DNA of 42,135 nucleotides, taken from a virus. The stretch spans positions 1 through 42,135 of the IMG/VR virus record IMGVR_UViG_3300037156_000077. One strand, given 5' to 3'. The notes below the pieces were generated by a model. The model saw only the letters and a list, made by a program, of their open reading frames with translations, was not told the origin of the DNA and searched no databases. The translations under genes were made by a program, and so were the position numbers. Of the stretch, positions 1-42,135 are shown piece by piece. Numbering within the stretch: the stretch's first letter is position 1; every line of letters begins with the position of its first letter.

Positions 1-130
1 CCTTGTGCTGTTGCGCCCAATGCTGGCGTTTTGTGACGTTGAGGCTTGGCGTCCGGTAGTTTACCACCAGAGTTAAGGGTGATGAAAGCAGGCCCTGCGT
101 TGGGGAAGAGTTCGCGGAGTTCGTTGGCAT
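1..130 (-). CDS. RusA-like Holliday junction resolvase, N-terminal part (continues at 42119)
   Basis: This is the 5' part of a gene that runs off the left end and continues at the right end of the circular contig. ATG at 130 is preceded by AGGAGGTGA, one of the few strong Shine-Dalgarno sites in the window, and directly follows the stop of the previous gene. Read from ATG, the frame gives a RusA-like N-terminus, with TLVVNYRTPSLNVTK followed by RQHWAQQHKEQSKAF. The catalytic half (PLDPDN, KDLLDGL) lies in a different frame, so the gene seems frameshifted. The alternative start TTG at 132 would put the N-terminus in the catalytic frame, but gives a less RusA-like beginning. RusA enzymes resolve Holliday junctions, which fits the neighbouring recET-type genes. 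Confidence 0.55.
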   Translation of the reverse strand, partial: MPTNSANSSPTQGLLSSPLTLVVNYRTPSLNVTKRQHWAQQHK

Positions 131-424
131 TCAAGAATCACCTCCTGCAAGGGCTTCTTTGGCCGCTTTGAAATGCTCAATTTCCATATTTGCCTCTGTT
201 GGACACCCGCAGTCCAGCCCATAAACAACACCGGATTTTGGCACCTTGCCACGGCCATTCATAAGGCTCGCACCGAACTTCGCGAAAGGCTCCAGCGCCT
301 CGCGCATCTTCTCGCCGCGTTCGAGGGCGGCGAGAATTGAAGCGGCATGTTCTGGATTCGCCCAAAACTGGCCATGGACAGCTACCACATTCTTGATTTC
401 GCGGATTAGTTCGCTCGTTTTCAT
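131..424 (-). CDS. Hypothetical protein, 97 aa
   Basis: I do not recognise this protein. It starts MKTSELIREIKN and contains the stretch ERGEKMREALEPFAKFG, which resembles the short EALE segments of many small phage proteins in recombination operons. A CGC motif sits near the middle. The ATG at 424 is chosen over a TTG at 448 because it is a normal start and avoids overlap with the upstream gene. It lies between the SSB-like gene and the RusA-like gene in the same leftward run, and its stop is followed at once by the RusA ATG. Confidence 0.65.
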   Translation of the reverse strand: MKTSELIREIKNVVAVHGQFWANPEHAASILAALERGEKMREALEPFAKFGASLMNGRGKVPKSGVVYGLDCGCPTEANMEIEHFKAAKEALAGGDS

Positions 425-444
425 TGTGCTTCGTGTTGGGGTGA

Positions 445-930
445 TCAAAACGGGATATTTTCGTCTTCGAGTGGCGCGGCTTCGTTGATACCGACATGAC
501 GCGAGCCGGGAGCAGGATCACCGCCAGACAGTCGGGCGACCCGCTGAAGGAATCCGCCCACGTCGGAGGTGCCAGTGCTGCCAATCGGCAGATTCAGCCA
601 CTTCACTTTCGGTGTGTGGATGACCTTGCCGGAGTTGGTCGTGTAGTCTTCCAACTCCACCACGATAGAGCAGCGGGTACGCGGGAAGGGTTGACCGTTC
701 GCCAGCGCCTTGAAGTCGCCGTTAAATCCGAAAACTTTGTCCAGCGTCTCGATTGCCTTGTCATAGGTTTTCGAGGTCAGCCAGACAGTGTGCTGGATAG
801 TGTCGCCGTCATCGGTGAGCAGGTCCAGAAGCAGGCCGTCGCTGCCGTTTTTGGACGTGGTGAACATGGCCGTCAAATCCTGCGGAAAGACGAGCGTTGC
901 ATTGAATGTGCCGGGGCGATTAAGGATCAT
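445..930 (-). CDS. Single-stranded DNA-binding-like protein (DUF669-like)
   Basis: A 161-aa protein starting MILNRPGTFNATLVFPQD. The beta-rich body and the line LSSKTYDKAI-like segment (WLTSKTYDKAIETLD) resemble the DUF669 type of phage protein that accompanies recombinases. The C-terminus is acidic and ends EDENIPF, very close to the DDDIPF tip that SSB proteins use to recruit partners. It sits directly downstream of the RecE-like nuclease and RecT genes. Function is inferred from the tail and the context; the OB fold itself cannot be proved by eye. Confidence 0.6.
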   Translation of the reverse strand: MILNRPGTFNATLVFPQDLTAMFTTSKNGSDGLLLDLLTDDGDTIQHTVWLTSKTYDKAIETLDKVFGFNGDFKALANGQPFPRTRCSIVVELEDYTTNSGKVIHTPKVKWLNLPIGSTGTSDVGGFLQRVARLSGGDPAPGSRHVGINEAAPLEDENIPF

Positions 931-940
931 AGTGGGTGTG

Positions 941-1702
941 TTATTCGTTGGTGGTTGAGAGTTCGATTTCGCGCCACTTGGGCACGTCCAAAACATTGAT
1001 GCCGGGGAATCCTGGCCATTGGTTTGTCTCGCGGCACTTGGCGACGATGGACAAGGCACGCTTCAGCTTCTCCGAACCGCTGGCGATGAGTTGCGCGGAC
1101 GGCGTGTAGCAGGCGACAGCGAACGGCGCAGAGGATTCCACGGTGATCCATCCGCACCAGATTTCCGGGTTCACAAGCTCGCGGTACAAGGCAATCTGAA
1201 GGTCATAGTCCAAGTCTTGGACCTTCCGCAGAAACGCGCCTGGGCTGGCGTCTTGAGTCGTCTTGAGGTCTGCAAGGATTGAATCGCTGTGCGAGTCGAT
1301 CAGTGCCTTACATCCAAGCCCGTGAACCGTGCCGAACTTGGCAACCTCGCGGTGGCGGCAGTCTTCCAACATCCTCCGTGCGTCCTTGTGGCAGTCGATA
1401 GCCTCAGCCATTCCGAGCACGGCGTTGTAATCGTCGTGGCTCAGAATGTCCAAGGTCTGCTCTGCCTTCCACGCCTTGCCTTCCTTCGTGGCAAAACTCA
1501 TGTCCTGCGGCTTCTGAACTGCGAGCGTTGCCAGCGCCACGCCTTCCAGAATGACGCTATGGGCGAGAGTGCCAAGTAGCATGGTGGGCGTCTGCTCGCG
1601 CTTTGTGGCGAGTGCCGCCTGATAGTGAAGGGGCGACTTCAGCGCGGCCTTCAGCGTGCTGAAGTTGATGCCGGGAGCCTTGCGATATTCGGCGGTCGTC
1701 AT
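941..1702 (-). CDS. RecE-like exonuclease (PD-(D/E)XK family)
   Basis: A 253-aa protein starting MTTAEYRKAPGINFSTLKAA. Motifs expected of the RecE/exonuclease VIII type occur in order: SPLHYQAAL, LLGTLAHSVILE with His48, an Asp in CKALIDS (about 136), ADLKTT (Asp145, Lys147) and the helix DYDLQIALYRE with Gln169 and Tyr173. These give the PD-(D/E)XK active site that degrades one strand of duplex DNA from ends. The ATG at 1702 overlaps the stop of recT (ATGA). The pair would make a phage single-strand annealing recombination system. Confidence 0.85.
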   Translation of the reverse strand: MTTAEYRKAPGINFSTLKAALKSPLHYQAALATKREQTPTMLLGTLAHSVILEGVALATLAVQKPQDMSFATKEGKAWKAEQTLDILSHDDYNAVLGMAEAIDCHKDARRMLEDCRHREVAKFGTVHGLGCKALIDSHSDSILADLKTTQDASPGAFLRKVQDLDYDLQIALYRELVNPEIWCGWITVESSAPFAVACYTPSAQLIASGSEKLKRALSIVAKCRETNQWPGFPGINVLDVPKWREIELSTTNE

Positions 1703-2658
1703 CACTTGCGCCCTCCCTTCGCTGCGGTCATGGCAGCTTCCATGGCTGGCCACTGATCAAGAGCAAGCTGGAGAGTGTCGTCACTCTGGTTGCCAAAGGT
1801 ATCGCCTGCGATGGTTTCGCCGTTCGCCACCATCACAGCAACGAACTCTTCAGGTGTGAAGCCGCCAGCTTCCAGCCGCGCCACCACAGAATCAAACTGC
1901 GGGCTGTTCGCGAGGCTTGAATCGTTTTCCTCTGGAGCCATCAGCGCGGCGGGCATCGGAGTCGCGGCTTGCTTCACCTGCCGGGAGGTCGTCGTGAACT
2001 CCACAACGTCACCTTCAACGTCCACGGCATCGCGGAACTCAGCGGACAAGGGGAGCCACTTGGACAGTCGGCGGAAGGCCGTCTTCTTCGCCATCTCGTT
2101 GTAATCCGTCACCCATGGCCCCGACTGCCCAGCCTTGGACCGTTTGCGGATGCCGTCGATTTCGTCCTTGGTCATTACAGCAAAGAACCGCTCGCCGGTC
2201 TTGGTCTGCGCCATGGCATAGGCCGCATACATCGCGCCGCGTGGTTTACGCCAGTCGATGCTATGAGTAGTCACCTCGCCCATGTCGTAAACAAAGGCGT
2301 CATTTTCACACACGATGTCCGCGTGCAGCTTGGCGATCAGGCCGGAGCGTAACGCGAGTTCTGCGATACCTTTCCAGTCGAGAATCAGCGTGCAGGTGTT
2401 GCCGTAGGGGATCAAATGCGCCCGCCGTCCGTCAGGTTCAAGGCCCATAGCGGAGAGGTCAAGTAGGCACTTGAAAAAGCTCTCCTGGGTGCAGTCTGCC
2501 AGCTTTGGAGTGCGGGTGAGCGCGGTAATTGCCACGCGGCAGAACCGTTCAGGCGTGAGGTGTTTCGGAAGCGCCAGGGCGAATTGCTGGCGCATTTTCT
2601 CGCTGGAAAGAATGCCTTTAAGCGAGGTCGGTTGCTGGGTCTGGATTTGTTCGGACAT
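1702..2658 (-). CDS. recT: RecT-like single-strand annealing protein
   Basis: A 318-aa protein with the RecT signature FFKCLLDLSAMGLEPDGRR at residues 61-79, followed by HLIPYGNTCTLILDWKGIAELALRSG in two parts. Length and order match the RecT/Redbeta superfamily, which coats single strands made by the partner exonuclease and anneals homologous DNA. Its stop overlaps the start of the RecE-like gene, so translation is probably coupled. The leader (AACACAACATC before ATG) has no Shine-Dalgarno site. Acidic and Pro/Ala-rich stretches near residues 235-255 look like a linker. Confidence 0.9.
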   Translation of the reverse strand: MSEQIQTQQPTSLKGILSSEKMRQQFALALPKHLTPERFCRVAITALTRTPKLADCTQESFFKCLLDLSAMGLEPDGRRAHLIPYGNTCTLILDWKGIAELALRSGLIAKLHADIVCENDAFVYDMGEVTTHSIDWRKPRGAMYAAYAMAQTKTGERFFAVMTKDEIDGIRKRSKAGQSGPWVTDYNEMAKKTAFRRLSKWLPLSAEFRDAVDVEGDVVEFTTTSRQVKQAATPMPAALMAPEENDSSLANSPQFDSVVARLEAGGFTPEEFVAVMVANGETIAGDTFGNQSDDTLQLALDQWPAMEAAMTAAKGGRK

Positions 2659-2674
2659 GATGTTGTGTTACTGG

Positions 2675-3805
2675 TTAGATTTTGTCGGCGGCGACTTCCA
2701 CGCGAAGGGCAAGGGCTTCGATTGCGTCCCTGATAGCCGTGACCATCGGGGCGGCTTTGCGGCTGGTGAGGGCCGGGATTTCAAGGGCGCGGATGGCGGC
2801 AGCGAGTGCTGCCAGCTTTTCCTTGTCGGGAGCAGCAGCAGCGCGGTCAGATTCCTGCTGTTTGGCGAGTTCCTTCGCTGCCTGCGCGGCCTCTCGATCA
2901 GCCTTCTCTTTGCGGGCGGTCTCTTCGATGTGCTGCGCACGCTGCCGCTCCTTCTCCAAAAGATTGGCAGCAACGCGAGCCGCTGCCGCCTTCTCTTCGC
3001 GCTCCTTGGCGAGAACGGCTTCAGCCTCGGCTTTGATTTTGGCCTCCCGCTCGTCGGCTTCCTTCTTGAGCTTCGCGGCAGCGGCGTTTGCGGCGTCCTG
3101 CTGGCGCTTCAGTTCAGCGGCAGCGGCCTCGCGCTCTTTCTGCGCAGCGGCCTCCCGCTCGTCGGCTTCCTTCTTGAGACGGGCGTTCTCAGCCGCGATG
3201 CGCAGGCGCTCCGCTTCATCAGCGAGGCGCTTTTCTTCGGCAATGCGTTCCAGTTCGGCCTTTTCATCGGCTTCACGCTTGGCTCGGGCAGCACGGATCT
3301 CGGCGAGGTCTTTCTGTTCGGCCACGTAGCGATCAAACTCCGCATCGGTGAGTATGGCCAGATTCGGCGGGAGCAGCGTTTCTGCCGTGATGATGCCGGT
3401 CAGGGCTTCCATACGCACGGCCTTGACCGATTCCAACCGTGCAGCTTCAGCGCGTTCCGCTGCCGTCTCAATTTCTTTCAGTCGAGCCTCTTCTTGAGTG
3501 ATGTCGTAGGTCAACGCGGCGGCAAGGCCGTCGATGGCTTTGCCCTTCTTGAGTGACGCCTCTTTTAGAGCCTTGCGAGTGCGCTCTATCTCGGTGCGGA
3601 CCGGGACAAGATCATTGCGAGCACGGAAAGCGGCCTTGGGGTCAGACGTGACGGCGCTTGCGGCCTTCATGCGCTTTTGAATATTTTCCCAGAGTGGCAC
3701 ATAGCCAGAGGTGATGCTCTCGCGCTCGCTGGGGTCGGTGATCTCCTTGGTGGAGTTTGCAACGATGATTTCAAATGTCGGTTCTTCGATGGTGTTGGTA
3801 TTCAT
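2675..3805 (-). CDS. Long coiled-coil protein of the recombination operon, 376 aa
   Basis: The first 60 residues are unremarkable (MNTNTIEEPTFEIIVANS), followed by a helical region. From about residue 160 to 330 the protein is almost entirely Ala, Glu, Lys and Arg in heptad-like order (AELERIAEEKRLADEAERLR), a long coiled coil. The last 45 residues form a separate Ala/Leu-rich helix. It is the first gene before recT, 16 bases apart. Similar coiled-coil proteins often sit beside recE/recT pairs in phages, but I cannot assign a biochemical role. Confidence 0.8.
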   Translation of the reverse strand: MNTNTIEEPTFEIIVANSTKEITDPSERESITSGYVPLWENIQKRMKAASAVTSDPKAAFRARNDLVPVRTEIERTRKALKEASLKKGKAIDGLAAALTYDITQEEARLKEIETAAERAEAARLESVKAVRMEALTGIITAETLLPPNLAILTDAEFDRYVAEQKDLAEIRAARAKREADEKAELERIAEEKRLADEAERLRIAAENARLKKEADEREAAAQKEREAAAAELKRQQDAANAAAAKLKKEADEREAKIKAEAEAVLAKEREEKAAAARVAANLLEKERQRAQHIEETARKEKADREAAQAAKELAKQQESDRAAAAPDKEKLAALAAAIRALEIPALTSRKAAPMVTAIRDAIEALALRVEVAADKI

Positions 3806-3846
3806 GGGGAATGGTTACTGAATTTTGCGTCTGCGGATGATGGCCG

Positions 3847-3978
3847 TTAGCGATTGAGAACAAAGAGAAGGACAACGCCCGCGACAAAGCCGACGAGTGG
3901 CCAGAGACGGCGGGAGAGTTTATTTACCTCGCCGGGGAGGATCAAAGGCAGGTCTTCGGTGAGGAATGGGGAGCGCAT
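3847..3978 (-). CDS. Small membrane protein with LPGEVNK motif, 43 aa
   Basis: Starts MRSPFLTEDLPLILPGEVNK and ends in one hydrophobic segment (LWPLVGFVAGVVLLFVLNR). A second copy of the same design lies at 4982-5128, sharing PL(I/V)LPGEVNK, a basic stretch and then a membrane helix. The shared motif supports real coding despite the length. A cytoplasmic N-terminus and a single C-terminal anchor are inferred. Function unknown. Confidence 0.65.
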   Translation of the reverse strand: MRSPFLTEDLPLILPGEVNKLSRRLWPLVGFVAGVVLLFVLNR

Positions 3979-3982
3979 GGAG

Positions 3983-4162
3983 TTAGTTAGGCTCAATCGT
4001 TGAGAAGCACAGAATGAGGCCATAGATGCCCACGCAAACAGCACCAGCGAAACACCCTCCTGATATGCCGTAGAGGATGTTGGCCCCGGTTACAGCCAGG
4101 CCGAATGACAGGGCCAATAGAATCAGGCCGATGATGATGCGTTTTTCAGGTGATAGCTTCAT
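3983..4162 (-). CDS. Two-helix membrane protein, 59 aa
   Basis: Starts MKLSPEKRIIIGLILLALSF and reads on through a second hydrophobic segment (CFAGAVCVGIYGLILCF), ending in STIEPN. Two predicted transmembrane helices with a short Gly/Asn loop. The A/C-rich leader CACCAAAACATAC before ATG matches other genes of this phage. Stop and the next ATG are four bases apart. No function can be assigned; a holin is possible but the lysis-type genes are elsewhere. Confidence 0.65.
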   Translation of the reverse strand: MKLSPEKRIIIGLILLALSFGLAVTGANILYGISGGCFAGAVCVGIYGLILCFSTIEPN

Positions 4163-4177
4163 GTATGTTTTGGTGAG

Positions 4178-4429
4178 TTACTCGTTCTCTGCGATAGGCC
4201 CGCAGTGGCAGTCTTTGCTGTGCATGGCGTGGCAGCAGGCGCACCACGGCGTAGGGTCTTCGTCTTCGTCGTCTGTCTCTTCTTCCGGATCGTCTTGAAC
4301 CTTGCCGGTGCCGTTGCAGTCCTCGCAGCGGTGAGCCAGAGTCGCGCCTTGCTCGCAGTAGGAGCATGAGCCGTGGCACCACTTGCAGCGCCTTGGCTCT
4401 GGCTCGAAATGCTCGTCGTCTTCACGCAT
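4178..4429 (-). CDS. Cysteine-rich zinc-binding protein, 83 aa
   Basis: Contains several CxxC units: CKWCHGSCSYC, then CEDCNGTG, then CACCHAMHSKDCHCG. The CxxCxGxG form is that of the DnaJ zinc-binding repeats, but there is no J domain. An acidic linker (DDPEEETDDEDEDP) divides the two metal-binding halves. The ATG at 4429 overlaps the end of the preceding gene by eight bases. A small adaptor binding protein or RNA is possible; no function is established. Confidence 0.65.
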   Translation of the reverse strand: MREDDEHFEPEPRRCKWCHGSCSYCEQGATLAHRCEDCNGTGKVQDDPEEETDDEDEDPTPWCACCHAMHSKDCHCGPIAENE

Positions 4430-4856
4430 CTGGAGCGGGCTTGGAGCAGGGTTTCCAGTCTTCGCCTGGGCGCTTGATGAGCCAGCCATCGGCCAGCAGA
4501 TCGAATGGGAGTCGCTCAATAGTGTCGGCATTTACATACTCAATTCCGAGCATCTCAACTGCCGTTACCATAGCCCATACGCCATCACGCCATTCCTCAC
4601 GCTTGATACAAGACAGTGGCACCACATCCCCAGCCTCCAGAGGGACGAGGCGCGGAGTTGGACGAATGCGGTAGTCATAAAGGAGGCTATTCCATTTGGG
4701 GTTGTCCGTGGTTACCCAATTGGTATTCCCTTTGTGATAATACTGAATCACCCCTCCCCTCGCGTGAGCTTCTTTAAGAGCCTTGTATGGATCATCCTCG
4801 GCCTCAAGGCCCTTGATGATAGCTTGAAGACTATTTATAACGATTGATTTGTTCAT
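4422..4856 (-). CDS. Hypothetical protein sharing a domain with the 302-aa protein at 40589-41497
   Basis: A 144-aa protein. Residues from about 65 onward (RIRPTPRLVPLEAGDVVPLS) match a block in the protein at 40589-41497 (PSPRLVPLGAGDVPPGSV), including the underlying DNA near 4622-4660 and 41028-41066. The start MNKSIVINSLQAII overlaps the stop of the 41-aa gene (ATGA), with AGGATTAAACC upstream. The N-terminal part (ALKEAHARGGVIQYY, then a Trp-rich patch) looks like small phage proteins of accessory regions. Function unknown. Confidence 0.7.
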   Translation of the reverse strand: MNKSIVINSLQAIIKGLEAEDDPYKALKEAHARGGVIQYYHKGNTNWVTTDNPKWNSLLYDYRIRPTPRLVPLEAGDVVPLSCIKREEWRDGVWAMVTAVEMLGIEYVNADTIERLPFDLLADGWLIKRPGEDWKPCSKPAPDA

Positions 4857-4978
4857 GGTTTAATCCTTTGAGGTTGCGAGGGCGAGGGCGGCGTGGGCTT
4901 CGTCCACCTGGAGCGGACGGCCTTTTGCATCGGCACCGCTTCGGATGCCCTGCGCATGAGTTCTGCGATGCTGGTCAT
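4853..4978 (-). CDS. Short hypothetical protein, 41 aa
   Basis: Starts MTSIAELMRRASEAVPMQKA; the C-terminus is basic and Pro-rich. It is kept because it starts four bases after one gene's stop and its stop overlaps the next gene's ATG (ATGA), so it fills an otherwise empty slot in a compact run. GGAG lies about ten bases upstream. No function recognised. Confidence 0.5.
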   Translation of the reverse strand: MTSIAELMRRASEAVPMQKAVRSRWTKPTPPSPSQPQRIKP

Positions 4979-4981
4979 GGG

Positions 4982-5128
4982 TCAGCGGCTCCAAAGGATT
5001 GCGGCGAGTAAGGCAAGCCCTGCGAGGAAGGGGAGCAAGGGGAGAAGCAAGCGCCGCGTCTTGTTGACCTCGCCGGGGAGGACAAGGGGAGCGTCTGCAT
5101 CGAGAAAGAGGCGGATGGAGTGTTTCAT
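4982..5128 (-). CDS. Small membrane protein with LPGEVNK motif, 48 aa (paralogue of 3847-3978)
   Basis: Starts MKHSIRLFLDADAPLVLPGE, followed by VNKTRRL and a long hydrophobic segment (LPLLPFLAGLALLAAIL). It shares the PLxLPGEVNK core and layout with the protein at 3847-3978, which is strong evidence that both are genes. The two lie about 1 kb apart in one operon. Its start overlaps the stop of the gene upstream by four bases. Confidence 0.65.
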   Translation of the reverse strand: MKHSIRLFLDADAPLVLPGEVNKTRRLLLPLLPFLAGLALLAAILWSR

Positions 5129-5574
5129 GGTGCGGAGACGAGGTGAATGCCCTTGGATGAACCGCCGCGCATGTCGATCAGTTCGGATATGGCGTCTTTC
5201 TGCACATGGTCGCCGCTCGGTATGCGCGGCACGTCGTAATTGTCCTTGATGCCGGGAATGATGGCAGGCAATTCAGCGAGCCACAGTTCAACCCCCGCCC
5301 TGCCGTTGTGCTTAATGCTGGCATCCAGCAACGGCAGCGCGACTTCTGCGGGTGCGAGCATTGGGAACCACTTCAGCAGCCACGGCTTGCATTCTTCAGA
5401 GAAGCGCCCGAGTTGGTGGGTCATCGGTGAATCATCCGTCATCCAGCCAAGCAATTCATACAGAGCACCGATGCCGTTGCCGTCGTGCGTTGGTTTGGTT
5501 AGAAGCCTGCCAGTTGTGACCGTGAGCAAGTCACGGAGAGGGAAGGGTTTTGTTGGAATGTCGAGTGTTTTCAT
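5125..5574 (-). CDS. Conserved phage protein, DUF7736-like, 149 aa
   Basis: The N-terminus has the pattern LLTVTTGRLLTK followed by IGALYELLGWMTDDSPMTHQ, and then ECKPWLLKWFP, which I associate with a widespread small phage family (DUF7736). That family is found next to DNA-handling genes; no biochemical role is known. The C-terminal half (PLLDASIKHNGRAGVELWLA) is specific to this protein and may be a fused segment. ATGA overlap with the upstream gene. Confidence 0.7.
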   Translation of the reverse strand: MKTLDIPTKPFPLRDLLTVTTGRLLTKPTHDGNGIGALYELLGWMTDDSPMTHQLGRFSEECKPWLLKWFPMLAPAEVALPLLDASIKHNGRAGVELWLAELPAIIPGIKDNYDVPRIPSGDHVQKDAISELIDMRGGSSKGIHLVSAP

Positions 5575-5705
5575 GATTCGAGGTCGTCGTGGTCAGTGTC
5601 AGCAGAGATGCAGTTCCAGATAGTCAGCACGGCGGCGAAAATCAGCAGGCAGGTGATGATGGTTGCCAGCCAGAACAGCGGGCCGGAGGATAGGAGGTAG
5701 TTCAT
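5571..5705 (-). CDS. Single-pass membrane protein, 44 aa
   Basis: Starts MNYLLSSGPLFWLATIITCL and stays hydrophobic to about residue 30, then ends in an acidic tail (SADTDHDDLES). The stop overlaps the next ATG and the start overlaps the previous stop (ATGA at both ends), which supports real translation. Function unknown. Confidence 0.6.
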   Translation of the reverse strand: MNYLLSSGPLFWLATIITCLLIFAAVLTIWNCISADTDHDDLES

Positions 5706-5857
5706 ACAACCGCCCTCATCCAAGCCTTGACCCAGAACTTGGCAGACTTGATGTTGTGGTTTGCCCAGTCGCGACGACCAAGGCGGATGTACGCGATTGC
5801 CTGACGGATGCACCGCTCTACGCCGATCAGCGCCATTGTTCCGATGAAGGGTCTCAT
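5702..5857 (-). CDS. Small basic protein, 51 aa
   Basis: Starts MRPFIGTMALIGVERCIRQA; basic and aromatic (IRLGRRDWANHN, KFWVKAWMRAVV). It may be a short amphipathic helix pair. It overlaps both neighbours by ATGA, so the frame is set by the operon. No function recognised. Confidence 0.55.
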   Translation of the reverse strand: MRPFIGTMALIGVERCIRQAIAYIRLGRRDWANHNIKSAKFWVKAWMRAVV

Positions 5858-6015
5858 ACCTTCCCCCTTCCGCGCTTCGGGGTTGCGGGGGTGCTTGTTT
5901 CAAGCAATGCCGTGGCATGGCACTTCAGAGTGATGGTCCTGCTTTTGGCGTCTCGCTTCAACCTCGCCTTGAGCGAGGGAGCGACCGGAATATTTAGCTG
6001 TGGTATCGTGGCCAT
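5854..6015 (-). CDS. Putative ribbon-helix-helix regulator, 53 aa
   Basis: Starts MATIPQLNIPVAPSLKARLK. The pattern of a short beta strand (LNIPVAP), a helix (SLKARLKRDAKSR) and a second helix (TLKCHATALLE) is that of Arc/MetJ-type ribbon-helix-helix DNA binders. The tail is basic and disordered. It is the first gene of the early leftward run. A promoter-like pair is placed so that the transcript would start at or near the ATG, and a perfect 15-base palindrome overlaps the -35 box. Autoregulation is inferred, not shown. Confidence 0.5.
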   Translation of the reverse strand: MATIPQLNIPVAPSLKARLKRDAKSRTITLKCHATALLETSTPATPKRGRGKV

Positions 6016-6021
6016 GGGTGG

Positions 6022-6049
6022 ATATTGGCAGGATTGAACGAGCCGTCAA
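6022..6049 (-). promoter_or_regulatory. Candidate early promoter, TTGACG-16-CAATAT
   Basis: On the minus strand a TTGACG box (6049-6044) and CAATAT (6027-6022) are 16 bases apart, the spacing seen at the other promoter-like pairs in this window. The -10 match is weak. The ATG of the putative regulator begins only six bases after it, so a transcript from here would be nearly leaderless. Confidence 0.35.
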
Positions 6050-6063
6050 GATATTTAATATCT
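6049..6063. promoter_or_regulatory. Operator-like palindrome
   Basis: AGATATTTAATATCT is a perfect inverted repeat of seven bases around one central base. It touches the TTGACG box and lies 34 bases before the start of the putative ribbon-helix-helix gene. It is A/T-rich in an otherwise G/C-rich area. A repressor site is inferred. Confidence 0.4.
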
Positions 6064-6083
6064 ATTTTTCTTGACTCGCCGCA

Positions 6084-6230
6084 GTGGCGCAGGCGCTGCA
6101 CAACTGCCAGGACTGCCGGCAGCCGTGTCCGGCTTCGGCGGTGCGCTGCAGGAAGTGCCGGCAGTCGCACAGTCGCGACAAGGCGGCGCGTTATGCGGCA
6201 GCCAAGGCGCAGGGATTGTGCCCGCGCTGG
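6084..6230 (+). pseudogene. Truncated zinc-ribbon protein fragment
   Basis: From GTG at 6084 the plus strand reads a convincing small zinc ribbon: NCQDCRQPC, then RCRKCRQSH, then AARYAAAKAQGLCPR. Two CxxC pairs and the Ala/Lys helix are typical of small phage zinc proteins. After GLCPR, where a further Cys pair would be expected, the reading becomes senseless and an ERF-like frame begins. It faces the opposite way from all surrounding genes. I read it as a fragment brought in by recombination. Confidence 0.5.
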
Positions 6231-6348
6231 CCAAGAACAAGCCCGTCACTGATCGCAACGGCAAGCTGATGTACGAGTACGCGCCGCTGGATAGCATTGT
6301 CAGGCAGGTGCGCGACCTGCTCACCCAGCACGGGTTCAGCTATCTGCT
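6230..6348 (+). pseudogene. Fragment of an ERF-type recombinase
   Basis: In another plus-strand frame, LAKNKPVTDRNGKLMYEYAP is followed by LDSIVRQVRDLLTQHGFSYLL. This is the recognisable core of ERF single-strand annealing proteins (K..Y.PLd.Iv..v...L..hGfs). The N-terminus and most of the C-terminus are missing: before it lies the zinc-ribbon fragment and after it the 3' end of the minus-strand gene at 6349. The phage has its own recT, so this is probably a recombination relic or an assembly chimera. Confidence 0.55.
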
Positions 6349-6900
6349 TCATACAGCAATCGTGACCGTGACCATGCCGTCCGTCTCAACCTGGAGCGCG
6401 GCAGCAACTCCCGGCGAAAGGTCAACGATCCGGCCCGTGTCGGAGTTCGGGCCCCAATCGACTCCGAAGACCTTCACGGCGGGAATCTCTGGCCGCTTCG
6501 GATTCGAGATCAGCACCGGGTTCGTCTTCAGCCATTGGCGCGATGTGGTGACGGGAAGGCAAACACCAAGGCCGGGCTTCAGAGCGCTCTTGCTGGCGTC
6601 TGAGTAGGCCCAGCGCATGGCGCAATAGAACGCGGCGGGATTGAGCCTGCGAGCGGTGCCAGTGGTGTTGGCGGGCTGCTGTGGCAGGAACAGGCCAGGG
6701 GGAGCGCCGGTAATCTTCGGTTCATCGTACATCGCGAGGTCTTCGTCTGGACCCACGCCTTCATCACGCGGACCCCCAAAGGTGCTACACTTGCCGGTGA
6801 TCTGGAATGGGGTGCTCATGGTGTCTTTCGTGAAGATGTTGTATCGGTGGTATTCGGCGCGGAACTGGAGCCAGTTTTGGAGGTCGCTCCACGAGTTCAT
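6349..6900 (-). CDS. Double-psi beta-barrel (RlpA-like) protein, putative lysis enzyme
   Basis: A 183-aa protein. CSTFGGPRDEGVGPDEDLA near residue 37 and VDWGPNSDTGRIVDLSPGVA near residue 145 are the two halves of a double-psi beta-barrel of the RlpA/expansin type, which act on peptidoglycan. It lies at the end of the lysis-type cassette. The start at 6900 overlaps the previous stop; an internal ATG (MSTPFQITG, residue 28) with the leader AAGACACC is an alternative. The 3' end abuts the foreign island but ends naturally (VTVTIAV). Confidence 0.65.
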   Translation of the reverse strand: MNSWSDLQNWLQFRAEYHRYNIFTKDTMSTPFQITGKCSTFGGPRDEGVGPDEDLAMYDEPKITGAPPGLFLPQQPANTTGTARRLNPAAFYCAMRWAYSDASKSALKPGLGVCLPVTTSRQWLKTNPVLISNPKRPEIPAVKVFGVDWGPNSDTGRIVDLSPGVAAALQVETDGMVTVTIAV

Positions 6901-7112
6901 CGGATAGTGACGGCTGAAACGATTGCGAGGTGCGGAGTGTTGGCGATGGAGCCCGTTGTTTCACGCTTGCCGTCTGTGATGATGGCCTCAAAGCCTACAC
7001 GTAGCGGTTGCCAAAATCCTCCGCGGCGAACCTTTCGCAAACTGACGAGGCTCAAGCAAGGGTGTGAACCATCGTAAACCATCCGTGCGAGTTCTGCTTT
7101 TGTGGGGCTCAT
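6897..7112 (-). CDS. Hypothetical protein, 71 aa
   Basis: Starts MSPTKAELARMVYDGSHPC and is basic in the middle (SLRKVRRGGFWQPLRVGFEA). It is overlapped by four bases on both sides, so it belongs to the same translated run as its neighbours. It could be beta-rich; no known family is recognised. Confidence 0.65.
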   Translation of the reverse strand: MSPTKAELARMVYDGSHPCLSLVSLRKVRRGGFWQPLRVGFEAIITDGKRETTGSIANTPHLAIVSAVTIR

Positions 7113-7426
7113 TCGACATCCAGGAGGTCAAGGGTTTGTCCCGCGAACTCGTGGGTGCAGTCAGCGAGAAATTGAACCTTCCCGTCGTTCACGAAGGAGT
7201 GGCAAGTAAAGTCGTGGCCACGAGTCAGAATCGAAGGCTTCAGGGTGGGCCTTTCGGGGTCGCCGTTCCACGTCCAGTTCGGAGTACCTTCGCGACGGCC
7301 TCCGATCATCACCGGCAGGATTACTCCGCCGCCAGGGCCGGGACGCTCAATTTGCAAGTGCGTTGCCTCTACAGGTTCGCATGGCACGTAAGCGCCGTTG
7401 ATTTCACGAAATGGCTTGGCTTTCAT
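7109..7426 (-). CDS. Conserved phage protein, DUF6527-like, 105 aa
   Basis: The C-terminal part has the pattern W.WNGDPERPTLKPSIL, then CHSFVNDGKVQFLADCTHEF and AGQTLDLLDV, a widely spread phage protein family (DUF6527-like; sometimes misnamed ammonia monooxygenase). Two Cys and two His residues in this block suggest a metal site. The N-terminus (MKAKPFREINGAYVPC) is chosen because its ATG overlaps the previous stop. Role unknown. Confidence 0.75.
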   Translation of the reverse strand: MKAKPFREINGAYVPCEPVEATHLQIERPGPGGGVILPVMIGGRREGTPNWTWNGDPERPTLKPSILTRGHDFTCHSFVNDGKVQFLADCTHEFAGQTLDLLDVE

Positions 7427-7563
7427 GGCGGCGAAAGCGAGGTGAACAGGAAGCGGAAGAACGCCAGCGCTCCGGCGATGGTGACCATGGCCCCGATGAT
7501 GGCCATTGGCAGCAGGCACCCGATCACATCATCAGGGAGTTTGTTGGGATCGTGGTCAGCCAT
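7423..7563 (-). CDS. Single-pass membrane protein, 46 aa
   Basis: Starts MADHDPNKLPDDVIGCLLPM and continues hydrophobic (AIIGAMVTIAGALAFFRFLF), ending TSLSPP. ATGA overlap with the DUF6527-like gene downstream. Small membrane proteins in this position of a lysis cassette can be holins or their regulators, but the sequence does not prove it. Confidence 0.6.
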   Translation of the reverse strand: MADHDPNKLPDDVIGCLLPMAIIGAMVTIAGALAFFRFLFTSLSPP

Positions 7564-7571
7564 GGGAGGTG

Positions 7572-7688
7572 CTAAGGAGTTCTCAGACAGGCAGCAAAAG
7601 CGATGATGAGAAATAGCGTCATCCCTCCAAGGATGAGTGAGCCCGCCACGGCGTCTTTCCAGTCCGGTTCTTCGGGAGGTGCGTGCAT
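7572..7688 (-). CDS. Single-pass membrane protein, 38 aa
   Basis: Starts MHAPPEEPDWKDAVAGSLIL; hydrophobic from about residue 14 to 34 and ends CLRTP. It ends eight bases before the next small membrane gene. The short, acidic N-terminus plus one helix is compatible with a small holin-type protein. Function unproven. Confidence 0.55.
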   Translation of the reverse strand: MHAPPEEPDWKDAVAGSLILGGMTLFLIIAFAACLRTP

Positions 7689-7777
7689 ATCGAAGGGAGT
7701 ATAAAATTTGCCCGCTCTAGCCTGTCCCAGCGGCGGGCGCGCTGGCATGAGGGTGGACTTACCCAGCAGGGTCGATG

Positions 7778-7805
7778 TTGGGGCGCTGCGTAACAGTCGC
7801 CCCAA
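7778..7805. other. Hairpin in the 121-base gap 7689-7809
   Basis: TTGGGGCG and CGCCCCAA form a perfect eight-base stem around a 12-base loop. No U-run follows on either strand, so it is not a typical intrinsic terminator. The rest of the gap holds a TATACT box near the start of the 38-aa gene but no convincing -35. Confidence 0.4.
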
Positions 7806-7809
7806 AGGG

Positions 7810-8142
7810 TTATGCGGCAGGAACGATAGCGGGCGAGCCTTCAGCCTTGTAGAGCTGATACGCCGTTTCCGCGATGCCGAGCGCGGCCTGTTGGTTGAAG
7901 TGCGGCGCGACGGTCTGCACGACGCTGGAAACAGCGGCAAGCTTCTCGTCGTTGGTCGTGTCGGACGATGCCGCAGAGGCAACCGCCGTCATGATCGAGG
8001 TGGAGTGATCGCCTGCCAGCCCGAAAGCCTTCAGGATGGTGACGAGGGCGGAAGTCGCCGGGACGATGTTGGCTTCAATCTTGTGAGCGGTCGGACTGGA
8101 GAACCAGCCGGTGAATGTCGTGATCCAATGAGGGAATGTCAT
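7810..8142 (-). CDS. Hypothetical protein, 110 aa
   Basis: Starts MTFPHWITTFTGWFSSPTAH and is Ala/Thr/Val-rich with several amphipathic helices (SALVTILKAFGLAG, AVSSVVQTVAPHF). No clear transmembrane helix. It resembles small structural or lysis-region proteins of phages that are annotated only as hypothetical. The leader has no Shine-Dalgarno site. Confidence 0.65.
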   Translation of the reverse strand: MTFPHWITTFTGWFSSPTAHKIEANIVPATSALVTILKAFGLAGDHSTSIMTAVASAASSDTTNDEKLAAVSSVVQTVAPHFNQQAALGIAETAYQLYKAEGSPAIVPAA

Positions 8143-8177
8143 GATGCGGTGTGTGTTTTCGTGGTTTGGTTTGCCGG

Positions 8178-8411
8178 TCAGATGGCCGGAAAGAGTACCT
8201 TTGCGGCGGTCGCGAGAGGCGAAATCAAGGGCGCGATGGCAGCGCAGAAGTGTTGCCATGCGGTCATCGGGGGTGGCTTGCGTTCGTCGCGCACAATGAG
8301 TAGCACTCGCTTGTCATACGACACCTCTGCGACAGGAACGATGGGAGCCGTGCAGCACAGGAACGAACTTGCCAGCACGTAGAGAAGGGCCATGCGAAGG
8401 GCGGTTTTCAT
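8178..8411 (-). CDS. Exported or membrane protein, 77 aa
   Basis: The N-terminus MKTALRMALLYVLASSFLCC is a signal-peptide-like segment with two Cys at its end, close to but not matching a standard lipobox. A polar middle (EVSYDKRVLLIVRDERKPPP) and a hydrophobic C-terminus (FCAAIAPLISPLATAAKVLF) follow. In the lysis cassette a spanin-like role is conceivable. ATGA overlap with the gene upstream. Confidence 0.6.
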   Translation of the reverse strand: MKTALRMALLYVLASSFLCCTAPIVPVAEVSYDKRVLLIVRDERKPPPMTAWQHFCAAIAPLISPLATAAKVLFPAI

Positions 8412-8689
8412 ATAAAAACCGTCTCACCCTCCGTCCAAGCAACGGAGTCTTGATGGAATTGCTCGCGTAGTTCAGTCAGCCGCTTCTGGAGCACTTGCGC
8501 CAAATCGTCGGCGATGAGAATCACCCAGCAGGCGTTTTGCCAAGGCGCAGAGCCCACCGAGCACCCGGCGAAGTGGGTCCGATGTGCCAAAGTGCGGATC
8601 AGGTCGTTGCAACGCTCGAAAAATTGCGCCCACAACGCCTGCGTGAGCTTGTCATCGGTGTTGCCAATCTGGATGGTGATGGTTTTCAT
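8408..8689 (-). CDS. Conserved phage protein, 93 aa
   Basis: Starts MKTITIQIGNTDDKLTQALW, then has several Cys and His residues (RCNDLIRTLAHRTHFAGC). The opening IQIGNxDDKLTQ is a pattern I know from small proteins in many tailed phages. No enzymatic role is known. ATG at 8689 overlaps the previous stop. Confidence 0.7.
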   Translation of the reverse strand: MKTITIQIGNTDDKLTQALWAQFFERCNDLIRTLAHRTHFAGCSVGSAPWQNACWVILIADDLAQVLQKRLTELREQFHQDSVAWTEGETVFI

Positions 8690-9078
8690 CAATGGCGGAA
8701 GAGTTCGGCGCGGGCTGCGTCAGGCATCCGCTGAATCGTTGCGACCGGCGCGGCTGTCGATTGCGTGGCGTAGGAGGCGACGGCTTGAGTGACCGGCCCC
8801 GGCACGCCATCAGGCTTGCCCCCATCAGCGGCGACGATACCCATGGACTGCTGGAGAGCGACCATCTTGCCATTCTTATACCACGACACGGCGAGGTTGA
8901 GCACGGTCGTCATGGCTCCGCCAATGCCCAGCGCGATCTCAGTCTGAGTCGCGGCATCGAAGGTGATGTGCCAGTGCGCTTGCATGAACAAGCAGAGCGC
9001 GGCCACTGCGGCACCGGCAGCAGGAGCGATCATGCCCCCCAGCTTGTGGTAGATGGCGTTTACGATGAGGTTTTTCAT
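8689..9078 (-). CDS. Holin-like membrane protein, 129 aa
   Basis: Starts MKNLIVNAIYHKLGGMIAPA. Two hydrophobic helices (APAAGAAVAALCLFM and IALGIGGAMTTVLNLAVSW) are separated by a short polar turn, and a basic KNGKM follows. The C-terminal 60 residues are soluble. This layout fits a class II holin or a phage membrane protein in the lysis operon. It is the first protein gene after the tRNA. Confidence 0.6.
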   Translation of the reverse strand: MKNLIVNAIYHKLGGMIAPAAGAAVAALCLFMQAHWHITFDAATQTEIALGIGGAMTTVLNLAVSWYKNGKMVALQQSMGIVAADGGKPDGVPGPVTQAVASYATQSTAAPVATIQRMPDAARAELFRH

Positions 9079-9090
9079 GGTGGGAGGATA

Positions 9091-9162
9091 TTGCACTGGC
9101 AGGATTCGAACCTGCGGCCTTCTGGTTATGAGCCAGACGCGCTACCACTGCGCTACAGTACG
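9091..9162 (-). tRNA. tRNA-Met (CAU), initiator-like
   Basis: A 72-base cloverleaf: acceptor CGTACTG/CAGTGCA, D arm GCGC-AGTGGTA-GCGC, anticodon stem TCTGG/CCAGA with loop CTCATAA (anticodon CAT), T arm GCAGG-TTCGAAT-CCTGC, discriminator A. The first acceptor pair is C1xA72, the hallmark of bacterial initiator tRNA. Two of the three anticodon-stem G:C pairs typical of initiators remain (the third is T:A), and position 11:24 is C:G as in elongators. CCA is not encoded. A candidate promoter ends a few bases before its 5' end. Confidence 0.9.
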
Positions 9163-9167
9163 GGCGG

Positions 9168-9195
9168 AAAATAACAGTTCCAGGCGGGATGACAA
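9168..9195 (-). promoter_or_regulatory. Candidate promoter of the tRNA and lysis operon, TTGTCA-16-TATTTT
   Basis: Minus strand: TTGTCA at 9195-9190, TATTTT at 9173-9168, spacer 16. The start point would fall at about 9161, next to the tRNA 5' end at 9162. It is back-to-back with a plus-strand promoter candidate 11 bases away. Confidence 0.5.
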
Positions 9196-9206
9196 GAAGA
9201 TTTCGC

Positions 9207-9234
9207 TTGCGTTCTGCTCGCGGTCGCTCAGAGT
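9207..9234 (+). promoter_or_regulatory. Candidate promoter of a structured RNA, TTGCGT-16-CAGAGT
   Basis: Plus strand: TTGCGT at 9207-9212, CAGAGT at 9229-9234, spacer 16. Individually weak, but it has the spacing shared by the other candidates, starts just before a row of hairpins and is divergent from the tRNA promoter. Confidence 0.35.
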
Positions 9235-9240
9235 CCCCAC

Positions 9241-9340
9241 GGCCAGAGATGGCCGATCCTGACTGGAAATCGGGGTGCAAGTGCCGATTTTGTCAGGGTA
9301 CAATGGGCCGCTCGTTTTCCAGTCACGAGCGGCCTTTTTT
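9241..9340 (+). ncRNA. Structured leader or small RNA with loop-complementary terminator (element A)
   Basis: Three hairpins follow one another: GGCC/GGCC at 9241-9254; CCTGAC/GTCAGG enclosing AAATCGG/CCGATTT at 9258-9297; and a terminator at 9306-9340. The terminator loop bases 9316-9325 (TTTCCAGTCA) are perfectly complementary to 9260-9269 (TGACTGGAAA) in the second hairpin. The two structures could therefore exclude each other or form a pseudoknot. The gene at 9369 starts 29 bases after the U-run, so this may be an attenuator, or it may be a free RNA of about 100 bases. Confidence 0.5.
9306..9340 (+). terminator. Intrinsic terminator
   Basis: Perfect nine-base stem GGCCGCTCG/CGAGCGGCC, 11-base loop and six T. 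It acts on the plus strand only; the minus-strand side has no T-run after the stem. Confidence 0.8.
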
Positions 9341-9368
9341 GTGCCCTGATCCTTAAACGCCAGGAAAT

Positions 9369-9575
9369 ATGAAAACACTGTCATCGCAAAAACGTGTGTA
9401 CGAGCCGAGATACTGGATCGGCCCTACCGGCAAAAAGTCTCCTTGCCGTGGCGAGGAGAGGCGCACCAGCAAAGAGGCTGAGGCCGATATTGAGCGATGG
9501 AAAAAGATTTTCGTCAGTTCCGATTTCGACTATGAGATTGTCGTTAGGACTGAATCAGTTTTTGCCATCCAGTAG
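9369..9575 (+). CDS. Small basic protein on the plus strand, 68 aa
   Basis: Starts MKTLSSQKRVYEPRYWIGPT and has a basic central part (GKKSPCRGEERRTSKEAEAD) and a beta-like end (DYEIVVRTESVFAI). AGGAAAT lies just before the ATG. It faces against both flanking operons and sits 29 bases after a strong terminator, so its expression would depend on read-through or on the structure of the leader. No family recognised. Confidence 0.5.
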   Translation: MKTLSSQKRVYEPRYWIGPTGKKSPCRGEERRTSKEAEADIERWKKIFVSSDFDYEIVVRTESVFAIQ

Positions 9576-9577
9576 CC

Positions 9578-9652
9578 ATGAGCCGCACCACAAAACACCC
9601 CTACCGGAAGTCAGGCTTGACAACGCCAAACAATGTCAGACACTGCCGTTGA
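9578..9652 (+). CDS. Possible mini-protein, 24 aa
   Basis: ATG two bases after the previous stop opens a 24-codon frame (MSRTTKHPYRKSGLTTPNNV...). It is basic and could be translated by coupling. A promoter-like pair lies inside it. Evidence is weak. Confidence 0.2.
   Translation: MSRTTKHPYRKSGLTTPNNVRHCR
9617..9644 (+). promoter_or_regulatory. Candidate promoter, TTGACA-16-GACACT
   Basis: Perfect -35 box TTGACA at 9617-9622 with a GACACT box at 9639-9644, spacer 16. A transcript would start near 9651, just before the inverted repeat at 9658. Confidence 0.35.
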
Positions 9653-9657
9653 GTACT

Positions 9658-9750
9658 GATCGCCGCCCGGCGCAGTTCTACGCGGGAACGTCCTGAACGT
9701 GAAACCGTATCCAAGAGAGCGGTGGATAAAATGGGACTCGGGCGGCGATC
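9658..9750. repeat. 12-base inverted repeat enclosing 69 bases
   Basis: GATCGCCGCCCG (9658-9669) and CGGGCGGCGATC (9739-9750) are perfect inverted copies. They lie just beyond the 3' end of the 1672-aa gene. No U-run follows on either strand, so this is not a standard terminator. It could fold a small RNA made from the promoter at 9617 or protect the 3' end of the late mRNA. Confidence 0.5.
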
Positions 9751-9762
9751 CCTCTGCCTCTC

Positions 9763-12700
9763 CTACTTCGGAAACTTCACGGGCAGGGACTCGCGCATTC
9801 CAGGGATGCCAGATTGAATCTCCTGCCCGATGGTCGCGGTTTTCCGCCCTGGTGCCGAGTCCATCCACTTGGCAACGTCTGTTAATCCTTGCGGCACAAC
9901 GAAGCTCTTGATGTACTGCCGCCGTGCCTTCGCGCCTTCGTCGTTCGGAGTGAACAGCTTTGGCCCCTGCTCTGCGCCACGGATAAGCGGTGCCTCTTTG
10001 AGAAGTCCCATTGCCGCTGCCATGGTCGCGCTTGAGACATCGCCACCGGTCGGCATCTTGTGATGCACTCTGCCCGCCGTGTTCATGTAGTCCATGGCGC
10101 GGCGAACGGATGCCCCGAACTGCATAGCCTCGATGATGGGCGCATGGGCGAGCAAGTGCGGGATCTGCACGCCAAACATCTTGTACGTCCCCGCTGCCAC
10201 GTCGCCCGGTCGGCGCTTCTCTCCCGGCTGGTAGTAGCCTCCCACGGCAGCGGGTGCCATGAAGCCAAGGAGCATCATTCCCGCGCCCACACTGCCCTTG
10301 GCGAAGTGGCGAAGGATGGCGTCCGACTCTTCCGGCTTGAGGTTGTGAAGTCCCCGGCGCATCGCCATCATCAGTTCAACGGTGCCACGGGGAACGCCGC
10401 CCACGTAGTTCATCGACTCTGCGACATAGTTCGTCCCTACCTTCACGATGGGCAGGATGGTGCGGCCGATCTTCGCGGCGAGGTAGGATAAATCTGGATT
10501 TGTCTTGGAGTTTTCCAACCCTGCAAAAAAACCGTTGAGCGCATCTACGACGCTGGATTTCTGCCCGAAAATAGAGCGGTTAGCGTCCGTGTAGGCTCCC
10601 GTCGCGGCTCGCAGCTGAACCGCTGGCAACGTGCCATCAAGCCCCTGATCCATCAGTGATTGCATACGGTGCTCGTAGCCACGGACAAATTCCGTCTCTT
10701 TGACTGGCCCCTTCAGAGCGCCGTGGAGGTTCCCGGCAACATCGAAAAAGCTGGTGTCGAGGTCGCGTGCGTGCGTCTTGCCGTAGCGAAGGTCAAGGTC
10801 GCTCTTGCCGGTCTTGATGAACTGCCACGCGCCACGAATGCCACGCATAAAGCCAATGGTGTTCGCCTTGGCTTCCGCCTTCAAGGAGAATCCCGTTTGA
10901 CGTTCAGCCTTGGCTGCAACTCCAGGCATGAGCTTGCGGATTCCGCTCGTAGCCATTTCCTCCAGTGGAGTCGATGCCATGCGGTACATCGCCGCCGTCG
11001 TGAGCTTGGCAATAGTGCCGATGCCGGATAGCAGGTTGAACCGCTGCCACTTCACCAGAGTATCGCCCGCCTTGCGCATCATGGAGCGTTCAGAGAGCGC
11101 CTTTTGCATGTCGCGCACGCGCAGCTTCATCTTCACTGCTTCGAGCCCTGCAACGGCCTTTTCTGCGGCTGCATCGTACTGGATGGCGCGAGGTTGGCGC
11201 TTGGAGAAATCGCCAGTGTCGAGGCGCTTTTGCAGCTTCTTCGTCATCGCTGCCGTGCGGTCTTTGAACTTCGTGAGGTCGTCCTTGATGAGCTTCGCGC
11301 CTTCGGTCTTCATCCCCATCTTCAGCATTGCAGCCTTGATCTGCTTCGTGAGATCCTTTGCCTCTTCTGCGGGAGGTCGGCGCTGCAATCCGAACCGCTT
11401 CGGAGGAATCCCGTTGTTGATGTCTTCGAGGCGGGAAACGAGCTTCTGCACGCCCTTGGTCTGCGCGATCTGGGTCTTTATCTCGTCCTTGCTGGGGAAC
11501 ATGACATGGTGATAGTCGCTGTGCGCGTCTCGAATCTCGCGGTCGGTGGCTTCTGGGTATGCCCTGCGAACATCGGCATTCACCCGCTTTTCGAGTTCAG
11601 GGCGAGGCAACGGCTTGTCCAGATTGTCCTTGATGTGAGCCTTGTAAACATCCTTGACGAACTTGCCCATGGGCTCATCGCCGGGTTTGTGGGCGGCAAC
11701 AACGTCTTCCGGCCCTTTGCCCTTTTCGAGTCTCGCTTTCGTGTCTTCAAAGTGCTGCTTCGATGCCTTGAAAATGCCTGGAAGATGATCCCTGATGCCG
11801 TTTCCGAACGTCTCAACCATCTTCTTTGACCATGCCGCAAAGTCAGTGATGCCGCGCGAGATATGGTAGGCCCCGATGATGGCGCTATCGGCCATGTCGT
11901 GAATGGGAAGAAAGAACATTTGCCCGGACTGCCTGCGCGCTTTCTGGCGCGCTTCGGCATCCTTTGCGGCTTGTTCCAGAAACGGGAGAACGTCTTTTGA
12001 TACTGGTGGGGCGTCAAACAGGTTGCCTTGTTTCTTGTCGGATTCGGCCTTGTCGATGGCGGATTGTTTCGCTTTGGCGTCGTTCTGTTCTGCCAGTTCG
12101 CGAGCCTCCCGAGCCTGCCGTTCCTTGTTGGATTCGCTGAACAGATTGAAAGGCTCGTCCGTCTTGCCCGAGAGAAGATCGCCACCGGGCGCTTTCGCTG
12201 GTTCATCGGCTGGGAGGAAATCATGCGCTGCCCCCTTCGTGAGCGATTCCGCATAAATCACGCTGTCACCTTCGACCCGCTGCCGTCCGAACTTCGACCC
12301 ATCTTCAAGCGTTACAAGGTCCGCGTTGCCGTTGTCGTCGTAGGTGATATGAACGACCTTGACGTGCTCGCCTTCGATGTTCAGCGAGTCACCTTTTGCG
12401 AGTTCGTTCGGGTCAATCGCTTTCCTGCCAAGGGCTGGCTTGTTGGCTTCGGTGAAATTCTTGTCTTTGCGGATCGTGTCTTTTTCTTCATCCGCCGCGC
12501 CGGTATTCTCGCCCGTCTTGTCTGATGCGCTCTTGCTGGCCTTGCCGATGGCTTCCCACATTCCGCCCACGGTGCCGTCACCGATGCCTTGCATGTGGAG
12601 GGCTTGCGCGGCCTTGTCGGGCATCTGTCCCGTTGGGCTGTAAATCTGGTTGTGGGTCGGGTGGGTGAGCGCGGGCTTGTCGTCCCAAAGATCACCGTTG

Positions 12701-14781
12701 CCAGCGATGCTGCCGTCTGCCTTGGCCGTGCTCTCCGATTTGATGCCGCCGATTGTGTCCCTGATTGCAGAAATGACGGGATCTGCCGCAAATGCTGAAC
12801 TGGTGCCCGGCTTGAAGGTGCCTTTGCGCGGTGCCCGCCGTGGCTTCGCTGGCGCTTCCGCCTTCGGTTCTATGGGGGCATTTGGCGCGGGTTGTTCTAT
12901 AGGCTTGGGAGCTGGCGCGTTCCGCTTCTGGATGCGTGCCAGGGCCGCCTTGGCCTGCTGCTCCAGTTCGCTTTTGACGGGTGCCCTGCGCTGTTCTGGA
13001 GTCTTCCGCTTCTCTGCCGTCTTCTCCTGTGAAATCTCCTGGTTGACCTGATTCAGTGCCTCGTTGTGGGCATCGCCGCTCTGCTTCGTCTGCTCGTTGG
13101 CGGTCGCCTGTTCCGCCGCTGCTTTGGCCTTCGCGAACTCCGCATGGCGGGCGGTCACTTCGGCAACTTGCTTGTCAGAAAGCGGTGCGCCGTCGTTGTG
13201 AATCGCCTGCTCGCGGGAAAGGATCGCCGGGAGTGAGTAAAAATCATCATCACCCGCCATCATCTTCCGCGCATTCAGTCCGCGCCCCATGTGCGTTCCC
13301 GCGACCTTGCCCGCGCTGTCCACTTCCGCGTGTGCGACGTTGTGCCGCGCCAGGGCGAGCCGTGCGCTTCCTTTGGCGGCTTCGTCCGCATTTGGGTCGT
13401 TGATCACGCTGGCGGCGTTCCTTGCGCCCTCCTGCACGTTGAGCTTATGCTGGATGAGAAGCGCGTTCTCGGTGTCCGAAAGGGAGCGCGGCGAGTTATT
13501 GAGCTCATCGACGAGGGCGTGCCCGGCGTTCGGATTGGCGTCTAGCAGCTTGCCCGCTTCATCCCATGCCGTCCCCCATTCGCGGGCGGCGGGTGCCATC
13601 AATGGCGGCAAACCACGGGCAACGCGCTCTTGATCGACAACGGCGTTACGCATCGAAGTCGCGCCGACGTATGGAGCGCCTTCGCTACTTGGCCCTGGAT
13701 TGACGGTTTGCGGCGGTGGTTCTACGGGTGATACTTCTGGCGCTGTTCCGCCAGGAATAGCATCCTTCCCCACTTCGCCCGCATTTCCCGTTCCCCCACC
13801 GGTGCCATGTTCTTCCGTACGAGGAAGTTCCCCGCTGGCTCCGGTGGCAACTCCGGGTCCGCCAGGAACCATTCCTCCATCTCCCTTTGAAATTCCCTCA
13901 TTGACTGCTTTATTGTTAGCATCGGGCTGCTCATTCCCCACTTTCGCCCCTTCGCCTTTTGTGTCAAGCGTAGGAGCGCCATGCCCGTGCATCAGGCTGG
14001 TGATGATGTGGAGAGCAAGGAATCCGGGGACGTTTTCGAGGGCGGTTCCGGCAAGCTTGGATGTATCGAAGGGCTTGCCGTTGACCATCGTATCGTATGC
14101 CGCGTTCGTAATCGCCAGCGTTGCGGCGGATTCAAGAGGTTTGCCGATCAGTGCCGCAATGCCCGCTGCTGGAGCCCACGCGCCCAAGGGGGCCATTGTC
14201 GCCGCGCCTTTCGCCAGTTCGGGCATAATGTCGCCGGGTTGCGCTGTGCCGTTCGCAATGCCTGCGCCTACGCCTGTGCCGCTGAAGATTGAGCCTGCCG
14301 CCGCATTCTGCGCGAGTCTGCCGGCCAATCCCTCGCCTAGCCCTACTTCGGGGGTGGCGAGCATGACGGGAGCCTGCGCGAGCATTCCGCCCATGCCCGA
14401 AGCGATGGGGTGCTGTTCTTGGTCGAGTTGCGCCTGTACCGCCTGCTCCGGCGTCGGCGCTCCCTGGGCTTTCTGGCCAAGGTAGCCGCCTGCGATTGCG
14501 CCAGCGCCAGCGCCAAGAATGCCGCCGATGACCGTTCCAGGGCCTGGAAACACAGAGCCAAGTGCCGCGCCTGCTTCTCCCCCTGCCCATGCGCCCGCAC
14601 CGCCTCCAATGCCTTCCCCAGCATGTGAGGCTACACCACGCCCGAAAGCGCCAGCAGCGGTCGATTGGGGGGGGGATGGACCACCTCCCAGTGCCGACAT
14701 GATATCCTCATGCGAGGGCTCGCTGTCCGCGTCCACGGCGAACTTGCGGCCATCGTCAAGCTCTACGTGGTATGTGGGCAT
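9763..14781 (-). CDS. Giant internal virion (ejection) protein, 1672 aa
   Basis: The N-terminus MPTYHVELDDGRKFAVDADS is a motif found at the start of many large phage virion proteins. A Gly/Ala-rich hydrophobic stretch (about 40-105, GGILGAGAGAIAGGYLG) could cross membranes. A long disordered, charged middle follows (about 270-950), then a helical region to about 1250 and a more folded C-terminus ending GIPGMRESLPVKFPK. Size, place at the end of the late operon and composition fit an ejected internal core protein of podovirus-like phages. I see no lytic transglycosylase or protease motif. ATG is one base before the stop region of the upstream gene. Confidence 0.75.
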   Translation of the reverse strand: MPTYHVELDDGRKFAVDADSEPSHEDIMSALGGGPSPPQSTAAGAFGRGVASHAGEGIGGGAGAWAGGEAGAALGSVFPGPGTVIGGILGAGAGAIAGGYLGQKAQGAPTPEQAVQAQLDQEQHPIASGMGGMLAQAPVMLATPEVGLGEGLAGRLAQNAAAGSIFSGTGVGAGIANGTAQPGDIMPELAKGAATMAPLGAWAPAAGIAALIGKPLESAATLAITNAAYDTMVNGKPFDTSKLAGTALENVPGFLALHIITSLMHGHGAPTLDTKGEGAKVGNEQPDANNKAVNEGISKGDGGMVPGGPGVATGASGELPRTEEHGTGGGTGNAGEVGKDAIPGGTAPEVSPVEPPPQTVNPGPSSEGAPYVGATSMRNAVVDQERVARGLPPLMAPAAREWGTAWDEAGKLLDANPNAGHALVDELNNSPRSLSDTENALLIQHKLNVQEGARNAASVINDPNADEAAKGSARLALARHNVAHAEVDSAGKVAGTHMGRGLNARKMMAGDDDFYSLPAILSREQAIHNDGAPLSDKQVAEVTARHAEFAKAKAAAEQATANEQTKQSGDAHNEALNQVNQEISQEKTAEKRKTPEQRRAPVKSELEQQAKAALARIQKRNAPAPKPIEQPAPNAPIEPKAEAPAKPRRAPRKGTFKPGTSSAFAADPVISAIRDTIGGIKSESTAKADGSIAGNGDLWDDKPALTHPTHNQIYSPTGQMPDKAAQALHMQGIGDGTVGGMWEAIGKASKSASDKTGENTGAADEEKDTIRKDKNFTEANKPALGRKAIDPNELAKGDSLNIEGEHVKVVHITYDDNGNADLVTLEDGSKFGRQRVEGDSVIYAESLTKGAAHDFLPADEPAKAPGGDLLSGKTDEPFNLFSESNKERQAREARELAEQNDAKAKQSAIDKAESDKKQGNLFDAPPVSKDVLPFLEQAAKDAEARQKARRQSGQMFFLPIHDMADSAIIGAYHISRGITDFAAWSKKMVETFGNGIRDHLPGIFKASKQHFEDTKARLEKGKGPEDVVAAHKPGDEPMGKFVKDVYKAHIKDNLDKPLPRPELEKRVNADVRRAYPEATDREIRDAHSDYHHVMFPSKDEIKTQIAQTKGVQKLVSRLEDINNGIPPKRFGLQRRPPAEEAKDLTKQIKAAMLKMGMKTEGAKLIKDDLTKFKDRTAAMTKKLQKRLDTGDFSKRQPRAIQYDAAAEKAVAGLEAVKMKLRVRDMQKALSERSMMRKAGDTLVKWQRFNLLSGIGTIAKLTTAAMYRMASTPLEEMATSGIRKLMPGVAAKAERQTGFSLKAEAKANTIGFMRGIRGAWQFIKTGKSDLDLRYGKTHARDLDTSFFDVAGNLHGALKGPVKETEFVRGYEHRMQSLMDQGLDGTLPAVQLRAATGAYTDANRSIFGQKSSVVDALNGFFAGLENSKTNPDLSYLAAKIGRTILPIVKVGTNYVAESMNYVGGVPRGTVELMMAMRRGLHNLKPEESDAILRHFAKGSVGAGMMLLGFMAPAAVGGYYQPGEKRRPGDVAAGTYKMFGVQIPHLLAHAPIIEAMQFGASVRRAMDYMNTAGRVHHKMPTGGDVSSATMAAAMGLLKEAPLIRGAEQGPKLFTPNDEGAKARRQYIKSFVVPQGLTDVAKWMDSAPGRKTATIGQEIQSGIPGMRESLPVKFPK

Positions 14782-16848
14782 TTAGTGAACTTGGGTGACG
14801 GACTTGATGCCTGATGCTCCGGGCTGAATCTGTTTGGCCACGGTGAACGTCCCGGTCGTGGGGTCGATGATGTGATGCTCCTTGCCGTTCGGGCCGTCCA
14901 CCTCTTTGATTTGGAGGTGTGACACGTCCTTTTTGGTAGGCGTTGGCTTGTATCCGAACGGCACGATATGCCCGTTTTCATCGTGCTGCATGTAGGTCGC
15001 CTTGCCGTTGCCGTCGTGAGCAATGAAAAGACCGTCCGCGCCTTCGACTGGAACGAGCCCTTGCGGCGGTGGTGCGGGCTTCTTGTTGCCAGCGGCGAAA
15101 AGCTGCTTTGAGTTGATGCCGAAGATCATCCGTTGGTCCTTGCGGTCCTGGATGCCCTGTTCATTCCTGAACGTGTTCCGGCTCTCCAGATTGTGAAGGC
15201 CAAGCTGGCGTTGATAGGCCGCGTTGGCTCCAAAAAGACCCTGCTTCATGCCGATGATGGCCGCATTGCCTGCCATCGTGTCCGGGTTGTGCTGGCGGGT
15301 CCATTCCTGAAGTTCGCGCCCTTCGAGTCCAAGCGGGTTGAATGATGGGCGTACCGGACTCGTAGCAGTCCCCGGCGAAAGAGTCGGCAAAGTCTGCCCG
15401 AACGAACCGCCGTTGGACGATTGCACGGGCGGGCCTCCCGGCATGAACTGCGGAGGGTTGGCGCGAAGCTGCTGCTCTGCAAGAACGGGGTCAACGGCAT
15501 TGCGGCCAAGGCGCGCGTTGGTTTGCTCTGCCAGCGTCTTCATGTTGGCGATAGCGGCAGCGAGCGCGGGAGAGTCTGGGGCAGGGAGGGGCGCGTATGG
15601 CGTATTGCCAAGCTGCGAAGGCAGAAGCCAGGGTGCTTGTGAGCCCTTCATGAACTGCGCGCCGAACTGGTCAAGGGTCGCATTTGGTGCGTCTTGATTG
15701 TTCGACAACATACCCGGCGTTCCTGCCGTTCCTACTGGAACTGCTCCCGGCGCTTCGTTTGGGAACTGTTTCAGGCGAGCAATCTGCCCCGGTGCGTTTT
15801 TCTGCGCTTCTGAACCGTGAAGCCAATCATGGAATGAGGCACCAAGGGCTTCGCCCGGCGCTTGCGTCCAGTTCCAGGCGTCTCCCAACGCCCCCGTCAC
15901 GGCATTGTACCCGCGCTCGATTGGTCCCGGCCCATTGAGTCCTTGGAGCCGTTTAATTTCCGTCTCCGCTGCCGTGGGTGCTGGCGCATTGAGAGTCTGG
16001 CGAGTAGAGGGAACCTGCATTGGCGTCGTCCATGCGCCTGGTTCAATCTCGCCCTGGTCCGGGCGTTGCTGTTCAGTAAGCCTTGCGGTCGCATCGGACA
16101 TTGGCGGCACATCAAGGCCGCCGCCGAAAGCAAAGTGAGGCATCATCGCCGCCGTCTTCGGATTGGGAGTGACTTGGAATCCGCCACCGGGAAGGGCTGT
16201 GACCATTTCCTGTGTCTTATTCGGCCTGCCGTCTGGATTGTCTCCAACGATGGCGCTTTGCCCTGGCATGAATTGACCGCCGCGAGCGGCCTTGGTTGGC
16301 AAATCATCGTCGGAAAAACCTGGATTCGGAATACCCGCAACGCTGCCGTCAGCCTGCGTTCCCCATGGAACGCCACCCGGCTTCCACGGCTGGGCGTTTT
16401 GGAAGTCGTTTAGCGCCTGAAACGGGTCTTGCGGCTGCTGGACTTCCGTATGCGGCCGGCCGCCGTTGCGGTCCATGCCAGCCATGGGATTCATGCCCGA
16501 ATAGCCGCCGCCACCGCCTCCCTGCTGTTGCGGCTCCATCCCTGGTGGAAGCTGCCCCCACGCTGGCTGCTGCTGTTGCTGCGGCTGGATAAGATTACCC
16601 ATGGCGTCAGTTCGCGCTCCAGAGGTGCCGTTGAACACGGATGCCTTGCGCTGAAGCTGGCTGTACGGATCAACGCCGAACGTCGGCATTCCAGGCTGAA
16701 CCGGAGGCGGAAGCATCGACTCCTTAGCCTTCTGCATCCGGTAGTTGTTCGCCCGCTGCATGAAGTCGGGCAACCAAGACTGTCCCGCCCCCGGTTGTGG
16801 AGGGGTTGGACCGCGAGGAACCCAGTGAGCGACGAAATTTGCTGTCAT
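14782..16848 (-). CDS. Pro/Gln/Gly-rich structural protein, 688 aa
   Basis: Starts MTANFVAHWVPRGPTPPQPG. The first 200 residues are low-complexity Pro, Gln and Gly, including IQPQQQQQPAWGQLPPG and six Gly in a row. Later parts have short helices (LKTLAEQTNARLG-like, GLEGRELQEWTRQ) and the last 100 residues look folded (EVDGPNGKEHHIIDPTTG). It directly precedes the giant internal protein and abuts it without a gap, so a virion role (internal or tail-associated) is likely. No family recognised. Confidence 0.65.
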   Translation of the reverse strand: MTANFVAHWVPRGPTPPQPGAGQSWLPDFMQRANNYRMQKAKESMLPPPVQPGMPTFGVDPYSQLQRKASVFNGTSGARTDAMGNLIQPQQQQQPAWGQLPPGMEPQQQGGGGGGYSGMNPMAGMDRNGGRPHTEVQQPQDPFQALNDFQNAQPWKPGGVPWGTQADGSVAGIPNPGFSDDDLPTKAARGGQFMPGQSAIVGDNPDGRPNKTQEMVTALPGGGFQVTPNPKTAAMMPHFAFGGGLDVPPMSDATARLTEQQRPDQGEIEPGAWTTPMQVPSTRQTLNAPAPTAAETEIKRLQGLNGPGPIERGYNAVTGALGDAWNWTQAPGEALGASFHDWLHGSEAQKNAPGQIARLKQFPNEAPGAVPVGTAGTPGMLSNNQDAPNATLDQFGAQFMKGSQAPWLLPSQLGNTPYAPLPAPDSPALAAAIANMKTLAEQTNARLGRNAVDPVLAEQQLRANPPQFMPGGPPVQSSNGGSFGQTLPTLSPGTATSPVRPSFNPLGLEGRELQEWTRQHNPDTMAGNAAIIGMKQGLFGANAAYQRQLGLHNLESRNTFRNEQGIQDRKDQRMIFGINSKQLFAAGNKKPAPPPQGLVPVEGADGLFIAHDGNGKATYMQHDENGHIVPFGYKPTPTKKDVSHLQIKEVDGPNGKEHHIIDPTTGTFTVAKQIQPGASGIKSVTQVH

Positions 16849-16851
16849 AGG

Positions 16852-17592
16852 TTAGCTGGTGATGTTGGTTGGTGCATCCGAGGTGAGTCCATTAGACCAT
16901 CCGTAAATGTCTTTGTCAAAGAAGCGGTACGGCATACCGAGGCTGTCAGTGAACAGGACACCGCTTTCAAGCCATTGGTCTTGGCGTGGCGGGACGTGTC
17001 CAACGTCATCAGGGACGCTAATTGGCGTGGTGCTGGCTGGCGTACCCGAGGATGAACCGACAAGACTCGTCGCCACAAATGCCGTGTAGGGATACCCTGC
17101 CCCCGCATTCGCGCCTCCGAGCGTGCTGAACAAATCGCGATAAGTGCCGTTGAGCATCTGGAACCCGAACAGTTGGGCGGAAATGATCTGTGTCAGCGTC
17201 TCCCGGTCGCCGTTTCGCAGCTTGACGTAGATGGTCTGTTCCGTGGCGAGTGTTCCAGTCGTGCCGAACGTCGGAAGCTGCGGGGTGACGAAAACCGTCG
17301 CATTGGCCGTGCTGGTGCCGCTGGCATTGATCGCGTACGAGTTGAACGTGTACGATTGGCCTGGAAGCAGGTTTGCGATTGCGATGGTGTATAGACCGCC
17401 AGAGGCGGCGACAGGCGAAAGGATAGCATCAAAAACGCCTATTCCGCCCTTGACCGGGGCAGCGTTGATTGAAGTCAGCGAGTAGGCGATGCCCGTCTCA
17501 GTGATTCCACTGCCCGTGACTGTGGACCCCAAAATAGCACTGTTCAGTGTCAGGCTTGCGGTCGTGATGCTGGCGATAGTTGGAACGCTCAT
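16852..17592 (-). CDS. Virion protein with N-terminal Ig/fibronectin-like domain, 246 aa
   Basis: Residues 1-110 are a beta-sandwich-like domain: TASLTLNSAILGSTVTGSG, then GLYTIAIANLLPGQSYTFNS and YAINASGTSTANATVFV, the pattern of a fibronectin-III/Ig-like fold. The C-terminal half (TIYVKLRNGDRETLTQIISA; VPDDVGHVPPRQDQW) differs and is probably the anchoring or assembly part. It is one of several Ig-bearing genes in a row. The start overlaps the previous stop. Confidence 0.65.
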   Translation of the reverse strand: MSVPTIASITTASLTLNSAILGSTVTGSGITETGIAYSLTSINAAPVKGGIGVFDAILSPVAASGGLYTIAIANLLPGQSYTFNSYAINASGTSTANATVFVTPQLPTFGTTGTLATEQTIYVKLRNGDRETLTQIISAQLFGFQMLNGTYRDLFSTLGGANAGAGYPYTAFVATSLVGSSSGTPASTTPISVPDDVGHVPPRQDQWLESGVLFTDSLGMPYRFFDKDIYGWSNGLTSDAPTNITS

Positions 17593-18050
17593 ATAATGGC
17601 AATGGAGTTAGAGAAGACTGATTTTGAGCCGAAAGCATTGAAGCCGGTGACTTGGACCTTGACGGTTTTACCGGCATCACCGCTCACTGGCGCGTACGTC
17701 AGGCCGCCCGCGCCGTTGAACACGCCATTCACAAACCACTTGCAGCCAACGGACAAAGCGCCGGTAAAGACTGCCGCAGTGCTGCCGTTTGAGCCGTCTG
17801 CGTAAATCGTGTCAATGGCCGCGTGCACAGGGCCTCCAGGGGCGTTTGTGCCGTCGCATGTGCAGACCGGCGATACCGTCAACACTGGTTGCGTACCGCC
17901 AGATAGTTCCCTCTGTGAAAAGCTGCGCAGTTGATCCGCCCTGCCGAGATTCCGAGGAATGTCCATCGTTCCGGGGCGTGGGTCATCACTCAGCGATACA
18001 TTCAAGTCGCCCATGTCGGACCGCGTAGAACTGGGGAGTTGGCGGTTCAT
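17589..18050 (-). CDS. Virion protein with C-terminal Ig-like domain, 153 aa
   Basis: The first 60 residues are polar (MNRQLPSSTRSDMGDLNVSL); residues from about 90 form an Ig-like domain: CKWFVNGVFNGAGGLTYAP followed by GDAGKTVKVQVTGFNAFGSK and SVFSNSIAII. Many bacterial Ig-like domains share this W-x(n)-Y...D.G..v.v.V...N.fG order. A short segment PGGPVHAAIDTIYADG with ADGSNGSTAAV resembles GDGTGGSTAAV in the 402-aa protein at 20981-22189, showing that these genes share modules. Confidence 0.65.
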   Translation of the reverse strand: MNRQLPSSTRSDMGDLNVSLSDDPRPGTMDIPRNLGRADQLRSFSQRELSGGTQPVLTVSPVCTCDGTNAPGGPVHAAIDTIYADGSNGSTAAVFTGALSVGCKWFVNGVFNGAGGLTYAPVSGDAGKTVKVQVTGFNAFGSKSVFSNSIAII

Positions 18051-18886
18051 TGGAGGCGTTGCACGATGTCCATGCGCTTCGGTGCCTTTGCGGTTTTGAT
18101 GGTGATAATCCAGAGGCCGTTCACATACTCTTGCGTGGCAGAAATCCGGCGGTCAGTCCACCCGATGTAATTGGTGGCTGGCAGAATCTTGCCCTCTGTA
18201 GCGGGTGGAGTGTTCGATGTGACTCCGCTTGTGGTGCTGGCAACCGCTCCAAAAGCAGGAATGACAATCGTGTCATGAAGACAGAATCCAAGGTCTTCAC
18301 TGGTGCTCGTCTGGTTCCAATAGACGTGGTTCGGTTGCGGGTGCTTTACCTCTAGTGCGTTCGGACCCCATGGAACGCTTGAAAGGTAGAAGTCAGTCCG
18401 CACTGAAGTCGGGCCATCGTATTGCTTGCGCAGGGCGTAGTTTACCAGAATGCGGGGAGTTGAAATCTCGGTATTCCCCGCAGCAACGGTCTTGTAGAAT
18501 GGAAATGAATTGTCCTGCGTGAAGTCGATAATGCGACCGCTCGGCAACTGCTCAAGAACCGGGGGCCACGACACGCTTTCCTCATTGCTCCAGAATGACC
18601 TGAAAGGCTTCGGATTGGCGATGTCTTCCGGCGTGTTTGGCCGCACGTAGGTGAGCACAATGAAGCCGTCAGACTCGCATTTCTCCTGGTCGGCATACGT
18701 GTAGTCGCCCCACCCGAAATCTGTTCCTTCCTCGGTGACGCGGCGAGAGTCCATGCCGCTGAGATCGCGGTAAAGGTCGCCCACGTTTGGGAGCCCGCCA
18801 TCGCGGATAAGAGCCGTAGGGTACTCAACCCGAAACGACATGCGCGAAGGGTGGGGCGTCGGCGTGATCTTAAAAACCTCGGCCAT
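18047..18886 (-). CDS. Conserved tail-associated protein, 279 aa
   Basis: Starts MAEVFKITPTPHPSRMSFRV. Mixed alpha/beta sequence with many Trp, Tyr and Pro residues (WGDYTYADQEKC, WPPVLEQLPSGRIID) and no Ig signature. It follows the putative head-tail adaptor gene with a 17-base overlap, and may be the second connector or tail-tube partner in a podovirus-like tail. ATG 18886 is preferred to upstream starts because the earlier codons read only shadow sequence. Confidence 0.6.
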   Translation of the reverse strand: MAEVFKITPTPHPSRMSFRVEYPTALIRDGGLPNVGDLYRDLSGMDSRRVTEEGTDFGWGDYTYADQEKCESDGFIVLTYVRPNTPEDIANPKPFRSFWSNEESVSWPPVLEQLPSGRIIDFTQDNSFPFYKTVAAGNTEISTPRILVNYALRKQYDGPTSVRTDFYLSSVPWGPNALEVKHPQPNHVYWNQTSTSEDLGFCLHDTIVIPAFGAVASTTSGVTSNTPPATEGKILPATNYIGWTDRRISATQEYVNGLWIITIKTAKAPKRMDIVQRLQ

Positions 18887-19913
18887 AGTAGCGCCCCCCG
18901 CCGTTTGGGTTTTCGTAGCTGCGGCACAGCCAAGGGCTTGCCTTTTGCGCTTGCTCGGCAAGGCCCATCGCCTTGTTCTTCTCGGTTTCCAGTGTGGCCT
19001 CGCAGTCCTGCAAAGCAGACTCAGCCTGTGCCGCGTTCTGTGCCAGCAAGCGCCGGCGCTCGGCATCCATCAGGACCAACTCTTGAAGCTGAACTGGGAT
19101 TACCTGCGCGGTCCATTTCGTGGCATCGCTGATCGTGGAACCGGCATACGCGCCCAGGGACTTGTAAACGTTGCCGCTGGTATCGTCATAAACGAGGTCG
19201 CCAGCCGCGTAGGTGGTCGCGCTGACAACCAGCGTCCACGTCCAGACAGGCATCGGTGCGCGGTAGAACAGTGTCGCGGTGCCGGTCAGATTGGCATATG
19301 ACGCCTGTTGCGGATGCAGAATCCACTGAGTTCCACCAATGTCTGGAGTCGCGCCAAAGCGGAAACGCTCCAGTTGGTTCATGCCGCCCCACCAAATCTG
19401 CGCGTTCTGGTTGCCCTTGTAGTATTCGCGAGGGTCGAGCGACCATGCGGTGACGAAATCGCTGCCTTCAACGAGTGACGCGGAAAACACGTTGTTCGTG
19501 CTGGCGACGAGGTTTGATGCTCCAGTGATCGTTGCTGCCACGGACAGGGTGAAGGAGGTTGTCGGCGTGATGGTGGCGATGGTAGCGCCTGCCGGAATGC
19601 CATTGCCGGTGACGAACATGCCGAGAGCAAGGCCGGTCGTGCTGGTGACAGTGACGGTGATTGACGTTGCCAGCGTGGCGTTGTTCAGCGTGACGGCAAG
19701 TGTTGCGCTCGCAGTCTTTGCAATCCAAGGCCAGATACAAAACTCGTCCATCGTCCACGCCCACTTGATGGCTTTGTTGAGAAAGCGCGTGTACTGATCG
19801 CGGTCGGCGTTGGTGATGTCTCCGATTCCGCTCTTTGCTGCGGCGGGATTCGGATTGCGACCGGCATTGCCGCACAAGTCCCAGAGACAGGTTTTGTAGG
19901 TGATGTCGCTCAT
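18870..19913 (-). CDS. Putative head-tail adaptor (gp4-like), 347 aa
   Basis: The N-terminus DITYKTCLWDLCGNAGRNPN followed by DRDQYTRFLNKAIKWAWT and WPWI is the helical type found in podovirus adaptor proteins (P22 gp4-like). A Thr/Ala/Val-rich insert (about 70-150, ATLATSITVTVTSTTGLALG) reads like an inserted beta domain. The C-terminus returns to Gln/Glu-rich helices (LQELVLMDAERRRLLAQNAA). Assignment rests on position and composition, so it is tentative. Confidence 0.6.
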   Translation of the reverse strand: MSDITYKTCLWDLCGNAGRNPNPAAAKSGIGDITNADRDQYTRFLNKAIKWAWTMDEFCIWPWIAKTASATLAVTLNNATLATSITVTVTSTTGLALGMFVTGNGIPAGATIATITPTTSFTLSVAATITGASNLVASTNNVFSASLVEGSDFVTAWSLDPREYYKGNQNAQIWWGGMNQLERFRFGATPDIGGTQWILHPQQASYANLTGTATLFYRAPMPVWTWTLVVSATTYAAGDLVYDDTSGNVYKSLGAYAGSTISDATKWTAQVIPVQLQELVLMDAERRRLLAQNAAQAESALQDCEATLETEKNKAMGLAEQAQKASPWLCRSYENPNGGGRYYGRGF

Positions 19914-20359
19914 GTTACATTAATTTGAGGAGTTGGCGACGAAGCTGTGCTGACCGTATTTGTCCATGTCACAGTACATGTTACTGCGTATCCCACGTCT
20001 CCAATGAGTGCCGTATAAGTGCTTCCATAGACATTTCCCGCCGCCGTATCCCATCTGAATTCTGTAACTGTCGGATAAGGAAATCCGCTCACAGCCCCAG
20101 GATCACAGGTGAAAAGGCTGCCGACATGCGGCCCTGCGCTTTCGGTGGCGGTAGGGAAAACGGTAAATGCTGGTGCGGTCGGACCGGGGAACGGTTTGTC
20201 GGGCATCTTCAGGCACTCCATCGCGCTCCCCATCGTGTATCGCATCCGGCCAATCATGCCCGTCTTCTGAACCATGCGCCCCTGTCTCGCTGGCGTCGTG
20301 AAGCCCGGACAGCCGAGAGGCTGAGAAGGCGCACCGTTGAGACTGTATCGAAAGCTCAT
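19910..20359 (-). CDS. Small virion protein with C-terminal Ig-like domain, 149 aa
   Basis: The N-terminal 60 residues are Arg/Gly/Pro-rich (MSFRYSLNGAPSQPLGCPGF) and carry Cys and Met residues. The C-terminal 80 residues are Ig-like: VGSLFTCDPGAVSGFPYPTV, a Trp-containing strand and YTALIGDVGYAVTCTVTW with NTVSTASSPTP. ATGA overlaps on both sides. It may be a decoration or fibre-type protein; position between adaptor and tail genes suggests a virion surface role. Confidence 0.6.
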   Translation of the reverse strand: MSFRYSLNGAPSQPLGCPGFTTPARQGRMVQKTGMIGRMRYTMGSAMECLKMPDKPFPGPTAPAFTVFPTATESAGPHVGSLFTCDPGAVSGFPYPTVTEFRWDTAAGNVYGSTYTALIGDVGYAVTCTVTWTNTVSTASSPTPQINVT

Positions 20360-20673
20360 TTTGTGATGTTGTCCACGATCATCAGGGTTTCAGTGGCCGC
20401 GTAGAACGTCACTCCGGCATAAACGAACTTCACATCCCACAACGCATGACCGAGAGGCCATGTCGCCGTCACGGTCGATGCAATGACAACGGTGAAGCTC
20501 ATGCTGCCACCCGCGATGGTGGCGGCCCCAACGGAAAGCACAGAAGTCGCCTGTAGGTTTCCCGCAAGAACCCAACTCGTCACCGCAGTCGCTGACAAGT
20601 CGGCAGGGTCAGACGGCCCCGGCACGTATGTCACCGTCATGCTGAACGTGCTGCCGCGCTTGAAGGTATTCAT
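20356..20673 (-). CDS. Beta-rich small virion protein, 105 aa
   Basis: Starts MNTFKRGSTFSMTVTYVPGP, continues with alternating strands (SVLSVGAATIAGGSMSFTVV) and ends ATETLMIVDNITK. The RGSTF...V.Y opening and a conserved end of the type ...T..i.I...iT is common to small tail-region proteins. No enzymatic motif. It lies in the Ig-domain gene run. Confidence 0.6.
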   Translation of the reverse strand: MNTFKRGSTFSMTVTYVPGPSDPADLSATAVTSWVLAGNLQATSVLSVGAATIAGGSMSFTVVIASTVTATWPLGHALWDVKFVYAGVTFYAATETLMIVDNITK

Positions 20674-20678
20674 TTTGG

Positions 20679-20942
20679 CTAGGTGTGCAGCGGCACAGGG
20701 TTATGAAGGTGATCAGGGCTCGACTGGCGAAGCGGACAGGCATTGTGCGGGCAGTGCTTCAGTAGCTCGCTGTCGCCAGTGATTTTATAGAGCTTCTCAA
20801 AGAGGGTCTTGCGGTCTTCCTCGCATTTGTCCGAGCGTTTATTGAGCCTGTTGTTCTCCGCTTTCAGGCTGCACCACATGGCCGTGATGGCGGTGCCGCA
20901 GGCGGTGAATCCCGCGATGATCATGGAGTTGTCGAGGGTCAT
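20679..20942 (-). CDS. Membrane-anchored small protein, 87 aa
   Basis: One N-terminal hydrophobic helix (MIIAGFTACGTAITAMWCSL), a helical coiled segment (KAENNRLNKRSDKCEEDRK) and a Cys/His-rich tail (LKHCPHNACPLRQ). The layout resembles small inner-membrane spanin or regulator proteins, although it lies inside the structural operon. No family recognised. Confidence 0.6.
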   Translation of the reverse strand: MTLDNSMIIAGFTACGTAITAMWCSLKAENNRLNKRSDKCEEDRKTLFEKLYKITGDSELLKHCPHNACPLRQSSPDHLHNPVPLHT

Positions 20943-20980
20943 TATTTGGGAGTTTTAGTTGCGTTGGTGGAGCGTGCTCA

Positions 20981-22189
20981 TTACACAAATTCGATCGCCA
21001 TGTTGTTGGAGTCCACGGAATCCGAGCCCACGCTGTTGGTGGCAACAACGTGTAGGTGTGCGGGGTCTGTCGCGGTAGCGTCTAGTAGTTGGGTTGGAGA
21101 GGTGCCAGGACTGATAGTGGCATTGACCCAGCTATACGTGAGCGCGGGAGTCGGGTAGCCGGTCGCTACTGCGGCAGTACTTCCGCCAGTGCCGTCCCCA
21201 AGAAGGGTGTCTGCTGTCGTGTTATTTGGCGGTCCGAAAGCATCAGCAGGCCCATTTGGGGCGTTAATTCCCACTAGAGCAGCGCCGTCAGTGGTGATTA
21301 TCGGAGCCACCGTGAACAGCGGCACCGCAGTGACCGCCGCCGTGGGAGACGTTGCAACCGGCGTGCCGCTGCCCCATGCGTTGATGGGAGTGACGGTGCA
21401 GGTGATGCCTTTGCCCATGTCAGACCGCTGGGGTGTATACGAGGCAGAATTTGTGCCAACTAGTGTTATGTCGCTGAGCCATGCGTAGTCGTAGCTCGTC
21501 GCGCGGCTGCCAGTGTCGTTCGTTGACACGCCTAGTATGTCGCCAGCCTTGGGCGTCGTGTTGTCAATCGTGGGGGCAAGGAGTCCATCAGCAGGGGCAA
21601 CTCCAGTGGCATTCAATGTCAGCACGTAGTTCGCCGTCGTGATGCCGTCCGCTGCCATGACAACGACCGTGATTGTGTTGGCTCCCGCCGCGATGGTGAC
21701 GGGCGAGTCTGCACCGTTGATCGTGCGGGAGGCCCCGCCGTTCGTGGGAGTGGCCACGATGGTTGCAGAGGTTGCGGATGCATCGCACTCCTTGGTCTGC
21801 CCATCAGTCCATGCGACTGTTGAGAGCAGCGCAGTGGCCACGGTGAGCACGGACAGGCTGGCATCATTGCTGAGAACGGTACTGCTTGCCGTGCTGTCTG
21901 CGTGCGTTCCACTCACTGAGTCCGACTCGCGGCACTTGATCGTGTGGCCAATGTCTGCCGCGGCCAGCGTGTAGGTCGTGGCTGTTTCGCCACCGATAGG
22001 GGCCGCGTCTCGGTACCACTGGTACGTGAGCACGGGCGAAAGCGTCCAGCTTCCCGGCGTCACAGTCCAGTCCTGTCCGACCTGCAACGTGCCCGCGATG
22101 GTGGGAAGGGCGGTATTATGGGGCACCGCTGCCGCGCCGGATACGCTTGGGCCAGCGCCAGGAAATACGGCTATGGCAATCGCAAGCAT
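20981..22189 (-). CDS. Multi-domain Ig-like virion protein, 402 aa
   Basis: After a hydrophobic start (MLAIAIAVFPGAG) come at least four beta-sandwich units: one near 30-110 (VGQDWTVTPGSWTLSPVLTY, QWYRD, YTLAAADIGHTIKCRE), a cadherin-like unit near 125-195 (ANTITVVVMAADGITTANYV), one near 210-285 (SYTPQRSDMGKGITCTVTP) and one near 300-400 (TYSWVNATISPGTSPTQLLD, HVVATNSVGSDSV). Y.w...G...tY....D.G..i.C.v motifs are those of bacterial Ig-like domains. Probably a fibre or host-binding decoration on the virion. Confidence 0.7.
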   Translation of the reverse strand: MLAIAIAVFPGAGPSVSGAAAVPHNTALPTIAGTLQVGQDWTVTPGSWTLSPVLTYQWYRDAAPIGGETATTYTLAAADIGHTIKCRESDSVSGTHADSTASSTVLSNDASLSVLTVATALLSTVAWTDGQTKECDASATSATIVATPTNGGASRTINGADSPVTIAAGANTITVVVMAADGITTANYVLTLNATGVAPADGLLAPTIDNTTPKAGDILGVSTNDTGSRATSYDYAWLSDITLVGTNSASYTPQRSDMGKGITCTVTPINAWGSGTPVATSPTAAVTAVPLFTVAPIITTDGAALVGINAPNGPADAFGPPNNTTADTLLGDGTGGSTAAVATGYPTPALTYSWVNATISPGTSPTQLLDATATDPAHLHVVATNSVGSDSVDSNNMAIEFV

Positions 22190-22452
22190 CAGGTGGCATC
22201 ATCCAGCGCGATGACCACGCCAGAGGCAAGGGTGATGGTTGAGAACGTGCCAGGAACAACAGTCCCCGCCTTCACTGAGGTAGAACCGAACGATCCTCGC
22301 AGGCTACCCGTCAGAGTGGTGAAGACCGTGTCATTGATGACAAGAACACCCTTCCATGGGCTTGCTCCTGCGGCCTTGATGCGCGGCACGGTATCGGTGA
22401 TGATTTCACCCCCCATGAAGCCGTTTGCGACGAATACATTTTGAAGTGCCAT
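22189..22452 (-). CDS. Hypothetical virion protein, 87 aa
   Basis: Starts MALQNVFVANGFMGGEIITD; small beta-rich protein with PWKGVLVINDTVFTTLTG and a C-terminus ASGVVIALDDAT. It looks like a short spike or decoration module. Earlier in-frame codons exist but would overlap the gene at 22455, so ATG 22452 is chosen. The stop overlaps the next start. Confidence 0.65.
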   Translation of the reverse strand: MALQNVFVANGFMGGEIITDTVPRIKAAGASPWKGVLVINDTVFTTLTGSLRGSFGSTSVKAGTVVPGTFSTITLASGVVIALDDAT

Positions 22453-22454
22453 AA

Positions 22455-22862
22455 TCAGTTGGATGTGTGGACGTTGCCGTACTTGTTGCCGATGTAGAGG
22501 CCGCTTGAAGTGCGGTCGAGAGTTGGCTTCCATGCCACTTGCGTTTTGCACTGGTAGCCGACTCGGAATTGAGGGTGCTTGTCGAGGAACCATTTCTCGT
22601 TGGTCGGATCACTCCAGAAGCCGGGGTACGCCTTGTTCCAGCTATGCCAGATGTTTTCAGGGATGGCGGAAGTGACGCGCCCGAACCCGTCGATGGCACC
22701 GGACCTCTGCGTGTGGACTTCCGCCAGTCCGGACACGTATTGCTTCGTGCGGCCCTGATCGAAGGCGATGCCGGTTTGCAGCTCCCTCAAAAAGGCGTCT
22801 GCACCCATCACGCCATACTCTTCGGCGATCTGGTCCCATACGTTGGCAGCGAAAATGTCCAT
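22455..22862 (-). CDS. Hypothetical virion protein, 135 aa
   Basis: Starts MDIFAANVWDQIAEEYGVMG; helical first half, then aromatic-rich (IWHSWNKAYPGFWSDPTNE). No known motif recognised. It is the first gene after the capsid-decoration genes and follows a strong hairpin, so its level may differ from theirs. Confidence 0.65.
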   Translation of the reverse strand: MDIFAANVWDQIAEEYGVMGADAFLRELQTGIAFDQGRTKQYVSGLAEVHTQRSGAIDGFGRVTSAIPENIWHSWNKAYPGFWSDPTNEKWFLDKHPQFRVGYQCKTQVAWKPTLDRTSSGLYIGNKYGNVHTSN

Positions 22863-22876
22863 ATCGAATCAAAGGA

Positions 22877-22906
22877 GGGCGCGGCCCCACACGGGAGGCC
22901 GCGCCC
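22877..22906 (-). terminator. Strong hairpin after the capsid genes, possible partial terminator
   Basis: GGGCGCGGCC and GGCCGCGCCC form a perfect ten-base G/C stem around ten bases. On the minus strand it is followed by TCCTTTGATT, a weak T-tract. Placed between capsid-decoration and later virion genes, it would lower or process transcription downstream. Confidence 0.5.
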
Positions 22907-22931
22907 GGTTGGCGCTTCTTGGGGAAGTGGT

Positions 22932-23792
22932 TTAAGGGTTGTCGCCGTCAATTGTGGTCATGTTGGCAAGCGCCAGATAGAAGGTGACTGACCCGCTGGC
23001 CAGATCCTTCGCAGCGCCCACGGTGCCGGTAGTGAACCGGGTTGAGAGCGTGACGGCGGATGTGCCGGTGGTGGAGGTGGAACCGGCAGGAACTTGGCCG
23101 GCGGTGCCGACTTTGACGCCAGCGGTCAGAACGTCCGTTGCAGCGATGTAAACCGCGACGCTGGAAGAGATGCCAAGGCCAGCGGTGAGAGTACCGCTGA
23201 CAATGGTGACGGCACCCCATGAGAGATGCGTGCTCGTCTCAGTCGTTGGGATGCTGGCAGAAGCAGCAGCCACAAGCGAGGTGATGGCGAACGTGTGGGA
23301 GGTCACGGACGTTGCGGCGCTCACCAGGGGATGTGCCGCCGCCATCGTGTAATCGACGCCAGCGGTGCCGCTGTGGTTGATCGCACGAATCAGGTTCAAC
23401 AGCGCAGCGTCTGCCGTGGTGTTGATCAGCACTTCGCCCTGGATGGCCGGGACGGTGGAGAGAGTTGTCTTGAAGGTGTAAACCGTCGTCCCAATGGTCA
23501 CAGTTTCCCCGTCTGCCGGGGCCGTGTTGTCACTGGTGAGCGTGCCCTTTGCCAGCGTGGTAAACGCCTGCGTGACATCCATCGACGCGGCGCTCACCAG
23601 AAAGCGAGCGGGCGTCAAACCAAGGGCAATCGTCACCGTTTCCCCGGTAGTCCCCGCAGTGCTTGCTGCGGCGACTACCGTGTACGGGATGGTGAATGAA
23701 TGAGTGTAACCAGTCTGCCTGGTCTGCTCGGCTGAAAGCCTGCCGATCAAACCGGGAGTAGTGGAACTCAGCGTCGCAGTGAAGTCAGACAT
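22932..23792 (-). CDS. Decoration-like capsid protein with inserted domain, 286 aa
   Basis: N- and C-terminal parts align with the 167-aa neighbour (QTGYTH.FTIPYT; AVYIAATDVLTAGVKV; RFTTGT; SVTFYL....MTTID). Between about residues 85 and 200 it carries an extra domain, DGETVTIGTTVYTFKTT to LLNLIRAINHSG, followed by a second strand set. The insertion occurs at the shared GTLT sequence. The inserted unit resembles the stand-alone 65-aa protein at 26811-27008. It lies directly after the 167-aa paralogue and the capsid gene. Confidence 0.75.
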   Translation of the reverse strand: MSDFTATLSSTTPGLIGRLSAEQTRQTGYTHSFTIPYTVVAAASTAGTTGETVTIALGLTPARFLVSAASMDVTQAFTTLAKGTLTSDNTAPADGETVTIGTTVYTFKTTLSTVPAIQGEVLINTTADAALLNLIRAINHSGTAGVDYTMAAAHPLVSAATSVTSHTFAITSLVAAASASIPTTETSTHLSWGAVTIVSGTLTAGLGISSSVAVYIAATDVLTAGVKVGTAGQVPAGSTSTTGTSAVTLSTRFTTGTVGAAKDLASGSVTFYLALANMTTIDGDNP

Positions 23793-23798
23793 GATGGT

Positions 23799-24302
23799 TT
23801 AGATCGTGGCGTTGCTGGCGTCGATGGTTGTCATGTCGATCATCTTCAGATAGAAGCTCACGCTCCCAGCCGTGATGTCAGTCAGAACGCCTGCCGTGCC
23901 GGTGGTGAACCGAACCGACAGGATGACAGAGACGGTGCCCGTGGTGGACGTGGTGCCTGCCGGGACCATCCCGGCAAGGAGCACTTTCACGCCTGCTGTG
24001 AGCACATCCGTGGCCCCGACGTAGACCGCCGTGCTGGTGGAGATGCCGAGCGCCGCAGTCAGCGTGCCGGTGTTGGACGTGACAAATGCGGTCGTGACAT
24101 CCATGCCCACTTTGGAGATGAGGAAGCGCGTCGGCGTGTTGCCCACCTTCACGTCGATGGTGTCTCCCGTGGTGCCGCCCGCAATGGAACTGAGGGCGGT
24201 GTAGGGAATGGTGAAGCGGTGAGTGTAGCCCGTCTGGGATACCTGCCGGTCGTCCAGGGGCTCGGCCCCTGCGGTGTAAGTGATGCCTGTGAATGCAGCC
24301 AT
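23799..24302 (-). CDS. Decoration-like capsid protein, 167 aa
   Basis: Beta-rich, Thr/Val/Ala-rich protein (MAAFTGITYTAGAEPLDDRQ; TGYTHRFTIPYTALS; GVKVLLAGMVPAGTTSTTG). It directly follows the major capsid gene and has a longer paralogue next to it, which fits a capsid decoration or auxiliary head protein. The leader CCCATCTT before ATG has no Shine-Dalgarno site. Confidence 0.7.
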   Translation of the reverse strand: MAAFTGITYTAGAEPLDDRQVSQTGYTHRFTIPYTALSSIAGGTTGDTIDVKVGNTPTRFLISKVGMDVTTAFVTSNTGTLTAALGISTSTAVYVGATDVLTAGVKVLLAGMVPAGTTSTTGTVSVILSVRFTTGTAGVLTDITAGSVSFYLKMIDMTTIDASNATI

Positions 24303-24327
24303 AAGATGGGAATAGTCAGGGGTTCAA

Positions 24328-25326
24328 TTATGCCGAGGCTGCGAATTTCGCGCCGCCGAGAGGATTCTTGACCATCTGGCCAAAGATGCACTCAACGAGG
24401 CCGCGCCGGCCGCCGCCTTCATTGGGCAGTTCATCCTTGTTCCACGGCAGGAAGAACCGCAGTTCGTGCATGTCGATGTCGAGCGGGTAGCCACGCCACT
24501 TGTTGTTTACCAGCGTCACAGGGTCAACGCCAAGGAAGTTCGACAGGTGCATCTCGTACTTGCCGAAGTCACCGGTGAACGACAGGATGTTGCGCACGTA
24601 GGTCGTCTCGCTGCCGGATTCGGTACGCAGAAGACCGGTTTCACTGCCCACGGTAGGCTGATAGCCAGCCATGTTGGTGATGGTCTTCTTGAGCGTGCTG
24701 CCGACAAGGAAGGGGCGGGTGCGCTCCTGGCCGGTCTGGTTGTACTGACTTTCCATGACGCCGTTGATGATGGCGGGCGTGAGGCTGGCCATGGCGGTTG
24801 CGTCGATGGACGCGGCGGGCGTGAGGTAAGCAGCAGGCACGGGCAAATCCGTGGTGGCGGTGCTCTGGAACCACGCGCCAAGGCCACGGGTCATGTACGG
24901 GACGGTACCAGTGTCGGCCTGGCTGTCCTGGTCGCCGCAAAGGACGGACTCGACCGAACGCTTCAACTGCGTCACGGCCTTGATCATTCCCTTGGCGAAC
25001 TCCTGGCCGGTGCCGACGCCCGCTACTTCCGTGAGCGCGACGATCTTGGAAACCTTGGGAGTCTGGCGCAGGTGAGTGATGCGGCAACCGAGGCGCGCCC
25101 GGTTCTTCGCCATGTCCTGAGTGGTAGAAACATCGGTGCCGTCAATCACGCCGGAAATGTTCGGCGCGTCATACGAATCAACCTGATTTTCAAAGAGCGG
25201 GTTGGTGATAACTGGGCCTTTGGGGGCCATCGACAAGAAAGGGGTGTCCTTCATGTCAACGTTGGCGATGAAGTCGGCGAGGTCTTCGCGTACTCCAACT
25301 TCGGTACGGGCAAATGTCTGCGGCAT
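24328..25326 (-). CDS. Major capsid protein, SU10/DUF5309-like
   Basis: A 332-aa protein starting MPQTFARTEVGVREDLADFI. The order ...REDLadfI..v...dTPflSm.pKG...nplfEnQvD.Y, then VSTTQDMAKNRARLGCRITH, SVESVLCGDQDSQ and FDFGKYEMHLSNFLG-like segments is that of the SU10/DUF5309 type of HK97-fold capsid protein. It follows the scaffold gene as expected. Final mass would be about 36 kDa without processing. Leader CACCACCCAATTTT before ATG is A/C-rich. Confidence 0.85.
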   Translation of the reverse strand: MPQTFARTEVGVREDLADFIANVDMKDTPFLSMAPKGPVITNPLFENQVDSYDAPNISGVIDGTDVSTTQDMAKNRARLGCRITHLRQTPKVSKIVALTEVAGVGTGQEFAKGMIKAVTQLKRSVESVLCGDQDSQADTGTVPYMTRGLGAWFQSTATTDLPVPAAYLTPAASIDATAMASLTPAIINGVMESQYNQTGQERTRPFLVGSTLKKTITNMAGYQPTVGSETGLLRTESGSETTYVRNILSFTGDFGKYEMHLSNFLGVDPVTLVNNKWRGYPLDIDMHELRFFLPWNKDELPNEGGGRRGLVECIFGQMVKNPLGGAKFAASA

Positions 25327-25367
25327 AAAATTGGGTGGTGGGTGGGATGTGGTGGGATGGACTCAGA

Positions 25368-26468
25368 TCAACCAAACACGGACATGGCGCGGGTGAGTGC
25401 GGCGGCGGAATTGCTGGCAAAGCCAACATTCTCGTCTTCCTCCTGAGCGGGAATTGGGGCGGCTTTGGGCTTTGCGACAGCAGCGGGCTTGGCGATGACG
25501 GCAGCTTTCGCGGGTTCAGCCTTCGCCTGTGCGGCAGAAGAAAGGACCAACTTGTATTTGCCGGACTCAACCAGTTTGCCCATGGTCATCAGTCCCAGCG
25601 CATAAGCAGCATCCGGCGCTTTCGCGATTTCCGGGTGTGCTTTTGCGAGATCCAGAACAACTTGATGATGTTTGCTGTCGGGGTCGTTTGCCCACGGGAA
25701 CAGCTTTTTCGCTTTCGCGTTTGCTGTATCCCTGCGCTCTGCAAGATCGGTGAACGCCTTTTGAATGGCGGGCACGTTCTTGATTTCAGCGCGCACGGCG
25801 CGAAGTGCTTTCTTCACGGCAGGCTTGTCATACTCGGTCCCGTCTTGGGCTGTATAGCCGTCCTCGTTGTCCTCGTAAAATGCCTCCCATTGCTCCAGCG
25901 CCTTCAATCCGTCGGACACGTCTTTGAGGGATTGAGCCCCCTTGAAGAATCCTTCGGTTTCGGGGACATTGGAGCGGCTTTCGACACGAGATTTCAAGTC
26001 TGCGATTTCGGCGTCTTTGGCCTCAACCTTGGCTTTCCACTCGCGCTTAAGCTCGCGCTTCTCGAACTCCACTCGGGCGAGTTCTGCCTTGCTTAGCTTG
26101 CCGTCGCCTTCTTCCTCGTCCTCGATCTTGGCTGCGGGTTCGTCATCATCAGGGATAAGAGAGATTTCATCTTTCGACTCGTCTTCCTCCTTGGCTTTGA
26201 CTTCTTCCTTTGCTTCAACCTTGGCCTTGGCTTCGGGTTTGGTTTCGGGCTCCTTCTTTGTCTTCTCAGGTTCGGCCTTTTTTTCCTTTTGCTCGGGCGG
26301 TTCGCCGTCGAAAAGGGTTTTGGCGCGGGCTAAGAAGCTTTCAGGGCTCCGTTGTGCTTCAGTGAATTCCTGGGAAGCTACCGGGACGCTCGTTGCCGAA
26401 GGAGCCGTTGCAACAGCCTTGACGGCAGGTGCAATCGTATTATTTGCGGCGGTGTCGGTTTTTGCCAT
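25368..26468 (-). CDS. Capsid scaffold protein, 366 aa
   Basis: Disordered Lys/Glu/Ala-rich sequence from about residue 55 to 150 (EKKAEPEKTKKEPETKPEAK), then an acidic patch and a helical segment (RVEFEKRELKREWKAKVEAK). The C-terminus is Ala/Pro-rich with a short helix (NVGFASNSAAALTRAMSVFG). Scaffold proteins of this phage type show this composition and lie directly before the capsid gene. No protease motif seen. Confidence 0.8.
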   Translation of the reverse strand: MAKTDTAANNTIAPAVKAVATAPSATSVPVASQEFTEAQRSPESFLARAKTLFDGEPPEQKEKKAEPEKTKKEPETKPEAKAKVEAKEEVKAKEEDESKDEISLIPDDDEPAAKIEDEEEGDGKLSKAELARVEFEKRELKREWKAKVEAKDAEIADLKSRVESRSNVPETEGFFKGAQSLKDVSDGLKALEQWEAFYEDNEDGYTAQDGTEYDKPAVKKALRAVRAEIKNVPAIQKAFTDLAERRDTANAKAKKLFPWANDPDSKHHQVVLDLAKAHPEIAKAPDAAYALGLMTMGKLVESGKYKLVLSSAAQAKAEPAKAAVIAKPAAVAKPKAAPIPAQEEDENVGFASNSAAALTRAMSVFG

Positions 26469-26578
26469 ATCACATCACCCCACCGGGGCGTGCTGCGATA
26501 AAGCGGGCGGAATGGAAATTATGGAAGTAATGCCGCGCTCAATTTGCGCTGATTCGCTGCATTACACTTCAATCCGTG

Positions 26579-26806
26579 TTACTTTTCTGGGATAACCGGT
26601 GCCGTTTGAGCCTCAATATACAGCCGGAGGCCGCGCAGGCACGATGCACCTCCGCAGAATTCCGCCCGCTTGATTGGGTCCAGCCCCATCACCTCCGCGC
26701 CCTGGCGCGCAGTTTCAATGCAATCGTCGATGCTGGCGATCACCGCCTTGATGATGGGGTCGCCGTCTTTGCCCGCGAGGGCTTCGTAAAGTTCCTGGGG
26801 CGTCAT
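26579..26806 (-). CDS. Hypothetical protein, 75 aa
   Basis: Starts MTPQELYEALAGKDGDPIIK; mostly helical with two Cys (FCGGASCLRGLRLYIEAQ). Similar small proteins are common between portal and scaffold genes in tailed phages, but no role is known. Some 110 non-coding bases separate it from the scaffold gene; I see no clear promoter or terminator there. Confidence 0.6.
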   Translation of the reverse strand: MTPQELYEALAGKDGDPIIKAVIASIDDCIETARQGAEVMGLDPIKRAEFCGGASCLRGLRLYIEAQTAPVIPEK

Positions 26807-26810
26807 GTCA

Positions 26811-27008
26811 TTAAGCGGTGAGGTGTCCTTTGAATTCAGGGAATCCGTATTCGTCCATGACCTTGTTGAAATTATCCACGCAGGCTTTTGTCGAACTACC
26901 GATGGGAATTTCGTGAGCCTCTTTTTTGCACTTGGTGCGAAACGTAAAGGTGGTTCCCTTCAGGGTAACGGAGTCTCCGTCTGTAACGTTTTGTTTTTTC
27001 CTTCTCAT
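26811..27008 (-). CDS. Stand-alone DGxxVTxxGxxxTFxT domain protein, 65 aa
   Basis: The sequence VTDGDSVTLKGTTFTFRTKC, then EIPIGSSTKACVDNFNKVMD, has the same order as the domain inserted in the 286-aa decoration protein (DGETVTIGTTVYTFKTT...VLINTTADAALLNLIRAIN). ATGA overlap with the portal gene's stop. The shared domain type is found in phage virion proteins, so a small decoration or assembly factor is inferred. Confidence 0.65.
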   Translation of the reverse strand: MRRKKQNVTDGDSVTLKGTTFTFRTKCKKEAHEIPIGSSTKACVDNFNKVMDEYGFPEFKGHLTA

Positions 27009-29302
27009 GGCTGCGGCACAGGTGCGGGTTGATCGGTTCCAGGGCTTGCTTGCGGTCCTTCGTTGGCGAATTCAGGCGGTTTCCAGCCAGTAGCGCCAAT
27101 CCCGGCGTTCTGCTGCTGCTGTAGCGCTAGCATCCAGACTTTTTCACGGGCCTCAAGGATTTCCTGGGTGCGCGGGTTGGTCTGCACGGCCTGCTGAACA
27201 ATGGGATTTGTGTTCGCCTCTTGGTGCAGCGTATCCAGTCGCAACTGGGCATTCCCGCCCGGTTTCGGAGTCTGGATAAGACCAAGGCATGCCGCGCCAA
27301 TGGCTGCGCGTTCGTCATCCGCCTCTTTCTGCGCGTTCTGCTGCGGATCGCCGCAAGCGATGTCTGCCAGGGTCGGACTCACGGACTGAATCAGCCAGCG
27401 GTTCAAAACGGAGGTGTTCAACTCGCCTTGGCGGTCGTTCTGGATGGCCTGGGTGACAACCTCCCAAATGCTCTTGATGTATTCGGGGTCGCCCATGCGA
27501 ACATCGAACTCAAACTGCACATCGAACTGCCCCGCGATGCTGTCTCGGTCAGCGGTGAACGGCATCGGGCCGTTGCCGATGACGTTCGAGACGTTGATCG
27601 GGTCCATGTACTGCTGATCAAACTCGATGATCTTGACCGCGATGGCGCGGCAGCTTGAAAGCCAGTTCCAAATCAGATACTGCTGGTGCATGGCGGTTTT
27701 GGCCGGCAGCACATCCTTGTTGAACAATCCGAGCAGGTTCGCCACATCGGCCATGATCATTGCTTCCTCTTCAACGCTGCCCTCATCGAACTGTGGCGGC
27801 GGCACGAAACTGCTTTCCTGCCCGCGCTCCTCCTGCATCACGCGCCCTGGAGCCATGCCAAGGCGCTCAGGCTTGCCGTACGCATTCTTGCGACTGGTGC
27901 GGATGGGCGGATTCGTGGCCATGTCAGCACGGTTCAGCCTGCCATCACGCATCCATTTGCGCTCCATCTGGCTCAGGCTCACAAGGCGGGGCACGCCCCG
28001 GCTGTCCCACGGGCTACGGGACTTGTATTCGCGCCGAAACTCCACAAACTGCCCGCCCTCTGCGAAGTCATCGACGATGCGGTTGATGGCGCAAAGCGGT
28101 TCGCCCTTCTTGTCGCCCATCGCCGGGTGAAAGATCACCTCGAACAAGGCCGGGAAATGGTCTTCATCGACCGTCTCAATCCACATATGCACCACTTCAT
28201 AGTAGCCATGCATTTCCATGTTGCGCCGGTTGCTGGCATCGTTTGGAGTATTGAAAAACAATGGCCTGCCGACAGAGAAAGGGGTTCCGAGAGGGTCCGT
28301 TGATGCCTGATCAACAACCTTCTTTGGCCCCTGTGAAATCAGCTTTTCGCAAAAATCCTCATCCCATCCATCCGTGTTGATCTTCGCCCATACTTGCGGC
28401 TCGGTAAGCTGCTCCACAACGCATTTCCACGGGGCGTTGCCGACTTCATCGCTGCGCCAGGGAGAGAAGAAGCTGATTCCAGGGCAGTAGGCTTTCACCA
28501 TCGGCCTGCCGGGCTTCTCAATCGGGAGCCTGAATGTCACTTCGCCGCCGTTCTGCTTTGCCAAGTCACGCGCCACCTTGGAGGCACGTTTTGGCGAGAG
28601 AAGCGGGTACTTCATCTGCATGAGCTTCACCAGTTCCACCATCATCGCAGGGTCGGCAATCAACATCTGGATTTCCTGGGTCGCCTGCTCGATGATCATT
28701 GGCGACTGCGTTTCCGAGTCCTGCCCTTGGCCCTGGGTTTGCAGTGAGCTTACCCATTCGGCCAGTTCCTCGACTGAAATGGTGCCCTTGCCGGTAATGT
28801 ACTCGCGCTTCCATCCCACTTGCATCACCGAGCGCCCATAATCGACGCCCCAATTCGCAAAAAAGTTCATTTCACGCCACAATTCATCCCGCATCCGCTG
28901 CCTGATCTCGTACTTGAGCAGCGTTCCCACCTTCCCGGCGTTATGGACCTTGCCGTCTGCCACGTTCTGCTGAATCGCGGACGGGTTTGCGGTCATGAAC
29001 GAACTGATCATGATCATGATCAGTTCGTCACTGGCGGAATCAGCCAGACGAACAACCGTGTCGGCGCTGCCGTCCCACGGACTGACCTTGTGCCCGTAAG
29101 CAGAGTCCAGTTTACGTCCGCTGATATGCTGGCCGTCCCATTCCGCCAAAAGCGTCCGTTCGTCGCGCTGGGCATTGCCAATCCAATACGAAATATCGCT
29201 CAGATTGGTTTGAAGCTCGGTGATCGCCGCCTTGACGGAGGGTGTCGATGAACTCGGGACGCGGTGAAGCTGGAGCTTTTCGCGGGAGGATGTTCTAGCC
29301 AT
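27005..29302 (-). CDS. Portal protein, 765 aa
   Basis: Features that fit a large podovirus-type portal: N-terminal helices (about 20-80) with WDGQHISGRKLDSAYGHKVS, then the core with RKLV-type strands (FRLPIEKPGRPMVKAYCP, FFSPWRSDEVGNAPWKCVVE), a long helical region (AMHQQYLIWNWLSSCRAIAV) and a Gln-rich C-terminal barrel-like tail (MLALQQQQNAGIG). Length and position between terminase and scaffold agree. A perfect 30-base palindrome lies in the coding sequence. Confidence 0.8.
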   Translation of the reverse strand: MARTSSREKLQLHRVPSSSTPSVKAAITELQTNLSDISYWIGNAQRDERTLLAEWDGQHISGRKLDSAYGHKVSPWDGSADTVVRLADSASDELIMIMISSFMTANPSAIQQNVADGKVHNAGKVGTLLKYEIRQRMRDELWREMNFFANWGVDYGRSVMQVGWKREYITGKGTISVEELAEWVSSLQTQGQGQDSETQSPMIIEQATQEIQMLIADPAMMVELVKLMQMKYPLLSPKRASKVARDLAKQNGGEVTFRLPIEKPGRPMVKAYCPGISFFSPWRSDEVGNAPWKCVVEQLTEPQVWAKINTDGWDEDFCEKLISQGPKKVVDQASTDPLGTPFSVGRPLFFNTPNDASNRRNMEMHGYYEVVHMWIETVDEDHFPALFEVIFHPAMGDKKGEPLCAINRIVDDFAEGGQFVEFRREYKSRSPWDSRGVPRLVSLSQMERKWMRDGRLNRADMATNPPIRTSRKNAYGKPERLGMAPGRVMQEERGQESSFVPPPQFDEGSVEEEAMIMADVANLLGLFNKDVLPAKTAMHQQYLIWNWLSSCRAIAVKIIEFDQQYMDPINVSNVIGNGPMPFTADRDSIAGQFDVQFEFDVRMGDPEYIKSIWEVVTQAIQNDRQGELNTSVLNRWLIQSVSPTLADIACGDPQQNAQKEADDERAAIGAACLGLIQTPKPGGNAQLRLDTLHQEANTNPIVQQAVQTNPRTQEILEAREKVWMLALQQQQNAGIGATGWKPPEFANEGPQASPGTDQPAPVPQP
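28999..29028. repeat. Perfect 30-base palindrome in the portal gene
   Basis: ACGAACTGATCATGA is followed by its exact reverse complement with no spacer. It contains three overlapping TGATCA units. On the minus strand it encodes DELIMIMIS. Perfect palindromes of this length are not needed for the protein. Confidence 0.85.
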
Positions 29303-29307
29303 AAGTT

Positions 29308-29529
29308 TTACTCGGTAATCCCCAAGATTGCCAAAACTCTGACTCGCACATATAGGGGGCGGAGCGGTTTAGGCAAGATTTTCTTCGCCGTCGGCTCGTC
29401 GCGCACCAGTATGATAAGCTGGTACACGGAGAACCCTGCTTTCTTGCCGATGGCGCGTACGTCGGCCCATTTGATGTTTTCTCGCGTGTCTTTTTTGCCC
29501 TTTGCGGGAGGTGGGAGGGTGATGTTCAT
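29308..29529 (-). CDS. Small basic protein, 73 aa
   Basis: Starts MNITLPPPAKGKKDTRENIK; the middle reads WADVRAIGKKAGFSVYQLII and the end is basic (RPLYVRVRVLAILGITE). It starts six bases after the terL stop. A DNA-binding or packaging accessory role is possible from the basic charge and position, but there is no recognised motif. TTG at 29538 would add three residues. Confidence 0.6.
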   Translation of the reverse strand: MNITLPPPAKGKKDTRENIKWADVRAIGKKAGFSVYQLIILVRDEPTAKKILPKPLRPLYVRVRVLAILGITE

Positions 29530-29534
29530 AAATT

Positions 29535-31418
29535 TCAAACGCAGCGCCTGCCAGTGTCGATGATCCAGTCGGCACCATCCGCTGGATACGGGTCTGCTCG
29601 CACAAAATAATGGGCGTTGTCGATCCAGTCTTTACACGCTGCCTCGGGGCCATCCGCGCCCGTGAAGTGCTTCATCGCCCACATGATGTTTTTGCAGCGC
29701 TTGTGAAATTTCATGCGCGGTTCATTCAGTGGATCTACAGGGGCCGAATGGTTATATCCCAGCCAGTCATTGATCAAATGGATGCCGTCGCTGCTGCGGT
29801 GACTGCTGGGATTGAGGTTTTTACCTGAAGAATCCTCAAACCACCTACCCGGCTTGCCGTTGGAGCGGTCATTTTTGAAGGCGTCGATAAGGTCTTGGCT
29901 TACCACCGCGCCCATCTGGGTATCACTTCCGCCCCTGCAATCCATAATCTTTTGGTAGATTTCGATTTGTGCGCATGGTTCCGTGTTGCCCTCAAATTCC
30001 ACCGCAAGTTCGTGCTCCACTCGGTCCATCTCATCATGCATGAACTCAATGGTATGCCCTTGGGGTTCTTGTGCGGGTCCGCGCATGCCATCCTTCAGCC
30101 TGCCATCCTTACTTGGCAGTGCCCACTCGCCGGGGTCGCCCCAATTCGGTATATAGTCGCCCTGTTGCGGCCATTCCCTAACGCATCGCGCCAATGGTTT
30201 ACTGTTCCCCATTCCTGGCAGAACAAGCCACCACGTCATAGCGAACGGACGCCCCTTGCATGGGTCAATCACTTGTACCCACGTCGGCTTTTGATCATTG
30301 CGGCAGTCCTGATGCAACGCCTCCAAGAACTTCGGCGTCGGCTCCCACCCGTGGACATCATAGGAGAACGTCGGGAAGGCCGCGCTCTTGATGCGGTGCG
30401 CGATGCCGAACAACCTGCACATGATCAATGACGCCGGCCATTTCTCTGAAATCGCGAGGTTCTCCAGCGCCTGATAGCCGCCATACGGGTTATCCTTGGG
30501 CCAGAAGTACACGATGGACTTGCTGGCCGATCGCTCCAGAACTGGCAGTCCGGCAAGCTTCCTGTCCTGTAAAAGATCACTCCTGCCGTCCCTCCGCTCA
30601 ACCACTGAGCACTCAGACTGGATGCCATCGACAACCGGCGACATACCGCTAATCGGCGTGAAGGTCAACAGCAGCCAGCCGCGCCGGGTGCCAAGTCGGA
30701 TCATCGCGGCATCGACCCAATCCTGCGTAACCTCTTCATCCGCCCACACGGCATCGTACTCGCCGCCTTCCCAGTTTTTGACGTTGCCGTCCACGTAGTA
30801 TTTGAAGATCAGACTCGACCCGTTCTGGAACGTGAAGGCCTCCTCGGTGAAGCCGGTCTTCAGGCTGTAGCTGTAGCTGCCCTGCGCACCGTGCTTCTGC
30901 TTCCCGGTCTGCTCTGCCTTCCATTCATACGGGAAGTGCGCCCACAGATACCGCATCGCCACCTCTCGCGCCTGCCCTTGTGACGGACACAGAACGGCAA
31001 TTCTTGCCCCAGGCTTGTCCACCATCAGCCGGATAATCCGCCGCGCCGCATCATGCGACTTCGCCGCCCGGTTCCCGCCCAGCGCCAGAATGACCGCGAC
31101 AGTGTTCGCCACCTCCCGAATCCGCGCCAACTCCGCATCAACCACCTTCCCGGCAGGAACGCGCCACCCAAAGCGCAACGGGTCGCGCTCCTCATTCACA
31201 ATCTCCATGTGCCGGTCCTGATAGACCTTCAGCAACGCCTTCAGTTTCTCACGCTCACCGCTGGCAAGAAGCTCGTCATGGAATCCCGGCCTACGTGCCT
31301 CCAGTGCGTTGAATACGCTCAACAGCCTCGGATGCGGCTGCTTCGGGTCGTCAATCGCACGGGTGAATCCCGCGTGTTTCAGCGACTTGGCAATATCAGC
31401 ATGGGAGAAGGCCGTCAT
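29535..31418 (-). CDS. terL: Terminase large subunit
   Basis: A 627-aa protein. ATPase motifs: LALGGNRAAKS (about 112-121) as Walker A, YDAVWADEE (about 221-229) as Walker B with the catalytic Glu, and LLTFTPISG as the coupling motif. The C-terminal nuclease region follows (WVQVIDPCKGRPFAMTWW with a likely metal Asp; later DTQMGAVVSQDLIDAF). This motor cuts and pumps DNA into the prohead through the portal. ATG 31418 (MTAFSHADIAKSLK) is chosen over the TTG two codons upstream. Confidence 0.9.
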   Translation of the reverse strand: MTAFSHADIAKSLKHAGFTRAIDDPKQPHPRLLSVFNALEARRPGFHDELLASGEREKLKALLKVYQDRHMEIVNEERDPLRFGWRVPAGKVVDAELARIREVANTVAVILALGGNRAAKSHDAARRIIRLMVDKPGARIAVLCPSQGQAREVAMRYLWAHFPYEWKAEQTGKQKHGAQGSYSYSLKTGFTEEAFTFQNGSSLIFKYYVDGNVKNWEGGEYDAVWADEEVTQDWVDAAMIRLGTRRGWLLLTFTPISGMSPVVDGIQSECSVVERRDGRSDLLQDRKLAGLPVLERSASKSIVYFWPKDNPYGGYQALENLAISEKWPASLIMCRLFGIAHRIKSAAFPTFSYDVHGWEPTPKFLEALHQDCRNDQKPTWVQVIDPCKGRPFAMTWWLVLPGMGNSKPLARCVREWPQQGDYIPNWGDPGEWALPSKDGRLKDGMRGPAQEPQGHTIEFMHDEMDRVEHELAVEFEGNTEPCAQIEIYQKIMDCRGGSDTQMGAVVSQDLIDAFKNDRSNGKPGRWFEDSSGKNLNPSSHRSSDGIHLINDWLGYNHSAPVDPLNEPRMKFHKRCKNIMWAMKHFTGADGPEAACKDWIDNAHYFVRADPYPADGADWIIDTGRRCV

Positions 31419-31457
31419 ATTCAATTCATGCTCACCGCTCGCGCCCTTGCTTCCAGG

Positions 31458-31784
31458 TCATGGCCAGAACCTCCCACCAGCAGGCTCGAAATAATTGTCG
31501 CCAGCCCTGCGGTGCCCCCACATATCGCGGTCACTCACAATCCACACAGGCGTATTCAGTTCCCAGAAGGGTTCGCTCCGCGCCTCGAATTCTGGATAGA
31601 AATCCAGAATCGATTCCCCGATGCTACCGGTAGCATCGCCAAGATCATCGCTGCAAATCTGGCGCGGCGCACGGCGAATAAGAACTTGTTGCCGGCCTAT
31701 TGCTGGATAGCGCAGACCGGACAGTTTCGGCAGCTTGCCGCAGCACTCCGCAAGCTCGCGGGCAGTGATCAAAAGACGCTTCAC
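31458..31784 (-). CDS. Hypothetical protein, 108 aa
   Basis: Starts MKRLLITARELAECCGKLPK if GTG 31784, which overlaps the previous stop (GTGA), is used; a further GTG lies at 31799. It contains VWIVSDRDMWGHRRAGDNYF and many aromatic residues. No known family recognised. It sits between the two terminase genes, a common place for small accessory genes. Confidence 0.6.
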   Translation of the reverse strand: MKRLLITARELAECCGKLPKLSGLRYPAIGRQQVLIRRAPRQICSDDLGDATGSIGESILDFYPEFEARSEPFWELNTPVWIVSDRDMWGHRRAGDNYFEPAGGRFWP

Positions 31785-32278
31785 TCCTTCACCTCCCACT
31801 CTTCGCCAGGCTTAGGCGGACTCTCGCCAGCCAGAACACGCCGCAACTCCAGGCAAGCCTTCATCCCGTTATCATACAAGCCCCGCAAATATGGGTCGCC
31901 GTTGCCAGGCCGAAGTACGCGGCAGTATCCCCACCGCGCCGCAAGCCGCTCAAGGTTCAATCGAAGAAGTTCTTTCTCCTTCTGCTCGGTTGAGCCATCC
32001 GCTTTCGCCCATTGGTACGTAAACGACGCTGGCATCGGCGGCGGCATTTCCAGCAGAGGCACGTTTTCCGGCTTGTTGATGACTCGCCAGAACTTGACCG
32101 CCACAATCCAGAACGGTTCATGGTGGGCTACTACGTACTCCATCTGACATGCCGCAGTCCACCCAATGAAACCAGGCTTCACCCAAATGCTTTCATCATT
32201 GGCGTTGTAGAACACAACCCTCACTTCTACCAGTTGGTTTACAAGCAGCACGGGTCGGACGGGCGGGGGTTCACTCAT
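31781..32278 (-). CDS. Hypothetical protein, 165 aa
   Basis: Starts MSEPPPVRPVLLVNQLVEVR. First half beta-like and aromatic (FIGWTAACQMEYVVAHHEPF), second half helical with Cys and Arg (EKELLRLNLERLAARWGYCR). It follows A-rich CTGAAACCCC before ATG. No motif recognised. Confidence 0.65.
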   Translation of the reverse strand: MSEPPPVRPVLLVNQLVEVRVVFYNANDESIWVKPGFIGWTAACQMEYVVAHHEPFWIVAVKFWRVINKPENVPLLEMPPPMPASFTYQWAKADGSTEQKEKELLRLNLERLAARWGYCRVLRPGNGDPYLRGLYDNGMKACLELRRVLAGESPPKPGEEWEVKE

Positions 32279-32335
32279 GGGGTTTCAGGATGGAGTTGAA
32301 AATATTTGGAGAATCGGCTTTCAGGAAGAAGGGCA

Positions 32336-32539
32336 TCACTGAACTTTTGAAAAAGGGTTAAAGGTCGGCCATGAATGCAAACGCGCTTTCGTCGCCAACG
32401 CGGGCGAGGCACCCCCTCCACCCCCTTCGGAGGGTCTGGAGCCATGGTCCGCGCTAGGTCCTGACCCATAATCGCCAGACTCACGCTTGAGAGGTTCGGC
32501 AGCATCGTTACCACTAGCTATGGAATGCGTGTTACTCAT
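32336..32539 (-). CDS. Small hypothetical protein, 67 aa
   Basis: Starts MSNTHSIASGNDAAEPLKRE, overlaps the end of terS by eight bases, and has a Gly/Ser/Pro-rich low-complexity middle (SRPSEGGGGGASPA). It fills most of the 253 bases between terS and the next gene. Low-complexity codons lower confidence. Confidence 0.4.
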   Translation of the reverse strand: MSNTHSIASGNDAAEPLKRESGDYGSGPSADHGSRPSEGGGGGASPALATKARLHSWPTFNPFSKVQ

Positions 32540-33344
32540 GGCGTTTGCTTGTGGCTCGGCGCTTGGATTTGGTACAACTGTTCTTGTCTGTAGTTATGGG
32601 CAAACCTGCTAGTTGGGCGACGGGGTCCAGGTCGATCACTGGGCCAGACTGCTGGGCGGCGGGCGAATCTGTGGCCAGGGATTTCTCTGCGGCGCGAGGA
32701 CCCATTCCATCCCCGTAATCCATACTGTCCTTCTGTACATTGGGTGACAGTACATTGGCCGAATCTACCATTGGCAACCTCTCCATGACCATTTCGTGAG
32801 CAGTCTCGGCGAGAGTGACGGGATCGACATCAACGACGGTGCCGCAGTTGAGCAGGTCATCCAGTGCGGTGTCGAGGTTGGGCGTGTTGAGGGTGAGGTT
32901 GTTTTGGGTGAGGGAGATTTGGGTGCTGCCGGGAGCTTGGACGTATTGAGCAATGGTGGCGAGTTGGGAGACTGCTCCCATCTTGTTGACGGCCTTTATC
33001 TGCTTTGTGGTCGCTCCTTCGGGGCTGGTGGTAGTTTTCACCTCCTGGCACAAATCAGAGTGCTCGTCGATGGCTGAGATGGGTGTACGGACGGCTCGGG
33101 TGAGGTAGGACATCAGTTCCTCCTTGCTAGCGATCCAGTGTTTGTCGGTGCTGGCTGCGGAGAGCTCGGCGCGTAGCTCCTGCACCCTGTGACCGACCTT
33201 GCCGTAGAGCTCGCAGGCCTGATTCCAGATGGTGGAGGGCTGGGCATCGCTGTGGAACGCCAGGCGGTAGGCGTTGGAGTGGTTTAGCCCTGTCGCAATG
33301 TTGAGACAAAAGAGCTCATGTTTCCAATTCGGGAGTTTGGCCAT
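32532..33344 (-). CDS. terS: Terminase small subunit
   Basis: A 270-aa protein starting MAKLPNWKHELFCLNIATGL. The N-terminal helices (KHELFCLNIATGLNHSNAYR, then a second helix pair to about residue 60) have the helix-turn-helix layout of small terminase subunits, which bind the packaging site. A central helical region (EELMSYLTRAVRTPISAIDE) follows and a basic tail (CTKSKRRATSKRHE) ends it. ATG 33344 is used, because it lies 24 bases after the -10 box of a strong promoter candidate; a GTG at 33380 would fall inside that promoter. Confidence 0.8.
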   Translation of the reverse strand: MAKLPNWKHELFCLNIATGLNHSNAYRLAFHSDAQPSTIWNQACELYGKVGHRVQELRAELSAASTDKHWIASKEELMSYLTRAVRTPISAIDEHSDLCQEVKTTTSPEGATTKQIKAVNKMGAVSQLATIAQYVQAPGSTQISLTQNNLTLNTPNLDTALDDLLNCGTVVDVDPVTLAETAHEMVMERLPMVDSANVLSPNVQKDSMDYGDGMGPRAAEKSLATDSPAAQQSGPVIDLDPVAQLAGLPITTDKNSCTKSKRRATSKRHE

Positions 33345-33368
33345 ATCTACAGGGAGGTTTACCGATGC

Positions 33369-33396
33369 ATTGTCACACAATGCCGTTGTCTGTCAA
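33369..33396 (-). promoter_or_regulatory. Late operon promoter candidate, TTGACA-16-GACAAT
   Basis: TTGACA at 33396-33391 and GACAAT at 33374-33369 on the minus strand, spacer 16. It lies directly before terS and would drive the structural operon. -35 is a perfect consensus. Confidence 0.6.
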
Positions 33397-33751
33397 GGAA
33401 AGCCTCGGAATCGGGGTGGGATTGCATCCAGTGCGTGGTTGAGCCGTGGGTGGCGATGAGCGGGCGTTTCGGCAAACCTCAACCCGAGTCGCTGTCGCGT
33501 TGTTCTTCGGTCCCCCTTTCCCCCGTTGGGAGCTTGCGCTGCCCATGGGGGATTTTGGATGGGTCGCCTTGTGGTGAGGTGCGCCCGGTCTGACAGACGA
33601 CTGGTCTGCCCACATGCTCAGTCGATCACAGCCCTGGTCGGTAATCCGTTGACGCTGACATGCTGCCCTTGCCTCGGAGTTCGCGACCGCTCGGTTTCCC
33701 GTCTACGGCCACTCCGAATTTCAAGGCCGAGGGCGGCCCTGAACGCACAAA
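33397..33751. other. Non-coding region upstream of terS (355 bases)
   Basis: Open frames here look like random sequence and are not supported. The region holds a short palindrome GTCTGACAGAC (33588-33598), a nearby second GGTCTG, and A/T-poor stretches with runs of C and G. As the gap next to terS, it is a reasonable place for the packaging start site (pac or cos), but no defined motif can be shown. Confidence 0.4.
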
Positions 33752-33781
33752 GGCCCGGAACTGTGACGCAGAGCCGGGCCT
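33752..33781 (-). terminator. Terminator-like hairpin
   Basis: Stem AGGCCCGG/CCGGGCCT with a 15-base loop, followed on the minus strand by TTTGTG. The stem is strong, the U-run weak. Confidence 0.5.
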
Positions 33782-33840
33782 AGGTGCAAGATTTGCAGTG
33801 GTCGGATCGCTCCGCGTCACGGGCAAAACCTTGATGAATC
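33752..33840 (-). ncRNA. Leader or small RNA with loop-complementary hairpin (element B)
   Basis: Predicted start near 33840 from the promoter at 33847-33874. The RNA ends at a hairpin with stem AGGCCCGG/CCGGGCCT. The 11 leader bases GTGACGCGGAG (33820-33810) pair with loop bases CTCTGCGTCAC (33773-33763), one pair being G-U. A small CGGA-GCGA-TCCG tetraloop hairpin lies in the leader. The T-tract after the stem is short (TTTGTG). Confidence 0.5.
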
Positions 33841-33846
33841 GACGCC

Positions 33847-33874
33847 ATTGTGGGGGCGTTTGGCGGCCTGTCAA
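33847..33874 (-). promoter_or_regulatory. Promoter candidate, TTGACA-16-CACAAT
   Basis: TTGACA at 33874-33869 and CACAAT at 33852-33847 on the minus strand, 16 bases apart. It drives element B and overlaps the stop of the tiny ORF at 33871. Confidence 0.55.
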
Positions 33875-33957
33875 CGCCTTTTCTGTTTTGGGAGTCGCCA
33901 CGGGATGCCGCCAGCCTGGTCAACGATGGCCTGGAGGCTGTGCTTCGGTGCTTTCAT
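33871..33957 (-). CDS. Possible mini-protein, 28 aa
   Basis: ATG after CACAGG opens MKAPKHSLQAIVDQAGGIPW, ending in basic RLPKQKRR. A palindromic operator-like site is just upstream. It could be a small regulator or leader peptide; no homologue recognised. Confidence 0.3.
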   Translation of the reverse strand: MKAPKHSLQAIVDQAGGIPWRLPKQKRR

Positions 33958-33959
33958 CC

Positions 33960-33972
33960 TGTGTAATACACA
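33960..33972. promoter_or_regulatory. Operator-like palindrome
   Basis: TGTGTAATACACA: six bases either side of one central base. It lies three bases before the mini-protein ATG, in an intergenic region between divergent units. Confidence 0.35.
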
Positions 33973-34064
33973 CATTTCCCGCTTAAATTAACTCGTCAAA
34001 TAAGCCTCCTCGCCTACTGCCGCCTTGATCCCAGCACAATCCGCAAATAATATTGAATTAGTAC

Positions 34065-34092
34065 TTGCTATTCGTTCGAGAGCGTGGATAAT
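34065..34092 (+). promoter_or_regulatory. Plus-strand promoter candidate, TTGCTA-16-GATAAT
   Basis: TTGCTA at 34065-34070 and GATAAT at 34087-34092, spacer 16. A start near 34100 would make the mRNA begin with the 19-base sequence repeated at 34312. Confidence 0.55.
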
Positions 34093-34099
34093 GAGGCGT

Positions 34100-34330
34100 A
34101 CCCAAACTCAACCACCCAAAAATATGAACGCCACCGAATACACGATCCCCGAGCATTACGACACCAGCGGCATCATCAACGCCGACAGCGATCCAGCCGC
34201 AGAGTTTGCCATCTGGCAGGAGGGTTGCAAAAACGATCCTCAAACCTGGACCGGCAACGAGTTCGACCTCGCCGATTTCGAGGCGTATATCGACAGCCTG
34301 AAATAACGCTAACCCAAACTCAACCACCCA
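34100..34330 (+). repeat. Two copies of a 19-base A/C-rich leader sequence
   Basis: ACCCAAACTCAACCACCCA occurs at 34100-34118 and again at 34312-34330, in front of two consecutive genes. Neither gene has a Shine-Dalgarno site. It is probably a leader that aids translation. Confidence 0.6.
34124..34306 (+). CDS. Small acidic plus-strand protein, 60 aa
   Basis: Starts MNATEYTIPEHYDTSGIINA. It is rich in Asp, Glu, Trp and aromatic residues (FDLADFEAYIDSL). The start follows CAACCACCCAAAAAT. First gene of the plus-strand unit; no family recognised. Small acidic proteins of this kind can be host-takeover or inhibitor proteins, but this is inference. Confidence 0.65.
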   Translation: MNATEYTIPEHYDTSGIINADSDPAAEFAIWQEGCKNDPQTWTGNEFDLADFEAYIDSLK

Positions 34331-34376
34331 CGGCGCTCCGTGACAGGGAGCACCAAACAACGAACCAAACAAAAAT

Positions 34377-34739
34377 ATGAAACTCACTATCGCACCCTGT
34401 CCTGAAGGCTTCGGCCCCATGTCCTATCAAGATCAGCTCGCGGCATACCTGGACGCGCTGGCCTCCATTGGCTACATTCCCTCCCATGTGAACAACGGCG
34501 ACGGCTACGAGGTCACTCTTGACCGTGCTGCCGTGCTTTCCGAGGCGCTATCCTGCGACGAGGCGCACATCCGCTTTCATGCCCGTGCTAACGAAAAGCG
34601 GGCGTGGGTTTACATTGTGCTTGGCAACTCGCCGTCCGAACTCATGAGTGACTACGGCATTGTGAGCGACGAGTTCGACAAGGCGCTTGAAGCTGTCAGC
34701 GATGCCCTGGAACATCGCACGAACCTCTACACCGCCTAA
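34377..34739 (+). CDS. Hypothetical plus-strand protein, 120 aa
   Basis: Starts MKLTIAPCPEGFGPMSYQDQ; alternating helices and strands (LAAYLDALASIGYIPSHVNN; WVYIVLGNSPSELMSDYGIV). ATG follows CGAACCAAACAAAAAT. Composition is that of a folded, acidic cytoplasmic protein. No motif recognised. Confidence 0.65.
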   Translation: MKLTIAPCPEGFGPMSYQDQLAAYLDALASIGYIPSHVNNGDGYEVTLDRAAVLSEALSCDEAHIRFHARANEKRAWVYIVLGNSPSELMSDYGIVSDEFDKALEAVSDALEHRTNLYTA

Positions 34740-34743
34740 CCCT

Positions 34744-34920
34744 ATGAAGAAATCCAAACGAGGGGGCGCACGTCCCAACAGCGGCCCAAAGCCCAAGCAC
34801 GGCATCGCGATGGTGACTCGCAGTGTGCGCCTGCCTCCTGCTACGTGGGAGGTGATCAACGGCCGGCCGGGGAGCGTGTCGGAGGTCATCAACGCGGCGG
34901 TGCTGACCTACTACAGATAG
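34744..34920 (+). CDS. Small basic protein, 58 aa (RGGARPNSGPK type)
   Basis: The start MKKSKRGGARPNSGPKPKHG is typical of many small phage and mobile-element proteins. It is followed by VTRSVRLPPATWEVINGRPG and SVSEVINAAVLTYY, which resembles a CopG-like fold (a strand, then two helices). A DNA-binding regulator is likely. It starts four bases after the previous stop. Confidence 0.7.
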   Translation: MKKSKRGGARPNSGPKPKHGIAMVTRSVRLPPATWEVINGRPGSVSEVINAAVLTYYR

Positions 34921-34961
34921 CCTCCCGCCAATGTAGAGCTTGCGCACTTTCTCGCGGGTTG

Positions 34962-35171
34962 TCATTTCGCGGCCTCCTCAATCTGGATTTGGAGTTTCTG
35001 AATCTCGCGCTCAATGAAGGCGTGTTCACACTCCGCATCATAAATCCTTTTCTGCGCGATTTCCCCGCGCTCCCTTATCCTGCGCAGGAGTTGGCCGCGC
35101 ATGTATGGCGTCATGCCGGGGATGACATCCATCATGACAATTTTCCAAGGATCGACAATTTCAGCCTTCAT
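34962..35171 (-). CDS. Small hypothetical protein, 69 aa
   Basis: Starts MKAEIVDPWKIVMMDVIPGM and ends in a helical, Glu-rich segment (AECEHAFIEREIQKLQIQIE). It is the last gene of the leftward replication operon and converges with the plus-strand genes. Its start overlaps the stop of the 520-aa gene. Confidence 0.65.
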   Translation of the reverse strand: MKAEIVDPWKIVMMDVIPGMTPYMRGQLLRRIRERGEIAQKRIYDAECEHAFIEREIQKLQIQIEEAAK

Positions 35172-36730
35172 TTCCGTCCCTCCCACGCCTGGAGCTTGTA
35201 CCTTACGGAGTCAGCATCGTAGCAGTACTGGCAGTGAGAATCGTGCTTGATCAGCAATGCGTGACTCAATGCGCCACCAGCCTCCGCGATGAGCTTCCCG
35301 GCCTCGGTGAGCTTTTGGTCTTTCCACATGATCCCCTCACAAGCATCCGCATAACCGGTAGTGATTCGGGCTATTTCCGCGTCCTTCTCAGCCATCGCTG
35401 CGTTGTGGCTGGTGGTGAGTCGTCTCAAAAGCGCCTCTACGCCGTAGCGGTCCTCAGTGCCTATCCCGAATTGGAGGTGTGATCCAACCCGAAATATCTC
35501 ACACGCCTGATTCACCGTCGGCCAGTCCTTCGGCGCGGACTTGAGCGCGGCGAGTTCGGCCATGGCTTCACCGTATTCGGTTGTCAGGTTTCCGATTTGC
35601 GCTCGGGCGGCGGTGAGTTCGATGTCCAGCCGGACGGCAGCTTTACCATTATCAAGTGCCTCCTCCTTCCACGTGGCGGCTTCGGCCTGTGCTTCCCTCC
35701 ATCCTGTATTTGCGTATTCGGTCTGCTCTTTTTGTTGTTCCGCCTTTCCTTTCAGCCTCGCGATGGCTGAGGAGAAAATGGCGCGCAGTTCATCCGCTGT
35801 CTCCGCGTGATTGCGTGCGTACAAAATCTCATCATCGCTCGGCATCTCCACCGTTGCGAGGTAGGCGTCACCAGCCTCATGCTCCAGAGTCTCACACAGC
35901 ACTATGAGTTTTTCCATGAGCGTTTGAGGGCTGTCGTGCGGCCTCTCCAATAGGGTATCGGTGCGGGGGTGCTGCCGACATGGACCAAGATTCAACGGCC
36001 TGGCCATCGCGTGCCGGTCCTGGGTTTGATCGGCCTCCAGTTTCAGCGCGGCGAGTTCGGCCATGGCTTCACCGTATTCGGTTGTCAGGTTTCCGAACGC
36101 TTCCTTCCACCTCGCGGCTTCGGTGTCGCGAGCGAAGATATGCCTCAGTTTGTTCACTGCTTCCTTTGTCGTGAGGCTGTTCCGCCATGCGTCAACAATT
36201 TCGTCATCAACTACCGCCTCATCCGTGACCGCGCTGACGGTGGGGAGGTGGGCGGCGGGTGGTGGCGGAAAGTGTGACCAGAAATAATCGTTGATCGACT
36301 TTCGCTCGTCTGATGTTAACGGGTCCCAGTTCTCGATCATGGCCCTGAACTCTTCTTCCGGCGTGACCTTCGAGGCGTCGGGAGGCGGGGCGGGCTGTCG
36401 GTTTTGTGCTCTGGCCGCATCGTGGCAATCAAAGCACATCTTGCCAATGTTCGTGGATACAATACCGATGCGATCATGGCACACCACACATTTATCGTCC
36501 TCAGGTGGCAATCCCGGTAGGTCGGTTTGGGCAGGCTTATCCTCTGCCTTGTGCCGCCAGTGGGTGAATTTCCATGTGGGCGGATTAAGATATTGGCCCT
36601 CCAGTGACATCCACTGCCATTGATCGCGCTTTCCATCACGCTCAATGCCAGCGTCATCCTGGAGCCGAACCTCCACGCCCTCCGGCGGCGGGATGCTTGC
36701 TGGGGTCCATTCGTTGGTGTTCTCGTTCAT
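35168..36730 (-). CDS. Zinc- and coiled-coil protein with internal duplication, 520 aa
   Basis: The N-terminus MNENTNEWTPASIPPPEGVE with a second Trp-rich part (WRHKAEDKPAQ) resembles DUF551-like modules. Next is a zinc-finger-like CVVCHDRIG...MCFDCHDAA block. The remainder is coiled coil, in which GNLTTEYGEAMAELAALK occurs twice, encoded by two exact 52-base copies 501 bases apart. The C-terminus carries Cys/His residues (HDSHCQYCYDADS). ATG near 36730 follows CCAAACAGCACCACG. Unknown function; possibly replication-linked. Confidence 0.65.
   Translation of the reverse strand: MNENTNEWTPASIPPPEGVEVRLQDDAGIERDGKRDQWQWMSLEGQYLNPPTWKFTHWRHKAEDKPAQTDLPGLPPEDDKCVVCHDRIGIVSTNIGKMCFDCHDAARAQNRQPAPPPDASKVTPEEEFRAMIENWDPLTSDERKSINDYFWSHFPPPPAAHLPTVSAVTDEAVVDDEIVDAWRNSLTTKEAVNKLRHIFARDTEAARWKEAFGNLTTEYGEAMAELAALKLEADQTQDRHAMARPLNLGPCRQHPRTDTLLERPHDSPQTLMEKLIVLCETLEHEAGDAYLATVEMPSDDEILYARNHAETADELRAIFSSAIARLKGKAEQQKEQTEYANTGWREAQAEAATWKEEALDNGKAAVRLDIELTAARAQIGNLTTEYGEAMAELAALKSAPKDWPTVNQACEIFRVGSHLQFGIGTEDRYGVEALLRRLTTSHNAAMAEKDAEIARITTGYADACEGIMWKDQKLTEAGKLIAEAGGALSHALLIKHDSHCQYCYDADSVRYKLQAWEGRK
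35544..36096. repeat. 52-base exact direct repeat within a gene
   Basis: The same 52 bases occur at 35544-35595 and 36045-36096, 501 bases apart, which keeps the reading frame. They encode the repeated coiled-coil block. Recent duplication or gene conversion is inferred. Confidence 0.85.
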
Positions 36731-36864
36731 CGTGGTGCTGTTTGGTTGTGGTTGATCTTCGGGCAGGGGTTGGAAAGGGGCTTCACGGGAGGCGAACACT
36801 TGCGGGCAAGTTCGACGAGCACGACGGGAATCATCGCGGCCAGGGTTGTGGGTCCGGTTCTCAT
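36727..36864 (-). CDS. Small membrane-like protein, 45 aa
   Basis: Starts MRTGPTTLAAMIPVVLVELA; one moderately hydrophobic helix then Pro/Asn/Lys-rich tail. It overlaps the helicase stop and the next ATG by four bases each (ATGA), the pattern of real genes in this operon. No function recognised. Confidence 0.5.
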   Translation of the reverse strand: MRTGPTTLAAMIPVVLVELARKCSPPVKPLSNPCPKINHNQTAPR

Positions 36865-38225
36865 CTTTTGAATGCTCTCCTTGGTTTGGTTGTTTGCTTC
36901 GGCTGGTTGTCTTCTGGCCTCCAGTCCATTGGGCTGAACTTCTGGAACTCGCCGGCAAAGTGAAACATGAAGGAGTCCCCACGCTTGCCTTGACGGGACT
37001 TCATCACGCGCAACCGGCGCTGATGCTTCACCTCTGTTTCGCCATCGTCGCCGATGACCTTTTCAAGCCTCATGTGAACGTCACAGTCCTGGTGCGGCGC
37101 GCGTGATTCTCTCACCTGCCCGTCGTCATTGAGTTGGGAGAGAACGAAGCCGGTCACGTTCAGCTTTTTGAATGCCCGTTGGAACTTCTGCGAGGCGCGC
37201 GCCACCTGCTGCTCCCGGTTCTTTGGGGCGAGGTAGTCCAGCTCCAAGAGCGTCAGATAGTCGATGATGGCCGCGACGTGTCCAGCCGCTGCCCTCTCGG
37301 CCATGTCCGCTACTACTTGATCCGGCGTCCATCCCACGGCATCAACGATGTGGAGCAGGTCCAGGCCATCCCATCGCGCGGCCTTCTGCATTCCCATTTG
37401 TTCCTCGGGCGTGATTTCGTGGTGCAGCTTCTCCCACACGTTGAGCGACACGCCGCAGTTGATCGCCATGTAGCGCTGAGTGAGTTCTTCGGTGGGCAGT
37501 TCGGCGCTGTAGTACGTGTGGATCTGCTTGTGCTCGATCAGGCATGATGACAGGTTTTGGACAAAGGCGCTTTTGCCATCGCTCGGGCCACCTGAAATCA
37601 GCCAGTACTTCTGCCGCTTGATTCCCGGCGTCACGGCGTTGATCTGCGGGAACTGGGTCTGAATGCCGAGCGACTTCGGCTGTCCAAACACGTCGATCAA
37701 TTCCATGAAGGCGCTTCGCAGTGTCACGGCTTCCCGCGCGGTGCCGCTGTGGATGCTCACCAGGGCCTCCACGCCGCTTCCGATCAGACTGGCTGCGTCT
37801 GGAGCCTCGGGAGCGAGGTTGAGCGCGTTCACGGCGGTTGTGAGGCCCGCGGTGTAAATCTGCCGCTTGGCGTGGCAGAGTCGCAGGCTGTCGGAGTAGA
37901 AGCCGATCATGCCCGGGTCAGTGTAGGCTACAGCGAGCACAGCCAGGGATGCTGAGTGATCCGGCATCAACCGGGTCACGGACTGCCATTCCACGGCCCC
38001 GGTTGAACCGAACACCCGCTGCGCCACCTCGTAGGCCTCCCGGTGAAACGGCGTCCAGAATAGTTCAGCCGGCAGCGCCATGACCTTTTCCTTGGCGCGG
38101 CGGTCGGCAAAGTCCAGGGAGGCGAGCGCAACGGCCAAAAGCGCTTCCTCTGCCCGGAAGTCTTCCGGCAGGCTGGAGTTCACCCGGGCAATGAGGTCCG
38201 GGATGGTGGGAGGTTTGGGAGTCAT
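36861..38225 (-). CDS. Replicative DNA helicase, DnaB-like
   Basis: A 454-aa protein. Walker A SGGPSDGKSAF (about 211-221), Walker B AAIIDYLTLLEL near 320, and VLSQLNDDGQVRES near 361 form the RecA-like ATPase of DnaB-type ring helicases, here with an N-terminal helical domain (EEALLAVALASLDFADRRAK). It unwinds the replication fork and needs a primase or loader; the DUF1376 gene just upstream may help load it. ATG 38225 overlaps the previous stop (ATGA). Confidence 0.9.
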   Translation of the reverse strand: MTPKPPTIPDLIARVNSSLPEDFRAEEALLAVALASLDFADRRAKEKVMALPAELFWTPFHREAYEVAQRVFGSTGAVEWQSVTRLMPDHSASLAVLAVAYTDPGMIGFYSDSLRLCHAKRQIYTAGLTTAVNALNLAPEAPDAASLIGSGVEALVSIHSGTAREAVTLRSAFMELIDVFGQPKSLGIQTQFPQINAVTPGIKRQKYWLISGGPSDGKSAFVQNLSSCLIEHKQIHTYYSAELPTEELTQRYMAINCGVSLNVWEKLHHEITPEEQMGMQKAARWDGLDLLHIVDAVGWTPDQVVADMAERAAAGHVAAIIDYLTLLELDYLAPKNREQQVARASQKFQRAFKKLNVTGFVLSQLNDDGQVRESRAPHQDCDVHMRLEKVIGDDGETEVKHQRRLRVMKSRQGKRGDSFMFHFAGEFQKFSPMDWRPEDNQPKQTTKPRRAFKR

Positions 38226-38965
38226 CCGAGGTTGATGGGCCACTGGGATTTTTCGACTCGGCGGCCATTCGCCCCTGTTTTGTTGTCATACTGGCCTTCC
38301 ATGACCTTCGGGAGGGTTTTAGGTGCGATGAACCAGTCAAACCCGGCCTTCCATCCCCGGTCGTTCTTGCCTTGGCAGAAATCAGAGGCGGCAATCTTCT
38401 CCATTCCTTCGGCTGCGTTGTTGGCGAAAAAATCCTCTTTTAGCCGTGCGGTCAGGATGGCCCGGCGCGCGGCGTTGAGCACAAGGCACTTTGGAAGGGC
38501 TTCGAAGTTGTTCCACTCCTTCACAACCTCATCTTCGAGCGAAAGCGAAGCGCTCTCCCCCTCTTGGTTTTGGTTCTGGTTCTTGGTTCTGGTTGGCTTT
38601 CCAGTGGGTTGCCGCTGGGTTTCCAGTGGGTTCCCAGTCGCAACCCGCTGGGTTTTCTTCGGCCTGCCACCTTGTTTCCCGTTGCGCTTATTGCGCTCTG
38701 CCATGGCGGCATATTCGGCAATTTCTGCGTCACATCGCTTCTGATGCCATCCGTTTTGCTCGCGAGTAAAGAACTCCGAAAGCACCTTTTCAACCACCTC
38801 GCAACCCAGTCGTAACCGACTGGCAACCCGCTGGGTTTCCAGTGGGATAGGCGCTTCTGTCGAGTAGTAGTGATCAAGCAGACGGCGGTAAGCGAGGTCT
38901 TCCAGCGGTTCCAGATGGAGTGTGGCAAGGCTGTAATCGCCGATGTGGTGCGGGTAGTAATGCAT
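38222..38965 (-). CDS. DUF1376-type replication initiation protein, 247 aa
   Basis: The start MHYYPHHIGDYSLATLHLEP followed by LEDLAYRRLLDHYYSTEAPI is the DUF1376 signature found in proteins next to phage helicases, related to primosomal loader proteins. A basic, low-complexity linker (RNKRNGKQGGRPKK...) with repeated PLETQR/TQRVA units follows, then a C-terminal helical part (AARRAILTARLKEDFF). Together with the helicase it forms the replication core. Confidence 0.75.
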   Translation of the reverse strand: MHYYPHHIGDYSLATLHLEPLEDLAYRRLLDHYYSTEAPIPLETQRVASRLRLGCEVVEKVLSEFFTREQNGWHQKRCDAEIAEYAAMAERNKRNGKQGGRPKKTQRVATGNPLETQRQPTGKPTRTKNQNQNQEGESASLSLEDEVVKEWNNFEALPKCLVLNAARRAILTARLKEDFFANNAAEGMEKIAASDFCQGKNDRGWKAGFDWFIAPKTLPKVMEGQYDNKTGANGRRVEKSQWPINLG

Positions 38966-39126
38966 CAGCTTTCCTCGTCCTCCACCTGCTGATTGAAATC
39001 CTCGATAGCTTCCGCCTCGGTGCGGCCCCATCCCTTGGTTGATCCTTCGGGATTGTTGTCATCGTAGGCCATCCAGTCGTTTCCACGGAACGGGATGGGA
39101 GGGAACACGTGTTCGGTGACGATCAC
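38965..39126 (-). CDS. Small conserved phage protein, 53 aa
   Basis: Reads VFPPIPFRGNDWMAYDDNNP followed by GWGRTEAEAIEDFNQQ, a pattern common in small phage proteins ( P.P...DW.AydD...  G.GrTe.EAi.d). Start GTG at 39126; ends TGATG overlapping the next start. It comes right after a terminator hairpin, so its expression would require read-through. Confidence 0.6.
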   Translation of the reverse strand: MIVTEHVFPPIPFRGNDWMAYDDNNPEGSTKGWGRTEAEAIEDFNQQVEDEES

Positions 39127-39133
39127 AGACGCG

Positions 39134-39199
39134 AAAAACCCTCAGTTCTGCCCGCTGCACCCCCCGCTTTTTGGAGCGAGGCACGAACAGAACTGAGGG
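39134..39199 (-). terminator. Intrinsic terminator before the replication operon
   Basis: Minus strand: CCCTCAGTTCTG, 37-base loop, CAGAACTGAGGG, then TTTTT. A perfect 12-base stem with strong U-run. The gene at 39126 begins eight bases after it. Confidence 0.8.
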
Positions 39200-39248
39200 A
39201 TTGATGGGAGGCAGGTTTCATAGTCGGGGTGCATCCGGCTTGATATGT
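39139..39248 (-). ncRNA. Leader or small RNA with loop-complementary terminator (element C)
   Basis: Predicted start near 39248. A 12-base stem (39139-39150 with 39188-39199) is followed by TTTTT. Leader bases TGCACCCC (39233-39226) pair perfectly with loop bases GGGGTGCA (39163-39156). It precedes the replication operon, so control of transcription past the terminator is plausible. Confidence 0.5.
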
Positions 39249-39254
39249 CAGTTG

Positions 39255-39282
39255 ATTCTACCGAAAAGTTGCGTCGTGGCAA
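39255..39282 (-). promoter_or_regulatory. Promoter candidate, TTGCCA-16-TAGAAT
   Basis: TTGCCA at 39282-39277 and TAGAAT at 39260-39255 on the minus strand, spacer 16. It precedes element C and the replication genes. One mismatch in each box. Confidence 0.6.
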
Positions 39283-39283
39283 G

Positions 39284-39340
39284 CTAAATCGGTTTCCTCC
39301 CGGTCAAATCGAAGGCCGGGGCGTCTTTAGGTTTGCTCAT
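39284..39340 (-). CDS. Possible leader peptide, 18 aa
   Basis: ATG overlaps the stop of the 284-aa gene (ATGA) and opens MSKPKDAPAFDLTGRKPI. It ends two bases before the -35 box of the next promoter. Too short to be certain. Confidence 0.25.
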   Translation of the reverse strand: MSKPKDAPAFDLTGRKPI

Positions 39341-40191
39341 TTGAGGGCCGCGCACTCGCGGAATGTGTTTAGCAGGGAATCACGATATTTGATGCGCTGA
39401 GCCTTGACGGCATAGGCAGAGGCATCGGCATAGGCATAGGCAGAGGCATCGGCATAGGCATCGGCATAGGCAGAGGCATAGGCATCGGCATAGGCAGAGG
39501 CATAGGCATAGGCATCGGCATCGGCAGAGGCAGAGGCAGAGGCAGAGGCAGAGGCAGAGGCAGAGGCATAGGCAGAGGCAGAGGCAGAGGCATAGGCATC
39601 GGCAGAGGCATCGGCATAGGCATCGGCATAGGCAGAGGCATAGGCATCGGCAGAGGCATCGGCCCGCAATTTTTTACACGCTTCGCGTGCTTCTAGAGCA
39701 CTCGCCTTATCGGTGATAGGGGCTAGTGCCTGGATCGTTGCCGCGCCTGCCAAACACAACTCATTCACCTTCTTGATTTTGGTGTTTTGAGCACGCCATT
39801 CCAGGCGCATTGGAGTGAGTTCTCGCACGGCCTTGTCAGCCATAAAATAAACGCGGCGAAGAGTCAATGCCGCATCTCCTCGCGAGTCAAGAAGCAAGGG
39901 GATGAGGGGGCGAAGCATTTCTGTGCGCTTAATGTCCGACTCCCACCAATTGCCGTCATTCAGCCGGATCGCCACACGGCGCAGAACACGACAAGCGCAT
40001 TCCATTTCATCAGTGGGTTTCTCCAGGCACTTACCCTTGCGGAGGGCATCGATTGTCGCAGCCTGAGCCATCACGCAGGCGGTCGTTTTGCCGTCCCCGA
40101 CACCGTTGCACATGATCAGCGGCGCGATGACAGGGTAAAATCCAGCGTAGGCCGGGAGGGATTCGGATTCGTTGCGTATTTCGTTTTTCAT
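39337..40191 (-). CDS. Protein with (Ala-Ser/Asp/Tyr)n repeat, 284 aa
   Basis: The N-terminal two thirds form a conserved-looking domain (VIAPLIMCNGVGDGKTTACV; ECACRVLRRVAIRLNDG; LRPLIPLLLDSRGDAALTL) that I associate with a phage protein family, not with a P-loop ATPase despite GDGKTT. From about residue 190 to 275 it is almost all Ala alternating with Ser, Asp or Tyr, built from GCC followed by TCT, GAT or TAT. A short normal tail (IKYRDSLLNTFRECAALK) ends it. Function unknown; the repeat may form fibres. Confidence 0.75.
   Translation of the reverse strand: MKNEIRNESESLPAYAGFYPVIAPLIMCNGVGDGKTTACVMAQAATIDALRKGKCLEKPTDEMECACRVLRRVAIRLNDGNWWESDIKRTEMLRPLIPLLLDSRGDAALTLRRVYFMADKAVRELTPMRLEWRAQNTKIKKVNELCLAGAATIQALAPITDKASALEAREACKKLRADASADAYASAYADAYADASADAYASASASAYASASASASASASASADADAYAYASAYADAYASAYADAYADASAYAYADASAYAVKAQRIKYRDSLLNTFRECAALK
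39410..39662. repeat. Hexanucleotide repeat GGCAGA/GGCATA/GGCATC
   Basis: About 42 contiguous six-base units on the plus strand, varying only in the last two bases. On the minus strand each is GCC plus TCT, TAT or GAT. The array is free of other codons. Confidence 0.9.
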
Positions 40192-40197
40192 GATCAA

Positions 40198-40237
40198 TAA
40201 AAAGCCCCCTCCAAATCGGGCCTGATCTGGAGAGGGC
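40198..40237 (-). terminator. Intrinsic terminator before the repeat-protein gene
   Basis: Minus strand: GCCCTCTCCAGAT pairs with ATTTGGAGGGGGC (13 pairs including wobble), eight-base loop, then TTTTTATT. The 284-aa gene starts immediately after. Confidence 0.75.
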
Positions 40238-40291
40238 GGGAATGCTTTCTGACTCTGGCGGAATAACTCCAGGCCCGGAGTCAGTTCGCAT
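40201..40291 (-). ncRNA. Leader or small RNA with kissing hairpins (element D)
   Basis: From a predicted start near 40291 the first hairpin is CTGACTC/GAGTCAG, whose loop carries CGGGCCTG (40277-40270). The terminator hairpin's whole eight-base loop is CAGGCCCG (40224-40217), its exact complement. The T-run TTTTTATT follows and the 284-aa gene starts nine bases later. This fits a kissing-loop attenuator or a small RNA. Confidence 0.5.
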
Positions 40292-40297
40292 TTGATG

Positions 40298-40325
40298 ATT
40301 GTACCCATCCGGCGCGCGGCGGCAA
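40298..40325 (-). promoter_or_regulatory. Promoter candidate, TTGCCG-16-TACAAT
   Basis: TTGCCG at 40325-40320 and TACAAT at 40303-40298 on the minus strand, spacer 16. It precedes element D. Confidence 0.6.
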
Positions 40326-40331
40326 GGGGAA

Positions 40332-40592
40332 TTAAATAGGCCTTCGGGATTTGGCCTCTTCTGCCGCGCAGAATTCTTCCAGCTCAACGGACAGCACGAA
40401 TTGCGGGCATGTGCGCTGTTCCTCGGGCCAGCGGCAGAGCTTGCACACATCGCAGTACGATTGACGGTCGGCGGTGCATTTGATGCGCAGTTGAGCCTCT
40501 GTGGATTGCCCGCAGTAGCTGAGGTTGTCCATGTAGCTCGTGGCGGTGCATCCCTTCGCTCGGGCTTCTTCTTTCGGTGTGGGCGTTCTCAT
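40332..40592 (-). CDS. Cysteine-rich small protein, 86 aa
   Basis: Starts MRTPTPKEEARAKGCTATSY. Cys residues in CTATSYMDNLSYC, KCTADRQSYCDVCKLC and TCPQF form a likely zinc or Fe-S site. Ends with an acidic helix (SVELEEFCAAEEAKSRR). ATGA overlap with the 302-aa gene. Function unknown. Confidence 0.6.
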   Translation of the reverse strand: MRTPTPKEEARAKGCTATSYMDNLSYCGQSTEAQLRIKCTADRQSYCDVCKLCRWPEEQRTCPQFVLSVELEEFCAAEEAKSRRPI

Positions 40593-41497
40593 GCCGCCCG
40601 CCCTTCCTTGAGTTGCTTGAGCCTGGCAGCAACCCGCTTCACGGTGCGGCCAATCTCCACGGCGATCACCTCGGGGCGCTTCGACAAGTCCAGCGACTCC
40701 CACATGGCTTTCACGTCATCGCGCCGGCCAATCTTCGGGATGTACTTCGCTTCGTACCGGGCTCTGTCGTTGTCCAGGCAGCGCTGGCACTTGGACGAAC
40801 TGGCGCGCGGTGCTCCGGTGTGGTCGCGGCACCATCCGGCGGCAAGGTTGCGCTCGCGGCGTGATCGGAGGCTGGTGGCTCGGCTCATGGCATTGGCAAG
40901 GGTGACGGGGTTTATGGAATGCTTCGTTCCACCATTCGAGATAACTGCCCCCATTTTGCCCACATCCAGAAATGCGTACCATTCCCCATCCTCGTCTGTA
41001 TCACGCTTGTAAACACTCCCCGGCGGCACATCCCCAGCCCCCAGAGGGACTAGGCGCGGGGATGGCTTGACGACGGGAACGGGTAGGTTTGTGCGATGAT
41101 GGTTAATGGTGGCGGTGACTCCAGGGGAAGTATGCCACAACGCTCTAACCCATTTGTTGTAGTCGTTGTCGGGAGGATACAAGGACTCCATTTCACCACT
41201 TGTCTCCCCGAGGATTGTGGGCCTCGTGCCCACCGGCAACCACTCGCGCTTCCAGTCGGTTCGGTGCCACTCCTGGCCGTCAGCCAAAGTAAACCCGTTG
41301 ACGGACCTGCCAAGGGTCCATGGCTTGATGCGGATTGCGAAACCAAAACCTATGCAAGCAACTGGAGTAGCTAGGTCAGTAGGAGTGGTCCATCGTGGCG
41401 AACGAGGTTCCAATGTTGTTTCAAACTCCCACTCTGCCCCCGATTCGAGGATTTCAGCGGCGAGGCGTAACTGTGCGATTTGCTGTTCTTTGTTCAT
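40589..41497 (-). CDS. Accessory protein with PRLVPL domain and C-terminal helix-turn-helix, 302 aa
   Basis: The middle (PSPRLVPLGAGDVPPGSVYK) matches the 144-aa protein at 4422-4856. A zinc-binding-like stretch (WCRDHTGAPRASSSKCQRCL) follows. The C-terminal 45 residues (KAMWESLDLSKRPEVIAVEI, GRTVKRVAARLKQLKE) look like a helix-turn-helix of the type that reads IA..lGR....V..rl. A DNA-binding regulator or homing/accessory protein is possible. ATG overlaps the stop of the upstream gene. Confidence 0.65.
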   Translation of the reverse strand: MNKEQQIAQLRLAAEILESGAEWEFETTLEPRSPRWTTPTDLATPVACIGFGFAIRIKPWTLGRSVNGFTLADGQEWHRTDWKREWLPVGTRPTILGETSGEMESLYPPDNDYNKWVRALWHTSPGVTATINHHRTNLPVPVVKPSPRLVPLGAGDVPPGSVYKRDTDEDGEWYAFLDVGKMGAVISNGGTKHSINPVTLANAMSRATSLRSRRERNLAAGWCRDHTGAPRASSSKCQRCLDNDRARYEAKYIPKIGRRDDVKAMWESLDLSKRPEVIAVEIGRTVKRVAARLKQLKEGRAA

Positions 41498-41675
41498 GTC
41501 GGTGAGTTAGATTCCAGTTTCAGGAGTGCCGAGCGAGCCTCAAGGAACTCGGTTGCGGTTTGTACATTGTCGTCGGCCTCAAACGCGATCTGCGCCGTTT
41601 CAAGACTGCGACGTGCGGCCTCAAGCGGAGGCGGGGAGGATTCGGGGAGGATTCGGGGATGGCGAATAGGTTCAT
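41494..41675 (-). pseudogene. Small gene broken by an 11-base tandem duplication
   Basis: ATG 41675 overlaps the RusA-like stop (ATGA) and reads MNLFAIPESSPN, then falls out of frame. Removing one of two 11-base copies (41633-41654) restores a 56-codon frame: MNLFAIPESSPPPLEAARRS and on to FLEARSALLKLESNSPT, whose stop overlaps the next ATG. So an intact small gene existed here. The product is probably a short helical protein of unknown function. Confidence 0.65.
41633..41654. repeat. 11-base tandem duplication
   Basis: GGGGAGGATTC occurs twice in direct succession on the plus strand, with a partial third copy (GGGGAT). It shifts the frame of the 56-aa gene. Confidence 0.85.
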
Positions 41676-42135
41676 GGGATTATTTCGATGATCGTCTTTT
41701 CGTCTTTGAAGTGCGATTCTTTGACTTGCTCCGTTTCGAGCTTGATGCGCCATGGCTCATCTCCAGGTATGAGCCCAGCGTGTCGGAGGCCGTCGAGCAG
41801 ATCCTTGCAACTTCCGGCGAAGTTGTCAGGGTCGAGGGGTCGCACGCGATGTCCCGTAAAGCGGACAGTAAGGCGCGGAATGCCTTGGACTGCTCCTTGT
41901 GCTGTTGCGCCCAATGCTGGCGTTTTGTGACGTTGAGGCTTGGCGTCCGGTAGTTTACCACCAGAGTTAAGGGTGATGAAAGCAGGCCCTGCGTTGGGGA
42001 AGAGTTCGCGGAGGCCGTCGAGCAGATCCTTGCAACTTCCGGCGAAGTTGTCAGGGTCGAGGGGTCGCACGCGATGTCCCGTAAAGCGGACAGTAAGGCG
42101 CGGAATGCCTTGGACTGCTCCTTGTGCTGTTGCGC
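41672..42135 (-). CDS. RusA-like Holliday junction resolvase, C-terminal part with duplicated segment
   Basis: The catalytic motif RPLDPDNFAGSCKDLLDGLR is followed by HAGLIPGDEPWRIKLETEQV and KESHFKDEKTIIEI, typical of RusA enzymes (acidic residues in DPDN and a KDLLDGL helix). A 225-base segment is repeated in tandem here, so the motif appears twice in the reading, 75 residues apart. The RusA-like N-terminus (RQHWAQQHKEQ) lies in another frame in both copies. The coding state is uncertain. The gene continues at 130-1. Confidence 0.6.
   Translation of the reverse strand, partial: ATAQGAVQGIPRLTVRFTGHRVRPLDPDNFAGSCKDLLDGLRELFPNAGPAFITLNSGGKLPDAKPQRHKTPALGATAQGAVQGIPRLTVRFTGHRVRPLDPDNFAGSCKDLLDGLRHAGLIPGDEPWRIKLETEQVKESHFKDEKTIIEIIP
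41787..42135. repeat. 225-base tandem repeat at the contig junction
   Basis: Bases 41787-42011 are followed by a second copy from 42012 to the contig end, which continues at 1-117 when the circle is closed. The period of 225 bases (75 codons) keeps the frame. Only a five-base CGGAG is shared at the copy border. Confidence 0.8.

Follow-up and report, generated by a model that had tools for sequence, protein, structure and literature searches.

Candidate small phage RNAs whose terminator loops match their own leaders

The phage genome and its relatives

The window considered here is the whole of a 42,135-base stretch of DNA (IMG/VR record IMGVR_UViG_3300037156_000077), in which capsid, terminase and DnaB-type genes are present and, as read by eye, nearly all of the larger genes are on the minus strand. 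Among annotated phages, C75C1 is the closest, with 25% for the terminase and 29% for the capsid, and window bases 1-25000 gave zero DNA matches to annotated phages. Searches via DnaB, or via the terminase alone, found no close relatives of the window phage. Ranked by terminase, the nearest is L003 (63%), a 6.4-kb piece whose DNA matches are confined to the portal and terminase region. One related terminase occurs in an Opitutae genome assembly, so a verrucomicrobial host is possible for the window phage.

The start of the window (1-124) reappears at 41895-42018 (98%), and a stretch of 127 bases (41784-41910) is repeated at the very end of the window (to 42135), duplicating part of a reading frame. 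These repeats point to a genome that is circular or permuted, or to an assembly join. In the gene at 39337-40191, the 6-base units GGCATA, GGCATC and GGCAGA are repeated in a long run that gives an Ala-Ser/Tyr/Asp repeat protein; a second frame is also open there, with a Met-Pro-Leu repeat. A tRNA-Met gene (9091-9162, minus strand) adjoins the first of the four sites described below, site A.

Four sites with matching leader and terminator segments

At each of the four sites, a leader segment (K1) is complementary to a segment (K2) of a terminator or terminator-like hairpin downstream of it (Table 1). The sites and their pairings of 10, 11 (including one G-U), 8 and 8 bases at A, B, C and D, respectively, were described in an initial annotation of this DNA, and the sequences exist as written. 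The 10-mer of site A and its complement are found nowhere else in the window. Site B failed a strict terminator scan because its T-tract is weak (CCTTTGTG). At site C, K2 lies inside the inner stem of the long hairpin and not in a free loop.

Table 1. Positions and strands of the sequence features that make up sites A to D in the window
Site	Feature	Position	Strand	Sequence or remark
A	Leader hairpin	9253..9273	+	CCGAT-CCTGACTGGAA-ATCGG; candidate hairpin, loop would carry K1
A	K1	9260-9269	+	TGACTGGAAA; candidate kissing segment in leader loop
A	Spacer motif	9292..9296	+	GTCAG; 18 nt after K1; post hoc motif
A	Terminator hairpin	9305..9335	+	11 bp, loop TTTCCAGTC, then TTTTT
A	K2	9316-9325	+	TTTCCAGTCA; terminator loop
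B	Promoter-like pair	33847..33874	-	TTGACA-16-CACAAT
B	Leader K1	33810..33820	-	GTGACGCGGAG
B	Terminator-like hairpin	33752..33780	-	Weak T-tract
B	K2	33773-33763	-	CTCTGCGTCAC
C	Promoter-like pair	39255..39282	-	TTGCCA-16-TAGAAT
C	Leader K1	39226..39233	-	TGCACCCC; weakest case of the four
C	Terminator hairpin	39139..39199	-	Long, dG -38.9, then TTTTT
C	K2	39163-39156	-	GGGGTGCA; pairs 8 bp with K1
D	Promoter-like pair	40298..40325	-	TTGCCG-16-TACAAT
D	Leader hairpin	40266..40281	-	ACTCC-GGGCCT-GGAGT; candidate hairpin
D	K1	40277-40270	-	CGGGCCTG; 8 bp with K2
D	Spacer motif	40249..40253	-	GTCAG; 16 nt after K1; post hoc motif
D	Terminator hairpin	40204..40237	-	14 bp, loop AGGCCC, then TTTTT
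D	K2	40224-40217	-	CAGGCCCG; start codon of next gene close downstream

Complementarity was compared with that of 2000 dinucleotide-shuffled versions of the 100-nt leader. Site A (p=0.001), site B (0/2000, p<0.0005) and site D (p=0.003) exceed chance, but site C by itself does not (p=0.0755, or p=0.028 with the spacer restricted to 24-52 nt), so the original argument from four non-chance matches out of four stands for three of them. The promoter-like pair with 16 bases between its boxes, said to be shared by all the sites, was likewise found at B, C and D but not at A, where the '-10' is CAGAGT and the best nearby pair scores 8/12 with an 18-base spacer. The pattern TTGNCN-16-NANAAT occurs 4 times in the window against 1.02 expected. 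Its fourth copy (TTGACA-16-GACAAT, 33396-33369, minus strand) lies just before the small terminase gene and is without a kissing terminator.

K1 is separated from the terminator by 35 nt at A, 29 nt at B, 26 nt at C and 32 nt at D. These spacers are similar to the 28-51 nt measured in the relatives described below and fall within the 25-54 nt of the relatives' plan. The four loop pairs of the window are mutually orthogonal, each matching its own partner over 7-10 bp and the others over at most 4 bp. A hairpin with K1 in its loop can be drawn at A and D, but it is not the predicted minimum fold; in the predicted folds of both sites a longer leader hairpin masks K1. Exposing K1 would cost about 10 kcal/mol and the duplex would return 13-16, which leaves the kiss just modestly favoured at these two sites. 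In most relatives the gain from the duplex outweighs the cost of folding; the margin is smaller at A and D, and in L219 gain and cost are about equal.

A similar design in distant phages

The survey set comprised 40 stretches from capsid or terminase relatives together with the window. Within it, the clean terminators with a loop-leader match at p<0.02 were those of sites A and D, a weak hairpin in L173 and one RNA of G014-G016. Whole records of the capsid relatives contained no convincing element outside G014-G016. The RNA of G015 and G016 has the leader hairpin GCTG-GGTAGAAG-CAGC and the terminator loop CTTCTACC; that of G014 has GGTAAGAG with CTCTTACC, a double change on both sides relative to the other two. 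More contigs were gathered by scanning with the exonuclease that neighbours the relatives' RNA; the relatives that carry this RNA are distant kin of the window phage by capsid protein or by those kin's exonuclease.

The syntenic RNA of these relatives has a plan of hairpin, 25-54 nt spacer and terminator hairpin, with 7-8 bp of loop-loop pairing. This common plan, with differing loops, was found in L184/L185/L187, in L215, L217 and L219, and in L227, L228, L230, L232, L292, L295, L297 and L300. Furthermore, the orthologues located through homology alone (L231, L298, L299, L218 and L220; five places and four distinct RNAs, as the RNA of L220 is identical to that of L218) are all matched, and their sequences differ.

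Carriers of A-D themselves were found among close relatives by none of the DnaB, terminase and DUF1376 routes; the DUF1376 relatives (nearest 71%) have 49 terminators, 0 of them with p<=0.01. Verrucomicrobiota genomes that contain a related exonuclease or terminase yielded 27 terminators, 0 of them with p<=0.05. A scan of IMG/VR with the L185 hairpin pattern returned only the same three contigs and unrelated matches.

Two further features were seen in these contigs. A block of about 60 bases (GAGCGACC..CTAACAG..GAGTCC) lies downstream of the terminator, within L185 14276-14383 and at matching places in L181, L216 and L217. It is conserved across phages with differing RNA loops, and its opposite strand may code for a short peptide. 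In L217 (7002-7038) and L215 (6446-6482), a second terminator with the loop AATTTG has a complementary leader segment. This candidate pairing (AATTTGG) was set aside as evidence, since it is near-unchanged in both phages and proves nothing.

Covariation and divergence of the paired loops

Compensating change in the two loops was assessed in compact alignments that were hand-cut at the loops, and kinship among rows inflates such scores. MAFFT put L292/L300 in the wrong place when 13 compact rows were aligned; the covariation count used 11 rows. In these, all eight kissing pairs (8/8) vary on both sides and 93% of kissing cells are paired, with a covariation score of 0.659 against 0.176 when shuffled and at most 0.135 when slid. 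Over 13 sequences, 98/104 kissing cells are Watson-Crick with zero G-U, and loops match their own partner at 7.5/8 positions compared with 3.6/8 for swapped partners, a difference reached in 0/200000 permutations. Most alignment rows were first noticed through complementarity, a circularity that the homology-only rows and the slid control partly answer.

Terminators at large behave differently: 3/172 other distinct terminators reach 7 bp and 0/172 reach 8. A loose genome-wide kissing scan was noisy (26 distinct matches against 9 and 23 in two controls), and the case therefore rests on strong terminators and orthologues. Loop-loop pairing is, on these alignments, under selection in the RNA family of the distant phages. 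The proposal that selection acts on the pairing between loop and leader is in this way supported for the design, the covariance check suggested with it having shown compensating loop changes at all eight positions when run on the RNA of distant kin, homology-only orthologues included.

The relatives' loops change quickly while staying matched. In six independent pairs of relatives, loop-1 differs at 14/48 positions compared with 32/420 in the leader (p=5e-5), which is about four times faster, and with 31/268 in the spacer (p=0.003).

Interpretation and alternatives

A GTYAG motif lies in the spacer of 8/15 relatives, 14-22 nt after K1, and GTCAG is present at A and D (2/4 window sites, p=0.02); in both counts the motif was chosen after looking. 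The shared plan, the spacing and this post hoc motif are suggestive of membership of A-D in the RNA family of the relatives.

The sites would then be small RNA genes of about 100-150 nt. Each transcript would have a hairpin on its 5' side, separated by about 25-54 nt from an intrinsic terminator hairpin. Pairing over 7-10 bp between the loops of these two hairpins would either fold the RNA on itself through a kissing contact or link copies of the same RNA to one another. Kissing complexes are known with loops of this size, about 8 nt and 7-8 pairs, so both hairpins could stand during the kiss. The kiss could serve as a self-recognition device, with a loop sequence that drifts or is pushed apart while the match persists, and such a role for the kissing pair is likely.

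As the best explanation, and with reasonable confidence, we infer that A-D are transcribed as kissing-loop small RNAs, linked to the relatives' family and self-recognising. Among the roles suggested earlier, a set of small RNAs fits best, and our best reading of the design is a previously undescribed small phage RNA held by a selected kissing pair. A stand-alone small RNA of this kind ranks first among the readings considered. More tentatively, these may be phage small RNAs of a new class, whose intrinsic terminator also supplies half of a self-recognition device. The terminator loop would pair with the upstream hairpin loop, in cis or from one copy to another, and the pair would act as a fast-evolving identity tag; as part of that same tentative reading, selection would favour loop pairs that differ from those of other phages or of sister copies.

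Recognition in trans is a possibility that we consider rather doubtful. RNA copies could dimerise or form rings through their complementary loops, or a finished RNA could act on its own nascent transcript, so that the loop defines self. Loops that diverge quickly yet match, and the mutual orthogonality of the four window pairs, would suit such a role. There is also precedent in the hand loops of phi29 pRNA, which show the same pattern of paired change (PMC12670572), and in ROOL/GOLLD, which assemble by intermolecular kissing loops (PMC12286853), but no Rfam match to any of these families was found, and spacers of 25-54 nt permit pairing within one molecule.

A cis attenuator is unlikely. Here the leader loop would capture the nascent terminator loop and delay or stabilise the terminator hairpin, and a signal would set read-through into the next gene. 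This idea stays alive because C and D, which lie within a one-direction operon, have terminators that stop 6-12 nt before possible start codons. In most relatives, however, the next same-strand gene begins about 180-360 nt past the terminator and differs by group, and site A is oriented against its neighbours. The RNA of L292/L300 does lie just upstream of a gene for a winged-helix, replication-initiator-like protein (judged by eye), and the longer competing leader hairpins at A and D are switch-like, but a pure cis switch offers no obvious cause for fast loop divergence.

It is more improbable still that A-D are ordinary terminators with accidental complementarity, unrelated to the relatives' RNA: the result for C alone, the missing promoter of A and the missing close relatives would agree with this, but A, B and D are each improbable by chance, background terminators rarely match, and the spacing at A-D agrees with that of the relatives.

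Terminator hairpins are usually viewed as interchangeable stop signs whose loops are irrelevant. An RNA family whose terminator loop is a selected, fast-changing partner of a second loop would define a testable class of RNA for assembly, immunity or regulation in uncultured phages. Moreover, the K1/K2 rule offers a simple signature with which to find more such RNAs.

Comparison with known systems

No described family of this design was found in the open-access literature searched, and Rfam gave no match at E<=1 in the window, nor a match in the relatives searched. The best Rfam score, L227 against the RF02344 ar14 sRNA (26.8 bits, E 0.37), is below the gathering threshold of 58.8 bits.

The putRNAs of phage HK022 are about 70 nt long and have two stem-loops, neither of them a terminator; they suppress distant terminators downstream by way of the zinc-binding domain of RNA polymerase beta' (PMC9378689). 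They share with the present sites short phage RNA hairpins tied to termination control, but at the present sites the second hairpin is terminator-like with a T-tract. Loop-loop covariation is also no part of the put mechanism, whereas here the hairpin loops can pair while both hairpins stand, and the put-like cis antitermination once considered for these sites is not supported.

In phi29-type pRNA, the hand loops vary between phages, and when one of them changes the other changes with it (PMC12670572); two mutually complementary, covarying loops in one phage RNA are likewise seen in the relatives' RNA. This is a resemblance in principle and not membership: the loops of pRNA pair over 3-4 nt between molecules, in an RNA with a three-way junction, whereas here the pairing covers 7-10 bp and involves a terminator hairpin, whose loop is one of the partners, and an Rfam match is absent. 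ROOL and GOLLD are RNAs of phages and prophages, of unknown function, with kissing loops that show covariation (PMC12286853). They are similar in being phage RNAs held by covarying kissing loops, but they are several hundred nucleotides long and cage-forming, whereas the RNAs proposed here would be about 100-150 nt and are without an Rfam match.

Loop-loop kissing with a specificity set by sequence is also familiar from RNAI/RNAII of ColE1. There, 7-nt loops kiss and their sequence sets specificity between related replicons (compare PMC9458437). The ColE1 partners are sense and antisense RNAs of one locus, whereas at the sites described here both loops would be carried on one transcript.
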